Positions 1 to 64,000 of a DNA stretch of 64,000 bases are shown here, piece by piece. The number at the start of each line of letters is the position of its first letter. The stretch's first letter is position 1. The translations under genes were made by a program, and so were the position numbers. Source of the DNA: Hymenopellis radicata (Eukaryota; Basidiomycota; Agaricomycetes; Agaricales; Physalacriaceae); NCBI GenBank assembly GCA_015501595.1, contig JADNRX010000189.1, positions 42,147 through 106,146 on the forward strand. Reading direction: 5' to 3'. Below the pieces are notes generated by a model that was given only the letters and a program-made list of their open reading frames with translations, searched no databases and was not told the origin of the DNA.

Positions 1-1060
1 GCGTTATGGCACGTATGTGTCAGAGTAACGTATCGAACACCAAGAGCATGGTACTGGCGAAGAACACCGATCGAATTGCCTAGTTGATGGCCACTAAATC
101 AATAAATCAGTCAGGCTATCTTTGACTCAAGATGAGACGCGTGGCAATCGCCAATTCTGACCCTTCGACTCCGAGAAGACTGGCAATCTTCCCATGTGCA
201 ATGGCGTCTTTGATGTCAGCTGATCCAAGCGCGAACTGGAACGTCTGCGTAGATGTTGAGTTTCCGAGTCGGAGAACCAATCATAAAGAAATACATCAGA
301 ATATTGGTCAATCATCAGCCTAGCTGAGTCAATTTGTTCAAGAGTATCTCTAAGAGGTGTGAGCAGCTCCCAAACGACGTATCTCTATAAGAACAACTTG
401 CCTAACTCTCCATGTTGGTCCCACAAAATCCGGACCTATAGTCACAAGTAGTCATAAGATTCTCCAGCGCTCACACAAGGCGAAAGCACTCGCCTTCCTC
501 TTCAGGGTTCGGGCAGCCCACGTAGACCGACCTGTCATTGTCAAACCACAGCTTAAGATAGTCACATGCATGACAGGCGCGCGGCCGTACCAGAAGAAAC
601 CGCCGACTCGACCTTCCCTCAATCTAGGAATATCCACATGTGCCGGCATTGGAGACGAGAGGTCAAAAGCCGAGATGTTATTTGCGTACAATTCGCGTAC
701 GAGAATTGGCAGATCTTGAAAGTCCAATTAATTGAGTCGCGGGTCATTCAGTGATCACAAACCGATGTGTCCGTCCTAGTGAACATGAGGACGAATGTAA
801 AGCATATAAATATCAATTCATACAATGACAGGCGCCTTCTCCATGATGTGCAAAGCAGCGAGCCTGGGGTCTTTCGGAAGTCCTCCAACCCATGGAATTA
901 GAGCTTCTGGGAGGCTATCCTTGAAGAAAAGCAGGACCAGTAACGCAACCAGAACAGTTGCCGTTAGCGCAGACCAGACTGTGCGGTGCGCCTTCGAGTT
1001 TTCATCCCGATATTCCTTCCTCGTGTCGAGTAATCCCGTCAATTCTGAAGCGTTGGACAT
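1..1060 (-). CDS. Membrane dipeptidase (peptidase M19), 3' end missing
   Basis: A zinc-dependent dipeptidase of the renal/membrane dipeptidase family. The first exon gives a short polar N-terminus, one hydrophobic segment (about residues 25-45, signal anchor) and then the start of the catalytic barrel with EKAPVI. The metal-binding motif DGHIDLP is built from a 13-nt micro-exon (763-775) joined to the next exon, which continues [15 protein letters not shown] and [13 protein letters not shown]. Later exons give [24 protein letters not shown] and [11 protein letters not shown], the usual order of this family, and the gene then runs off the left edge, so the C-terminal half is absent. I chose the start at 1060 (MSNASEL) because the conserved part begins there; an in-frame ATG lies 21 bases upstream. 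The family assignment is firm; exon edges were set by eye from GT/AG sites. Confidence 0.88.
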
Positions 1061-1397
1061 GGCGGATGACGAGGGAACCACTAAGTAGGTATAAGGGAAA
1101 CTGGGACGCGGGTTTGCTATAGTGGCCCGCTGAAAGAGGATGACTCTCTACCGCGACTGCATTGCGACTTATCAAGCCATGCGCCTTATCTAGCATACAC
1201 GGTTACATAAGCATCTTAAATGCCGTCGGCTCCGACGTGCATCTCGGCTGTTGATCTTGTCTCAGCATACGTATACAGCATACAAATTCTCGTTATACAT
1301 TTTACACGTGTGGTACAGATCCTTGCCAAGTAACCGTCAGATTCATAGATTCCTACTAAAGGAGTTTCGATTTCGCCCGCTGCGAGCGAAGGTTAGG

Positions 1398-2080
1398 TTA
1401 CATTGTATTTCCCAGGACACACGTTAACTCACCCGACACCGATAGTGAGTGCTTCATGATATCCGTCATTCCATCCAGGAAGTCCCAGCTGGACCGAGAG
1501 ACAACGTTGTCAAACCAGTCACAGCGATCAAATTGTTGCTGCCTGGAAGGTCCAATCCACCAGCTATCTGCTTCAGCACTGGTTAACGCCGTTTCTCTTC
1601 GGAAACCCTTCCAACTCTGTCCCATGGCTGATATTACTAGGACCTCACTGAACAAGCTGTACGGGGCCACGAGATCGAATATATGAGATGCCTCCTGGGC
1701 AGCAGTATCTCGAAGCATTTCGCTTTTGAACTCCGTCTGCGAGGACACCTGAACCAGAACAAAAGGCTGCGCTTGTGCGGGTGGAAAAACTGCGAAGGAG
1801 ACTGTCCGAGAGGGTGAATGAGGGGGCTGAGATGAATGTGGGATTGCCCAGTCCTCATGTATGATGTATCTCTCGGATGCAGGAAAGAGGTGTCGGAGAA
1901 TGGTTCTCCAGAGTTCGTAGTATTCGAGGTAGACCGATTTTACATCCTCGCCTGAGGATGAAAGAAGCAAGGCGGTCTCAAGGATCTCGGTAGGACACCG
2001 TCCAAAAGCAAAGTTGTCTACAGGATCGACCGCACGCGGTGGGCGTTCAATATCACGGACAGTCGGCCTAAGGTCATGAA
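1398..2080 (-). CDS. Unknown fungal protein
   Basis: An open frame of about 225 codons ending at 1398, with no family I recognise. Composition is protein-like: acidic and aromatic, with segments such as LEYYELWRTILRHLFP and SWKGFRRET, and no membrane segment. The frame stays open upstream of the first ATG (1970) back to a likely acceptor near 2080, so there is probably at least one more 5' exon between 2080 and 2400 that I could not place. It lies between the dipeptidase and the XRCC4-like gene, all on the minus strand, with no sign of shared function. Confidence concerns that a gene exists, not what it does. Confidence 0.5.
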
Positions 2081-2425
2081 CTAGACATTACATAGACGTG
2101 ATGAGAAGACCATATACTTCTGAGTCTACCAAGCAGCAACGCACTGATATGGATGAGAGATGATGTCGCAGGGTCCAAACGATCGTCCTGACTAGTAACT
2201 TTTGAGCTTCAGACTTCATATTGCCTTTTAGCGTTACCTAGGCGCTCTTGTTGTAGTACAGTCATCACTGGGAGGAGACGTTCTGAGGGAATGGTACAGC
2301 ACTTGACTGTAGCGCTTAAGTAGGCGCTGAGATCCTGACGTAATATAGTTTCACCGCTTTCGCACAGCTATCTATGATCTAAGTACAGCAATACTCTGGA
2401 CGAATGAAGGACGTGGAACAGGCTG

Positions 2426-3473
2426 TCATTCGTCGTCGCTTCCAAATTCAATGGCTTGGTACTTGCGCGCTTTCTTGTTAGGATTGGCCAGAGAAGCGCC
2501 TTTAACGGCTCGTGGCGGTTTCGCTACTGGTTCTGAAATGACCTCAATTCAGTTTAACAAATGTAGTGACAAATGCTCACTGCTGTTCGATCCGGGCTTC
2601 TCCTTCTGTACGACTGGGAGATCCTTCTGTACGACTGGGAGATCCTTTCGCTTTCTTTCTAAAGGTGCGGCTTCAGATGCGGAAGACTCGGCATCATTCT
2701 TCGACGGGTTTGGTTTCTTACTGGGACCTAAGGATAATTGGGAAAATGTTGGTGGGACAACAGCGAGAGCAAGTCTACCTGCTGTTGGTCTTGAAGAATA
2801 TGATGAGGTCGGCAGGGGATCCGTCGCGAAATCCATCGGATTTAATTGACATTTGCGCTTTTGAGCATTCAATGCAATCTATGCCACAGTTAATCGGCAA
2901 GAGACCGAATGAGACATGAAAATGCGTACCTCTATCAGTGTACGCGTCGTATAAACTGCTGCTTGAGCAGCGTCCATCTCAGCTAGGGGAACCTTCATAG
3001 GCTTCTTCGACGATGGAGCTAGGACCAACTAAAGCAGGTTTGTCTCGGCTAGGACGAAGAAGGAGAACGCAATACAGATATGTCAGATGAGTCTGGGTTC
3101 TGCACGTAAAGTTCGCCTTTGACAATCGAATCAGCCAATTTTTCAGCGAAAGTTTCGAGCAAAATATCGGAAGCATTGGAGCCCTTCACGAGAAGTTCAG
3201 TAATCCATTTGGAACACGAAACACGCGTCATGGCATACGAACAACAAGCTTCGTCACGTCGTCTTCAGTCCATCGGCCGAGCCACCAACGACCTTGTTCG
3301 GCTTGCCCGACGTGGATTGTCCAATTGTCATCAGAAACATTAGAGAGGACCACATATTTCTCGATGTTTTGGTAGATGACCTGGATAAGTTCGTCGAGTG
3401 CAGCAAAATTCGAAAAGACAGACATGTCGATGGGAGGAACGTTGAAAGCCGACGCCTGCACCGCCACCGCCAA
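2426..3473 (-). CDS. Candidate XRCC4/PAXX-superfamily protein
   Basis: Joining four exons gives one continuous protein of roughly 240 residues. The N-terminal part (about 1-85) reads like an XRCC4-type head: a hydrophobic strand YVVLSNVSDDNW, then GRWWLGRWTEDD, then FAEKLADSIVKGEL and ISLVLAPSSKKPMKVPL. A helix follows (AAQAAVYTTRTLIEIAL), then a Ser/Pro/Lys-rich disordered region containing a short duplicated motif DLPVVQK, and a basic-then-acidic C-terminal tip ending NPNKKARKYQ and EFGSDDE. That layout (head, short stalk, basic tail motif at the very end) is what is known for PAXX/XLF, which bind Ku through the tail in non-homologous end joining. The fold assignment is inference from pattern; the alternative is an unrelated fungal protein. 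Introns include one of about 50 nt between DISS-like and LVLAPSS segments. Confidence 0.5.
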
Positions 3474-3566
3474 AATTCGTTCTTAAGATCCCGTGACGTA
3501 ACCACCTTTAGCCCCTATTTCATCCACAACGCGACCTTTCGCTCTTCATCTCCCCTCCATGTCAAC

Positions 3567-4652
3567 ATGAAGGAAGTTTTCAAATGTCCTATCTCATTGC
3601 CACAGGAGCTCGTCGATGCTATTAGAGCTGAGCAGGAATGACGCTGACGTTCTCAGTCTCAAATCTTGCGCTCTGGTCTCTCGCGCATGGGTGGCAAAGC
3701 AACATATTTTGCCGTATTACATTCAGCACTTCGCCGAGGAAAAACTGGTCCGGGGCTGCACATCAGCGGCTCCAGAAATTCCAGCGTGTCATCACCTCTT
3801 CTCTGCACTTGTGACTTGGCACTCCTTGTCAAAAACCTAGCGGTCAAGGCCTGATATGTTCTTGTACCCCCCTAACAACTGGGTTTCCGCCAACCAAAAT
3901 CTACCCTTGAGCGGTTGCTTAACCTCTAGCGGATTTCCCTTCAGTTTGAATTCTGTCGTTGGGACCAGTTGTCGTGGGCAATCACTCCGTTCTATGTTTC
4001 ACCGCAGGACCCCATTTGAAAGCTATAGAGCTTCGCAATCTCAGGTTCCTCTACTTCTCTGAAATGTGCATCATTAATAGACCTCGGTCTGTATGATATC
4101 CACTTCATGGACCCATAACAGACCAATCGCAAGTTATCACGCCCGTCCCGAAACGTTCCAATCAACGGAACGCTTCGTTCAGCAAGGTCCCCAGCTTCTC
4201 GAAGGTCTTGAGCTTGATGCGTGTCTTCACAAGTAAACTCTTTTCTTCACGAAGCTTTCTTAGCTGTTAAGTAATTGAATACATTCAATCTCGTCGACCA
4301 GGAAATCTTACGCGTGTTGGGTGTATACAAGGTCTACGGATTCCACATCACGTGGCGGCAGTGGTTACTCGACGCCTTCGGGCCCGCTTGGGCCCCGCTC
4401 GGCGCTGAAGCGTTCAATATTCAGCATGGAGGGGGTGACCCTCGCGGTGACATGTCAAGCCATCTTCACGAGGAGGACCAGGGCAGGTGGGCCGCGTTGG
4501 ACCGCGCTGTTGCCCGCGCACCCCGCTGCAGGCTCGACGTTGAGATTCAACGCATCAAACATGATATCTCGCCTAACATTGATGGTTCCCTTGGTGTTTC
4601 GGAGTTGTTGGATGCCTGCCATCTTTGTTTGCTATCGATAGGGCCTCGGTGA
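3567..4652 (+). pseudogene. F-box protein remnant
   Basis: The frame starting at 3567 reads SLPQELVDAI, the usual first half of an agaricomycete F-box, and the next frame carries on with DADVLSLKSCALVSRAWVAK, the second half. The switch of frame within the motif (near 3619) has no room for an intron, so the gene looks frameshifted. Downstream, separate frames at 3856-4062 and 4275-4652 contain pieces that resemble the C-terminal part of these proteins (LRNLRFLYF, RWAALDRAVARAPR). Related intact proteins are typically 350-450 residues. I read this as a decayed member of the large, fast-changing F-box family. An unusual exon structure cannot be excluded. Confidence 0.45.
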
Positions 4653-5027
4653 CGGACGTCGGAAACAACAGTAAGGTTTTTGTGCGCGCCAGGAGGCGCC
4701 AGGTTCTCGCTAACAGTGATTGTTTCGGAACATGTTTTCAAACAGATTGCCTCTTAACAGATCGTCATCAAGTACATTAACACTCGTGATAATAGTCGTA
4801 CTACTAGATATACAGAATATAATGATACATCACATCCGAACACACGCAAGAAAAAAGATTCAAAAAGTCAAGCCATAGATGATACGTATATGCGCAACAG
4901 ATCTAGACCATATTACTACTGATCAAGTTTTTCCTTACAATGGTATCCTTGACTGTGAACGGATTCAGTACGGGGATCAAGCAAAGCACGACAGACACAC
5001 CATTTTCCAGGATATGGGTTGTCGACT

Positions 5028-7234
5028 TCATGTCCTATAGCAAGGATCAGAAAAACTGTTTTTGAGAAGACGAACATCAGGCTTACAGTGACAGAAGTGA
5101 AATGACAATAAAAAGGGCGCTGTGCCACGGTGTGCGCCTTGAAAATGCCCACTATGATGGAGAACTCGTTAAGTAGTATTCGGAGAATTGAGAAGCGCGG
5201 GCGACGTACAAAATTTCTTTCGCAGGTCTTCACAACGACGTGTTAGACAACAAGGAGGTACAAATATAACTCTCACTCACAGGTAGAAGTGCCATCGAAG
5301 GTATTAGGCTTCTCACCGTACGACACAACGTACTTGTTGAAGCGGATTCCAGCCTCTAACTTCTTCTTCAGAAGATCGCACTTATTGAGGAATAAAATGA
5401 TGTCCGTGTTTTTCAACAGCGGGCTAGAGACGATGTGCTTGAAGATTCCCATACTATCCTCCTACAAATATCACAGGGTTCCAATAAAGGCGCAGTGAAA
5501 ACGGTGGGATGGTACGTACTAGGCGATTGACTAATGGGGCTTCTTCTAGCGTCTGATCAAAGACATTGAGAGGTGCCAAAAAGATGATAGCATCCATATG
5601 GTCGAAATACGGAACCCAGGCGGCTAACGTAAATGTAATTCAGCTGGACAGGCCGAGCGCGAGTTCCACAAGACACATTACCTCGCTGACAGTCGTGAGT
5701 CGAGGCTTCCAGAACGTCGGGAAAGAGTTACGTACCTGTGAACGGGCGCCACCAACGTCGAATATCCTCCAGTCGTGGCTGACCATGTTCCCTGCAAACA
5801 ACTTCAGGTATCATACCACGCACCAAAAGTCATACTTACCAGCCTTGAGTCTGAACCGGTGCTCGGAGACACCTAGCACAAATTTTAAGGTTGGTAATTA
5901 GCTGGTATGAAGGTGTGAAAGAAGCGTACCCATCGTCTTTATCCGAGCTCGAAGAATATCGTCTGTAGACTGATAAGTAAGTTATTGTTCTCTGTGCCAA
6001 AAATAGGCCACCGACCATCTGTGGGCACGTATTTCAAGGCAGTCACCCGTTCGATGGAGTCGAGGAAACTGAGGCAGATAAACATCAGCGAGCGAGCAGT
6101 GGCAAAGGCAACCAAACGGACAATCCAGACGTATCATACAACCGTAGCCGGCTGACTCTCAAGAGCTCTTGGATGACGGGGTCGGTCCAGAGGCGAACCA
6201 TGTCGCTGGAGCAGTTATGCAAAATGACACCGGGGTCTTGGGGGTCGTCAAAGTCAATCGCTTGCGCGCTATCGAAACTGCTCCGGTCAGGCGCTACCAT
6301 GCGGCCGAACTTGCCCTTCCACTGCCAAGTGGTGTGTACACACGGATCGCGGAATGGGAACGACGCAAGATCAGCCTGCGAAGTCAATTCGTAGTCAAGA
6401 TTGGTTGGGAAGAGCCTGCGCATTAAAGCCTCCTGCACCGCCGTCAAGGGCGTTAGACGCATCTTGAGCTTTAGATGTTCGGCAGTCATTTTAGGGTAAT
6501 CCTGCTCCCGCTCCTCGTCGGAGGAGGATTGCACGTCGGACCCCGGAGAGGCTTCTTGCAACTTTTTCGCCTTGTCGATGACTTTGAGGATGCATAAAAT
6601 CGAGCGGGCGAGGTTCAGTTGAATGACCGCACGCCAGGACGCGCGTTCCTCTCTAAATGCCTTTACGACGATCAGATCGCGCTCTCGACAAAACGAATGG
6701 ACGCGCCTTTGGCGAATTGATGAGCTGAAAGTCTGCGGATTTTTGGTTTGAACATAAGCGCCGCACAAGAAATACGGTGACTTACTCTTCAGTGTCGTCG
6801 ATTTCCCTCCGTGTACATGTCAACACCCGCGACTGAATGAGGAGGTGATCGTAATACCTGATTCACTTTGACCTACGCCCTTATGTTCAATTTGCGTAGG
6901 AATTGAGCAGATCATGCTACACACCTAACAACAACACTTTGACTGCCTTGGGCGCCTTTCTTTCTGCCATGCGTTGTCGATCAATGTCGTCGTCTATAGC
7001 GTCGGAGACCTTCTGGGCAGCCTTGTCGGCGGAGACGCGGGCCTCGCGCTGCTCGACCGTCTCATGCTCGGGCGGAACGAATACGAATGGGTCTTTTTCT
7101 GTAGGATAATAAAAGGTTTCCGATTTGTAGGGCAACTTGGCTGGCATATTCAGCTGGGGGAGAGTCGGGACAATGCCGATGGAGAGTGGCTGTTGGAGAG
7201 ACGCCTCGGCGACGAAAAATAAGTAGACTAGCAA
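5028..7234 (-). CDS. Non-canonical heterotrimeric G-protein alpha subunit
   Basis: A G-alpha subunit that would bind GTP downstream of receptors at the membrane. Many short exons join to give an N-terminal helix (ERKAPKAVKVLLLG), the P-loop GQSESGKST split by a 15-nt micro-exon (6858-6872), a long helical-domain insert with an acidic Ser/Glu stretch, a helical-domain C-terminus (FLDSIERVTALKYVPTD), switch I-like DDILRARIKTMG, switch II DVGGARSQ, then AAWVPYFDHMDAIIFLAP and the NKxD motif as ILFLNKCDLLKKKL. The switch-II glutamine needed for GTP hydrolysis (DVGGQ in canonical subunits) is alanine here. The last exon region is uncertain: FYCHFTSVT is followed, one frame away, by DVRLLKNSF and a stop at 5028; staying in frame instead gives a longer unlikely tail to 4916. 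The start is tentative: ATG at 7234, or an internal ATG near 7147. Confidence 0.8.
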
Positions 7235-8286
7235 GGAGTGAACGGGGCACTGCGGGCAGTATCAAGCAGGGCCAGCGAATCGACAGTTGGTATGCCATAA
7301 TTTTCCCAGGTGGGCGATCGAAGCTTCTTTCCCAACTCGCTGTCATCCACCCAAGTCAGCTCACCCATCCCCTGATTCGTACTATGCCATAGCTGGAACA
7401 TTCGAGACAATGTCCACCGCCGCTGTAAGCTCATCGGCTCTACAACTTCTCGTTCTGTCAAGGGCGTACTAGTCCACTCCGATGACGAGTTGCCGCAGCG
7501 GGAGAAATCTAATGTCCGGGACTCCATTTCCTTCTCCATCACCTTACCTGCACAACGCTTGATATTGTACTGCTGCCTGGATCTGGACTTTTCGGGAAAC
7601 GAAGGCCTGCGACCTGCTATGCCATCACGCCACTGCTTAGGCTGCCGTCCTATCACTACGGTGCTTCCCAGGATGAACTAAGGACCCTCCTCAAGTCCGT
7701 TCTCTTTGCGACAATACTCCGCTTCCTCTGACTGTCGGGACTAGATCCGTCGTAGGCCCTCCCTTCGCAGCCCGACGTGATGGAGAACAAATGATGGCGT
7801 GCGCCACCCTCTACAATATCAATGGAATGATTGCAAGTATGTATGTTCAGAGATTCTCTGAATGCTGTCATGGCCTAATGAACAATTTACAGTCGGATCT
7901 CGATGACTTACAAAGATGCAACGGACTCCGAAAACTGGAACGACAATGACTCGTTTTCATTTTAGATGACAATCTGATGTCGTCCTGTCCGCCGACATAT
8001 AATCAATCTGGAGTGGTTGGAACTGGTTCTTTGTAAAAGTGAGCTGGCGTGGATCATACTGACACGCTGAACAAGCGTGTCGGTCCCGACTATCGCCGTG
8101 CAGGCTTTGCGAAGTTTTTCAAACGCGATCGGTCCCTATCATTCCTTGACGCGTCTTGGCTTCCTCCACTCTCAAGCGCCAGGTAGTTCACTTGTACTCT
8201 GCGCCTCGCATCAAAAATTCGCGAATCTTGCGAGTATTTGAAGAAAGTACATGAAATACAATAATGTTACAAATTTCATCTTGAGT
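7235..8286. other. Intergenic, no supportable gene
   Basis: Two minus-strand open frames (7228-7656 and 7656-7871) sit here, rich in Ser/Arg with no motif I recognise. They could be upstream exons of the G-alpha gene or a small separate gene, but nothing in them decides it. The part 7872-8286 shows no coding signal to me. Confidence 0.3.
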
Positions 8287-9064
8287 CTACGAAGTCTTCT
8301 TATCCGCTTCCGCCTTTAAAGCCTTTGCCTCCTTCTCAGCATCTGCCGCTTTACTCTTTCCCCAACGAAGCCAACTAAACCAACCGGCTTTTGCTTCTTC
8401 CTTGATATCTTCAGCCTTGCCTCCAACAGCATCCCGTGCTTCTTTGTACAAGTGCTCGGTGGAATTCCGGGCATCGTCAAGCGACTTTTGTGCGGAATTC
8501 TTGTAGCCTGCGTATTTGCCCTCTGCTGAATCCCGGGCATCCGTAGCAGCCTTCTGTGCAGACGACTTGGCCGAATCAAACTTGTCCTGAGCGTCAGCCG
8601 CTGCTTGCCGAGCCCTAGCCTCTGCCGACTGAATCGTGGAATCCGCCGTCATCTGCGAATTCAATGAGCATCATAAGACTGTGCAGGTAACAAAGACCGA
8701 CCTGAGCTTGCTTCTTCGCAGACTCAACACGGGCTCTTCCCGCATCACCGAACTCGCCTGCCTTGCGTCTGATCTCCTCCTCTTCTTGGACTGCTTTGGC
8801 ACGAACAGCGGCAGCCTCATCGGGGTTGCTGAAGTACCAGTATGCGGCCATTGCTGCTGCCACTGCCGTCACGGTCAGGGTAACACCGGTCTTATTGGGT
8901 GGTGTTGTTCCAGGTGTCTCGAATTTGCCGGTAGTATATTGTTTCGTTGACTGTAAACACCGTTAATGGCGGTCTAGGGCTTGATATAGACATGCCTTGG
9001 GTATCGTTGGAACCGCACGGTATCTCGTCGCCAGGCGAATGGCATTGGGTGCTTGTCTGAACAT
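8287..9064 (-). CDS. Small membrane-anchored helical protein, probably mitochondrial
   Basis: A protein of about 210 residues. The main exons give a single hydrophobic segment (VTAVAAAMAAYWYF) followed by a long, highly charged alanine/lysine/glutamate-rich helix with LEA-like repeats (ARARQAAADAQDKFDSAK, then KAATDARDSAEGKYAGYK), ending WFSWLRWGKSK and a Lys/Glu-rich tail. Upstream, a frame from ATG 9064 begins MFRQAPNAIRLATRY, a typical mitochondrial presequence, but I could not place the splice that would join it, so the first exon is tentative. The layout resembles the fungal calcofluor-white-hypersensitive family. Role unknown; likely a membrane-tethered coiled coil. Confidence 0.6.
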
Positions 9065-9296
9065 GATGGATAGATGTAAACGATGAGAGACAGCGCCTGA
9101 CACGCGTGTACAAAACGTGAAGTCATATCGGGCTTACGCCGATGATCAGTCTATGACGTCCCATGCGTCACTCAACCCCATTTCTTCGAGCCTCAGTCGA
9201 TTCAGCGCTAAATCGTGTCCCGAGAATAGATAATATTGCAAATTAAACAAACAGGAAAATGCTAAGTGCAACGATACAACATCCAAATACCATAAA

Positions 9297-11301
9297 TTAC
9301 TTCTTGAGCGTGCCAATCACAGAGTCAGGAGCATATCGAGGGATCACTTTGGGGTCGTGCAGCATGTTGAATTCCTCAGTAGCATCACGACCGCCGTAGA
9401 GCAGAATAGCCTTTTCGCCTCCAGGATGGTCGGGCAGGAACTGAGGTAAAGTCAGGTGGCAGTCCAACATAAAAAACGAGGAGAACATACGCTAGTAACA
9501 TCCAGAACCTGACCGTCAACAATGACCCAGCAGTCATCCTTTGTCTTGTGCTTCGCAACTTCTTCTGCGGAATAAGCACCTCCCTTCGAACTTGTGCCCG
9601 ACTTAATCTCCGACGACGAAGGTGCAGAAGGGGCAGCGGATGTGGTGGGTGATGATGAGGCTCCACCAAGTTGTCCAGCGAGTTGACTGACACGTCCGCC
9701 AGCCTTCGCAATAGCCTCGCTCGCATGCAATAGCAAGTATTTGGCGGCAGAGTCGCCAGAAACACGGCCAAAGACAACGCATCCCAATAGCGAGCTGCCT
9801 CCCAATCGGTTGGCACCGTGCACTCCACCAGCCACTTCACCAGCAGCAAAGAGACCTGGTATAGGCTTGCCGGATGATGATACGACTCGTGACTCATCGT
9901 CAATTTCGAGACCACCCATGGTGTAATGAAGCACAGGCGTCATGACGGCGACATGGAAGAAGTCATCGTACGACCATTCACCAGAGAAGAACTTCTTGCC
10001 AAAGGGATCCTTCTTGCTACGGACGCTGGCGTTGTAATCTTCGAAGGTCTTTTTCAAGACGCTAGGAGAAAGTCCGAACTCTTTGGCGAGAGCGTCACCG
10101 GATTCGAACCTCTTCATCAGGCCGCGTCCAACGTAATGCTTGCAATGCCATTCAATGTCCTTAGATGCGCGACCGTTCAAGACCAACCGGATGGGGAACT
10201 GGGCGAAAGTCAGTCGACTGAGTACATAATGAGATAATGAAACCTACTTTGCCATTCTCCCACATCTTTCCAGTAACAAAGTCTCTGTGCTGAAGTTCAT
10301 CGACAAATCGTTTGCCCTCGTTATCCAGGAGTAAACCTCCTACTCCACGCAGAGCCTCCGCAGCCAGGAATTTGACCTTTGCCTCCGGCTCGTTCGGATC
10401 GACCAACCCGGTCGGATGCACCTGGACTTTCTCCATGTCAATGCCGGCGGCGCCAATGTTCATGGCCATCTTGTGACCGTCGCCCGTACAGTGATCACCG
10501 TTGGTGGTGGGGAGGTGGTAGTATTCGGGCCGATGCTTCTTGAGCAAGGAGTCCTCGCTGAAATCAGCGGCATAACCGCCGGTGGCAAGGATAACGGGGC
10601 CATATGCAGAGTGAGTTTTGCCACCGTGGGTGTACTCCACGCCAACGACGGTGTCACCCTCCTTGATGAGCTTGGTCACTCGGGCCTTCTTGAGGATCTT
10701 GACGTGCGCAGGGTCTGACACAGCTAGATCTTCAAGACGTTCCATTTGAGCGTAAGTTATGACCTAGGAGGGCGAGGTAAGCGTATGCGAGAGCACCCGG
10801 TAATAGAAACATACCATTCCAGGGAATTGAGCGCCTCCACGATGCGTACGCGGCTGGCTGTGTCCGCCAAGACGAGCAACCTTGGACAGGTCTAGCTGAA
10901 ACTTGTCCTGCAGCCAGTTGACTGCATCACCAGAACGACCAGTGAGTACGCGAATCAGATCATCACGAGCAAGTTCTCGAGCCTGCAACCAATGAGCTCC
11001 GATGCAAAAATACACGTTAGGAGTAATATACCGATTTCTTGGTGTCGTCAAAGAATATCTTTGCGTTATCAGGAATGTTGTTTTCCTGCTGGGTCAAAGT
11101 GCCCGCGCCGTTAATACCAGAGGTTGCCTTGGTCGAGTTACCGCCCATAAAACTGGTGCGAGATCAATAACGGGATGTAGCTCGGCGAAAGCAGACGACA
11201 TACCCCTGCTTGTCGAGCATCAGTACGCTGGCACCACGCTCGAGAAGAGTGTGGGCAGCAGAGAGACCGGCGAGACCGCCGCCAACCACGATGACAGACA
11301 T
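9297..11301 (-). CDS. Fumarate reductase (FAD, Osm1/Frd1 type) with C-terminal cytochrome b5 domain
   Basis: Soluble fungal fumarate reductase, which reduces fumarate to succinate and so re-oxidises flavin and NADH when oxygen is short. The N-terminus carries the FAD-binding motif [20 protein letters not shown]; the body has [52 protein letters not shown] and the family hallmark [10 protein letters not shown], then [19 protein letters not shown] Ser/Ala-rich linker leads to a cytochrome b5 domain with [13 protein letters not shown], the first haem ligand in DHPGG and the second in MLHDP. The protein ends TLKK. The start is ATG 11301; a TATA-like box lies about 80 bases upstream. Such b5 fusions occur in basidiomycetes, so this is conserved, not novel. 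It lies just downstream of nicotinamide riboside kinase on the same strand. Confidence 0.92.
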
Positions 11302-11376
11302 GCTTTAGAAATATAAAAGATGAGGAAGGTGGTGGTCAAATGGAGAGATGGAGGGCGGCATCTGTGGGGGAGCCTC

Positions 11377-11385
11377 TATATATTC
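11377..11385 (-). promoter_or_regulatory. TATA-like box upstream of fumarate reductase
   Basis: On the minus strand AATATATAG lies 76-84 bases before the start codon at 11301, a normal distance for a fungal TATA element. The assignment rests on motif and position only. Confidence 0.4.
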
Positions 11386-11514
11386 CCCACACAGCCCAAT
11401 CACGTTCTTTCGCTTAGGCGGAGGCATGTGATTACCAAAACCATTTCGGACCGGGCGAGAACCTCAAAAATTCTATTCCGAGGCGCGTCTACGAATTCAT
11501 AGTCACCAGGTCCT

Positions 11515-12637
11515 CTACGCTGATGCGGGAGCCCGTATTAAAGCACTACAGCACTGTTCCATTACCTCTGCCATGCCTTGCGCAAGTGCATCGACTACCA
11601 ATGCATCCTTGACTTTCTCTGTCAGCGCCCCATGCTCAATATCCCCGCCTACAAACATGTCCCGATGCGCATCGACGAATGCGGGCCATACGATTTGCTC
11701 CCAGTAGTGGGGCGGATCTCTCCATAGCGATCCCTCTGGATCGGATTGGACTCCGTAAGGGGTAGCCGAGGGATGCGTGGAAGGGGAGGAGTAACATCAC
11801 GGAGACGGAGAGACGGAGGTAGATGGTGCGAGAACAAGTAAGGAGGAGAGTTAGACTGGGAAACAGATAACGCGAGGGAGATTCTAGACTAACCTGCTGT
11901 ATGGTACCCGTGTCGCTGATGTCGCCGTTCTTTCAGCACATCGTGTGGGACGCGCAGAAATATCCTGACGTCCAGTTCCTTTATTACCTCCTGTCATATG
12001 GTCGATAAGCCTGACTCACAAACGAGTCCGAGACCTACAGGATGCCAATAAAGCAGAAATCCGTCGACCAATCCCCAGATCACGCGTCTACCAGCCTTCA
12101 AGTTATCCTCTTTAATTCGTTGAAACTCAGTCCGCCATTTATCCTTAACGGCGAAATCAACAGGGACCGCCTTCTGTTCATTTAGGTGGTCGTGGCTGTA
12201 GTGCTCTTCGGGTATAACACCCGTGGCCTTCACTTGGTGCAAGAACTCGATCATGCGAGGCCAATTAATCGCGCCCGGTGCAGCATCCCAGTCCTGTACT
12301 TTGTATATCGGGTGGTAAGGAACTAGTTCTTGAGGCTTGTCGGCGCGTTAAAGAAGCTATAACAAGAACGGGTACGAGTACTTACGGGTGCAAAGTCCTA
12401 TTGAATCGCTGAGCATTCCGTCACAAATCATGAGAGTATAGAAGAACCTACGTCTTGGTGTATTATAACGCTATCCGGTAATATACTTCTCAAGTGTTTC
12501 GCAAGCGTCGTCTTGCCCGAGCACGTAGCACCTCTAGTAAATCGGCCCAATCAATACACCGGTGAGAGCGTTACGTGGATTCAGACTTACCCAACCCCTA
12601 CGAAAATAACTCTAGTTTTCAATTCTTGTCTTGACAT
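11515..12637 (-). CDS. NRK1: Nicotinamide riboside kinase
   Basis: Phosphorylates nicotinamide riboside to NMN in the NAD salvage route. Exons join to MSRQELKTRVIFVGVG, then the P-loop GATCSGKTTLAKHL, then LPDSVIIHQDD, ELVPYHP, QDWDAAPGAINW, RVIWGLVDGFLLYW, and DVRIFLRVPHDVLKERR. The C-terminal part DPPHYWEQIVWPAFVDAHRDMF is a strong signature of the family. The protein ends after a helical tail with a stop at 11515. The start ATG at 12637 is chosen because it runs straight into the P-loop exon. It is followed after about 210 bases by fumarate reductase in the same direction; both touch the NAD(H) pool, but co-regulation is only a suggestion. Confidence 0.88.
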
Positions 12638-13128
12638 TGGCAACAATATCGACGCGACAGCCGAGTGTCTAGATCTATTGGATGGTGTGCGTCCTATGGA
12701 ATAATAACCGGGATGACGAGAGGGATCCGAAGAAGCAATAGAGCCGACCTTTGAGTAGGAAAAAGTGTAAAGATTATAGATCTGAATAACAGTAACACTG
12801 CCGCAAGTATTCCCGCTCTCAGCAGTCCAAAGTGAGGGTCAAGAGCAAGTTGAATTAGGGAAACGATCTTAGCGATCGGACAGATAAGATTATTTGTCAC
12901 AGGTACAAAAATCGGCCCGTATACCGAAGTACGTACAGGGCGGAACTTGAAGAGAGAGAGGAAGGCCGACGCGGACCGCCAACAAAACCGTCGAAAGCCG
13001 TCGCAAAGTTCTTTTACCCGACAGGCACTGCGTACTCAGTAGAACAAACCGTTAAGTATTCTGATCCTTTTGATACATACACTACATCGTGTAACGTTTG
13101 CACTGGAACCGAATGAGCACATTGCTCT

Positions 13129-13697
13129 TCAGATAAACTCAATGTTCCGCACCTCTGCCTCGAAATGCTCTATCTTCCTCTTCATCGATATCGCCCTGTG
13201 ATCCAGAGTGGCAATCATACTCTGAAATAGTCATGAGTGGCGTTCCGTGCTTGTCAGACTGTTGAGTACCTTGGCTGTTTTGAGGTTGAGCTCTTTGTAC
13301 CTCTCAAGGTCGGCGTACACGATCGGATAGAACCCCAAACTGAAGTGGGTCGGCATGTTTCGGCGCCCATACAACGGCAAAACAACGTACGACAGTAATT
13401 GCACATGAAGTGCATCGATATGGGCTTCCAAACTGGACAGATAGACCTTGCGGCGCTGAGGAGCCGTCTGTTGCGCACTGTCAAAGAAAAGGTGGAGTTA
13501 ACGGAGAAAGTAGCTCGGAGGCTAGGGCCCTTGACGAACATCTCTTCTGGCATGAATATAGCTTCTTCAAATTCATGAGTCCACGTTTTACGCCTTTTTC
13601 TTGTTTCAACCATAGTGCATTCATGAAGCGCGCTGAGAGGCGTTGTTGACGGGGTGGTCGGTGTCGCGTGCGCCATGAAATGGAAAGGATCAGACAT
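13129..13697 (-). CDS. Small conserved fungal helical protein, function unknown
   Basis: Exons join to a protein of about 165 residues. It starts MSDPFHFMAHATP with a Thr/Ser/Pro-rich stretch, then VETRKRRKTWTHEFEEAIF, then APQRRKVYLSSLEAHIDALHVQLL, then PLYGRRNMPTHF-like and YKELNLKTAKVLNS segments, and ends in a charged helix MKRKIEHFEAEVRN. The K/R-rich patch followed by an amphipathic helix suggests a nuclear or scaffolding protein, but I know no function. The last exon after the NLKTAKVLNS segment is joined by eye. Confidence 0.5.
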
Positions 13698-14186
13698 CGA
13701 GTTCGAGTGGCGGGAGTAGCACGCGGAATATGTCTCGCGAGAGCAGCAATGTCGTCAGCTTAGCCTGTGCGTACATATAGAAATGTAGCAGTTGTGTTAG
13801 GAAAGCGAATATGAAAGAAGATCCACTGTTCCAACCGAAAGTGCGATGCAATAGGTGAATTAAATTACTTTCCTTTTCGAGACGCGTCCTTGAAGTCAAC
13901 GTATGCGTCATGGCAGAGGACGAAGTGCCGCCGGCCGTCAGGTTTGGATCATATCATGCTTGAGTTTTCCATTGGAACTCCATCTTTCTGTGTGTCACAG
14001 AGCGCACATCAGAGGAGCGAGACAGAACGGTTGTGATGAAAGAAGTCGACAGGATGCGATTCCCGCTTCCCAGAGCCTCGAGGCCACAGCCTGCCGCGCG
14101 AACGGGGACTGCATGCTGGGCAGTGAATGTACAAGTCCATAAACTTCATATATTACAAGCAGTCCGTCAATTTAACGCACATGCTT

Positions 14187-16783
14187 CTAGTCCTTCGGCT
14201 CCATTTGGTCTATAAAGGCACTCGCTTGAACGTTGTAAAGATTGGCATACTCGCCATTCAGTCCAAGCAGTTCCGCATGTCTTCCAGACTCTACGAGGTT
14301 GCCATCTTTCATACACCTGTATTCGGTAGGTTTTTTCAGATTGTGCTACTGGTCGGGGAGAAATGGCACCCACAAAATCAAGTCCGCGTGCTTCGTCAAA
14401 TGCCCGAACCTATGAGTCACGAACACCAAGGTTTTTCCTTCTCTAGCTTTGATCAGGTTCTCGAACAAAGCAGCTTCTCCTTCAGGATCCAAAGCGGAAC
14501 TGGGCTCGTCGACAGCCACAAATCTGACCAGGCCAGAGTTGAACCGCATGAACGTTCGGGAACTGAAACGTAAATGAATCTCTCCGGAGGTCAAATGGAG
14601 CAAGAATCTACGCACGCAACAATACGTTGTTCTTCGCCACCAGAAAGCTCGATAGCTGTCGGTAACTGCGACAGTTCAACATTGAGAGGATGCTCCTCAT
14701 CGTCAGGGAGATTATTGAATGATGGCTCGTTTCGAGGATCTAATACCGTGTTGAATCCATCTTTGACTTTACTCAAACAATGCAAGGCTCCACCCATCTC
14801 CGCAGCATGTTGGACGGCGGCCAAATCATCCTTCATGATCACATGGCCGAGACCAATGTTTTCCCCTAGTGAGAGCGGGAAGAGAGAATGCTCTTGAGTG
14901 AGTACAGCAGTCGACCGACGCAGGTCAGCGATGCGATACGTCGAAATGGGCAGCCCGTCTACAAGAATCGAGTCGCCGTCAGATGTCGGGTCGTAGACGC
15001 GAGTCAGAAGCTTGATTATGGTTGACTTTCCACTTCCATTGGAACCGACGATGACGACGACTTGCCCAGCCTTGATACTGAAAGAAATATCATTGATAGC
15101 ACCTTCCGAACTTTGGCTGCCAGGATACGCGAATGATAGATGCCTGCAACAGGTTGAGCGGAGGAAAACCAAGGCATCAAGTATTCATACCTAACATCAA
15201 ATGACATACCCTTTGATTTCTCCTCTTGAGAAGAGGAATACGAAGTGTCACCATCGACAATCATAGTCTTGATGTTCTCAGCATCATACAAATCATGCAA
15301 AGATTGACATGATCGTCGAAAGCTTTGCACATTATCCAAAACGGTTTGAATCGACCAGGTCAGGTTCAGCGAACACTCTGACCAAATAGCGATCTGAGAT
15401 ACCGAGAGAGTCTGTGGCTGAGTAATTGCCACGAATGCACAGTACATCTATGACACATGATGAAGCGTTAACCAATGCAGTAAAAAACTCAAGGACCTAC
15501 CATGGGCAGATCACCAAGTAATTTATGTGTGATCATATGTATGGGGTACTCGTTCATGGACAGCTGACATGTAGGATAATCGTCCGATAGAGAGGCGAGG
15601 TTCGACGTTGCCTTTTGATGTTCTAACGTAACCGGTGAGAGAGGTTCAATGGAGGTGCAATCAAACTTGCCGTCTAGTATGTACTCGACAAGGTCGCCGC
15701 TGAGGACTTCCGATCGATATTCGGTGGAAGCCATCTCCTCCAAGGCTTGAACGCGCTTGTACGACGCGTTATTGGTGTAGTATATATAGGCTGTTGACAT
15801 ATTAGAATATCGAAAGGGAGTCAAGATCACCAACTTACGAAGGTCCCAGAGAGATATACCACCCATGGAGAGCAGCGGTCTAGCCAAACAAAAAATGAGG
15901 AATGTGGGAGATCCCGTTTTCCGAGCCGAATGTGCAATGACAACCAGTTGACTACATGTGTTCAGCAGGTCGCCGAAGAACCGTACAATGAAGTCGAATG
16001 AATCCCAGGCAACATCTGAAGTGGCCTCGATATTGCCTTTTGGGTCTGCAATGATCTATGAGTGCGAACCACGGTGATGAATACCCATGAACTACCGTTT
16101 ACCGTAGGAATGTCAAGCCTCAGCTGTGCTGTACAGATTGAAGTTAGGTGGGAGCCATTTTCAAAACTCACAAACGTACCTCGCAATAAAAAGAACCCAA
16201 AGTGTCGCTTCACAGCAGATTCCAGTTGAGGCAATAGCTTCTGATCCAACCATCTAAGATAAGTTGCTGCGACAACACAGAGCACCCGCGCTACCAACGC
16301 ATTCACTAACGCGGAGGTATTAGGCTGCCCAGTTGTGATCACTGTTTCTATCTTGCGAGAATTAGCATGGCTAGCAAGACCTTGCACGTCGTGAATGGTT
16401 CACCTGTTCTAAAAGACGATTGGACAAGTATAATAACACAGCAGGCTTCACTCCATTCCAGATAGATGAGGCGACATAAAGAACGGATAGGCCTGGTCTT
16501 AGCGCATACACGTCAGTCGCCAGTCGACGGAACAGCGGAAAGCTTGAAAAGATAGTGGCAACATTGCCCAGGTGTTTGCGCAGATTCCAGCCAGATGAAC
16601 GCGCGACAGACAACTTCCAAACGCCCAGTTGATGTCGCTCGATTGTCTCTTGTTGAGCGAAGAAGAATGAGACCTTGTGACAAGCGCGGCTAATCCACCC
16701 CGGAGAATGGCGGCCTGTAGGGAATGAGGATATCTAAGAACAACAGAGTGGATACCACATAGGAGCATGGCAGGCGAAGGCAA
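14187..16783 (-). CDS. ABC half transporter (copy 1)
   Basis: A half-size ABC exporter: an N-terminal membrane part spread over several exons (16783 down to about 15500; segments such as ALRPGLSVLYVASSIWNG and PAVLLYLSNRLLEQ), then one nucleotide-binding domain. The ATPase part shows Walker A VGSNGSGKST, Q-loop LTQEHSLFPLS, signature LSGGEEQRIVA, Walker B RFVAVDEPSSALD and the H-loop FVTHRFGH. The last exon reads KDGNLVESGRHAELL and ends at 14187. All key ATPase residues are present. It is closely similar in sequence and layout to the plus-strand gene at 26267-28822. Substrate unknown. The start could be 16768 (MLLCG), matching the start of copy 2. Confidence 0.82.
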
Positions 16784-17030
16784 GTTGCGCCTGTGTCAAG
16801 TTTTACGTTTTAAGCGCCTGTGCTACGCGGCTGAATCAAAGCGCTGCTATATGACTACCATATTGTCAGAAGGCGCGGTGAACGGCACCGATGGGCGCTG
16901 ATATCGATTCGTATGTCCGCAAATTCCACTGTCAGTTTCTGTAGAGTGAGTGGCGGAGAGAATAAGAGTCGCGTTCTAACTTTGCTGAAGTTCATCCACG
17001 TGGATGTCACGTGGAATGACGGAGGAAAAA

Positions 17031-17043
17031 TTCTCGACTGTTC
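17031..17043 (+). promoter_or_regulatory. Candidate heat-shock element
   Basis: TTCTCGACTGTTC matches the alternating heat-shock pattern nTTCnnGAAnnTTCn with a single mismatch (GAC for GAA). It sits 78 bases upstream of the Hsp78 start at 17121, where an Hsf1 site would be expected. Confidence 0.4.
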
Positions 17044-17120
17044 GGCCCTTTTCCCGGACCGAAGCCTTGATGAGCACTTAATAGAGGAATGGGAATCGTG
17101 TCCAGAGTCTTGCTCCCACT

Positions 17121-20100
17121 ATGCTAAGCTCAAGGACCATCTCGAAATCTCTCCTTTCCACGGGTGCGCGAAGAGCGTATCTAGTTCCGAACCCGCGTCG
17201 AATACTCGTTCCAAGCGCATTTCTGAATGCACGCCCGGTGAATAGCTTGAGGCATTACTCGAAGCCTCCTTCGGAGGAGCAGGGTTCCCCGGTGGATTTC
17301 CTTCATTTAATATGGGTGGACAGCAGAACCAAGGAGATGCCCTGAAGGAATACGTGAGCAAGTCTTTAGTGGTATCTATTCCTCGTTTTCTCACACTGTT
17401 TGCAGAGTGTAGACTTGACGGAGATGGCGAGGAATGGCAAACTGATCCGGTCATAGGCAGAGACGAAGAGATTAGAAGGACTATACAAAGTGAGTCAATT
17501 AGTACGCAGTGTCAAACCCAGACCTCTGAACAGCTACAGTTCTGTCTCGTCGAACAAAGTCCAATCCTGTGGTATGTCCGACGCGTCAAATTTGCATTCC
17601 ATGAAATCTCAAGTCTTTCAGCTCATCGGTGCTCCTGGAGTTGGCAAGACCGCGATTTTGGAAGGTCTCGCAGCGCGAATCATTGCTAAAGAGGTTCCCG
17701 AGGTACCTGTTCTATCAGTACTATGCTCTTCTTTACAATTCACGTCTTTCCGCCAGTCTTTGCAAGACAAACGAGTGCTTTCCATCGATCTTTCTGCCAT
17801 AATGGCAGGTTCCGGCATTCGCGGTCAATTCGAGGAGAAATTCAAGGCCCTGATTCGCGACATAGAGGCCGAGGCAAGGAATGTTATTTGTTTCATTGAC
17901 GAAGTTCGTGCGTATCGCCAGATATGTAATCTCAGTCGACTGGTTTGCTAACTAATATGTAGACACTCTCTTCAACCTCGGCAAGGCTGAAGGGAGTATC
18001 GACGCTGGTCAAATGATCAAGCCCGCTCTCGCCAGAGGGCTTCAGCTCGTTGGGGCCACGACGCGGGAAGAATACCGGAAAACCATTAACAAGGACGCTG
18101 CTCTTGAGCGCCGATTTCAACCCGTTCAAATAGACGAACCGACTGTGGAGGCTACCATCTCAATTCTACGCGGTCTCAAAGGTCGTTACGAGGTGCATCA
18201 TGGTGTCGAGATTTCGGACGCCGCCCTCGTTACAGCTGCCGTGTATTCTGCGCGCTATATCGCTGATCGTTTTCTGCCCGACAAAGCAATTGATCTGATT
18301 GACGAGGCAGCGTCTGCGTTGCGACTCGCCCAAGAGTCCAAGCCCGACGAGCTCGAAGCACTTGATCGGGAAATTATGACTCTTCAGATCGAGTTGGAGA
18401 GTCTGAAGAACGAGTCGGATATATTCAGCGTTGAGCGCAGGCAGAAGGTCGAATCTGACCTCGCTGCAAAACGCGACGAGGCTTCGCGGTTAACGGCGAT
18501 ATGGCAAGAAGGTAAGGAGCTCGATGTCTCGTCCGCTTGCCTGGAAGATTGACATTCTATGTAGAAAGGACGCGCTTGGACCGCATTAAGGATCTCAAGG
18601 GACGTTTGGAGGAAGCGAAACACCAATTGGAAGTTGCTCAGCGTCAAGGCCACTTTGAATTGGCTAGTCGATTGCGCTTCTCCACTATTCCAGAACTAGA
18701 GCGGCAATTACCGGATGAGAATACTGAGACGCTACAAAGCGAGTCTTCGATGCTGCACGAGCGTGTCACCTCAGACGACATTTCAAGGGTTGTCGCCAAG
18801 GCCACTGGCATCCCCGTTCAGAACCTTCTCAAAGGAGAGCGGGATAAACTCGTTCATGTAGGCGATTTTGTATATCATCCGTATTCCAGTGATTTGACAT
18901 TCTATTTAGATGGACGAGGTCTTGAGACAACGAGTCGTTGGACAAGATCACGTTATCGCAGCCGTTAGCGACGCAGTCCGCATCTCGCGCGCTGGTCTTC
19001 AAGCTCCCAACAGACCTGTTGCCTCGTTCTTGTTTCTGGGTCCCACTGGTGTCGGCAAGGTAGACTGACGTCTCTCCTAAGTCCACGAGAAATCCTCACT
19101 GGAATTTTTTAGACCGAGTTATGCAAAGCTTTGGCTGGGTTCCTCTTCAACGACGAACAACGTGGGCTGTAAGTGATCCAATCCCTTGTACTCAGCTCCG
19201 TTCAATGATCTTTTAGCATCAATATCAACATGTCGGAGTACCACGATCGGCATACCATTTCGCGACTCATTGGCGCGGCCCCTGGCTACGTAGGCTTCGA
19301 AGAGGGTGGACAGTTGACTGAAGCCGTTCGCAGAAAGCCATATGGTAAGTTGCTAGTAGCTCACGCGCTTCCATGCTTCATTGTTTCTCAGCTGTTATCT
19401 TACTGGACGAACTGGAGAAGGCTCACAAGGTACATTCCTGCCTTTCTCTATTTTGAGATCACTGCTGACGTATTTTTAGGACGTCGCCATGATATTACTT
19501 CAAATCCTTGATGAAGGTAGCATTACAGACAGCCAAGGGCGGAAAGTAGACTTCAAGGTGAATACTTGTCGAACTGTCAGCCCATGAATCTAAAGCTCGT
19601 TACTCAGAACACCATTATCTGCCTTACAAGCAACCTTGGTGAGTAGCCGCCATTCCGCTAACACCAGTGAGGCTAACGAGGGATCTCAGGCAGCGACATC
19701 CTCGCGCACCCGACTGCCTGTACCGAAGACGGCGTGGTCACACCGGAAGCTAGAGACGAGGTTCTTGAGCGTACCTCGTCCTACTTCCCACCGGAACTTC
19801 TAAACCGACTTGATACGATGCTCGTCTTCAATAAGCTCTCGAGGGAATCCATACTCCAAGTCGTCGATCTCCGGTTGAAGGACGTTGCGGAGCGATTGAA
19901 GGGACGCAGGATTGTCATGGACGTCGACGATACTGCCCGCAATCTACTCGCCAAGCAAGGGTACTCGCAAGTGTACGGAGCGCGCGCCATTGCTCGCGTC
20001 GTCCGCACCGATGTACTGTTCCCTTTGGCCCAAAAGCTGTTGAAGGGCACTATTCGGTTCGTCTGACTGTTTGCAGAAACTGTTGGGATATTACTGACCC

Positions 20101-20236
20101 GGCAACACACAGGGACGGCGACGTTGTGGTTATTCGTGCAAGCCCAGACGGAACGTCGCTTGATATCAAAGACAATCATCCGCCCGATTCCAGCGCGGTG
20201 AAAGCGAATGCTGAAGTGTCCGAAAGCCTGCAGTAG
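17121..20236 (+). CDS. HSP78: Mitochondrial Hsp78 (ClpB-type disaggregase)
   Basis: AAA+ chaperone that, with mitochondrial Hsp70, dissolves protein aggregates in the matrix. The N-terminus ([20 protein letters not shown]) is a basic, serine-rich presequence, followed by a Gly/Asn/Gln-rich link. There is no ClpB N-domain, as expected for Hsp78. First AAA domain: [15 protein letters not shown], Walker [10 protein letters not shown], Walker [19 protein letters not shown]. The middle coiled coil is about 100 residues ([18 protein letters not shown]). Second AAA domain: [12 protein letters not shown] joint, Walker [47 protein letters not shown], then the D2-small part with [10 protein letters not shown] and [10 protein letters not shown]. 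It has at least eight introns and ends at 20236. A candidate heat-shock element precedes it. Confidence 0.95.
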
Positions 20237-20352
20237 GAAACTACTCAGCTGTCGGGCGGATTTTATTACATCTGTACACTATCACTCATTGTTTAGAGGA
20301 TCGCAACACCACTCATTGTATCATTTAGTACTTACACAATAACTTACTTACT

Positions 20353-22877
20353 TCACGTAAATCGTTCCATGAAGATGTTGTACATTGAACACTCAGCTGA
20401 TCTATAATACATTGCTAGCAAGCCTGACGACTCAACGATGCAAGATTCGGGAAACCAAAACCGGTCAGTAAGTAACAGAGCAGCCATTTTACTATTCAGC
20501 TCATTCAGCCAAGGAAGTAAGATATACAGCATAAAACTCACTGTGATGTAACGGAACGCAGGATTGTTCCAGTCAGTGATGTCCTCCAAGCCGGTCTGGT
20601 TCGGGTCGTATTCGACTCTGCCTTCCGCAACGGCGCGATCGCGCTTACGGTTAGCAGTGACGAAAATGACACGGAGAATAAGGATGATGACGATCTAGTC
20701 CGCACATGAGTATGGCGCACAATGCCAAGGTTGTTAAACACTTACTTCGAGTGCGCGCGATACCATGCAACCAATGACACCTGTCTTATACCCAGGCGCC
20801 TCCGAATCTTTGAACAAGAATGGTCCAACAATATTCCTACAAACAGACGAGTCAGATTGCGACGGATAAGAACCAACATGAAAACAGCTTACCCGGCAGC
20901 AACACCCAGGAAAACAGCAGCACTGGCAATGGCCTTCTTCGTCTGGCCACCGACGTTTCCAGAGACAATGGACAATCCCAGTACGAAAGTCGCATTCGAA
21001 GCGCCAGTGATCCCTACAAGCAAGTCAAACGACGATTCGAACGAGGTCCAACTAGTGCGTACAGTATCCAATAAGCCGCGCAGCTTGTGGCTTGGCCCAT
21101 GCGATCATCCCGAAGCCAGCAACCGTCGGAAGGTTAGTAGCCGCCATAAGGTATGTCCTATTGCCCTTGGGCAATTTCGTGTTGACGTAGATAGCAAGCA
21201 GAATGCTATAACAGTGTTAGACGATGTCCACTGCTATTAACATTCTGACATACATCAAGGCAATTATTATCCCGTAGGGAATTTGCATCAGTGTCGTTTG
21301 GAATGTGTTGAAGCCGAATCTGCAGCAGATGAGATCAACACCGAGGCGCAAGCGAGAAAGGCCAACTTGCTTACCCTTTGACAATGATTGTACCAAAGTT
21401 GGAAGTCCCACCGTTAGGTACGTTGGCGGTGAAGCCGAACAAGAAGAATAGATAGATCTTGACATCCATGAACGCTTCCAAGACCTGACTCGCCTTCCAT
21501 CTAAGTCGAGGACCGTGAGAATGTGTACTCAGAATGAAGGGTTTCAAGTGGGCTCACTCTCTGTTGTCGGTCAAATTCTGGTCGTCGCGTTTGCGACTTA
21601 TGATGATGAGTCGCTCCGTTCGGTTAAACCAGTGAGTATGGTACGGCGAATCAGGGATAAAGATGAAAAGAAAGACCGCCCAAGCACTGCACAGAGCGCC
21701 CACGATTAAGAACTCGTACTTCCACGAAGTAAGGGCACCATTGATCTAAACGGGCGTAAGAATGCGCACTTCAAGAAGAGGAGAATATTACATGTCCGAT
21801 GGCGTATCCAAGTAGACCACCCAGTGCAATACCTAGGCCGTTGGCGCTACACAACCATAAGGAAAGGTTTGCCGACCCAAGAAAGCCACTTACAGGTACC
21901 AGTATCCGATGCGCGCGGGTACTTGTCCTCGCGTATACCACATGCCGGTGATGAGCACAAAGGCGGGGTCAGCGGTGGCCTCGAACGCGCCGGAAAGAAT
22001 ACGCAGAATGGCCAACTCGGTGAAGTTTCGACTGGCCGCCTGCGCCATGAGGAGAACACCCCACATGAAGATCTTCAAGTTATTTCGGTCAATACAAGCG
22101 TTGATAGCGTATCGAGGTTTTCACGCACATTGAAGGCCAGGTATTTGCTGAGCGGGAACTTCTGCATCAAAATGTTCGTAGGTAGAGCCCAGGCAAGCCA
22201 ACCGACTAGGGACATCGTGTTAGCCTAACCAGGAGCCGAGAGCGGAAACCGGAGGTACGAACAGTAGAAGATACTGGAGAGCCAGCTCTGTACGACAAAT
22301 ATGAGTCGAGACGTGCAAATGAGAAGCGTGTGACTCACGTATTCAGAAGGTTTGAGCTTCAGATCGTCCTTGACTAGAACAACGTAAGCCTTTAAGGTCA
22401 ATCACTCGAAGGGAAACCCAGCAACATACTGCCGAAGATCGCGGCATATGAAAGAGTTGTCTTATCTCTACGCGCGCGGTCAGACAATAATCGTGTCCAC
22501 GACAGTGATGAGCTCACATATAGTAGAACTAGGCACAAGAGTCAGAATTTGGGAATAAAATAGAGTGACGAAGGGTATAGACCGACCATGTAGCAGATAG
22601 ACAGTGCCGGGATGATAAGAAGGTCGATTTTGCGCTCCAAACGCTTGACCTCTTTCGGATCGAGGTCCATAGAATTCAGCTTGGCAACGTCGGCGAGAAA
22701 GGCCGGGGAGGGATTCCTCTTGAGGAGGGCACCAAAACGCCCCGAAGCGCGCGTTGTGTCTTCTTGATCATTCTGCGTCGTCCAAGAGAGGTCTGTCTTC
22801 CTCTGGTCCTCTATCTCCTCGATCTGAGGCTTGTCAGACTCCTTCGAGGGCGTCGCGTTGAGGGACGTGTCGTTCAT
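20353..22877 (-). CDS. MFS transporter, allantoate permease (Dal5/anion:cation symporter) type
   Basis: A twelve-helix plasma-membrane transporter split by many introns. The N-terminal cytosolic tail (MNDTSLNATP, ESDKPQIEEIED) is followed by the family mark LERKIDLLIIPALSICYM opening helix 1; later exons encode typical MFS helices, including GMWYTRGQVPARIGYW and NLKIFMWGVL-like segments, and the gene ends with DWNNPAFRYIT, the usual C-terminus of this family. The true stop is uncertain: continuing in frame runs to 20353, but a GT at the end of FRYIT may start a last intron. The family moves carboxylates, allantoate or vitamins; substrate cannot be read here. It neighbours an amino-acid permease, so the region is rich in nutrient transporters. 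Confidence 0.8.
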
Positions 22878-23855
22878 GATGGGGAGGATGGTGGTGGGGC
22901 AGGAATCACCTTCAAAGGGTGCTGGATGCAACCTTACGGTATTTATGGCGTTTCCATACAGGAACAGACAGGTGACGGTGTCGGCGGCCCGAGGGTGTTT
23001 TCTTGTGTTTTGCTTTTTTCCCTCCGCGAAATGCAATAATGGGAATTGCGGGGATATGGGGAGTAGGGATAAACCGTCGTGACGGTGCCCTGCAGTGGCA
23101 CTCGGGTAGATCGGAATCTGTGCTAGCCGTGAGGCCGAGGCTGAGCTGTCGAAGGTACGAAGGGAATTCGCTGGCGGCAACTGTTTGTGGTTTTCTGGGG
23201 GCCAGTACCAGCTTCGAAAGAAAGGTCGTGAGGAGCATGAGAAAGGTAGTATAATGTTGAGCCGGATATCTCTACCCTACTTCCAAGTTTTGGTTCAAGT
23301 TCCGCACGCGAGAAGGGCAGGAAGATGCAATGTGTCCGAGATTTAGATCGCTGATGCCCCTATTCACGTCATCTTCAAGTTCGCCTCGTTGCGAATCGCA
23401 CAGACGCCCGGGTCACTCAGAACCTTACATACTAATAAAAAACATTGCACAACAGCAGGAGGACTAGGGACCGATCTTTGTCATGCAAGCGGAAGAACCG
23501 GTCGCAGTAACTTTAAAAGTTCACCGGATTAGATATGGACCATGGTACATGGTACTGTACGACTGAATAGAAACAAGATAGAATGATGACATGCTAAGAT
23601 TTTCATGCGCTTCAGTAGAGCTGCCTTCAAGTTGAAGAGCTTTACAGCTTCCAGCCGTGGTCCGTTGTTGTTCGCGTTATTTGAAATCGTGTTGCGGGAC
23701 CTATATCCCCGTGGGGTGCTGCGAGGGGTGCGGGGTACAACGCATCGCCAATTTTGAATTCGTAGAATGAAATACGTTCAACACAGGCGGCTTGCTCGCA
23801 CCGCAGGCCCGCGCGCTCCATTCGGACCGCTAGTTCTATGACTCTACTTATGAGA

Positions 23856-25973
23856 TTATGCAACCCAATTGTACAACGAGCGTAAGAAAGACTGCCGAGT
23901 CCGAATCTTAGCGTTTTCCCGCTGTGCTTCCTCGTACTCGTCCACCTTGAGATCCACAGTGTTGACATCAACGATGTCATGAAACCATGGACTTGTCGCC
24001 GCATGCTCTGTCCCAAGAAGTGGCGTATCTTCCGATGCGGCTGATACGTCGATGGGCTTTCGCCTTCTCTTCGAGGCAAGCCAGGCGAAATACATAATCA
24101 TCATAACGGGAATTTCGATGTAGAACGAGACGAAATCGATTCCTGAGAAATGCGGGATGACAGAGGACCAACCCTGGACTGTTGAAGATTAGCGGTGATC
24201 AGATATTAAATGTAGCGTTGTACTTAAGATAAGCATTGCCACTGTGCAGACCTGTAAGATCCACGTCATTCAATGCAGACTATGCGCGATTCGATGAAAT
24301 AAACGTACGACGAAGAGCGGTCCCCATGGCCAGGTCCAGGAAGCACGGAACTTCAATTCGCTTAACGGACGTCCTTGCCGAACCCATGCGGTCCTGAATC
24401 TCCAGCTGGCAAGACCTATCGATAACCAAGCAATCTATGGCATGCCGATGAGTTATGACGAAACTGGGAGGAGGACAGAGCGAACCTGGTTTGAGACGCC
24501 AACAATATTTTGTAGCCAACCCCAGAGTTGACCGCTCCCGATGAAACTAGAGCCAAAACATAAAGCGCTCACGCTACTCGTGAGTGCCAATGCAGGCAAA
24601 GGAACCCCTCGCGAACTCGTCCATGAGAATACCTTGGGCGCCTGTGCGGGAGAATTCACCGATAAACCTATCGGATACTCTCAAAAAGCGAACGTCTCAA
24701 GGCAACGTGTTGCTAACCGTATAACACGCGGGTACCAGCGAAGAGAGCATGGTTTCCAGCCGAGAGGACGGAACTGAGGATGACAGTGTTCATAAACGAC
24801 GCCGCGGCGCCTGAGATGATCAGCAAGCACCAGAGAAGTTTGAAAAGAGGCCTACTAGATCCAGCATATTGGAATACAATAGTGAATGGTGAAGTGGTCG
24901 TACTCCGATTGGAAAGGTTTGGGTAATCCCAAGGTACTGAAGGCATGTTCATCCATAGGTCATGGAAGAGTGATAAGACTGACCATTTAAGCCGATCAAG
25001 AGTATACTCAGAATATAGAACAGAAGGATCCTTGGAGATGGGGGTTTTCATCAATGTGAAAGAGCTGTGAATGGTACGCAACTCACCTCCAGAATACGAA
25101 CTTGACTACTTTTGGCATGTTAGAAGATGGATTTTTAGTTTCACCAGCAGCTATGCCTAAACTTTCGGTGCCGCCATCTTAACAATGCGATTAGCCCAGG
25201 TCTCGCCGAAGTACACGTTTCTTACATGCAAAGCTAGCCGTAACGAATACTCTCGCAAAGCCGCCAAAACCACCGACGAAAGGAGCGCCTTCGATAGCCC
25301 AATTGCTGAACCCAATGACACGATGTTCTACATTAACGCCGAGGTTGACAAATATCCCGACGATTATGAACGCGATGACCGTCACGACTTTCAACGACGA
25401 CAGCCAGTACTCTGACAAGTCCATAGCTTAGAGGTGAAATGAAGTGGATGACAAAGAGACACACCAAGTTCTCCGTAAGCCCTTACGTGGATGGCATTTA
25501 CACTGACCAGAAAGACCCAGAAGACAAAGCTGATAACCCATGGGTGCCAGTCAGTCCAATAATGCAGAACTAGTTGTGCGGCTGTCAAATCAGAGGCAAC
25601 AGACACCGCGTCATTAAACCAGTAGTTCCAAGATAATGCGAATCCGTAGGCAGGGGAGAAGAAACGCGTCGTGTAAGCGTTGAAGGAGCCTGCGACGGGG
25701 TACTGTGTGGCCATTTCACCCAACAGTAGAAGTGTGACGTAGACAATGAATCCGACGAGACCATAGCATATCAGAACACTTGCTGGCCCTCCTTGTGCCA
25801 AAGAACGTCCAGTACCTGCGATAGTCAGCTAAAGCGAGGCTTGCTGGACGGAACTTGCCTAAGAAGAGGCCGGTGCCGATGGTGCCAGCGATGGCAATCA
25901 TCTGAACTTGTCTCGCAGACAGCTCCCGACGGAGGCGGTCATGCGTGACGGGGATTACGCTTTCTATGGTCAT
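23856..25973 (-). CDS. Amino-acid permease (APC superfamily, YAT family)
   Basis: A proton-coupled amino-acid transporter of the plasma membrane. The first exon gives RRELSARQVQMIAIAGTIGTGLFLG, the conserved start of helix 1 in fungal amino-acid permeases. Further exons give GLVGFIVYVTLLLLGEMATQ, the helix-3 type segment VAGSFNAYTTRFFSPAYGFALSWNYW-like stretch, and later membrane segments. The C-terminal tail is cytosolic and charged (VDEYEEAQRENAKIRTRQS), ending RSLYNWVA with a stop at 23856. The exon count is high (ten or more) and their edges are approximate. Specificity is not decided by sequence. Confidence 0.82.
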
Positions 25974-26266
25974 GGCCGTGGGTTGTCAAGAGCCGGTCAT
26001 GGTTGTGGCGAGCCATGTTAGGAGCAGATGACGTGATCGCACCTCTTTCGGAAGACCGGCTCGAGCCTAATTTAAGTAGAACAGCGTCCCACCTCTACTG
26101 CAGGTATGTAACAAAGGCAGTCATAGGACCTGTACTACGTTGGCATCTCATTGTGGACCGAACATGACTGCACGCGGAACAAACTCAATCAGCAAAATGA
26201 CAAGAATCCGAACTCGCAGAATCATGTATATTAGCGCCCGACCCAGGCGCTTCACCGTATCCCCCC

Positions 26267-28822
26267 ATGTTGCTCTGCGGTGTTCATCGAGCTCTAGTGG
26301 ATCCTCAGTCTTCCCATAAAGCCCAAGGATGGCTTCGATCGACTTTGAGTCGCCTGGGACGAGTGCTCTTCCGGAAACACACGCCTGGAATCCGAAGGAT
26401 GAAGATGGGTATCTACGATGTTGCCTTGGGCGAATCGTCCTCTTGGAACATCAGTGAACGGTTCTCCAGTGTTGCTTCTGCGATTCCTCTCTTCCACCGT
26501 CTGATCGTCGACGTCTTCACTCTTGATCCGACTCTGACGACATTGTACATCCTCTCCAACATCTGGAATTCATTCCATACGACGGTTCTCCTTTACACAT
26601 CGACACGTCTGTTGAAACATGTGGGTCTTGTCCTCACTTTTAAGTATTTCGTGTGGATACTCACGCGACTCATAGATTGAAATCGCTATAATCTCTGGGC
26701 AACCCAATACGAGACAGATTGTTAATGCGCTGTGCATACGATTTGGATTCGTGTTGGCCTCTGCCGCCTTGAAGTGGGCTTCTGGGATGATCGTGCCTCG
26801 CTTAACGACTAGGGTGAACAATCACTTCAATCTCAAAACGATGAGAGGTGGGTTGCCTCTTTGGTATCGCCAGTCCTCCTCACGTCCTTGCTCCAGCCAA
26901 TTTGCTCATGGATGTCACGGCTGGTGAGACTTTTCAAGACCGTAGTTCATACTCGATCTCACGCCGTGCAGCCTCTACTGATTCCTACGTCGAGTCATGG
27001 AGCTCTTTCGAGACTCTTATCACCTTCTTGGAATCTTCGACCGCGACAATCAGTCAACTGCTACTCGTCTCTCGCGCATCCCGCGAGAACCCTCTGTTCC
27101 TCTTGATGTGCATTCTACGCCCAATGATGACGCTATACACGTTCAATCCGTTGTGGGATACTCGCAAGTGCAATCCCTACTACCATTTTCATGCACTAAA
27201 AGGCGTGCAGCCCACATATATCACACAGAGAACGTTGCTTACAAGCGTATGGAATCATTCAGCCAATTAGTCCTTCCCGCCTTTCGCTCAGAAATCATAG
27301 CTGGCAACCTCGCCGACTACGTCGTTGATGGTACGTACATTCATGCTATATGCTATTCTGATGCGAACTGTGCTGACGCGACATATATCAGAGTATGAGA
27401 AGGCAGCAGATTTACGCGGCGACCTTTCAGATGAGCCTCCCATGTTTCAAGAAATGCTCTATGAAGACTCTGCGCGGGAAATGGCGATGCGAGTCGTTGG
27501 CGATTTCCCAGCAGTAACTACTTTTCTCGCGATTTCTGTCCCGCCTCTTCTCATAACCTTGTCAAGCTATTTTGCGCATTCATCGCCATCACAAACCCGT
27601 TTTCCATGACAGTGTCACAGTTTGCAACCTGGCAGCAATCCGCTAATGCGCTAGGAAATGCGCTCAGTCACCTCATGTTCAGCGTTCATAGAATCAAACG
27701 AAAGTACGAGGACATTCGATGTCTGTACGCTTCCGATGATATACAAAGCGCGATGAAGGATGGCCAGATTGCTTATCCGCAGTCGGAGTTCGAGAAAAGC
27801 AAAGGAATGTCATTCGAACTCAGGTAGGTAGAGTGGCGCATCTGGTCTGCCTTTCTCACTCTCTCAACAGGAACCTTTCTTTCTCTTACCCCGGGAGCCA
27901 GAATGAAATCCCCACGCTACGCGATATATCGTTTGTTATATCTTCTGGCCAGCTAATTGTCGTTGTCGGTGCTAATGGGAGTGGGAAATCAACACTGATC
28001 AAGCTGCTGACCCGCCTGCATGACTGCCCATCTCCCGATTTCATCATCGTGGACGGACACCCAATATCCGAGTACCGGATAACTGATCTCCGACAAGCCA
28101 CCGCCGTGCTCACCCAAGAGCACACGCTTTTCCCGCTCTCCCTTGGAGAGAACATCGGTATGGGATACGTCGATAAAGTGGGTGACTTGGAAGCTATCAG
28201 TCGTGCCGCATACCAAGGTGGCGCGAAGCACTGCTTGGAGAAGCTCAAGGATGGGTTAGAAACTACGCTGGATCCGAAATCCAAGGCCGGGATCCATAAT
28301 GTCCCAGCAGATGAGGCCCATCCGCTCAATGTCGAATTTAAGAAGCTCCCGAAACGCATCGAACTGTCTGGCGGAGAACAGCAACGTATGGTTGCGTAAG
28401 TGAATCAAGCTTGACCTGTAAAGTCAATTCACCTTTGTACAGATCCCGCACATTCATGCGATTCGAATCTGGACGGGTGAAGTTCGTGGCAGTTGACGAG
28501 CCCACCTCTGCTCTGGATGCCGAAGGAGAGGCGGCGTTGTTCGAGAACCTCATCAAGGCGCGAGAGGGAAAGACATTGGTCTTCGTCACACACAGGTTTG
28601 GGCACTTGACGAAGCGCGCTGATTTGATTTTGTGAGCATGGTCTTCGTGACATGTATAAGAGGTCATACTGAACGCACGTTCCTAGGTGCTTGAAGGACG
28701 GTACACTTGCGGAGTCTGGAACGCATTCTGAGCTCTTGGCGCTCGATGGGGAGTATGCGAAGCTGTACAACATACAGGCAGGCGCATTCTCTGATGGGGA
28801 GAAGAAGACAGAAGAATCGTAA
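26267..28822 (+). CDS. ABC half transporter (copy 2)
   Basis: Paralogue of the gene at 14187-16783, in opposite orientation. The start MLLCGVHRALVD matches MLLCGIHSVVL of copy 1. The membrane region follows (DPTLTTLYILSNIWNSFHTTVLL, a later exon with FPAVTTFLAISVPPLLITL), then the ATPase domain with LSFSYPGSQNE, Walker A VGANGSGKST, Q-loop LTQEHTLFPLS, signature LSGGEQQRMVA, Walker B KFVAVDEPTSALD and H-loop FVTHRFGH. The end reads KDGTLAESGTHSELL then GEKKTEES with a stop at 28820. All ATPase residues are intact. The two copies enclose Hsp78, the MFS carrier and the amino-acid permease. Confidence 0.82.
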
Positions 28823-31711
28823 ATATATGCATCTGTATTAGGACCTGGATGTAGTACAAAGTGAACAATAAACCAGAGGAGATATGAAGCCCGATTGGTT
28901 GACGCTTGAAATGTGCACATTGGGTCTCCATGACCGCAGTCTACCCAAAGAACTTTTAGGAATGCGTTCCGCTGATGAGGATGGGAGGATGTCGGCGTCG
29001 AATGCCATGTAACTGACAAAGCCTGTAGAATTCAACCCGTGCGTTAAGGTCCTCGACTCTGACTATGAGAATGCCTAATGAGTGTGAGCTGTTGTACGAA
29101 TCGTTAGGATAACATGGACGCACTTAGACGGATCTCCATATTATCGAGCCATCGACGAAAGAGGTTCCTGATGAGATAGGCTGAAACCAGAATGCCGACG
29201 TCGACCATAATCTGAGGTTAAGAGGCGCTGGCCTTGGATGATATTTACAAGCCCCAAGGCCGGTAGAATTAATGTCGACAGAAAGCCAGGTTTGAGATGA
29301 CCGTCGAGGAACAAAGGCGTCTTGATCGAAATTGGCAATTTCACCTTTGTCTCTCCATCCACCAAGTGGCTCAGACACGCAAGACATGTCCAACGCCTCG
29401 TCGCAACCTCGTCGCCTTGAACGCCGTCAACGAGGACTTCCTATTTTTTGACCAAATCAGCGTCAAATCTGCCGGAGAATGCAAGAGGAAATTTCCTACG
29501 TCTTCCAAGATTTATGCTTGCAGTCCAAGAGTTTCTAGGACCGCCCACTATCTTTGAGATGAAAGCATTCACGTCAAGTTGACTGTCCAGACCCTTGGAA
29601 AGGAGGTGGCGTAATAGGTTACGAAGAGGGGACGCATCGTCTACCACAGACATTTAGACGCAGCTGGGGACTGATCAACGAGACCGACTAGACCGCCTAC
29701 CTCATGCCATAGTGGAACCTGAGGGCTAAAAGCAGATTTTGAAAGGCGCGCGCAAATTCTATTGAGGAGAACCGGAGTGAACGGCTGTACGGTGAGATTG
29801 CAACTTCTTCCACCGATGCGGATTTGACCTGCTTGCTCTCTAGAGATAGGACGTCTCGAGAAACATCCTCAATTTCCCTCCTTTTGTCACACTTGGAATG
29901 TCCTTGCATGCAACGGAACTTGGCTTATCTATGTTGCTGAATCTGCCTCTGAATTCCAGCCGTTCATCCTCATCGTCGGCCTTTAATGCGACTTTAATTC
30001 CTCGTTTCATATGGCCGTCCTCAATGAAATTACCGCGACTTTCATACTTGGGAGTTGTGTCCTCTCCATGCGCCACATCACGTGATTCTGTCTCCCAAGA
30101 AAAGGATGATTTCAAAGCGAGATTCAAGGAATGGTCGGATGAACAGAGCCTTTGGTGTGCAGGTTTGAATGGAAAGGGGGAAACCTCGTTATTGCGCGTT
30201 CCTCACTGGGCTACCTCTTCGAAAGATAGATATGGCGAATTCGACTGGCTAGCTTTTGGGTATGTCAAAGGCGTCTTCGCAAGTGATCTGTCGTCGATAG
30301 AGCGCCAACGGACGGAGGAGGTCGAGGCAGATTGTTCCTGCCTTTTGACACGAGAGAAGCTAGTGATGCGCTTTCGTAACCGAAACTGGATCCTCCGTAG
30401 TCGTCAAAAGTTTAAAACATAATGGTGCTACTCACTTTCTTCCCATCGTCCCAGACATAAGGCATGGACCAGAGGCCTCCTCGTGAGCTGCGACTCCGTC
30501 AGGGCATCTCCCAGAGCCGTAGGTGGCGGCGGTACGAGCCCTACGCCCGAGCAGGTCCCTTATTCGCCAGGGAGACGCTTCCCGTATGTCCTTCACTTCC
30601 ATGCCATGTCGAAACGCTCGTTCATGTTTCTCTGTAGATCGTGGTGGATGATGATACAAGTGTCGAGCAGCTGGCGGTAGGTACCAACTTGAGAGTGATC
30701 ACTATGCCGAGATGTTTACGCTGGCCTGTAGATGTCTGAGGAGACGGATGAAGCCTTCGATACGGGCGTTGAACTTGTTCAGGAAGAGATGGGCTTGATG
30801 CATCGCTTGACGTGGTGGAAGTTGGTGTGGGCCACCGTCGTACGCTGCCTTGACGTGCGTATATTAATAACTGGGTTGAATTTCTTCTAGGGTGCCGCTA
30901 TTGTATTGCGCGTCGTTGGGCATGTGGGCGGCTTGTGGGCAACAGAGTAAATGTGGGAGGGGAAGCAGGAGAGAATGGTGGGTTGAGTGTCTTCTTTTCC
31001 CGGGTTCTTCCAGACTCATCGGTCAACTTGATCCAATTCTCGCAGCCTCGCTCCTGCTCACGTCGACGTCAACAAGCATCACTTTCCGGGCTCTGGACTG
31101 TGTTGCGTTTGTCTTCCTTTCGGTTTCGTCTTGGATTGCTCGCTACTCTTGATTTCAGATTTGCTTGTATTTTCTTTTTCTTTTTCTCTTGTTCTTGATA
31201 ATGACTAGTGCTGCTCGTTCCGTCTGACATCTTGCTCTTTCATATTCTTAAAATCAGAAACCAGTATCATCATAATGTCAATGGAGTGTAAGTGCAACGA
31301 AATCAAAGCCGGGCGCTGTCTTCCGTACCGTCAAGCCGTAACATTCCCTCCCTCTGCTTCCTTCTGCTCGTTAACGTGGTAAGATGCGTCCCTTCAGCTT
31401 TACCTTAGCATCTCTGGCCAAGCGTAGCATACACGTGCTGTTGCGCCACATACAGCTTTCCGACAAGTATGCGACCGCACCACATGCGAAACTTCAAGTG
31501 CGCAGAGTGGAGGTGGGTAGAGAGCAGAGAGGTGCCATATGTACGTTACCCTCATTGCTGCATGTTCGTGTCGAGTCAATTGCAGGGTCGGTCTACGGGA
31601 CCGACACGTTAGCGCCTGTTACGGCAGCGCTGCCTGCATAGAAAACTGTACTACGTAAAAAAGGCAGCCGACGACAACGCATATGTAAGGCGCGTGGGCG
31701 CGAGGTGGAGC
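28823..31711. other. Gene-poor stretch before the large element
   Basis: Open frames exist on both strands (for example 29898-30422 plus, 29840-30127 and 29697-29909 minus), but none shows a family motif or a convincing exon chain. Around 30430-30860 the minus strand has a short protein-like run (LNKFNARIEGFIRLLRHL, then TYRQLLDTCIIIHHDLQ) interrupted by stops, so a decayed gene is possible there. I see no RNA gene. Confidence 0.4.
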
Positions 31712-31840
31712 GATCGAGAACGCCGCTCCTGCTGGCGATCGTCTCGGAGGTAACCTCCGAGGTACCTCGGAGGCTCCGCAAATACAACCTGCAGGTGTGC
31801 TGGTGGACGGACGTATTCCGGGTGTCCGCCCGTAGACATT
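31712..31840 (+). repeat. Left terminal inverted repeat of the large element
   Basis: Matches the inverted right end in blocks: AGAAnGCnGCTnCTGCTGGCGATCG, CTCGGAG, ACCTGCAGGTGT and GTAGACAT, in order but with different spacing. This end also contains a short local palindrome of CCTCCGAGG type (31744-31773). Confidence 0.6.
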
Positions 31841-31883
31841 GGGCTGACCGAATGAGCCTGTTGGATTAGATGTCAGGCAAGCA

Positions 31884-32341
31884 TCCTACAGGTCTAAACT
31901 TTTAGAACCTGTAGGATGGTCTCAATGCTCCTGTAGTGTACTGAGTAGAATACCAACTGAGTACACCTATAGGACCGCTTGAACATACCTGTAGGATGCC
32001 TTTGCTGAGTACCTACAGGAGCGCTCGAACATACCTGTAGGATGCCTTTGCCGAGTACCTACAGGCGCGCTCGAATATACCTGTAGGATGCCTTTGCCGA
32101 GTACCTACAGGAGCGCTCGAACATACCTGTAGGATGCCTTTGCCGAGTACCTACAGGCGCGCTCGAATATACCTATAGGATGCCTTTGCCGAGTACCTAC
32201 AGGAGCGCTCGAATATACCTGTAGGATGCCTTTGCCGAGTACCTACAGGCGCGCTCGAATATACCTATAGGATGCCTTTGCCGAGTACCTACAGGAGCGC
32301 TCGAACATACCTGTAGGAGTACTAGCGAATCATCCTATAGG
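31884..32341 (+). repeat. Left subterminal palindrome array, 46-bp period
   Basis: About seven tandem 46-bp units start at 31987, 32033, 32079, 32125, 32171, 32217, 32263 and 32309 (the last diverged). Each unit holds two copies of the near-palindrome, ACCTGTAGG and ACCTACAGG, 24 and 22 bp apart. Neighbouring units alternate between GAGCGCTCGAACAT and GCGCGCTCGAATAT spacers, giving a 92-bp higher period. More scattered sites lie from 31884. The array ends about 58 bases before the transposase start. Confidence 0.9.
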
Positions 32342-32398
32342 TGCCTTCAAACTTTGATGTGACATATTACTACTGATCACAGCTTGTGTTCCCCCATC

Positions 32399-34551
32399 AT
32401 GACTATTTCCATCGATGAATTAGCTCATGCTCTTCAAGGCTACGATATTGATTTACAAAAGGCATCTCTTATGCTTTGCCTACTGAAACGCATTTGGAAT
32501 CATCTCGAGTTTGAGGGCTCAGTTCCCTTTTTACTCCCCGATAACATTATTCAATTTCTTTGCATCGCCACCAACATTGCGGAACATCAAATCATTCAAG
32601 CTCTCTGGCTTCGACTTAAAGCCTTTGTACCTCAATGGGAAGCCTCTCTGGCCTTTCAAGAAGCTGTAGATAACAGTTTTCGCCAATACGGACAGCCTTA
32701 TAGTCTCGGTACGTCGTATGTGATGTTACTTCCTTATGATTTAATTTCAAGTTTAAAAGGTGCTGAAATGCTCTATCCACCTCATCGACGTTGCCCAGAT
32801 CCTACCTGTCAGGGCTCAAAACTGGGAAATGCTGTCTATGTGGAAGCACGCTTATACACTCTACATCGTGGCGTACTTCCAGTATATTCCATTTCCCTTA
32901 ACTGCTCAAGTCTGTTTCTTTCACATTCATCCATTAAGTACTACATACTCATTGCTGATTTAGAATGCAACACACGTTATCATCCCAATCATAGTGTTAC
33001 CAATCCAAAATCACCAGCTTCTCAGCGACAGTTCTATGCTGATGTGGGGCCATACATTCACATCAACACAACTGTCTTTCTAGAGGATCAGTTATGTGAA
33101 TTTTTCGAACAAAACATATGTCATTCTCAGTACGCAGTTTCTTATATCGCTGTAACTGTTTGTTGAGAAATGATAGCTCCTCTTCCACTATTCTAGCTCG
33201 ACTATATAATCTTCGACTAGGACGTACTCACACCACATTAACCTCAACGTTGAAGGAGGAGCTGACACAAGAAATGGTTTTAGACGCCTTCTTTCTTTAT
33301 GCTCTTCTGCGACGTTGTCAACGAGATAACATTGTTCTTTGTGTTCCTCATCATGGGCAACAGGAACATCGACTTGATGATGCTCTGCATGACGCTAATC
33401 AGCGCATGGCTGGAACTGGCCAACCTCAGTATGCACATGCTTGCGATCAATGTCTTAAAGTCATTTCCGACAACAATGGAGAGCCGATTGGTTTGTCTCC
33501 TAAAATTCTCATATTTTCAGTCGCTTATTGTTTATAGGCATCATTCATGGTGGCGTTACTGACGGCGTTACCCTTGGACATACCTGCTGTCGTGTTAAAC
33601 ACTGCAAAGTTCCTCTTCGATCGGTCAAAGACTGGTACTGTCCTGAACATCTATCCCTCACCGACAAATGTCACGTCGACGGATGCATACAACCCTCAGA
33701 AGCACCATATATAATGTGCAACTCTCCCGAGCATCGAGTACTTGAGGATGAGGCTCGCCAACGGCAAATTGCCAAATCCCAACATCTTGATGAGCAGCGA
33801 CGCCTTCAGAAAGATGGTGTTCCAACTGCAAGCGGTAAAAAGAAGAAGCATAAAGGCAAGGGAAAGTCAGGCAAGAGGGATATTCATGGAATGAAGTTTA
33901 CTCGGAACTACACCCACAACGAGCAGCTATTCATTTTTTGCTGTGGCGTCATTGTCTCTCGTTGTACCTTTTTTGTTGCTGAAGGACCAGAGTCTGTTAA
34001 TGTTCGTATTTCTTCATATTATTTCTCTCTAAGGAATACTCAACTGTTTCAGGAATATCTCAAGCGAACATTTCCTCATCCTGCTCTAATTCCGACACAT
34101 CTCTTCTACGACAATGCTTGTACGCTTTGGAAGTTTCTTCGTGCTCATAATGATCCATATTGGGATGCTATTCGACTTGTTGTGGATGTTTTTCATTCAC
34201 ATGTTCATAGCGACGAGGATGATGTTTGCCAGGCCAATTGTGTTCCTACACTCTTCCCCGAATTAAAAACTGCTGATGGCAAATGGCAGTTCAACTCGTC
34301 TATCGCAGAACAGACCAATGTCTGGTTTGGTGTCTTTCAATCAATGGCACGAGAACTTTCATCAATACGGTATGCCTAACTTGCAATCTTACCTTTGCAT
34401 ATCGGCTCACGGTATATATAGCTACAACTTCTTTTTGGATGAGATGATCTCTATCCGCAATGAATGGATGGTCGAACAGCTTGCCAAAAAGCAGCAGCAC
34501 CCATGGCTTCGAGATCTCGATGCCATCATGAAAGAATACGAAGAGAAATAG
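32399..34551 (+). CDS. KDZ-type transposase with CxC5/CxC6-like cysteine clusters
   Basis: Exons join to a protein of roughly 620-650 residues. After a helical N-terminus (MTISIDELAHALQGYD) comes a CxC5-like region with RRCPDPTCQGSKL and a later cysteine in CNTRYHPN, then HACDQCLKV, then the CxC6-like cluster GHTCCRVKHCKVPL, DWYCPEHLSLTDKCHVDGC and MCNSPEHRVLED. A Lys/Gly-rich linker (KKKKHKGKGKSGK) leads to the KDZ core: CGVIVSRCTFFVAEGPESV, THLFYDNACTLWKFLRAH, VVDVFHSHVHSDEDDVCQANC, FNSSIAEQTNVWFG and YNFFLDEMISIRN-type ending. It should cut and move the element by binding the end arrays. Introns are about 50 nt and I see no break in the joined frame. Family assignment is from memory of the conserved pattern; the transposase role is known for the family. 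Confidence 0.8.
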
Positions 34552-34556
34552 AATAT

Positions 34557-35090
34557 TCAAGAGTGTACAGGAAAAGCGCGTAAATTATTCTGAAATGTAT
34601 TCCTACTTCCCTTCTTCTTATTCCAAACATATTCAAACAATGCCGCTGCAGAATAAAGGACGAAAGCTGCACGCATAACACCATCCTGAATAACTGTCAA
34701 GTTCCCATGAGTGACTAAGGCGGAGGGCAAGAGAATCATGTTTCCTGGCGGAAACTCGATGATACACCGCAAATCCCATAATATTATATGTCCGCCTCGT
34801 TTTGAATGGGAACAGTCGAGGGCGCAAGGATGGGAGGCGCTGAAGGTAGTTCCACGTCGTCGTGGACGAGACTGGGGAAGGAGAGCGCGGCAAAGTTGCT
34901 CGCCCCAGCAGCTGACACGCCCACCTCCGAATCCGACCGTGCGTTCGAAAGACGCAGAGAAGCTGTATAATAGGGAGTCAGTGTCTGCCCTCGGACATGG
35001 TGAAGGACGTACTTCACAACAGGACAGGTCGATCGGGGCTCCCAGTCCCGCCCCAGCGCCCACACTCCCGCCACGGCAGATAAACATCAC
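34557..35090 (-). pseudogene. Remnant of a KDZ-associated 2OG-Fe(II) dioxygenase
   Basis: The minus strand reads GGHIILWDLRCIIEFPPG, MILLPSALVTHGNLTV and FVLYSAAALFEYVWN, which is the C-terminal core of a double-stranded beta-helix dioxygenase found next to KDZ genes in many agaricomycetes (the later His in THGN is a likely iron ligand). The upstream part with the expected HxD is in another frame (VHDDVELPSAPP), overlapping by a few bases with no room for an intron. The 5' part has no clear continuation. It ends immediately downstream of the transposase, tail to tail. I read it as a frameshifted, decaying copy. Substrate (DNA 5-methylcytosine in TET/JBP relatives) is only an analogy. Confidence 0.5.
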
Positions 35091-35159
35091 ATCCTGAAGG
35101 AGTTCGTGTGTACCATGGCTGGCGTTTGGTCAAGTATCAAACGAGTTGAATCGTTCGGC

Positions 35160-35600
35160 TCATAGTTGTCGGCATCTCCAGTATCCCAATCGAATTGTAA
35201 GTGGCCATCTTGTGCCGAGGCGAGGAGTGGGTGATGGGCGGTGGTAGAAAATATTCTTCTAAAGAACCCGCAATTTCAGTCAGATTTCTAAAAACACAAA
35301 GGACACGCACCGTTAACGACAGCGCCATCTACGGCCATCGTCGTCCAAATGAACTCCTCATCATGAACCTCAGTGCCAAATTCAAACATCGCCAACATCC
35401 AAGTACACCAGCGTATCATCGGACATTCCAGTAGGTCGCCGTAGCGCGCAACGAGGCCGATGATGGGGTGAGGGTGATGGAGAGAGCCAGGTGGTGGTGG
35501 AAGACAGAAGCAAGAGAACGGTGATGACGTAGTTGAATCCGACTTTCAAGCTGACACTCGGATTCAACTACGTCATCACGGCGCTTGTTGCTCTCCTCCA
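35160..35600 (+). repeat. Duplicated ~430-bp block, copy A
   Basis: Similar over its length to 41270-41700: shared runs include TAAGTGGCCATCTTG-like, GTTAACGACAGCGCCATC, GTCGTCC-AATGAACTCCTC, CCAGTAGGTCGCCGTAGCGCG and AACGAGGCCGATGATGGGG. It includes hairpin A and lies directly upstream of the gene at 35673. Confidence 0.85.
35521..35579. repeat. Hairpin A, 22-bp perfect arms
   Basis: Arms 35521-35542 and 35558-35579 are exact inverted copies around a 15-base loop. The arm contains TGACGTAG, a CRE-like bZIP half site, on both strands. The same stem recurs at 41633 and 52688. Confidence 0.9.
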
Positions 35601-35672
35601 CCAACTTTGGAAAGCTGAACCTGGTCGTCTCGTCAACGCCTCCTCATCTCCTCCGACTATTAATAATTTGCC

Positions 35673-36681
35673 ATGTCCATCTCCGTCTCCGACGATGCCT
35701 CGGCGCACAGTGGTAGCCCCACTATGGACATTGACTACAACAGCGACGAGGATCCAAAGATCCTGAGTTTCTCGCCCTACCATGGCGCGCGCAAGCGGAT
35801 ACCACCGGAGGTCTTGGATGACCTCCACGTTAACCTCATTCCTCCTTCCGACACCATCCATGCAGAACGTGTACTTCGCTCTGCACCGTCCTCCTGCTAC
35901 GCCCACTACTTTACAGTCAACCCTGGCCCAGAGGTACTCTACTGTCTGGGATACATCCGCCCGCACTACCTCAATGCGCGCAAGGCTGGTCGCCATCCGG
36001 AATTCTATGCGAAGTTAGAGGAATTTTTAGCAAAGAATTTCGAGGTTCCAAAGAACCGCACTGAAGGCAAGCGGTATCTTCAGGTTCGTTTTCTCTCATT
36101 CGCGTTTCCTTGCTGAATTATCTATACATAGATGATATACTTTCGTCTGGTAACAAACCGATGTCTCTCCGCCCATGAGTCGAACATCACACCGCCTTTC
36201 TTTCTCCTTGGTTATTTTTTGAACGAAATTGCAGAGGAGATTGACTGGCGTTCCAATGATACTATATGGAGGGAACTCGCTCTGTTGAATCATCCTGATA
36301 AGGTGCGAGAAATCTTGGATCAGTCTCAAGAACAGTTGGATCTGCAGTGAGTCTCTTCGTTGCCTAACAATTGATACTCATCCTTCTTTTAGAGGTCTGG
36401 ATGGACGCCAGAGGATTCGCCCTGAACGCGAGGATAGCCAGACAGTGAATGAATGGCGTGGGGCGGCGACAACATTCCTTTTCAATTGTGAAGACTTCAG
36501 AACGGAGATAGATACAACATTTGCTGCATATAGCATGCCGATGGATCGTTCATCTCATACGGAGCCTGGGTTGAAGGTGGTGGATATTTTAGAGAAGTGG
36601 GAAGGTCTACCCACTGATAACTTTGTTTCGGTGGGCCCGTATCATGATGATATTGCAGACGATTGTGAGCTCGATCACTGA
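35673..36681 (+). CDS. Unknown protein in the large element
   Basis: Three exons join to about 280 residues. The N-terminus is acidic and Ser-rich (MSISVSDDASAHSG, DYNSDEDPK), then RIPPEVLDDLHVNLIPP, HYFTVNPGPEVLYCLGYI and LEEFLAKNFEVP. The second exon carries FLNEIAEEIDWRSND and VREILDQSQEQLDL; the last ends LKVVDILEKWEGLPTDNFVS. No domain recognised. Its position behind a copy of the hairpin block, and a short N-terminal likeness to the dioxygenase gene at 41728 (AKNFEVP against VKNVKIP), suggest a common origin with that gene, perhaps a truncated relative. Confidence 0.5.
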
Positions 36682-36960
36682 TAGATTTATCGTTGATATT
36701 TTCTTCTACTTGCATAATACCCAAAAAAAATCTTATGTATCTTCTTATGTATCTTGAATTCCTAAGACTACCCGCAGCCAGCGGGAGCTTCAAGCTTCAT
36801 CGACCCAGTGAGAAATCCGTCACTGATGACTTTACCTCCCGCGAATGGCTCAATCTGGGCGCGATGGATGGCGGAGCAATCGCGATGCTGGAAACATCTG
36901 CGTGAAGAGCAAACTTGGGCACAGTGCTGCTCGCGACTTGAATGTGTCCCGAAACAAATG

Positions 36961-37008
36961 AACCCTAACCCAACGTCATTCGCGCGGGAATGACGTTGGG
37001 TTAGGGTT
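36961..37008. repeat. Perfect palindrome with telomere-like arms
   Basis: Arms of 21 bases (36961-36981 and 36988-37008) are exact inverted copies around GCGCGG. The outer part of each arm is AACCCTAACCC / GGGTTAGGGTT, like fungal telomere repeats, and the inner part contains ACGTCATTC. It lies between two unknown genes. Confidence 0.9.
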
Positions 37009-37050
37009 TCCACAGCGCTGATCGCTGTCATCTCTTTGACTCTTGACCAC

Positions 37051-38247
37051 GATGGCCACCGGTCCTCCTACGCCCGCCCACGACAGACGTGGAAATTCAG
37101 GACGCTGCCCGCGACCCAGAGCCAACTGCGAGCTCCCCAGCGCCAGTCGTTCCGCCTGCTGAAACGGTAGCCGCACCGACAGCTGCACCAGTCGATGTCA
37201 TTCAGCAAAATTTCGCGTCGACGATCGCTCTCATCGCAGTGGCCAAGGAATGGCAGCAGCTTGTCCAGCACGCAGAATTTGAGGAGATTCGACGCCGGCG
37301 GGTAGTGGGTGTCAGTCGGGATCGTGTTCGGGCTGGCGGATCGTTCACTCTCGTCAGCAAGGTCGACATGAGAGGATCTCGGGATCGTCGACTCGTCTTG
37401 TTGGGGTGGGTCATTTCCTCATGGACTTGACACTCATCATTTGGCAGGCCGTCAGGATGTTGGATTCGGCGTTCCTGCGGTATTGTCAGACGTCTCTCAA
37501 ACGCCGCCGCCCTGGCCAGTCGGGCGTGCTTTCTAGGCTGCGTGATGCCCTCACTCCCTCCACACGCACCCCCGCCATACGACTGCAACTGGCGGCGGAC
37601 TTGGAGCATCGAGTCATGGATTGACACCCTTGGTAGGTCGACCCATGTTCAAATCCAAATCGTTTGTTCTTTGACTTACCTTTACTTTAACAGTTCAACT
37701 TTTCTTCGCGACTTCGACGCTGCCACCACGGACTCCTTACCCTCCTGCTTGAATACGTACCGGTACGTCTTGGCCTCGCTCGTTGTTGGTGCTGACATCG
37801 CCATCTTAGCCTTGGACCCCGCCTCTGTCCATGGGCTCGTCTTCTTTAAGCTTGCGCAGACTCTTCACCCTCCTCCATCGACTACTTACAGGTAAGTCAT
37901 CCTCTTACTCGTTGTCAACAATATTGTTGACATCGTCTTAGATCGAGACATCGTCGTCGTCGGCTGGACGTCTTGGATGTTGATCTTGTCCTCTTCGCCG
38001 ACGTCTTGACCGCACGACGGGGTCGCAATGTTTGTCCGCTCTCGATTCCTTCGGACGGGGCTTTAGATAACCCTGTGAGCGCCTCGCTGTTTGTCTTTTT
38101 TGTGCTGTGAACTGATTTTCGATTCGGTTAGCAATTCGCGCACGACGGCTTTGGGAATGTAAATACTCTACGGGGTCATGGCTCTCAACTGGTTCTTCGC
38201 GGCGGAAGGGTTTTGGGCTGGCAAAACCTGTTTATTGGGTACTACTG
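37051..38247 (+). CDS. Unknown protein in the large element
   Basis: A chain of open frames with plausible 50-60 nt introns. The first part is Ala/Pro-rich (EPTASSPAPVVPPAETVAAP) followed by a helical stretch (DVIQQNFASTIALIAVAKEW). Later frames give FLRDFDAATTDSLPSCL, LDVDLVLFADVLTARRGRN and, after an intron, FAHDGFGNVNTLRGHGS ending LFIGYY at 38247. I recognise no family and the splice choices in the middle are weak. The 3' end lies only 37 bases before the hAT-like element's target duplication, so the insertion just missed its coding part. Existence as a gene is uncertain. Confidence 0.35.
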
Positions 38248-38292
38248 AACAAAAGGTGAGCTAGTCTTTGTAGGAATAACGTACTGCGCTAA

Positions 38293-40561
38293 TAGGGTTT
38301 TGAGGTCAGGTTAAGCTTGACCGGTCAAGTCGCTTGACTTGACCGGACCTGACCGAAATTTTGACCGATGACTGTTGACCGGTCACATTATTTGACCGGT
38401 CACGGTCAACGGTCAAGTCGCAAACCAATATTTGGCCTGACCGTGCATAACCGGTCGTGACCGGTTATAACCGGCAAATTTTTGTTCGTGCCCTTCGAGC
38501 TTGCCCGCGCTAAATAGCATGGGCAGCATTCGTTGTGCACGAGGTTCCCCTCACTCCTCCCGACAATGCGACGTTGTAGATAACGTTGCGCAGCCGCAAG
38601 GCAGTGGGGGGAAGGGAAGGGAGACTTGCGTTAGGAAAAAGTTAGGGAAAGTTTGTGGTGGTGGTGATGTCGTTGTGGTACCGTACTCCTGTTATTAAGG
38701 TAAACACGACACGGAAAAGACATAGTAAAATCAACACGCAACCTGACGACGCTGCAAGTCCACGCGTATCTCCATCGTTGTAGTCGGCTATGTGCAGCCT
38801 CGTTCGAGGGTCGAGGGCTTACGCGTTCAGCCGCGCCGTGGCCGCTGCGTGATTTGGGCCAGCGCCGCAATCGTTTGGTCTGCAGATGCGACGTGGTGGA
38901 GGTAGCATGTCCTCATCGTCGTGATGGCGTCGTTATGGAGGGTAGCAGTGTCTTCCTCGTCGTAGATCCGGATCTTCGTGATCTAGTAGTTGGGAATCGT
39001 GCAGCGTTGGCGTCATTGTGAATTTGTTCTTGTCCTGGCGGCGGCAGGGGTAGCGTAGTCGCCGTGGCCAAGGGCGGTTGCCGTCGTCGCCATACGGTTG
39101 TTATCGGCGATGGGATGTTCGTCGTTGTCGCGGTGCTACTGTCGGCGTCGTGTTGCTGCTGTGGCTGCCGCAGTAATGATTAGTTACTGCCAATGATGGA
39201 GAAAAAAATACGCACCTCAAAGACGCCGCCTGTCAGCAGACAGGATAGCGTCAAGTTATCGAATGCTCTAGCCCATGCGGTCACCATCGTCTCGTTGTTG
39301 TTGTTGGTGCCGAGCAAGACTTTCGTGGTGATGGTAGGGTCCTCGTTTTGACAGGGTCATTGTCTTTGTTGGCGTGGGTAGCAGTGTGGGTGTCGTATCC
39401 CGGTTGTGCTGGCGGCGTCGCTGTGAAGGTGGTGGCAGAGGCGTAGTCGTCGTCGTGGAGATGTGGTCGTGGTTCTCGTAGTGGGGTAGTCGTCGTTAGT
39501 GATGCTAACAAAGGAAATACGGCAAAAGAAATTGCGCACCTGCACGACGCCGGCCGTCAGCAGACAGCGCGGTGTCGAGTCCCCAACTCAATCTACTATG
39601 TCCTCTGCCCATGTAGGGGTCTCCACCATCGTCGTCGAAGATTTGCGGCCTCGTTGGAGGCTTACGCGTCCAGCGGGCCGCCGGGCTCTTCAAGCCCGCA
39701 CATCCACGAAAAAGCCGAAGAAAAGAAATAGATCGGAACAGAACGACGCCTGGAAGACCCGCGTCCAAGGTCGGGTCGTCGGAGACCAGGCGTCGCGAGG
39801 TGGTGGTGGCTGAAGGTCAAGATCTGACCATCGATCACCAGTCGGATGATCGGACCGGACGACGGAACTCACCTCGGGATGGCTACAACGCCGCAACGAA
39901 GGCCGCGCTCAGACTCGGATGTGGCGGGATATACTCGTGTGAAGGAATACTTCAACTTTGAATTTTACTCATTTTTTGCTGAGAGCAGTATTATCGCACA
40001 ACTATAGTACAACTTACTCGATGAACCATCGATAAGTTGAAGTATCTGATCCTGGATTGAGAAGATGTTTGCAAGACATGTTAATGTAGATATAAATGTA
40101 GCTCTATACAATCTTATTGGTATCTATCTAGGTCTCCAGCAGAGTCTGATGCTGAATTTCTTGAAATCATGAGTGAGTGTACATAGCATCGCCGTGTCTT
40201 GCCCTTGAACGTTAGTATACCGTCATGAGGCTTCAACAAACCTGAAAGTCATGTCTCAATGACGGAGTGAGTATGGTGCGTGCTCTGTCAGTGTTAATCA
40301 ACTGCCAAGCTATGGGTTCAAGCCTTGCACTGGTCATTTTGTTGCCTTGGAATACGGTCTAAACCGATTATGACCGGTCTTAGCCGGGTTACGGTCGTAA
40401 CCGGTCAAAACCGCTTAACCGGCTTAACTTGACCGGTCAGGCCGCTTGACCGGTCACGGTTAACGGTCAAGCCAAAATGTCCAATTTGCCTAACCGGTCC
40501 GGTCACCGGTTAAGCCAGATTAAGGTCACTTAACCTGACTTAACCTGACCTTCGAACCCTA
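38293..40561. mobile_element. Nested non-autonomous hAT-like element
   Basis: A 2,269-bp insertion flanked by an exact 8-bp duplication TGCGCTAA (38285-38292 and 40562-40569). Its ends are inverted copies beginning TAGGGTT, with 20 of the first 23 bases identical, including AGGTCAGGTTAAG. Inside each end are at least three copies of ACCGGTCA (38320, 38378, 38395; 40400, 40432, 40449). An 8-bp duplication and TAGGG-type ends are typical of hAT transposons. No hAT transposase frame is present; the middle (38500-39900) is a diverged, CGT/GTC triplet-rich low-complexity region with local repeats of a unit near GTCAGCAGACAG (39231, 39552). It would depend on a transposase from elsewhere. Confidence 0.88.
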
Positions 40562-40569
40562 TGCGCTAA

Positions 40570-41269
40570 CTAGTAAATCTAACAGATGTAAACTACAGTA
40601 GCTAACTAAATAGAAGGTCTTATCTCCACGAGATGTAAGTAAGAGCGGCGGGGTGAAGGCATAGTCCGCGAATCTCAGAGCGCTCAGCGGGATCTGCTCG
40701 TGGTTTTGTTGGTGGGCACATTAAATCCTGTTTATGCGACAAGCCCGTGTCCTGAGTGTTCGAAGACAATGAGGGATGCCTGTGACATTGGGTAGACGTG
40801 TGGACGATACGGGCTTTTTCATATCCTTGGGTGGTACCAGAAGCTGGGAGCACGTCGTCTGCTAACAAGGAGTCATCCAGGGAAAGCAAACACGCAAATT
40901 GGGATTTATGCTCATATCAGAGCTCAATGTAGACGGCACATGGGAAGGATGACTTCGGTAGGGTAGATGGGCCTGTAATCCCAAGCACGCCTTCCACCCC
41001 CCAATTGGCGCGTGCATAATCAATCAGCGCGCGCCGCCTCCGATAAATGTAGTGGGAGGAAGTCACGCGCAAGCAACACGAGAGAGATAAGGATCCTCAT
41101 GTGTCGAAAATCACGAAAATGCGGCCTGCCTCAGGGCTTACGCGTCCTGAGGCGAAACGGGGAACAATGCCTGGGGAATGGGTGGTCGTGGGTGGAGGAC
41201 GACCCGCGCAGAGACGACCAAGGTGACTTGAGCGAGGACGACGATTGTGAGAGTGCTGCCGGGCTCCCG
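40570..41269. other. No supportable gene
   Basis: Short open frames on both strands only (for example 40620-40889 minus). A segment near 41120-41160 resembles pieces of the triplet-rich filling of the nested element (GGCTTACGCGTCC-like), so this may be older repeat debris. Confidence 0.35.
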
Positions 41270-41700
41270 TAGTCGTCGGCGTCCCAGCATCCCAAGCAAA
41301 TCATATGTGGCCATCTTGATGCGAGGCGAGGAGTTTGGTGACGGTGGCCGTGGTGGCAAATACGCTGCAGGTACTTCTAAAGCACCGGGAATTTCAGTCA
41401 GATCTTCAAGAGACAGAAGGAACACGCACCGTTAACGACAGCGCCATCCGAGGCCGCTGTCGTCCCAATGAACTCCTCCGCATCCTGGAGCGCCGACGTC
41501 CAAGTGCACCAGCGTATCGCCGCACATTCCAGTAGGTCGCCGTAGCGCGTAACGAGGCCGATGATGGGGCGAGGGTGGTGGAAAGAGCAAGGTGGTGGTG
41601 GAAGAGAGAAGAGAGAGATCGAGTGTGGTTAGCGTGATGACGTAGATGAATCCGAGATTTGCTGGAAACTCGGATTCATCTACGTCATCACGGCGCTTGT
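41270..41700 (+). repeat. Duplicated ~430-bp block, copy B
   Basis: Direct copy of the block at 35160-35600, with scattered substitutions and small indels. It includes hairpin B and ends in CGGCGCTTGTTGCT, shared with copy A, immediately upstream of the dioxygenase gene start at 41728. Confidence 0.85.
41633..41692. repeat. Hairpin B, 24-bp perfect arms
   Basis: Arms 41633-41656 and 41669-41692 are exact inverted copies around a 12-base loop. Same stem family as hairpin A, again with TGACGTAG in the arm, 36 bases before the start codon of the dioxygenase gene. Confidence 0.9.
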
Positions 41701-41727
41701 TGCTATCCTCCACCCACTTTGGCTACT

Positions 41728-44431
41728 ATGTCTACCGACGCCGCTCCTCAACAGCCTTTGGACGGCGAGAAGATTCACTCGCTAAACGAAAAACGTGATA
41801 CCGCTCTGCCTCGTTTCATTATCCGTGACTGGCACCCTTTGCTGCCCGAAGACCTTCGCCCATATGTGAAGAACGTATACGTTTATCGTGCGGATACTGC
41901 GAAGGAATCGATGCAGCGTTTTCGGGAGTATGTTGTGAAGAACGTCAAAATCCCTCAAGGCCCCGATGCTGAAATGGAGGGCGAAGGTGTGTGGATATCT
42001 GCAGCTTTCTAACCCAATGACTGAGTTTTTTCAGGACTTCTGGAACTCCTCCCGGGAGATCTTATATTTGCCCGCGACATCAAGGAGACTACGCCGATGC
42101 ATGATGTGCTTCAAGTCGTTGTTTCTGACCAGTACGTCCAAGTTGATGAATTCTGCCAATTCGATCTTATCCGTGATTCAGAACCTTCGCATTCCCACCC
42201 GAAGTCCTCGAGAAGCTCAAGAAATTGAAGGAAGACCTCCTTGGACCAGATGAACTTCGTAAGGACGGCCTCACACAACTTGAACGAGATGGGCGGTCCA
42301 ATCCAGTTGGAGGACAGGGGCGATGTTATTCGATGGGTTTTATGACCCAACGCACCCGTTCTCTCGTCAACCCGGCTGCAGATGGGAAATATGCCCAAGA
42401 GACAGATTGGGGTCTGAAAATGCGTGCACGCATCGTTGATGTGCGTTGATAGAGTCTTCCTTTAGACAACCACTGATTACTCATAGTTCTTTATTGGTGT
42501 GGGTCTGCGAGTGATACGCAAGTATGCCCCCGAGGTATTCGAGAATTTGAAACGTAGCGGGGAACTGCACAATCTTCCGCAGCTTGGGTCTTCGGAGAAC
42601 TATTGCTTTGCTGGTGTTCAAGTCAATATGGCGTCTGCCGTCTCTTGGGAGTCTCGTAAGTAATCTTGATTGTGCTATTGGAGTCTGCTCATCATCCTTA
42701 CAGGCGAAGGGCTTGGGAAGGAGATGCACTTTTTTGGAGGGGAGCACACAGACACAGAAGACTCAGAAGCTGGTCTAAGCGGTATTCTCGCATCGCCCTC
42801 GATTCCATCTAATTACGAACCTAGACATTTCCATTTCCTGGAGTTGGGAGCGTACATTCGATTGACCGGAAATGTGTGTGCTCTCTTTTCAGGACTGCGC
42901 CATCATGGTGGTACCCCTCCACGGGCACCCAAGGGCGAGCAAGTATCTCCATTGGCTTTACGAATGGTCGTGGTCCTGTATCCACCTTCGACCTTGCTGG
43001 CTGGTGATGCACTGTATAATCTGAGCGCCGGGGGCAAAGGTAGTCCAGTTCGCTTCGCACCGGAGTATGCAGATCCAGAGTACGTCTTCTCATGTCGTTG
43101 TAATATCTGCCTTATTGTGATTGTAGGAAAGAGTCGCATGCTGAACGCCTGTGGACTGAGGAGATGACGTTTGCAGAGGATGGACCATTCGTTATGCAGC
43201 AGGAGTCGCTGATGAAATTCATGGGCCGGGCTTACCTTCAGATGACCATCAGTGCACTGCGGCAGTTGCCATTAGATTGGGAGGTCCAAGTGGATACGTC
43301 TCAATGGCTGAAGGCGATTTCATTTTTGAAGAAGAAGGCTGAGGGCGACGATGATTCCTTGCCCAGAGTACGGTGTTCACTGGAGCCTTGGGCATTGGCA
43401 CCACCGGTGAATGGGCATACTCCAAGTGAGACGCAAAATATTGGTAGGTCCTTTGCTATCGCTCTTGACCTTTGTTCACCGTGAGATTATTCTAGATACT
43501 ACACTTCTGTCCAGACGTCTTCAGGTCTTGCGACAGTTTGAAGAGGAACGATCTCGACTGGCACGCTTCATTCCTTCTGTGGCGGCTAAGCGAGACGTAG
43601 CAGAAGATTCGAGTGTTCCTGCTTCCGACGTTCCTGCTATTGGTGGACGTCCGAAAAAGAGTTCGTCCCTAGCTGTATCATATCTATGTCTGCTAACAGT
43701 TTCTAGAAACACGCATCATGAAGCATAAGAATGTTGCACAGGGTACTCCAGGAGGACCTCGTCGCCGTCGGTATTATGGCACATCTCGTATGTCTATCCG
43801 ATTTATATTCATACGTTAAACTCATAGAGCCTCAGTACATGCACAAGGTACAGTTCGTGCAGCAAGAAACATTTCCGACCTCTGGAAACGTGTGTTTAAG
43901 CGTCAAGCGAGAGCTGGCCTGAAACGAGCGAAGTTCACTGTTACTGAGGAGGAGTATGAGGTTGAAAGCATTCGTCAACATCGATTTACGAAGAAGAAGG
44001 TTAGTTCACAATGAGATCTAGCTTAATCAGATCTCTAACCAGCAATAGGGATTGTTGCAGTACTTCATCAAATGGGAAGGATATCCGGAGAAGGACAATA
44101 CGTGGGAACCTAGATCTAATCTGTACGCTTTTCATAACTTTTCATTCCTGGCTAATTGGAATACAGTGTGAATGCAGAGCATCTGGTGGCCGACTACAAC
44201 GATAAGCATGGTTTAATGATGATTGACGAGGATAAAGTGTTGGAGTTGGACATATCAGTATGGATGTGGATGAGATTGACACGTCCGGCGTTGGGGCGTC
44301 CAACATTGGGGCGTCCGGTGGGTCGTCCGGCGTTGGGTCGTCCGGCGTTGGGTCGTCCGGCGTTGGGTCGTCCGGCGTTGGGATGTCTAGTATTGGGACT
44401 GTGGATGTTGAGATGTCGGATGATGCTATGA
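41728..44431 (+). CDS. TET/JBP-like 2OG-Fe(II) dioxygenase with chromodomain
   Basis: Exons join without a break. The N-terminal part has [18 protein letters not shown] and VKNVKIP. A middle part follows ([46 protein letters not shown]). The dioxygenase core shows the iron site HxD in [10 protein letters not shown], then [17 protein letters not shown], the second His in [12 protein letters not shown] and the 2-oxoglutarate-binding Arg in [12 protein letters not shown]. After a basic linker ([11 protein letters not shown]) comes a chromodomain: [35 protein letters not shown] and [13 protein letters not shown]. Such enzymes oxidise 5-methylcytosine or thymine in DNA; TET/JBP genes are known to ride on KDZ elements. 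The chromodomain suggests targeting to methylated histone. The 3' end is unclear: in frame it runs into an Arg/Pro/Leu repeat to 44431, while the adjacent frame (44260 on) gives a better acidic tail. Confidence 0.75.
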
Positions 44432-45640
44432 GGGATGCTGGAACGTCCTGCATTGAGATGTCAGGTGTTGGGAAGTCGGGCGTTCAGACGTTGAGTGGCA
44501 TAACTGCTGCTCTGGAGAAGGATGCTAGCATGATGGATGTTTCTGAGATGGAAGATGAGGAAGATGAGGATGGGAACTATGAGGAGCGGCAGCAGGTCGA
44601 GGATGAGTTGGAGAACGAGAGTAACAATGACGATGAGGATGCAGAAGGAGAGGAAGAGGACGATTACGATGATCAGAAAATCGATGAGGTCAACGTCATT
44701 CAAAAGAACTCAGGTCAGCTACTATTTTATTTCCGTAAACATTTCTAAAATATGTTTAGGCTTTCGATTCATCAACGAACTCACTCGCTCAGCAATTCTG
44801 GAAGTTGCTTTGGAGTTCGTTCGAGCACATGCTGGTTTGACGAATCTCCAAGCTAGTCAACAAGCAGCCTGCATATTGCAGGAGTTGGCACGCTTCCATG
44901 GGCAAATGGTTTCTAGGCCTACGGACCTCGATACCCTACAGGGGGTTAAGACTTCGTGGAAGAAGTTGAGCGATATTGAGGTGGATACCTCCATACATCA
45001 GGCGACTGTTTTTCTCAGCCGTCGGGTAATTTTGGAGACTCGTATGCGTCTTCAGATCTGGGTACAGCAATGTCTTCTTGCCAATGCCTCCAGTCCTCTC
45101 TGGCTTGTGCGTCTGTGCAGCAATATTAAACGATATCAATCCTCTTCTGCCAAGGCTACGCAATCCTACGACTCCGCCGATTATCTTCCCGACTTGAAAC
45201 CCTCACGTATATTCATTCATGCTCCTTCCGACACTCGTATTCGATATCCCACTGGCCCTAAGAGGGAGCAGCAAGCTCTTGCTATGGCTACTGAAATCAT
45301 TCAGACATGGCTCGACTTTCCTATGGACGAACACTCCCAAATGCAAAATCAACTTCTCGCTGTTTTCAGTCGTGTTATTCCTCCCAACCTGCTCCCACCT
45401 CTTCTGCTATTACCTACTGTTTGGTCCGCATTTAAGAGTCCTGTGGCCTTTGTGCGTGATCATTCCAATAGGTACACCAACAAACTTCGAAAGAAGGATT
45501 GGGCATGCTTCGAAGCTTCATTATCACTTCTGTTCACCTCCACGCCTGAGCAATCCCTCATCTGCCACGCCACAGCTTTGGAGAAACTTCACTCCGCTTG
45601 TGCTCAATTCGACGATGGGCTTCAGAGCTCCTCTACCTGA
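44260..45640 (+). CDS. Acidic protein with helical C-terminal region
   Basis: Starts [14 protein letters not shown] with a 15-bp tandem repeat coding GVGSS units, then a strongly acidic run (MEDEEDEDGNYEERQQVEDELE). An intron joins NSG to FRFINELTRSAILEVALEF, opening a helical region of about 300 residues (LQASQQAACILQELARFHGQ, DIEVDTSIHQATVFLSRR, PLWLVRLCSNIKRYQSS). It stops with TGA at 45638. No family recognised. It overlaps the 3' end of the dioxygenase frame by one base offset, so it may really be the C-terminal part of that gene. The frame reopens at once after the TGA. Confidence 0.5.
44321..44380 (+). repeat. 15-bp tandem repeat
   Basis: Four near-perfect copies of GGTCGTCCGGCGTTG in tandem, with looser copies on both sides. 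It codes GVGSS in the acidic frame, and the unit length keeps the frame. Confidence 0.9.
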
Positions 45641-45691
45641 ACCATTCCTGTGCCTTCTGTGCCTGCATTTACCGACATCTCCGCCAGTGTG

Positions 45692-46441
45692 ATGATGGAT
45701 TCCATTGATACCTTCATTGACGAACTTCTTCCACTTCTTGATGCACAATCACCTGCCTCTCCAACTCCCTTACAAAACCACGTCATGCAGAATCTTGATC
45801 ATTGCCTTCCTTTCGGAGAGCATGCTCCCTCTCGAGCTCGCTTGCATCCTGGATTAAAATCCGGCAGTGTTCATAGTGGCGATATCTTATCTGTTATTCG
45901 GAGTCTCCTAATTTTTCGAGGAATCACTTTTGATACTCGAAGAGCTAGCAACTCTGATGGCTGGTACAGTCACCGGAGTCAGTGGGAGTACTACCGTGGT
46001 CCCTATTCCGAGGACAACGAGAACGAGTTTGTCAATGCTCGAGCTTATGGGCCTACGGATGGTCGATCGACGAAGAACTTCTCAACCTTCTGGGATGCAG
46101 CTCCCGGTATTCAAGAGTTTCTGTTTGACGATAAGATGAAGGTACTTCATAATCGAGGCTTTTCAGAAACGATCAAGTTTCTGTTGGCTAGAAAGGACTT
46201 GCCAAGCTTTGGTCGACTTTCTAGTTTCCTGCTAGTGGAGGACTTGGTATACACTGGTTTGGTGCAATCTCCATCGTTGGAGGAGTTTGCAAGAGAGGTG
46301 GGTAATCTTAAGAAAGGTGCAGGGCGTGCTCTTCAACGAATGGTGCCTGGACATCCATCACTTTCCCAATCTGATATTGCACAGGCCTTTATCAGTGTGT
46401 TTGAGTGCGTTGCTTCACTTGTAGCTCTATATATCGACTAA
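45692..46441 (+). CDS. Continuation of the helical frame beyond an in-frame TGA
   Basis: The same reading frame as 44260-45640 continues after a single TGA codon for another 266 codons. It is protein-like: DISASVMMDSIDTFIDELLPLLDA, LDHCLPFGEHAPSRARLHPG, SQWEYYRGPYSEDNENEF, KFLLARKDLPSFGRLSSFLLVEDL, ending ECVASLVALYID. The first ATG after the TGA is at 45692. I see two readings: the upstream gene has gained a stop, or this is a separate small gene. I prefer the first because there is no promoter gap. Confidence 0.45.
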   Translation: MMDSIDTFIDELLPLLDAQSPASPTPLQNHVMQNLDHCLPFGEHAPSRARLHPGLKSGSVHSGDILSVIRSLLIFRGITFDTRRASNSDGWYSHRSQWEYYRGPYSEDNENEFVNARAYGPTDGRSTKNFSTFWDAAPGIQEFLFDDKMKVLHNRGFSETIKFLLARKDLPSFGRLSSFLLVEDLVYTGLVQSPSLEEFAREVGNLKKGAGRALQRMVPGHPSLSQSDIAQAFISVFECVASLVALYID

Positions 46442-47310
46442 CTCCAAAATAGATATCTTGATAATCGTTTAAGTCAGGAAACGAAACAGCTTATAGGATT
46501 CGATATGTTTTTTGTAGAACATGCCCTATGTAAACTTATTCGGACTATTAGAGTACATGGCTTGTTTTAAAACTAGACAGCTAGACAATGCATTGACTGC
46601 AGTACGGGACATATGTTGTAAGCTACGCTACTCAACAGGCCAGACCAATATTGGGTGATCTCCATGTAGACTATTTCACGGTCGTCCATACAATTACTGG
46701 GGCGTCGTCCTGAGTCCATTACTACTGGCTCACATCCGCACTCTCCATGAAGCCATTGTAAGCTCTCTATCTGGTGAGAGTGGTCGCACTTCCACCAGCT
46801 GGGCACAACTGCTGTAGGCCAAATCCTTAGATGTCTTCCTCGGGAGCGAGTTGTCCGGATCATCGCTGCAATAGTTGTTGTAGTAGTTGTTGAGGGACCA
46901 TTGCTGTGAGTAGGCATCATCCATATACTTGTCGTGATCATGTTGGTCAAGGTGCTAGTCCTCACCATGCATCTGAACGCTTGCTGTTGCTGAGCTCATG
47001 TAAGGGCATTGACGTTATCAAACCATGCCGGTCCCTATTGTGATCGATGTGCTGTTGCATATTTTCATCTGTACCTGATCTGTACGATGACTAGAGGCAT
47101 TGTCCTGATTGGGGCCATCCGCCGTGAGAGCGAGGCCGTCATCCCAGTGCCACAGTGCTCATGCGTCGAGGTCCGAGTTGCTGAAAGGTGCGTGAGAATA
47201 TTCGTGACCTATATGTGACTTACAAACTCGTGACTTTCTGTGCACAGACCATATTGCAACCTTTTACCTGACGATCATCTTCATCAACGTCAAGATAACC
47301 TCACGACATC
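46442..47310. other. Spacer with one weak minus-strand frame
   Basis: A 131-codon minus frame (46573-46968) with a Thr-rich run and HSNGP has no recognised motif. Otherwise nothing. It separates the acidic gene from the zinc-finger gene. Confidence 0.3.
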
Positions 47311-48054
47311 ATGGCACAGAATGCAGTACATACTGAGTTAGAGAACAACTCACGTATTTTGGAACTACGCCATGAGGATATTATTTGGTCCTCCTCTGGT
47401 ACTCGTTCCAGAGAAATCCAGGTGTGCCGGAATTCTTAGATCATCGATAATTTCTTATTAAGCTATAGATCATACGCAGACCTTTACATGATGCATCCGA
47501 GTCCATGTCAACATCAGCTATGACAGTTTCAACACCAGCGATGACGGTTGTACCAGCGACGACGATAGTCAATACACCAACAACAATAGGAACCATCGGT
47601 GACTTGATGGAATGTGTATGGTGTTCTACAAGCATTACACAGTCCCCTGTTATTATCTGGTATGTGAGACTTCTTAACGTCCATTCTTAAACTAAGTGTT
47701 GATAGTCAAGCTTGTACATGTCTAGGATGTGCCGAGCATGTCATTACGCAGCTTGGTATTTGCTCTAATAAGTTCAAGCAACCATCATACGAAGCAACTA
47801 GCATTGCATATCCTTGTCCACTATGCCGACGCCGATGTGATGTAGAGTCCTGGTTTGTTTCACCGGTCTTTAGTAATATCTTGCAACATATATACCTAGA
47901 TTACGATCAAGAAAGGGAGCGCACGTTGAAGACGACATTAAAGGAAGGTATTGAAGAGTATTTAGATAGCTACAAGTTGAATTGTAGTATGGCAGGAGGC
48001 TCTCATAACTACGACTACGATGATATGTATGATGACGACTACGTAGATAACTAA
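47311..48054 (+). CDS. Zinc-finger protein (RING/PHD-like cysteine pattern)
   Basis: Starts MAQNAVHTELENNSR. A second exon has a Thr/Ile/Val-rich stretch (MTVSTPAMTVVPATT), then CVWCSTSI, and after an intron ICQACTCLGCAEHV and YPCPLCRRRCDVESWF. The spacing (CxxC, CxxCxCxxCxxH, CxxCxxxC) fits a treble-clef zinc module of RING or PHD type. A charged C-terminal helix and an Asp/Tyr tail (NYDYDDMYDDDYVDN) follow, with the stop at 48054. The acidic tail may contact a partner. It converges on the next gene, whose stop is only about 10 bases away. Function unknown; E3 ligase or chromatin reader are possible. Confidence 0.55.
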
Positions 48055-48064
48055 AGAATGTAGT

Positions 48065-51000
48065 TCAGTTGCCTGAATAATGACGCTTCAAACCTTCCAA
48101 GAAAACCTTGGGAGCATAGCCCATGCCTTTACGCTTGTCTAGACTCTCTAAATCTGCTTGAAGTGCCGTATTAGCCTTAACTGCCGATACACCACCATGC
48201 TCCTCCTTTTTAATAATATCGCCACATTTGAGGAATGAGGAAATCCACTCTGGTTGACGATCGAAGAGTTGGCCCCAAACCTTCAGAGGCAGTACTTTGT
48301 CTGCAACATGATAAGCTAAGACGATTCTGAAAAGTTTAGAAACATACCAAGATAACGCGTATCATGATACGCTGTAGCAAACCAATGTGCAAGCACAACG
48401 AATGTGTCGTATGGTAATCCATTAGGATAGTTCGTTTTACTCTGCTGAAGCGAAACAAATGGAATATCGTTGCCAAATTTGCCCGTAATCATATTCGTAC
48501 CAATGGCGTATATCTGAACTGTTTTGGGACGCTGAGGAATGGTGTTCCGAGGATGCGTCTTGCTACTTTTGAGTTTTCCTGTACTCGATTCTTCTCCTGG
48601 ATCCATGTCATGTTGAACATCTCTAGTAAGAAGAAAATGTGCTGTAAATGATTCGCCACCTGGTGTACGTTCAAAGATGAATCGTTGAGCGGCTGTACTC
48701 CACCAAAGATGAGAGTTCCCAAGATTATCATCGGTAGGAAGATTGACCGTTGTGGAAATGTGGCCTGGCAATCCAGAACATTCCTTAGAACATTGTGTAC
48801 CACAGCGATGCAGAAGGGGTATCTGGATCTTGTAGAAAAGGTCATCGAGCTCTCGAAGCTTGACATCGTCTAGATGAAGTCCTATAGTACCTGAATCATA
48901 TTGAGAAATGACGTTTATATAACAGAAACAGACATACTGAGCTCCTGAATCTGAAGATCTGTACTATTCTCTATCGCCCCATAGAAGAGATGAATAACTG
49001 TTTCAACCTCTACGTGGAGCATTTTACGCTCCAATCGATCCGTTATATGTTGAGGAAGGACAATATAGTGTGTGTAGTCGTATACCGATGGAGCAACTTG
49101 GTATTGAGTTTGGCCATCGCGAAGTGAAATAATGATTCGAACTGTAAAAATATGAGAGAGATATTGATAAAAAGAGTGTATACATACTGGGAGTAGCCGA
49201 AGGATCATGATGTTGCTCAGGAGCCAGTTGATCTTGCTTCTGCTGCTCCTCCAGAGCTCGCTGATGTGCTTGGGCGTCCTTCTGCTCCTGAGCCTCTCGT
49301 GTCTTCCGCTCCAGCTCCTGCTGCTCCTCCAGAGCTCGCTGATGTGCTTGGGCGTCCTTCTGCTCCTGAGCCTCTCGTTCTTCCTCTCCAGCTCCTGCTG
49401 CTCCTCCAGAGCTTGCTGATGTGCTTGGGCGTCCTTCTGCTCCTGAGCCTCTCGTGTCTTCTGCTCCAGCTCCTGCTGCTCGTCCAGAGCTTGCTGATGT
49501 GCTTGGGCGTCCTTCTGCTCCTGAGCCTCTCGTTTCTTCTGTCCAGCTCCTGCTGCTCGTTCAGAGCTCGCTGATGTGCTTGGGCGTCCTTCTGCTCCTG
49601 AGCCTCTCGTTTCTTCCTCTCCAGCTCCAGCTGCTCGTCCAGAGCTCGCTGATGTGCTTGGGCATCCTTCTGCTCCTGAGCTTCTCGTTTCTTCCGCTCG
49701 AGCTCCTGCTCCTGCTGCTCATCAAGGCTCGCTGACGTGCTTGGGCGTCCTTCTGCTCCTGAGCCTCTCGTTTCTTCTGCTCCAGCTCCTGCTGCTCGTC
49801 AAGAGCTCGCTGACGTGCTTGGGCGTCCTGCTGCTCCTGAGCCTCTCATTTCTTCTGCTCCAACTCCTCGCTCTCTTGTTTCTGCTGCTCCTTCAGAGCT
49901 TGCTGATGCGCTTGAGCGGTCTCCTGTGGCAGTAGGACACGTGTATTTTTATTAGATGAACGTGTTTTAGTTTGTCGTTGAGAATGGTCTGGAACGTTTG
50001 GAGATGGTGGAGAACAACGCTGAGGCTAAGGAAAGGTAAATAATTGATAAGAAAATGAGATCAAGCATAGCACACCGTCCATTGGCCTTCCTTAGAAAGC
50101 TGATGCAGGAGTTGCTCCGCTGGCGACATATTAAAAAGATCCTCTGACTGAATATGATGCAGGTTGCAGTGAATAGGATGTACTAAAAGGTGTTGACGCT
50201 TGACAGCAATAGTCTGGCCTCGGCGCATAGGACTGCTACTAAGACTGACAAGCAGATCAATTTTTTCCGCAACAACGTTTTGTCGTCCAACCCATTGTGT
50301 CTAGTGCATCTCTATAATGAAGAAGTGAGATAATTGACAGTGCTTGAAAAGGAATACATACAGAGTTTTCCTGTGTTAACTGATAATACTCTGTCTCCAT
50401 AGTGGCTGCAGATGAACGTAAACCAAAAGACGTCGAAAATTGAAATTTAGACTGATCGCTCCATTTCGTCATTCAAAATTGGAAAGAATCCTATAGGTAT
50501 TATCACTGACGACTACTTAGGAATGTATATTAAGATGAACGACGGTTAAGATTCTCAAACAGACTTCTAACTTGATTCCACTTGCCATCCTCTTCACGAC
50601 CACATTCAATTGCTAGTTCCAACGTTTTCTGAAAGCCCGTGTGGTGATTCTGAAACCTCCAAGCCTGCAAATGGCGCTGAACAGTTTTCAGTACGAATGT
50701 ACTTTGAGGAAATGCTTGTTTGAAGGCAGGTTCCATAGATAAATTATCATCGGCCATATATCTCTCCATAACACGAAAGTGAGAGGCCATATCACAGGCA
50801 TACTTGAGAGGGAAAGTGACGCCACGTTTGTTAACTCTGTTAAATAGCAGTTAGTAGATTAATCAACTGTTAGGTAAACGACCTACGATGGGGGTGCAGT
50901 TGATGATGATGAGGAGGGGGTTCTGTAAGGCTTATTAGCATGAAAATATAAACTAAGATCGAACATACTCTTGCTTTATTGGCGAAGATATTTCTTCACT

Positions 51001-52443
51001 ATCACTAATATTGATAACGTCCAATGGTGTGGAAGAACGAATAGGTCTAGATAAGGATATTGATTAATTGAAGCGAGCAAGCAAAATAGATGAACACAAA
51101 CTCGACTTTGGGACGTTTTTCAGGACTAGAAGAAAACGGAGCAGTCTTTCGGCGCTTTTTGGGAGTAACAGGTTCGGCGGAAACTTCTATATCTAGTATA
51201 GCAGCAGGACAAGGAGTTCCTGATAATGAGGGATCCCCTAAAGTGATTTGGGCGCCATTGGAGAGATTTTGGAGTGGAATGTCAGATAGTGCCCAACAAC
51301 CATCATCGCCAACTTCACAGTATCGAGGAAGAGCTGTTTTCTGGATGCCAGCAAGGAGCGTCTCAGAATCGCCTGGACGAAACTGAGGTAGTGTCTTGAC
51401 TACAGTTCTAATAGTCAATGGTTTCATGTCGTTGGCCTAGGATTAACGATGAGAAATATTCAGAGAATAATCGAATAATATACCTGAACCCAACGAATAG
51501 TAATAGATGACTTGATATCTTGACTAAGCTGCTGTTTGGACTGTGACGTTGCAATAGGCGAATATGAGTTGGAACGAAAAGGAGATGAGGCATTAGGATG
51601 ATTTTGAGTATAGTATGGTCCAAGATTCTTGTATTGTGCAGGTTTCATAGGAGATTTGGACGATGAAGAAGACTTAGAGGGAGAAGGAGTCGTAGAGGGA
51701 GAAGGAGTCGTAGAGGGAGAAGGAGCCATAGATGGCAAGGAAGTCGTAGATGGCAAAGGAGTCTTGGACGGGGAAGGGGAAGGGGAAGGAGTAGGGCTGA
51801 CAGGCGGACTAGAGAAACGTGGCGAGCTGGAGCTGGAGCTGCCTATAGGAAGTTCTGACGATAAACCATGTATTGTAGACGAGGATGCTGATGCTATATT
51901 ATATATGAAAAGGCTTGCAAAGGAGGAGTAGAGCATATTCGCACCTTGTATACTTTCTTTTGGCCGCCGGTGACCAGATACAATACAAGCTTGATCAAGC
52001 CTCTCCGCGACTTTGAGGCAGCAACCTAAGCACGCAGCATATGTACAGCCCTGTCGAGGTGTATTCTTCTTGCATTCGACGCATTTGGCCTGTATAGAAT
52101 ATGAGAAACAGCGATATGCTAGGTTACGAAAAATTAATACCTTTTGGTCTTGGGATCGTGGAATCAAGGTGCCATTCGTTGCCCACCAGAAGCCATGACA
52201 TTCTGGAATGACATGTGGTGCCGAGAACGTGGAATGGTTGCGAGAGCACTGAAAATATAAATGAGCGCCTATTGAAAGAGGACGACAAACATACCTTGGC
52301 AAAATAAGCGCCTTTATTAGCTGGATTCTCCCTTTACCTTGACACAGGAATAGCTCTGTGATAACGCCCGTATTACAGTCAGGACAGACTGCTCCAGGTT
52401 CTAAGACGGGAGGCTGCCACCGTGTATCCATGTGGCGCAACAA
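48065..52443 (-). CDS. Large zinc-ribbon, Ser/Pro-linker and coiled-coil gene
   Basis: A multi-exon minus gene opening at the right array. It begins MLRHMDTRWQPPVLEP, then a cysteine-rich part (CPDCNTGV, ELFLCQGKGR, CSRNHS, ECHGFWW, CVECKKNTPRQGC, CLGCCLKV, CIVSGH), resembling zinc-ribbon modules common in basidiomycete proteins of unknown role. A Ser/Pro/Thr linker of about 90 residues follows, then exons with LPRYCEVGDDGCWALSD, PKKRRKTAPFSSSPEKR (nuclear-signal-like) and FPQSTFVLKTVQRHLQAW. Then comes a repeat-coded coiled coil (unit EAQEQKDAQAHQRALEEQ, 49222-49900), a beta-rich part (VAPSVYDYTHYIVLPQHI), SHLWWSTAAQRFIFERTPGG, and the end KGMGYAPKVFLEGLKRHYSGN at 48065. The repeat frame is broken by shifts and a TGA, so the gene may be inactive. 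Family unknown. Confidence 0.55.
49222..49900 (-). repeat. 78-bp tandem repeat (coiled-coil coding)
   Basis: About eight copies, starting (plus coordinates) near 49262, 49340, 49418, 49496, 49573, 49651, 49734 and 49812. Most are exactly 78 bp, but one is 77 and one is 83, which shifts the minus-strand coiled-coil frame. A TGA in that frame lies at 49846-49848. Confidence 0.9.
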
Positions 52444-52524
52444 TGAGCGTGCTGCACAAAATGTTTATGGTCGCAGGATCAAGCCACATATAAAAAACTA
52501 TACAGTTTAGGATCTAATCCTATA

Positions 52525-53510
52525 GGTACATTGGGAGATATGATCCTACAGGTGCTTCCTAAAATGACCTGTAGGTTCATATATATGTATGTAGACAACA
52601 AATGTATGACGTGCATATATAGGAGTGCTACAATGTTACCTGCAGGTGCATTCAGAGTGTTTGAGAGCCATCTGTGGTTAGGGTTGTAATGACGTACATG
52701 AATCTGACTACTAAGCTGAAACTCAGATTCATCTACGTCATCAGCCCGAAGAGAACCTGAGGTAACGTCTAAGAGCACCTGCAGGTAACGTCCGAGTACA
52801 CCTGCAGGTAATGTCGTAAGAGCACCTGCAGGTAACCTCTGAGTACACCTGTAGGTAAGATCTGAATACACCTACAGGTAACGTCTAAGAGCACCTGCAG
52901 GTGACGTCTGAGTACACCTGTAGGCAAGATCCCAATACACCTGCAGGTAATGTCGTAAGAGCACCTGCAGGTAACATCTGAGTGCACCTGTAGGTAAGAT
53001 CTGAATACACCTACAAGTAACGTCTAAGAGCACCTGCAGGTGACGTTTGAGTACACCTGTAGGCAAGATCTCAATACACCTGCAGGTAATGTCGTAAGAG
53101 CACCTGCAGGTAACGTCTGAGTACACCTGTAGGTAAGATCTGAATACACCTACAGGTAACATCTAAGAGCACCTGCAGGTAACATCTGAGTGCACCTGTA
53201 GGTAAAATCTGAATACACCTACAAGTAACGTCTAAGAGCACCTGCAGGTGACGTCTGAGTACACCTGTAGGCAAGATCCCAATACACCTGCAGGTAATGT
53301 CGTAAGAGCACCTGCAGGTAATGTCTGAGTACACCTGTAGGTAAGATCTGAATACACCTGCAGGTAACGTCTAAGAGCACCTGCAGGTAACGTCCGAGTA
53401 CACCTGCAGGTAACGTCTGAGTACACCTGCAGGTAACGTCTAAGAGCACCTGTAGGTAACGTCCGAATGTACCTGCAGGTGCACTAAAATGCTACCTATA
53501 GGTGATGAAC
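52525..53510 (+). repeat. Right subterminal palindrome array, ~23-bp period
   Basis: About thirty consecutive units from 52757 to 53500, each 23 or 24 bp, consisting of ACCTGCAGGT (or TGTAGG/TACAGG variants) plus a spacer such as AACGTCTAAGAGC or AAGATCTGAATAC. Scattered sites extend back to 52525. The spacers alternate in a longer-period pattern, showing growth by unequal exchange. Same core and spacing as the left array, different spacers. Confidence 0.92.
52688..52743. repeat. Hairpin C, imperfect third copy
   Basis: Arms of about 20 bases around a loop CTACTAAGCTGAAAC, with two mismatches between arms. The stem (GATGACGTAGATGAATC-type) and loop (AAGCTGA) match hairpins A and B. It lies about 250 bases upstream of the minus gene starting at 52443, inside the right array. 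Confidence 0.8.
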
Positions 53511-53518
53511 AGAAGGCT

Positions 53519-53675
53519 ATGTCTACCGGTAGATACCCCAAATGCCCCGAAAGCAGCAGCCGGCGCTGGAGCAGCTACCTCCGCCCACAGTCGGCGCAGC
53601 CGGCGTCGAAGACACCTGCAGGTAGGCTCCGAGAGGCGATCGGAGGCGATCGCCAGCAGAAGCTGCTTTCTGGGT
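53519..53675 (-). repeat. Right terminal inverted repeat of the large element
   Basis: Read on the minus strand it repeats the left end: AGAAAGCAGCTTCTGCTGG, CGATCG, CTCTCGGAGCCT, ACCTGCAGGTGT, then GTAGACAT (53519-53526 inverted), with an extra CG-rich stretch between the last two. Confidence 0.6.
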
Positions 53676-53975
53676 AAAGCCATCCACGAAGATCTCGTAG
53701 AGGGGGAATTGTTTAGCTTCTGTTACGGCATCAATGACCAGATGGTCCAGCCGCTCGCATTTTCGACAAAGTCGACGCCCAGCCCTGTCTTCTTATTTGT
53801 CTACAAGGAGGAGTACTACTTCTACAACTTTGACTCGGACAGCGGCCTGGTGCGGTTCCACGGACGCTTCGCGTCGCACGAGGACTTCCTCAGCCAGTTC
53901 AAGGGGGAGTACGCCATCATGCAGATGGGGGTAGAGGTCCCGACGATCCAGCGGGAAATCCCGGACAAATGTTAA
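53672..53975 (+). pseudogene. C-terminal gene fragment abutting the element end
   Basis: From the end of the right repeat the frame reads LGKAIHEDLVEGELFSFCYG, PVFLFVYKEEYYFYNFDSD, GLVRFHGRFASHEDFLSQFK and ends EIPDKC at 53975. The codons look those of a real protein, GC-rich in third positions. Upstream the frame runs on through the repeat and is not natural coding (Arg/Ala/Ser-rich). I take it as the 3' part of a host gene cut by the element, or a captured fragment. The missing 5' part is not evident left of 31712. No family recognised. Confidence 0.4.
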
Positions 53976-54779
53976 ATTGTAAAGACGAACGAGTCGAGTA
54001 GGCTAAAAGTGTTGGTGTTCTTCGGTGACTTGAAAATTTGAAGGCTCCCGTTCATTTGATACTCGTTAGTCGCTTCACTAAGTTGTACGTAGATAATATA
54101 GGCGCGCGCTTGTCAAGTTCTGATACCGGAGAGGCCAGCTGCAGGTAGTGAGCCGGCCCACGTTCTTGCGTCGATTCTGTCGGTGATGGAACGAATGAGG
54201 GCGAGCTATCCTGTTATCAGTGAGTTACTTAAAGGTTCTTGTGGCGGATTTGCGGTTCCTGATTTTCATGTAGGCGATCAGTTGGTTGAGGTTCGAGCCG
54301 CGCTGAGCTAGTAGTGGCGAGTTATCCTGCTCGTTGTTATGTTATGTTACGATGCCTAGACTAGACCTAATTACTTAGAAACCATATATAATAATTGCAG
54401 TATGGACTCCGAATCTCGCGACTGCTACTTTCGTTAAGCTTCCACGCGTCACGAGCTTCAGTTGATGCGGCTCAAAACACAAGTCGAGTCCAAGATGAGA
54501 CATTCGAGGGCCTTTGTGAATGCAGCCAGCCGTCGCCTATGTCTTGCACTCCGAGGTGATTTGAGAAATCCTGAAAAGAACTGCCGGTATAATATCATTA
54601 TGTGTTATTTCCAAGTTATTTCTAACAAAGTGGAGGTGATGCAACTCATATACACATGACAGATCAGTTACTGAGTTAGGAGAAAGACTAGCGGTATAAG
54701 TCGGCCAAGACCAACAAAACTTCATGCAAACACAAAGTAAGTTACGGGCCAAGTCCAGAGGGAGTACGGCAAGCCGCAC
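53976..54779. other. No supportable gene
   Basis: AT-richer spacer. A 65-codon plus frame at 54462 has no motif. Nothing else seen. Confidence 0.4.
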
Positions 54780-56719
54780 TCACGAGCTCGGATCAGGACC
54801 CAATCGCAAAATGACCTTGGGGAGCTTTTTGCTCTGTAACGGCGGGGACTCGTTGTCCTCCTCCTCCTCTACTCTGGGGTCTTCTTCCACCTCCTGCTTA
54901 GGCGGAGGTGCCTTGCCCTTCTGCGGCGTCGCAGCCGGAGAATTCCTCCGACTCGGTCTGTCTCTCAATTTCATCGGCACAACGGGGGAGCTCCACTTTG
55001 TAAACCCATCATCAATAGTGGACAAAATCGCTCCAGCACGCTCAATCCAGGGAGCGCCCAGCGACTGTTTACCTCCACGGCGTTTCTTCGTTAATTTCTC
55101 CAGCTATTGTTGCAGGCACAATTAGTTCGTACACACAAAGTAGAGGGATGTTTGATATACATACCGCTTGAAGGTTGTCAAGACTCCACCACTCTTCGTC
55201 AACGTCAATCGCAGTGAGTCCGAGAACATGAGCCATGGCTCCACTGATGAGGGCAAGATCGCTGTAGCCTCCTTCAAGTACAGTGACCAGCCGTCCACGC
55301 GAATAGCGATCTGCCATGGCGCATGCGTCTCGTGTGAAGCGATGATAAAACGCCGTAGGGACCTTCCGATTGTGCCGCGACATGCTTTCGTACTCGTGTT
55401 CACATGCATCCATGCCGCAGCTGTAGGGAAGGGAATTAGTAAGGGTGTAGAGAACACTCCAGAGAATTTATGGACCTGATGAAGAATAATACGTCGTCTC
55501 CCGGGCCTCCTGTCGAGTCCAAAAATTCCTGCGCTTTGTCGAATACGGTCCTATACTTTTTCGCATACAGCTCGTCAAAGAAGTGTGCTTCCGATTCATA
55601 AGTTTGAAGGTGGACATTCTCAATGTATTGCCCATGAGAACCATGTAGAGAGACAGAGGCAGCTTGAACGAGGTGCGGTTTTCCATCCTATGTGTAGCTG
55701 ACTGAACAATGATGTGTTCTTGTAGGAAACAAGTACTTACTTCGCAAGGATACGACAGTACATCGTGGATAGAGCCGTAATATATTCGAGGACCTGGTTT
55801 CACGTTAGGTGCTCCACCTTCAGATTCAAGCGTCTTGCGATACGACTCCTCGTTAATCTGCCATACAATGGACTGAGTTCCGTTGCCTGTAGGAGGCTAA
55901 GAGGGCTAAGAAACGACGAGCGGATAGAAAACGTACCATGATGTAGGTCTATATCAAAGATAACAACGCGACTTATGGAATGCTTCAAGTGGGCTACAAG
56001 GTAACTCAGGACGCAGGAAACTTGGACGAGAAAGTAACTGGCCATGCGCTGCAGCAACCGCCACATTGTTGACGAAGCAAAACCCTTCGGGTGTGTCTTC
56101 ACCACAATGATGTCCCGGTGGTCTTATAACGGCAAATGCACGCGATATACCATCGTTACAAGCCATCACGGTGTCAACGGCTTCGCAAACGGCGCCCAAG
56201 GCGCCCTCCATCGCAAGGATACTCTCAGGACATACTGAAAATAAAGTGTCAGTCACACGAAAACCGATTCCGAGAACGTAGTGACGTACAATAGAGGTCT
56301 CCTTGAGAAAGACCTTGGGGAATCTCTGACTCCCCGTTAGCGATCTTGTTCCAGCTTTCTTCGGCAAGCTTTTTCAATCTAGGTGCATGAACGTCGCCGT
56401 TTACATCACCATGAATGAATTTAACCGCAGGGTCGTGGAGAATATCCAGAGACGCCGCGGTTCTGATAACTTTGACGGGAGCCTCGGGGGATACGGTTCC
56501 TATCTTCAAGCGATCAAGTGCAGCCACGAGATCTTGATCATCGGACGAAGACGAAGAGGATTTAGGAGATTCTAGTCGAGAAAGAGCCGCCGCTAGCCCG
56601 ACTTTGACGGCACGTATACGTTCTGGACGCTCTACGATTTGTGACAAGTCCTTGGAACGAATGTATTGATGCTTATAGCATGCATCTTGCAGTATCACGG
56701 CCGCCCGGTGTGGCTCCAT
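54780..56719 (-). CDS. HOS3: Histone deacetylase, Hos3 type
   Basis: A class II-like zinc deacetylase acting on histones and septin-ring or cell-cycle targets in fungi. Exons join to MEPHRAAVILQDACYKHQYIR, IVERPERIRAVKVGLA, then AVIRPPGHHCGEDTPEGFCFVNN (active-site histidines), RVVIFDIDLHHG (zinc ligands Asp and His), KPGPRIYYGSIHD, ASVSLHGSHG-type segment, SCGMDACEHEYESM and LEGGYSDLALISG near the catalytic Tyr region. The C-terminal tail is long, Pro/Glu/Lys-rich and disordered (RRNSPAATPQKGKAPPP), ending LRLGPDPSS. The start is taken at 56719 because the conserved part begins there; an in-frame ATG lies 27 codons upstream (56800). Eight or more short introns. Confidence 0.9.
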
Positions 56720-56851
56720 TAGTTTGAGGAGCAGGATATCAGAATGAGGTGTTTTAGTGAGATGGTCAAAGAACGAACAGATTGTTACGGTAATTTCCAA
56801 TTCGATCGCGCATGCACGTGTGATTTAGGGCCGGCCCAAGCGCGACGCGAA

Positions 56852-57432
56852 TCAAGGAAGGATTGAACGAGCGACTTTGTAGCGAGTTAAGAAATGACAA
56901 GCTGAGGGCCCCGGGCGGCCTGCTTCCTCCGTATATAGCACCTTGACTTTGCCTTGGCTGATGAGCATTTTTCTAGAACTCGAACGCTCTACGCATTGTA
57001 CACCAAATACTGTGTCGGATAGATCAACTTGATTGACAACTAATAGATACATGCTTTTCGTTTCGAGTATGAAAAACTTGTACCATAGGCTTGAGAGAAA
57101 CTGGGACAACAACTTATTGACCAGTTTCATGCCCAACAGTACTTCAACACCTAGTCAACGCGATGGCGGCATACAGAGGATTGAAAACTTACAGGCATCG
57201 CTTCAACAAAGTGTCGCTTGTCTCGAAAGATTCCAACCAACCAAGGTTGCCCGCTCTCCGTGCGATTGAACATCATCTCAGTCCGACCACCTGAAAACAG
57301 GTCAAGATACCGAGCCCAAGACATGCGTAGCAAATTGACCCTGCCGCCGTAGGTCGTGGTCGGCAGTAGAGGCACCTGCGTACACTCGATACAGCGGTGC
57401 AAAGACGGAAAAGAACCCCAGAAACACGCCAT
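56852..57432 (-). CDS. Weak candidate gene, unknown
   Basis: Two minus frames that could join by one intron: MACFWGSFPSLHRCIECTQ with GRVNLLRMSWARYLDLFSGG, then LVNKLLSQFLSSLWYKFFILE and CHFLTRYKVARS. No motif is recognised and nothing shows that the join is real. It lies just upstream of the Hos3 gene on the same strand. Confidence 0.25.
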
Positions 57433-58650
57433 GGGGTGCTTGAGTGTTAGACAGTCCCGTTCATCTCCCTGCTCTAGATATAGTTTGAATTAATCTTGGC
57501 TGGAGACTTAATGAATGATGAATGAATGAGTCGGGGCGTCGTTGATTGTTGTTTAAACCACAGAATTGTATCGAGTCTTCACAAACATAGTATTGCAGGC
57601 TCTGTTAGAGATGCCAAGTCCGATGTCGAAATCTTGCGTCGTATGCCACTCGGGAAGCATTTGCGCCGTGGTCCCAGTATCCCCGGAGTTTTACCGTACT
57701 GGGGAAGGGCGTGGGGAAGAACTAGAGGCGTGCAGATGCAGTTGATGAGCATGGAATGAAGGAAAGACGACAGAGGACAACATCAGACAACATCGCGAAT
57801 TTCGAAAATGTCACAAGTCAGGTGACGTCGTGGGCGTCAGTTGAATCACGTCACGTTCAGAAACGTTCCTTTCTGCACACTGCCATCGTCTAACTTTAAC
57901 TGCCATACTGTTTCGCGTCCAATACATGCGGCTTTGGTTCCCGAACTCGCCGCGGAACTTGATTCTCTGGAGACGGGCGCTTAGCTAAGGTAAAAAAAAA
58001 CAAGACTTCAGTGTCCGATATCCTGATTGCGATTATCATTATCCTCAATGCCGGCAGCGCTTGTTGCTCAATGCTCTCCGATGTCCGTTACTTGTCCGCG
58101 TTATGCGTTTTTCCGTGCCATAAACGTTGACCACCGTCCTTGAGTTTTCTCTTTGCTGCACAACTTTGAACTACCTGTCTACCTGAGCCGTTTTGCGACT
58201 GTATTGCTGGCTATTGCTGGTTCTATAACGCTGATGGTTTCCAGCGCTCACTGATCTTGATTGCCAAGGCTCCATGTACGTAAATATCAATTCCTTTCTA
58301 ATTTCTAGCGTAGGTGGTCTTCCGACGTTGACCTGCTTCTTCAGGACAACCCTGAAGTTGGTCCAGTCTGAAGTGAACCAAAAATGAACAGATGGGCGCA
58401 ATTTCGACGCAGACTCCATGGGCCAGCGCTTGTTGCAAATGGTGCGATCGCAAGTACTCAAGTACCCAGACCTTGAGTGAAGCTTAAGCGCCGGCGTTTC
58501 AAATTTTACGCCTTATCAGGCTCGATGATAGTGGCTTGATATATACCGGCACTCGTGTGTTTCCTTTTAAACATCAAGAACAACGAAACAAACATGTAAG
58601 CACACTTCTTTTCTCTCCACCATCTCCAGGACCACTAACGACCATTCGCG
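57433..58650. other. Intergenic, no supportable gene
   Basis: Short frames only. A TATATA box-like run near 58537-58545 lies about 110 bases upstream of the membrane-protein gene at 58651 and may belong to its promoter. Confidence 0.35.
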
Positions 58651-59913
58651 ATGTCCTCCAGCGACACCAAGGCAATTCGGGACGCGTACTTCAATGCGTG
58701 CAACTTCGAATCCCTAATGCGCGGTAAGTCTTTGAATTAGATCCACTCCATGTATCTCACCATCATATGCAGGGATTCATTTCTCCGTGTTTTGGATGGC
58801 GCTGGTTCATATATGTGCGTTCTTCACCTGTCGCTTCCCTCAGCGTCATCTGAAGTCTTGATAGACACCGGTAAACGGAGTCGGCATAAACACGTTATGG
58901 CCGTGCTTGTCATTGCAATGTTCATCATGTCGACGGTGCACAATGCGACATTCTGGGCGTATGTGCGGCGAGCATTCATTGCTTACGGGGACACCAGTGA
59001 GACAGTTGCGGCGGCGCTCAACGAATACCCTTCCTGGTTCACGGGAACAACTGCAATCTCAGACCTCAACGCCGTTCTTGCTGATGGCATTCTCGTGCGC
59101 ATCACCCTATGGCACGCTGCGCCACTGCTGACCTATAAATAGATTTGGCGCGCTTGGGTGGTGTGGGGGAGGAATTGGTTCATTATTGTGGCACCGGTTG
59201 CGACTACCATACTGACTCTAGGTGAGTGTGATTCACGGACATTCTACACCACTCTGATTGATCAAGCGTTTTCAATCATTGCTACGTATGGAACGGTCTC
59301 TTCAACGAGTTTCGGTGCTGTCGGTGTGGACTATGCCACGGCCCTGTACTCCACCTCGCTTATCACCACAATACTCTGCACGGGGCTGATAGTGTACAAG
59401 ATCGTTCGAGTCGGGGGTGCTCAGAAGGGCGGTCTGCGTTCTTATAGGAATATCATGGAGATCTTGGTTGAATCGGCGGTGCTGTACTGCATTGCGACGC
59501 TTTTCGCGTTGCTGGCGTACATTTATAGTGGTGTAGCGTCCGAGTATGCCTCCGCCTTTCTGGACTTCTATCACTGTGGGTCCCATATCTGTTTCTTCGA
59601 CAATGATGAGTTGACTTGTTGATAGGGCATTGCACCCACACTGATCATCGCTCGTGTCGCTTCTGGGGAATCTCGTCCCGAGGATACTTGGATGGCAAGC
59701 TCAACGTTGCGCTTCCGTTCTGTATCAAGGTACCACCACAGTCCCTCGACGTCTACCAGCGGTCATCCAAGCTCTAATCTGAATGAGCTCGAGAGCTTCG
59801 TTGCCGCTGTTCCCATGCGATCAGTGGCCACAACTGATACGGATGTATCCTCGGGAATGACAAGTCTACCCTCGACAATGATTTCAGACAGGAAGAAGCG
59901 CATTCCTGTTTAG
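58651..59913 (+). CDS. Multi-pass membrane protein, agaricomycete family of unknown role
   Basis: Starts MSSSDTKAIRDAYFNACNFES. Exons join to about seven hydrophobic segments: HVMAVLVIAMFIMSTVHNATFW, ADGIL joined to IWRAWVVWGRNWFIIVAPV, ALYSTSLITTILCTGLIVYKI, ESAVLYCIATLFALLAYIY and GIAPTLIIARVA. The motif IWRAWVVWGRNW followed by a cytosolic K/R pair is common in a large basidiomycete family of seven-helix proteins of unknown function. The C-terminal tail is Ser/Thr-rich with DTDVSSGMTSL and ends KKRIPV. A GT at GILV starts a 46-nt intron that avoids the in-frame stop at about 59141. Confidence 0.7.
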
Positions 59914-60062
59914 CTGACCATCTATACCGTGCTTACTCTATTATCCTTATCTCTGTACTAGGTATTACCTATGAATACACGAGAATACCTCACGACATGC
60001 TTAGGGTTAGGGTCACACTCTTTATCTTCTCACCGTCATCCATCCTGTTGCACTGATTCCAG

Positions 60063-61908
60063 TTGTATGGCTTCAGACTATCCAATTCCGAATTGGCCGT
60101 CGTGGTCTTCGACGATGAAGAAGACCAGAATATCTGGCATAACGGATCTAAGGGCGGAGGTTTTGTGGTTCCTTTCGGTGATTGCGAGGGCCGAACTATA
60201 AACAGAACGCCAATCATCTATTTGGAGGAAACGAGTCGCATTGAAGCGAGCAGCGAAATTCGCAAGGTGAGTCGTCGTTTTACCTTCATTATCGCACCTA
60301 ACCGTAAGCGGCACATAGACATACAAGTCTTTCTTCAAAGCGCTCAACGCCTTCCTGGATGGACTACGCAACTACGCTCGAGATCACTACAAGCGCTTTA
60401 TTGTTCCGTACGGAAAGCACCGAGGCAAGCAGATCAATCAATGTCGGATAAAAATTGGCTTCTGTGGGTTTCAAGAGAACCAGGCCTGCCGTCTCCCGTT
60501 CGTGGACCTTCCATCGTCAAGTACTTTAAAACCTTACAAAACCTATGTAGATTCCGGTATTCTTGACTGCGGTTGATTACTATCTGGATAATCCCCGCCA
60601 TTACGAGCACACTCGCGACATTGGCCGGAAGACTTCGCATGCAGGGCGAGCCGTGAACGACAAGGAGCCCAATACGGACGACGAGGCTTTCATTGACGAG
60701 GTTTCGGACAGTGAGATTCGGGTCTCATCACCAGCCGGGCGCCCTGCTGGACGAAAGCCAGCTGCAACCCATCGTGATTTGGGGTATACGTACCGCTCTG
60801 GTACACGTCGAGTTGGTGAGCAACAACTCGTACATTTTGTAGATAAACTAACAATCATCACTACAAGCATACCTCTCGTCCGACGTCTCAGACTCTGAGC
60901 CAAAGAGAGTGACCAAGCACCGTCGCCCCGCCTCTTCTTCTACGAGACGTATTCGCAACCAATTTGTACACAGGCCTGATGAAGCAGAGCGGAGTGACAG
61001 CACATCCAGAGCGTCCTTTGTCGTTTCGGACAGCAAAAGCCTGATATATGATACACCCACGGAAGATGTTCGTGCTTTTCTTTTCTGACCTTTCCGTAAT
61101 GTTCTAATCTGTCGTAGGGCCAGACATCGTCTGCGGGTTCAGAGGCGTCACAACGGCTCAGAGGACGCAGTGCTTCACAAGAGGCATCCTCAAGTTGGAC
61201 TCCATTGCGAAAGAAAGGTATTACATCACGGAGTCCTAGATTGATATGATAACTCATGGTATGGTTTCTGCAGTGTCGCAATCTGGCCACGACAGTGACA
61301 CAGACGATGTTCCAGTTGGTCATGCATCAGACTCTGAGCTCTCCGTCAGGGCGTCGCCCACGCCATCATCCCTCAAAACGCCCGCCTGTCACGCCCGTAC
61401 GCAAACCTAATATTCGACACCAACAGCAGTACACGCCAGAATCTATTCTCCTCGTGCACAACGGGCCAAGGTGAGATTGTCCAAGACCGGGAAACAGCGA
61501 CTCGCGTCTTCCGACGGCGAACAGTCTGACTCAGAAGCGCCTGCAACTCCGACGAAACGCAAGCGGGCACTGTCGTCGTCATCAGACGAAAGAGCTCATA
61601 GGCGTGCGGTCAAGAAGGGCAAGCAGCGTCAGCCCGATCCTCAGGATGGATGGGTTGGAGATGACGACGACGAGGAATCGGAGGATGCGGGGAAGATATA
61701 CAATCTCCGTCTGCGCCGCAAGCCGAAGTCTACATACTCCCTACGGAGTCGATCAAATCTGAATTCCGCCAAACCACGCTACAACGATGACGACGACGCG
61801 TCGAGGGAATCCGAGATGGATGCAGCGGATGAGCAGCCTGTTCGTGTTCCGCCAGAGCCATCATCCAGGCAGGTGTTCGTAATGATTCCTCGGAATCCTT
61901 GGACATGA
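60063..61908 (+). CDS. Nuclear acidic protein with DUF3820-like motifs
   Basis: The first exon has VVVFDDEEDQNIW and FVVPFGDCEGRTINRTP, YLEETSRIEA. The next has FFKALNAFLDGLRNYARDHYK and FIVPYGKHRGKQINQC, then KNWLLWVSREPGLPSPVRG. Both [FI]VPxGxxxGRxIN sites followed by a Trp/Leu segment resemble the DUF3820 pattern. At about 60430 the reading switches by one base between INQC and SDKNWLL with no intron, a possible frameshift. The rest is a long, Ser/Asp/Arg-rich nuclear-type tail (DEAFIDEVSDSEIRV, KRKRALSSSSDERAH, KKGKQRQPD, LRLRRKPKSTYSLRSR) ending IPRNPWT at 61908. Function unknown. The start may lie at the ATG at 60063 or 60069. Confidence 0.5.
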
Positions 61909-62782
61909 ATGGGCCGGGGATCGCTCGACTATCTAGAATGCCTGACGCATGATTGGCATACTTAGTTGTGAGACCGGGTAATACTCGCGTCTCGTCTGCT
62001 AAAGACCAGGAGATTCTGTACCACTCCTTGTAGCTTGCATATCTGAACTTGTACAATGTATAGTGTATAGAGTCTTTGTTAGCCTTGTACCAAGCTCCAC
62101 GACTTAGTTTTCTCTTGTAAGAGCTGAAAGACCCCTTTTCGGCGGCCCGGGGGCGGTGTGAAAAAGGAACATCGAAAGACGACCGCGCTGAATGGTCAGA
62201 TCGTCGGGCAATGGGAGCGAAAGTAAATTCACCTAGGTTCACTGAAACTGGTTCAACATGTTTGACAGCGATGACAGCACGATCGTTGACTTTCTCACGC
62301 TTACCTTCTCGCTCTACTCGTCATGATGTCTTTCTTGGAAGGTTTCAGCGACCGGCTTTGGTTTCACCGGTGTTCAAACTGCACTGCTCTCGGACTTCCG
62401 GACATAAGGAATATATCTGGGCGTCCCTCAAGCATTGGCATTACATGACTGTCTCTTCCTGGTCTTCCAGCTTTGACATCTTTGATCTCTCGACTCACTG
62501 GTGCGTCGTTTAGAACGACGCGTCCGGGTCCCCGACACTAGCCTGCATCGAATCTTGGCATGAGATTTCTGCGCATTCTAGGACATGGCCCCTCTTCACG
62601 ACCATCTGAGTCCTTCTAGGAATTGGCCCCTCTTGAGGCAAGTTCGCGAGACGTGCTTCTCATCTAGTAAGTCGATCATGTCAAGACAGTTTCAGTGCTC
62701 TACTGCCTATATAACCCCTTCCAAATGCTCTCTAATATTCAACACAATCTACTATCACAATATCCGCATCACATATACTACC
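61909..62782. other. Intergenic, no supportable gene
   Basis: The minus frame 61730-62242 overlaps the end of the nuclear-protein gene and looks like its shadow. The rest (62250-62700) shows no coding sign. Confidence 0.35.
62708..62714 (+). promoter_or_regulatory. TATA-like box
   Basis: TATATAA lies 69-75 bases upstream of the ATG at 62783, a normal spacing. Confidence 0.45.
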
Positions 62783-63619
62783 ATGATGATCTTGCACGGC
62801 TTCGAACCTATGGGCTCTGTCCCTCCTTCGCCTGCAATCTTCGCGCCGTTTCCTGAACGCCGCGCAGCTTACGTCGACTGGGACTCCCCGTCCGTCATTG
62901 AAGACATCTATGGCAAACCTAAAGGTACGTCTTCCTTCCTGCAGGTTACCTAACATTTGCTGACGACGCTACGCAGTCTCATTAAAGCAGTCATTGAAGA
63001 AAAAGGTTCAGCCGATCACCCGAGCGCTATTATCCCCTTCGTCGTGTCGTCGTCGAATCCCTACCCACCAGAAACGGACGCACCCGTTGTGCGAGCGGTC
63101 AAGGCAGTCGTCAGACTAGGGAGGCCCAAGAAATTTGTGATTGGGTACACTCCCACGCCGTCCCCTTTGGTGCGGAAGCCAACTTCGATCGTCCCGGAGG
63201 GATGCTATACGCTGGTGGAGAAAAATGGGTACTTTGTTGAGAAGAAGGAGAGAAGGTTTAGTGGAAAGAAGATCAAGGATAGTGTTGCTCGAGTGTGCCG
63301 GCAAGCATCTCAGGCTTTTTCACAAATTAATCCTGCTGTCGTATGCGCAGAGGATTCCGAAACACACGCACCAACCGCTAGGCCACAGGACTCTACCGTA
63401 CCCATCATCGCCCACACTCCGCCAACTCCTAAGAAGCTCGCTCCACGTCCAACCGCGTCCAAGCGGAAATCCTCGAGAAAGGCAAGGGAGCAACAGCTCA
63501 AGGAGTACATTCCTCCGGCATACCTCCTTGCGCAGCGCTGTATTGATATCGTGCATTCAAGAAGCGCGCGCCATGCGGCTGAAGATGCGCTGCGCTATGG
63601 GGCTCCTCATAAATTTTAG
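62783..63619 (+). CDS. Unknown small basic protein
   Basis: Two exons. The first codes MMILHGFEPMGSVPPSP, PERRAAYVDWDSPSVIEDIYGKPK and is joined by a 50-nt intron to SLIKAVIEEKGSADHPSAII. The protein continues with VRAVKAVVRLGRPKKFVIGYTPT, CYTLVEKNGYFVEKKERRFSG, a Pro/Thr/Lys-rich linker (PTPKKLAPRPTASKRKSSRK) and a C-terminal helix LKEYIPPAYLLAQRCIDIVHS. It ends at 63619. No family recognised; the Lys/Arg-rich linker suggests a nuclear location. Confidence 0.55.
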
Positions 63620-64000
63620 ATTATAGTCAGTTTGTCTCGAGACTTCTCGCTATAATTGCTTTTACCAGTATTTACTTGCTTTGCCGTTATTCTTGCTCTC
63701 GTCCATTGCTGAACGTTGCTTTGCTATCTTGAGGCCTCTACTATTTGTCGTACTACTACTATACATTTCCGCTACTTGATATCCGCTGCCATTGCTCTGT
63801 TGTTTTTCTCTTATCCTATATCTTCCAGTACTGAACCTGAAGTTGACACACACAATGATGACGACAGCAAATCGGAATTCGTCTGGCCGTCTAATAGCGC
63901 GTGGGAGTCGTGAAAGTGGGAGACGAGCTGATTCGTTCTGGTGGACTATAGTTGCAGGATTTCGAGGGTGACTCGGTTAAGATTGGGTGTTCAATCTAAA
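63620..64000. other. Right end of window, no supportable gene
   Basis: Short frames on both strands only. Confidence 0.4.

Follow-up and report, generated by a model that had tools for sequence, protein, structure and literature searches.

A probable cut-and-paste transposon family of Hymenopellis radicata with a gene joining TET/JBP-like, chromodomain and phage hypermodification-related domains

Genes and ends of the element

The window, a 64-kb stretch of Hymenopellis radicata DNA, contains an element of 21,957 bp at positions 31,716-53,672, whose ends were set by comparison with other copies in the genome. The following features were recognised.

31716..53672, no strand: whole element, ends set by eight further copies that have perfect 8-bp duplications
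31716..31741, + strand: left terminal inverted repeat (GAGAAC... end)
31788..32341, no strand: left array, 20 exact CCT[AG][CT]AGG sites, mostly 22 or 24 bp apart
32399..34551, + strand: transposase gene, 4 predicted exons, 668 aa, with CxC5, CxC6 and a sub-threshold KDZ match
34563..34806, - strand: C-terminal remnant of the second gene for a TET/JBP-like dioxygenase, in convergent orientation to the transposase gene
35673..36680, + strand: small gene, extent uncertain
38293..40561, no strand: nested insertion (2,269 bp; TAGGGTT ends; 8-bp duplication TGCGCTAA), absent from the full-size copy C191
41728..44250, + strand: large gene, N-terminal part, TET/JBP-like dioxygenase domain followed by a chromodomain
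44250..46567, + strand: large gene, C-terminal part, SGVG/acidic stretch, helical region and HMUDK_hel/aGPT-Pplase1-like domain; last exon (to about 46,567) placed by eye
47668..48054, + strand: main exon of a zinc-finger gene, RING-like by eye only
48065..50362, - strand: gene for a coiled-coil repeat protein (D), which has internal repeats at about 49,236-49,939
50530..52431, - strand: rightmost gene, encoding a zinc-ribbon protein (E); in its last part the exon joints are uncertain
52519..53622, no strand: right array, 35 exact CCT[AG][CT]AGG sites, mostly 23 bp apart
53647..53672, - strand: right terminal inverted repeat (CAGAAAG... end)

The terminal repeats of the window copy are 26 bp long and identical at 22 of 26 positions, a level reached by none of 20,000 random pairs of 26-mers drawn from the window, the best of which agreed at 16. 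The window holds 62 occurrences of the palindromic site CCT[AG][CT]AGG, of which 20 belong to the left end and 35 to the right end, 3 lie in the interior and 4 fall outside the element. First-order Markov simulation of the left and right end segments (n=1000) gave means of 0.10 and 0.15 sites and maxima of 2 and 3, respectively. The leftmost gene is transcribed rightward and the rightmost one leftward, so that the outermost pair points inward. Diverged inverted repeats, arrays of one palindrome at both ends and inward-facing outer genes had all been claimed in a preliminary description of the locus, and all were recovered here; its proposed ends, 31,712 and 53,675, lie at most 4 bases from those based on the copies.

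The same description listed a zinc-finger and a zinc-ribbon gene among the cargo. Both genes were retained with their domain names qualified, the zinc finger being RING-like by eye only (best Pfam E 0.21) and the zinc-ribbon protein having no Pfam match. The first exon of the small gene (143 aa) had no tblastn match in the related elements C818 and C813, which are described below.

Copies, related elements and the state of the window copy

Ten elements have both ends on a single contig, and eight of them are flanked by a perfect 8-bp target duplication, the exceptions being the window copy and C563. The eight duplicated copies share both ends with the window element and range in size from 3.3 to 27.3 kb. 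The largest, C191, is a full-size copy of 27.3 kb with the target-duplication 8-mer GTATATCT, while the other seven (3.3-5.5 kb) retain both ends and both arrays. C841 and C812 carry one element end each, adjoining CATGGTAG, after which the sequence reaches the contig end; they look as if they were a single copy split by assembly. The locus can be regarded as one mobile element, as originally claimed, since the same pair of ends delimits eight further copies, each lying between perfect 8-bp duplications; the search of the same genome for further copies, which had been suggested as a check, thus found them, the full-size duplicated C191 included. Chance grouping of genes and arrays in an old chromosomal region, to which the abundance of KDZ-type genes in the H. 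radicata genome (166 matches reported) might lend some weight, is refuted, with next to no probability left, by copies on other contigs that have the same ends and arrays together with 8-bp duplications, and by the gene order kept in C818.

C818 represents a second, diverged element of 26,511 bp, with the duplicated 8-mer TGAGCAGG on both sides. Its genes are arranged as in the window, namely, a CxC5-CxC6 transposase, an inverted dioxygenase-like gene, a large gene comprising the TET/JBP-like dioxygenase, chromodomain and C-terminal domains, and then the RING-like, coiled-coil and zinc-ribbon genes. The claimed set of chromatin and DNA-modification cargo is therefore found a second time, in the same order, in a diverged element. 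The ends of C818 contain 16 and 22 degenerate CCTNNAGG sites with a 22-bp period, compared with shuffle maxima of 8 and 11. Its termini match at 15 of 26 positions, which is inside the range of random pairs (maximum 16/26 among 20,000), and TGAGCAGG was found five times on the + strand of the 40 kb covered; for these reasons the identification of C818 rests on duplication, arrays and genes taken together. The proportions of nonsynonymous and synonymous change between the window element and C818 were pN 0.34 and pS 0.80 for the transposase, pN 0.27 and pS 0.82 for the dioxygenase and chromodomain, and pN 0.34 and pS 0.81 for the C-terminal domain; nonsynonymous change is thus far lower than synonymous change in all three regions. 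C813 (10.1 kb), a further related element, has every gene of the C818 set except the large one, and it has no target duplication.

The window copy itself is not intact. Its second dioxygenase gene is mostly deleted: next to the remnant, 2,067 bp found in C191 (1,818 bp in C841) are missing. The possibility that the segment adjoining the transposase gene in C191 is an insertion was rejected, and C818 and C813 show that it is gene sequence lost from the window copy. As modelled, the large gene is interrupted by a frameshift at about 44.25 kb and by a stop at about 45.64 kb, and in none of the three near-full copies is the model of this gene free of lesions. No target duplication flanks the window copy, its left and right 8-mers agreeing at three of eight positions. 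In a genome search its left flank matched only itself, while the right flank matched seven other places at 89-98% identity, six of these matches beginning at the first flank base, where the query starts at the element edge. The mismatched 8-mers, the unequal flanks and the gene damage point to a decaying copy whose ends were probably altered by rearrangement after insertion or by deletion of adjoining sequence, although misassembly of one edge would give the same picture.

The transposase and the large fused protein

The transposase contains the KDZ-associated zinc-chelating cysteine clusters CxC5 (E 1.4e-24) and CxC6 (E 3.7e-21), both described in Pfam as KDZ-associated. Its match to the Pfam KDZ profile is limited to profile positions 119-171 and scores 14.8-15.5 bits against a cut-off of 26.6, and hhalign comparison with KDZ segments of the same genome gave 0.3-2.8%. 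Of the proposed KDZ-type transposase, then, the cysteine clusters are clear and the KDZ domain itself falls below the cut-off. In an alignment of 18 proteins out of the 54 homologues found, an aspartate in TDG, an aspartate in YDN and a glutamate in AEQ are invariant in all 18; judging from motif and order, these residues presumably form the acidic triad of a DDE transposase. A tree of 10 of the 54 homologues, in which the C818 model is approximate, placed the window transposase beside a pair formed by C818 and C813 (support 99/97).

The large gene encodes a protein in which three different domains are joined. The chromodomain was recognised at E 4.3e-14 and matched CDYL and HP1 structures with a best E of 2.5e-10. 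The preceding dioxygenase domain is more distant. Three of its seven aligned members matched the Tet_JBP profile (best E 0.0008), the same profile found nothing at E <= 1 in five full-length proteins, and a genome-wide Tet_JBP search returned three sub-threshold places, none of them within the window element. Comparison with a phage TET by hhalign gave 6.7% and E 0.0054, with HxD, H and R aligned. The residues follow the order of the metal triad, HxD...H and then R; P0056 is the only one of the seven members without HxD, and the second H is kept by all of them. This domain is probably a DNA-oxidising enzyme. The claim of TET/JBP-like genes, one with a chromodomain, consequently holds clearly for the chromodomain, whereas both dioxygenase assignments are distant and sub-threshold.

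The C-terminal domain was compared with the phage HMUDK_hel family by hhalign, giving 96.2% and E 2e-9 over 219 columns, while unrelated control pairs gave 0.1% and 0.2%. Pfam HMUDK_hel was found in four of five members of the C-terminal domain (best 2e-6), and PHROG 2396 in three of four homologues (best 4.5e-5). The window copy's own row had no Pfam match, the window was not among the matches listed in a genome search with HMUDK_hel, and the best full-length homologue scored 23.7 bits against a cut-off of 25. The structure model had a mean pLDDT of 55. Profile comparison relates the domain to HMUDK_hel/aGPT-Pplase1, a phage family of thymine hypermodification, and this relationship is new here. 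Separate genes for the dioxygenase-chromodomain and C-terminal parts were considered and rejected, as C191 and C841 cross the first joint in one frame.

Known systems and possible function

In December 2025, TET-bearing KDZ transposons were described in full, termini and target duplications included (PMC12730594), so that the earlier remark that such elements are rarely laid out no longer applies; in the open-licence PMC literature this was the sole paper on TET-bearing fungal transposons among the matches listed. Kojima 2025 (PMC12730594) assigns them to Kyakuja, Dileera and Zisupton. As in these transposons, a TET/JBP-like gene lies beside a KDZ-type transposase in a member of the Agaricomycetes. 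Unlike the Kyakuja families, which have 7-bp duplications, CA..TG ends and no inverted repeats (PMC12730594), the present family has 8-bp duplications and, in the window copy, 26-bp inverted repeats. Duplications of 8 bp are those of Zisupton and one Dileera family (PMC12730594). Zisupton elements of fish and other eukaryotes also share terminal inverted repeats with it (PMC12730594), and the CxC5-CxC6 transposase and multi-gene cargo would set the present element apart from Zisupton. In CcTET, Gly331 and Asp337, located 5 and 11 residues past the first metal His, are given as residues for the 6mA and 5mC chemistry (PMC12730594). The AG type is reported to share them, whereas in all seven proteins of the present family D and S occupy the positions at that spacing, with no gaps; HxD of the element stands in place of the HxE of the PE type. 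The main text of that paper, which the comparison covers, contains neither the word chromodomain nor the word subterminal.

Parallels to the large protein are found in phages. Phage Tonitrus encodes a Tet_JBP protein close to an aGPT-Pplase2 protein (Pfam ADDT; PMC11955845), and phage SN1 (SN1/M6-like) encodes aGPT-Pplase1 and 2 plus a pyrimidine hydroxymethylase (PMC9476957); the Pam3 aGPT-Pplase1 corresponds to Pfam HMUDK_hel. The phage cassettes consist of small separate proteins, whereas the element, a eukaryotic transposon, encodes a single protein in which a chromodomain separates the TET-like from the HMUDK_hel-like domain, and no P-loop kinase was recognised in the scanned pieces of the element. 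The chromodomain resembles those of the CDY/HP1 proteins, but is fused to a DNA-oxygenase-like domain and located in a transposon.

Terminal inverted repeats and duplications of fixed length at several sites are features of DDE cut-and-paste transposons, and with considerable confidence the window element is considered a copy of a large family of this kind in H. radicata, operating as follows. The DDE-type CxC5-CxC6 transposase would very likely recognise the ends, excise the element and insert it via an 8-bp staggered cut; recognition of the ends is suggested because the short copies retain the ends and lose the genes. The arrays of palindromes at about 22-24 bp are likely places where the transposase, or a zinc protein acting with it, would dock. 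The chromodomain would, plausibly, bring the fused protein to silenced chromatin, where alteration of bases could allow copies to escape silencing. Since the large protein joins probable DNA-oxidising, chromatin-reading and phage-hypermodification-related parts, the family may mark or unmark DNA and thereby evade silencing.

TET/JBP genes on mushroom transposons are usually proposed to erase 5-methylcytosine. Erasure only, in which the dioxygenase would oxidise 5-methylcytosine, methylation would be lost and the C-terminal domain would be a reader or scaffold without chemistry, is possible at somewhat less than an even chance. It has been proposed as the function of TET-bearing fungal transposons (PMC12730594) and is consistent with the conserved metal-binding residues; the D and S at the CcTET positions and the fusion of a hypermodification-family domain to the dioxygenase argue against it. 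A rather unlikely alternative is that a hypermodified base is built at chromatin, the dioxygenase producing a hydroxymethyl pyrimidine on which the aGPT-Pplase1-like domain would act next. Separate phage proteins are thought to perform such steps of hydroxymethylation and further modification; the relationship of the C-terminal domain and the near neighbourhood of Tet_JBP, ADDT and P-loop kinase genes in the Rhodococcus phage Tonitrus agree with this alternative, and the lack of a recognised kinase in the scanned pieces counts against it. Also unlikely is the broader proposal of a transposon lineage with its own chromatin-targeted base-hypermodification enzyme, in which chromodomain targeting, pyrimidine oxidation and an aGPT-Pplase-modified base would serve self-marking or anti-silencing rather than mere demethylation.

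The element thus places an oxygenase-like domain, fused to a chromatin reader and a phage hypermodification domain, within a mobile element with exact ends. The fused protein leads to the testable prediction of an unusual base in or close to element copies. The full-size duplicated copies, the short copies showing the minimal ends, and C813, which is without the fused gene, form a natural comparison set.

Ends, target duplications and terminal arrays

The window element, a large cut-and-paste DNA transposon, is bounded at 31,716 and 53,672. In the assembly of the same genome (75.5 Mb, 1405 contigs; the window is G000:C506:42147-106146), 25 sites spread over 14 contigs fit the terminal core CTGCTGGCGATCGYCTC with no more than a single mismatch, against 6 sites for the reversed control pattern. 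A facing pair of ends is present on ten contigs, namely C191, C224, C446, C506 (the window), C507, C541, C563, C626, C629 and C826, and all of these copies have one GAGAACGCCGCTC end and one CAGAAAG end. Identical 8-mers flank eight of the ten.

Flanking 8-mers identical on both sides of the element, by contig
C191: GTATATCT
C224: ATTCCGCT
C446: CCGAGTTC
C507: CCGCGCTT
C541: AGATCTTC
C626: ACACCTGG
C629: GGTCAGGT
C826: CAACATTC

The flanking 8-mers of the window and C563 copies agree at 3/8 and 2/8 positions, respectively, and thus show no target duplication. At C563:290,300-304,800, a single left end is accompanied by two right ends with the same flank; the additional right end, 6.7 kb beyond the first, is a tandem duplication of the element end. 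A left-type end directly after CATGGTAG in C841 and a right-type end directly before CATGGTAG in C812 belong to stretches that each run into the end of their contig, so that these contigs probably hold two parts of a single copy. C546 and C852 each contain a single end within the DNA read. The right flank of the window element (53,673-54,072) is a piece of a gene family that is interrupted by the element and matched again on C549 and C1277 (89-98%).

Exact CCT[AG][CT]AGG sites number 20 in the left array and 35 in the right array of the window, with 3 more inside the element and 4 outside. The left spacing alternates between 22 and 24 (a 46-bp unit), and the right spacing is mostly 23. In the eight duplication-flanked copies, the first 1.2 kb from the left end contain 13-32 sites and the last 1.3 kb before the right end 14-19. 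Two diverged elements were found on C818 and C813; the arrays of the latter have 29 and 25 sites. Exact sites near the ends of the C818 element number only three; allowing one mismatch to CCTNNAGG gives 16 and 22 sites, and both ends show a 22-bp period exceeding 100/100 shuffles. On these counts, three element families have in common the array with its period and an approximate palindrome. The arrays are candidate binding sites of the transposase, which would use the terminal repeats as its substrate and the arrays for docking, and insertion would generate the 8 bp duplication.

Genes and copies of the element

Genes were modelled with a home-made splice-aware gene finder in each copy separately, and lesions were left unmended.

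Genes of the element (window coordinates)
(A) 32,399-34,551: transposase; CxC5 and CxC6 strong, KDZ under cut-off
(A2) convergent to the transposase: second dioxygenase-like gene; HLD...H; Tet_JBP E 0.098 (C818 version)
(B) 41,728 to ~46,567: single large gene; dioxygenase-like domain, chromodomain, SGVG/acidic stretch, helical region, C-terminal domain
(C) RING-like gene
(D) coiled-coil gene
(E) right end of the element, facing inward: zinc-ribbon gene

The protein nearest to the window transposase is an annotated H. radicata protein (91% identity), and those named among its 54 homologs are mostly from Mycena. Gene A2 is recognisable in C191, C841, C813 and C818; as aligned, parts of the first three are interrupted by an in-frame stop. 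Of this gene, the window keeps only the last part. Gene B of the window, as modelled, is shifted out of frame near 44.25 kb and interrupted by an in-frame stop near 45.64 kb. In C191 and C841 it is open through both places, but elsewhere the C191 gene carries an insertion and a frameshift, and the second exon of the C841 gene has a shift.

The C191 copy is a full-size relative of 27,288 bp with 0.6% mismatches to the window over the aligned interior; the full-size C841/C812 copy has 1.8%, and C176 carries parts of one more. The ends and arrays are retained in seven short duplication-flanked copies (3.3-5.5 kb), in which blastn against the window element found no transposase or cargo-gene stretch except short pieces. 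C191 differs from the window by five insertions of its own (1.05-1.24 kb), and the window from C191 by one of 2,269 bp (38,293-40,561). These have TAG.. ends and duplications of ~8 bp, two of the five in C191 are 78% alike, and judged by their ends we take them to be hAT-like. Telomere-like repeats form an inverted pair at 36,961-37,010 (AACCCTAACCC.../...GGGTTAGGGTT), opening a repeat (~36,988-38,048) parts of which recur, inverted, in copies C224, C507 and C852. Another repeat with a palindromic TGATGACGTAG end is present at 35,163-35,610 and 41,270-41,722 (77% alike), and a piece of it at 52,686-52,743 adjoins the right array.

Diverged elements and selection

The C818 element (133,097-159,607; 26,511 bp) has TGAGCAGG on either side. 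Its ends match at 15/26 positions, a level that the best random pairs also reach, and the + strand of the 40 kb read around it contains TGAGCAGG five times, so the case for this element is made by the duplication, arrays and genes jointly. By tblastn, the transposase, dioxygenase with chromodomain, helical region, C-terminal domain, RING and zinc ribbon have the same order and orientation as in the window, and gene D and the second dioxygenase are likewise in place; the first exon of a small gene at 35,673 had no match. Where the transposase and dioxygenase DNA can be aligned, identity is 66-69%. C476 holds another copy of this element, with a retrotransposon, presumably Copia-like by its motifs, at 100,164-104,495; the rest of the DNA read from that copy shares 99% identity with C818.

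The C813 element (9,972-20,070; 10,099 bp) has an end match of 19/26 and no target duplication in the flanks compared. It encodes the transposase, second dioxygenase, RING, D and E, and tblastn gave no match to the large gene. Since C813 and C818 are sisters in the transposase tree (13 rows; support 99/97), with the window outside, a single loss of this gene in C813 would be simpler than two gains at the same place.

pN/pS between the window and C818 (synonymous sites saturated, so safe in direction only)
Transposase: 0.336/0.796
Dioxygenase and chromodomain: 0.269/0.821
C-terminal domain: 0.335/0.810
RING: 0.454/0.764
Helical region: 0.445/0.787
E: 0.451/0.736

Few changes separate the window from the recent copies: 17 nonsynonymous and 9 synonymous in the transposase against C191 (pN 0.011, pS 0.020), and, against C841/C812, 15 and 36 in the dioxygenase with chromodomain (0.011, 0.081) and 8 and 2 in the C-terminal domain (0.014, 0.012). 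The cargo probably serves the element, because it is kept across diverged elements.

The large gene and its possible role

The window protein as query recovered at least two relatives among the scored candidates sharing most words, and a three-row alignment recovered five, four of them new (P0057-P0060, from Marasmius crinis-equi, M. oreades, M. tenuissimus and Schizophyllum commune; 1341-1477 aa). The chromodomain is above cut-off in relatives P0055, P0058 and P0059 and below it in P0060, and was not found in a profile scan of full-length P0057. Pfam Tet_JBP matches three of seven domain pieces (best E 0.0008) and none of five full-length proteins at E <= 1. The hhalign comparison with three phage TET proteins gave 6.7% (E 0.0054), with HxD, the glycine-rich strand, second H and R all in register; by these motifs, the oxygenase domain appears to be a distant TET/JBP relative. 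A Tet_JBP profile search of the own genome gave three sub-threshold places elsewhere, the window being absent from the matches. Diverged relatives of the dioxygenase-chromodomain gene occur on C504, C576 and C1267, where the C813 transposase protein has no match; they are either stand-alone or carried by other transposons.

The relation of the C-terminal domain to the phage HMUDK_hel family is a new observation. The domain is 53% identical between the window and C818 (261 aligned positions). Pfam HMUDK_hel matches four of its five members (best 2e-6; the window row without match), ADDT, another phage hypermodification family, one of five (E 0.021), and PHROG 2396 three of four homologs (4.5e-5, 5.4e-5, 0.027). 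In hhalign, the C-terminal alignment gave 96.2% (E 2e-9, 219/265 columns) with a six-sequence phage HMUDK_hel alignment and 50.5% (E 1.6e-4) with phage ADDT; the controls, dioxygenase with HMUDK_hel and C-terminal domain with phage TET, gave 0.1% and 0.2%. Pam3 aGPT-Pplase1 scores E 1.9e-42 as HMUDK_hel, and the Rhodococcus phage Tonitrus encodes a Tet_JBP and an ADDT protein close to each other.

Chromodomains of HP1, CDY and Polycomb usually read methylated H3K9 or H3K27, and the dioxygenase-like domain, fused to such a module, would act on silenced DNA. It is quite conceivable that the fused protein removes marks there, as a putative dioxygenase oxidising 5-methylcytosine; however, the residues that PMC12730594 ties to 5mC and 6mA chemistry in the TET enzyme CcTET are absent at the same spacing here. 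The fused protein might instead build a hypermodified base at chromatin, a doubtful proposal that is nevertheless given a real chance because those residues are missing and the C-terminal domain belongs to a hypermodification family; against it, no kinase was recognised among the element pieces scanned. Phage-type base modification systems in basidiomycetes were reportedly predicted, and the TET/JBP-KDZ link described, by Iyer and colleagues (2013, 2014). The element class is known, since TET-bearing Kyakuja, Dileera and Zisupton transposons have been described in complete form in PMC12730594, which also discusses whether TET/JBP enzymes in general might serve in hypermodification (see also PMC9476957, PMC11955845 and PMC13092281). 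No description of a TET-like, chromodomain and HMUDK_hel fusion was found in the open-licence PMC literature searched.

The HMUDK_hel search of the own genome gave no match at the window element family and seven matches on five contigs (C1295, C990, C165, C1259 and C850, with strong genes), five at E 1e-76 to 1e-77 and a sixth, at 4e-65, adjoined by a weak piece; the mushroom genome thus holds this phage hypermodification family in several copies.
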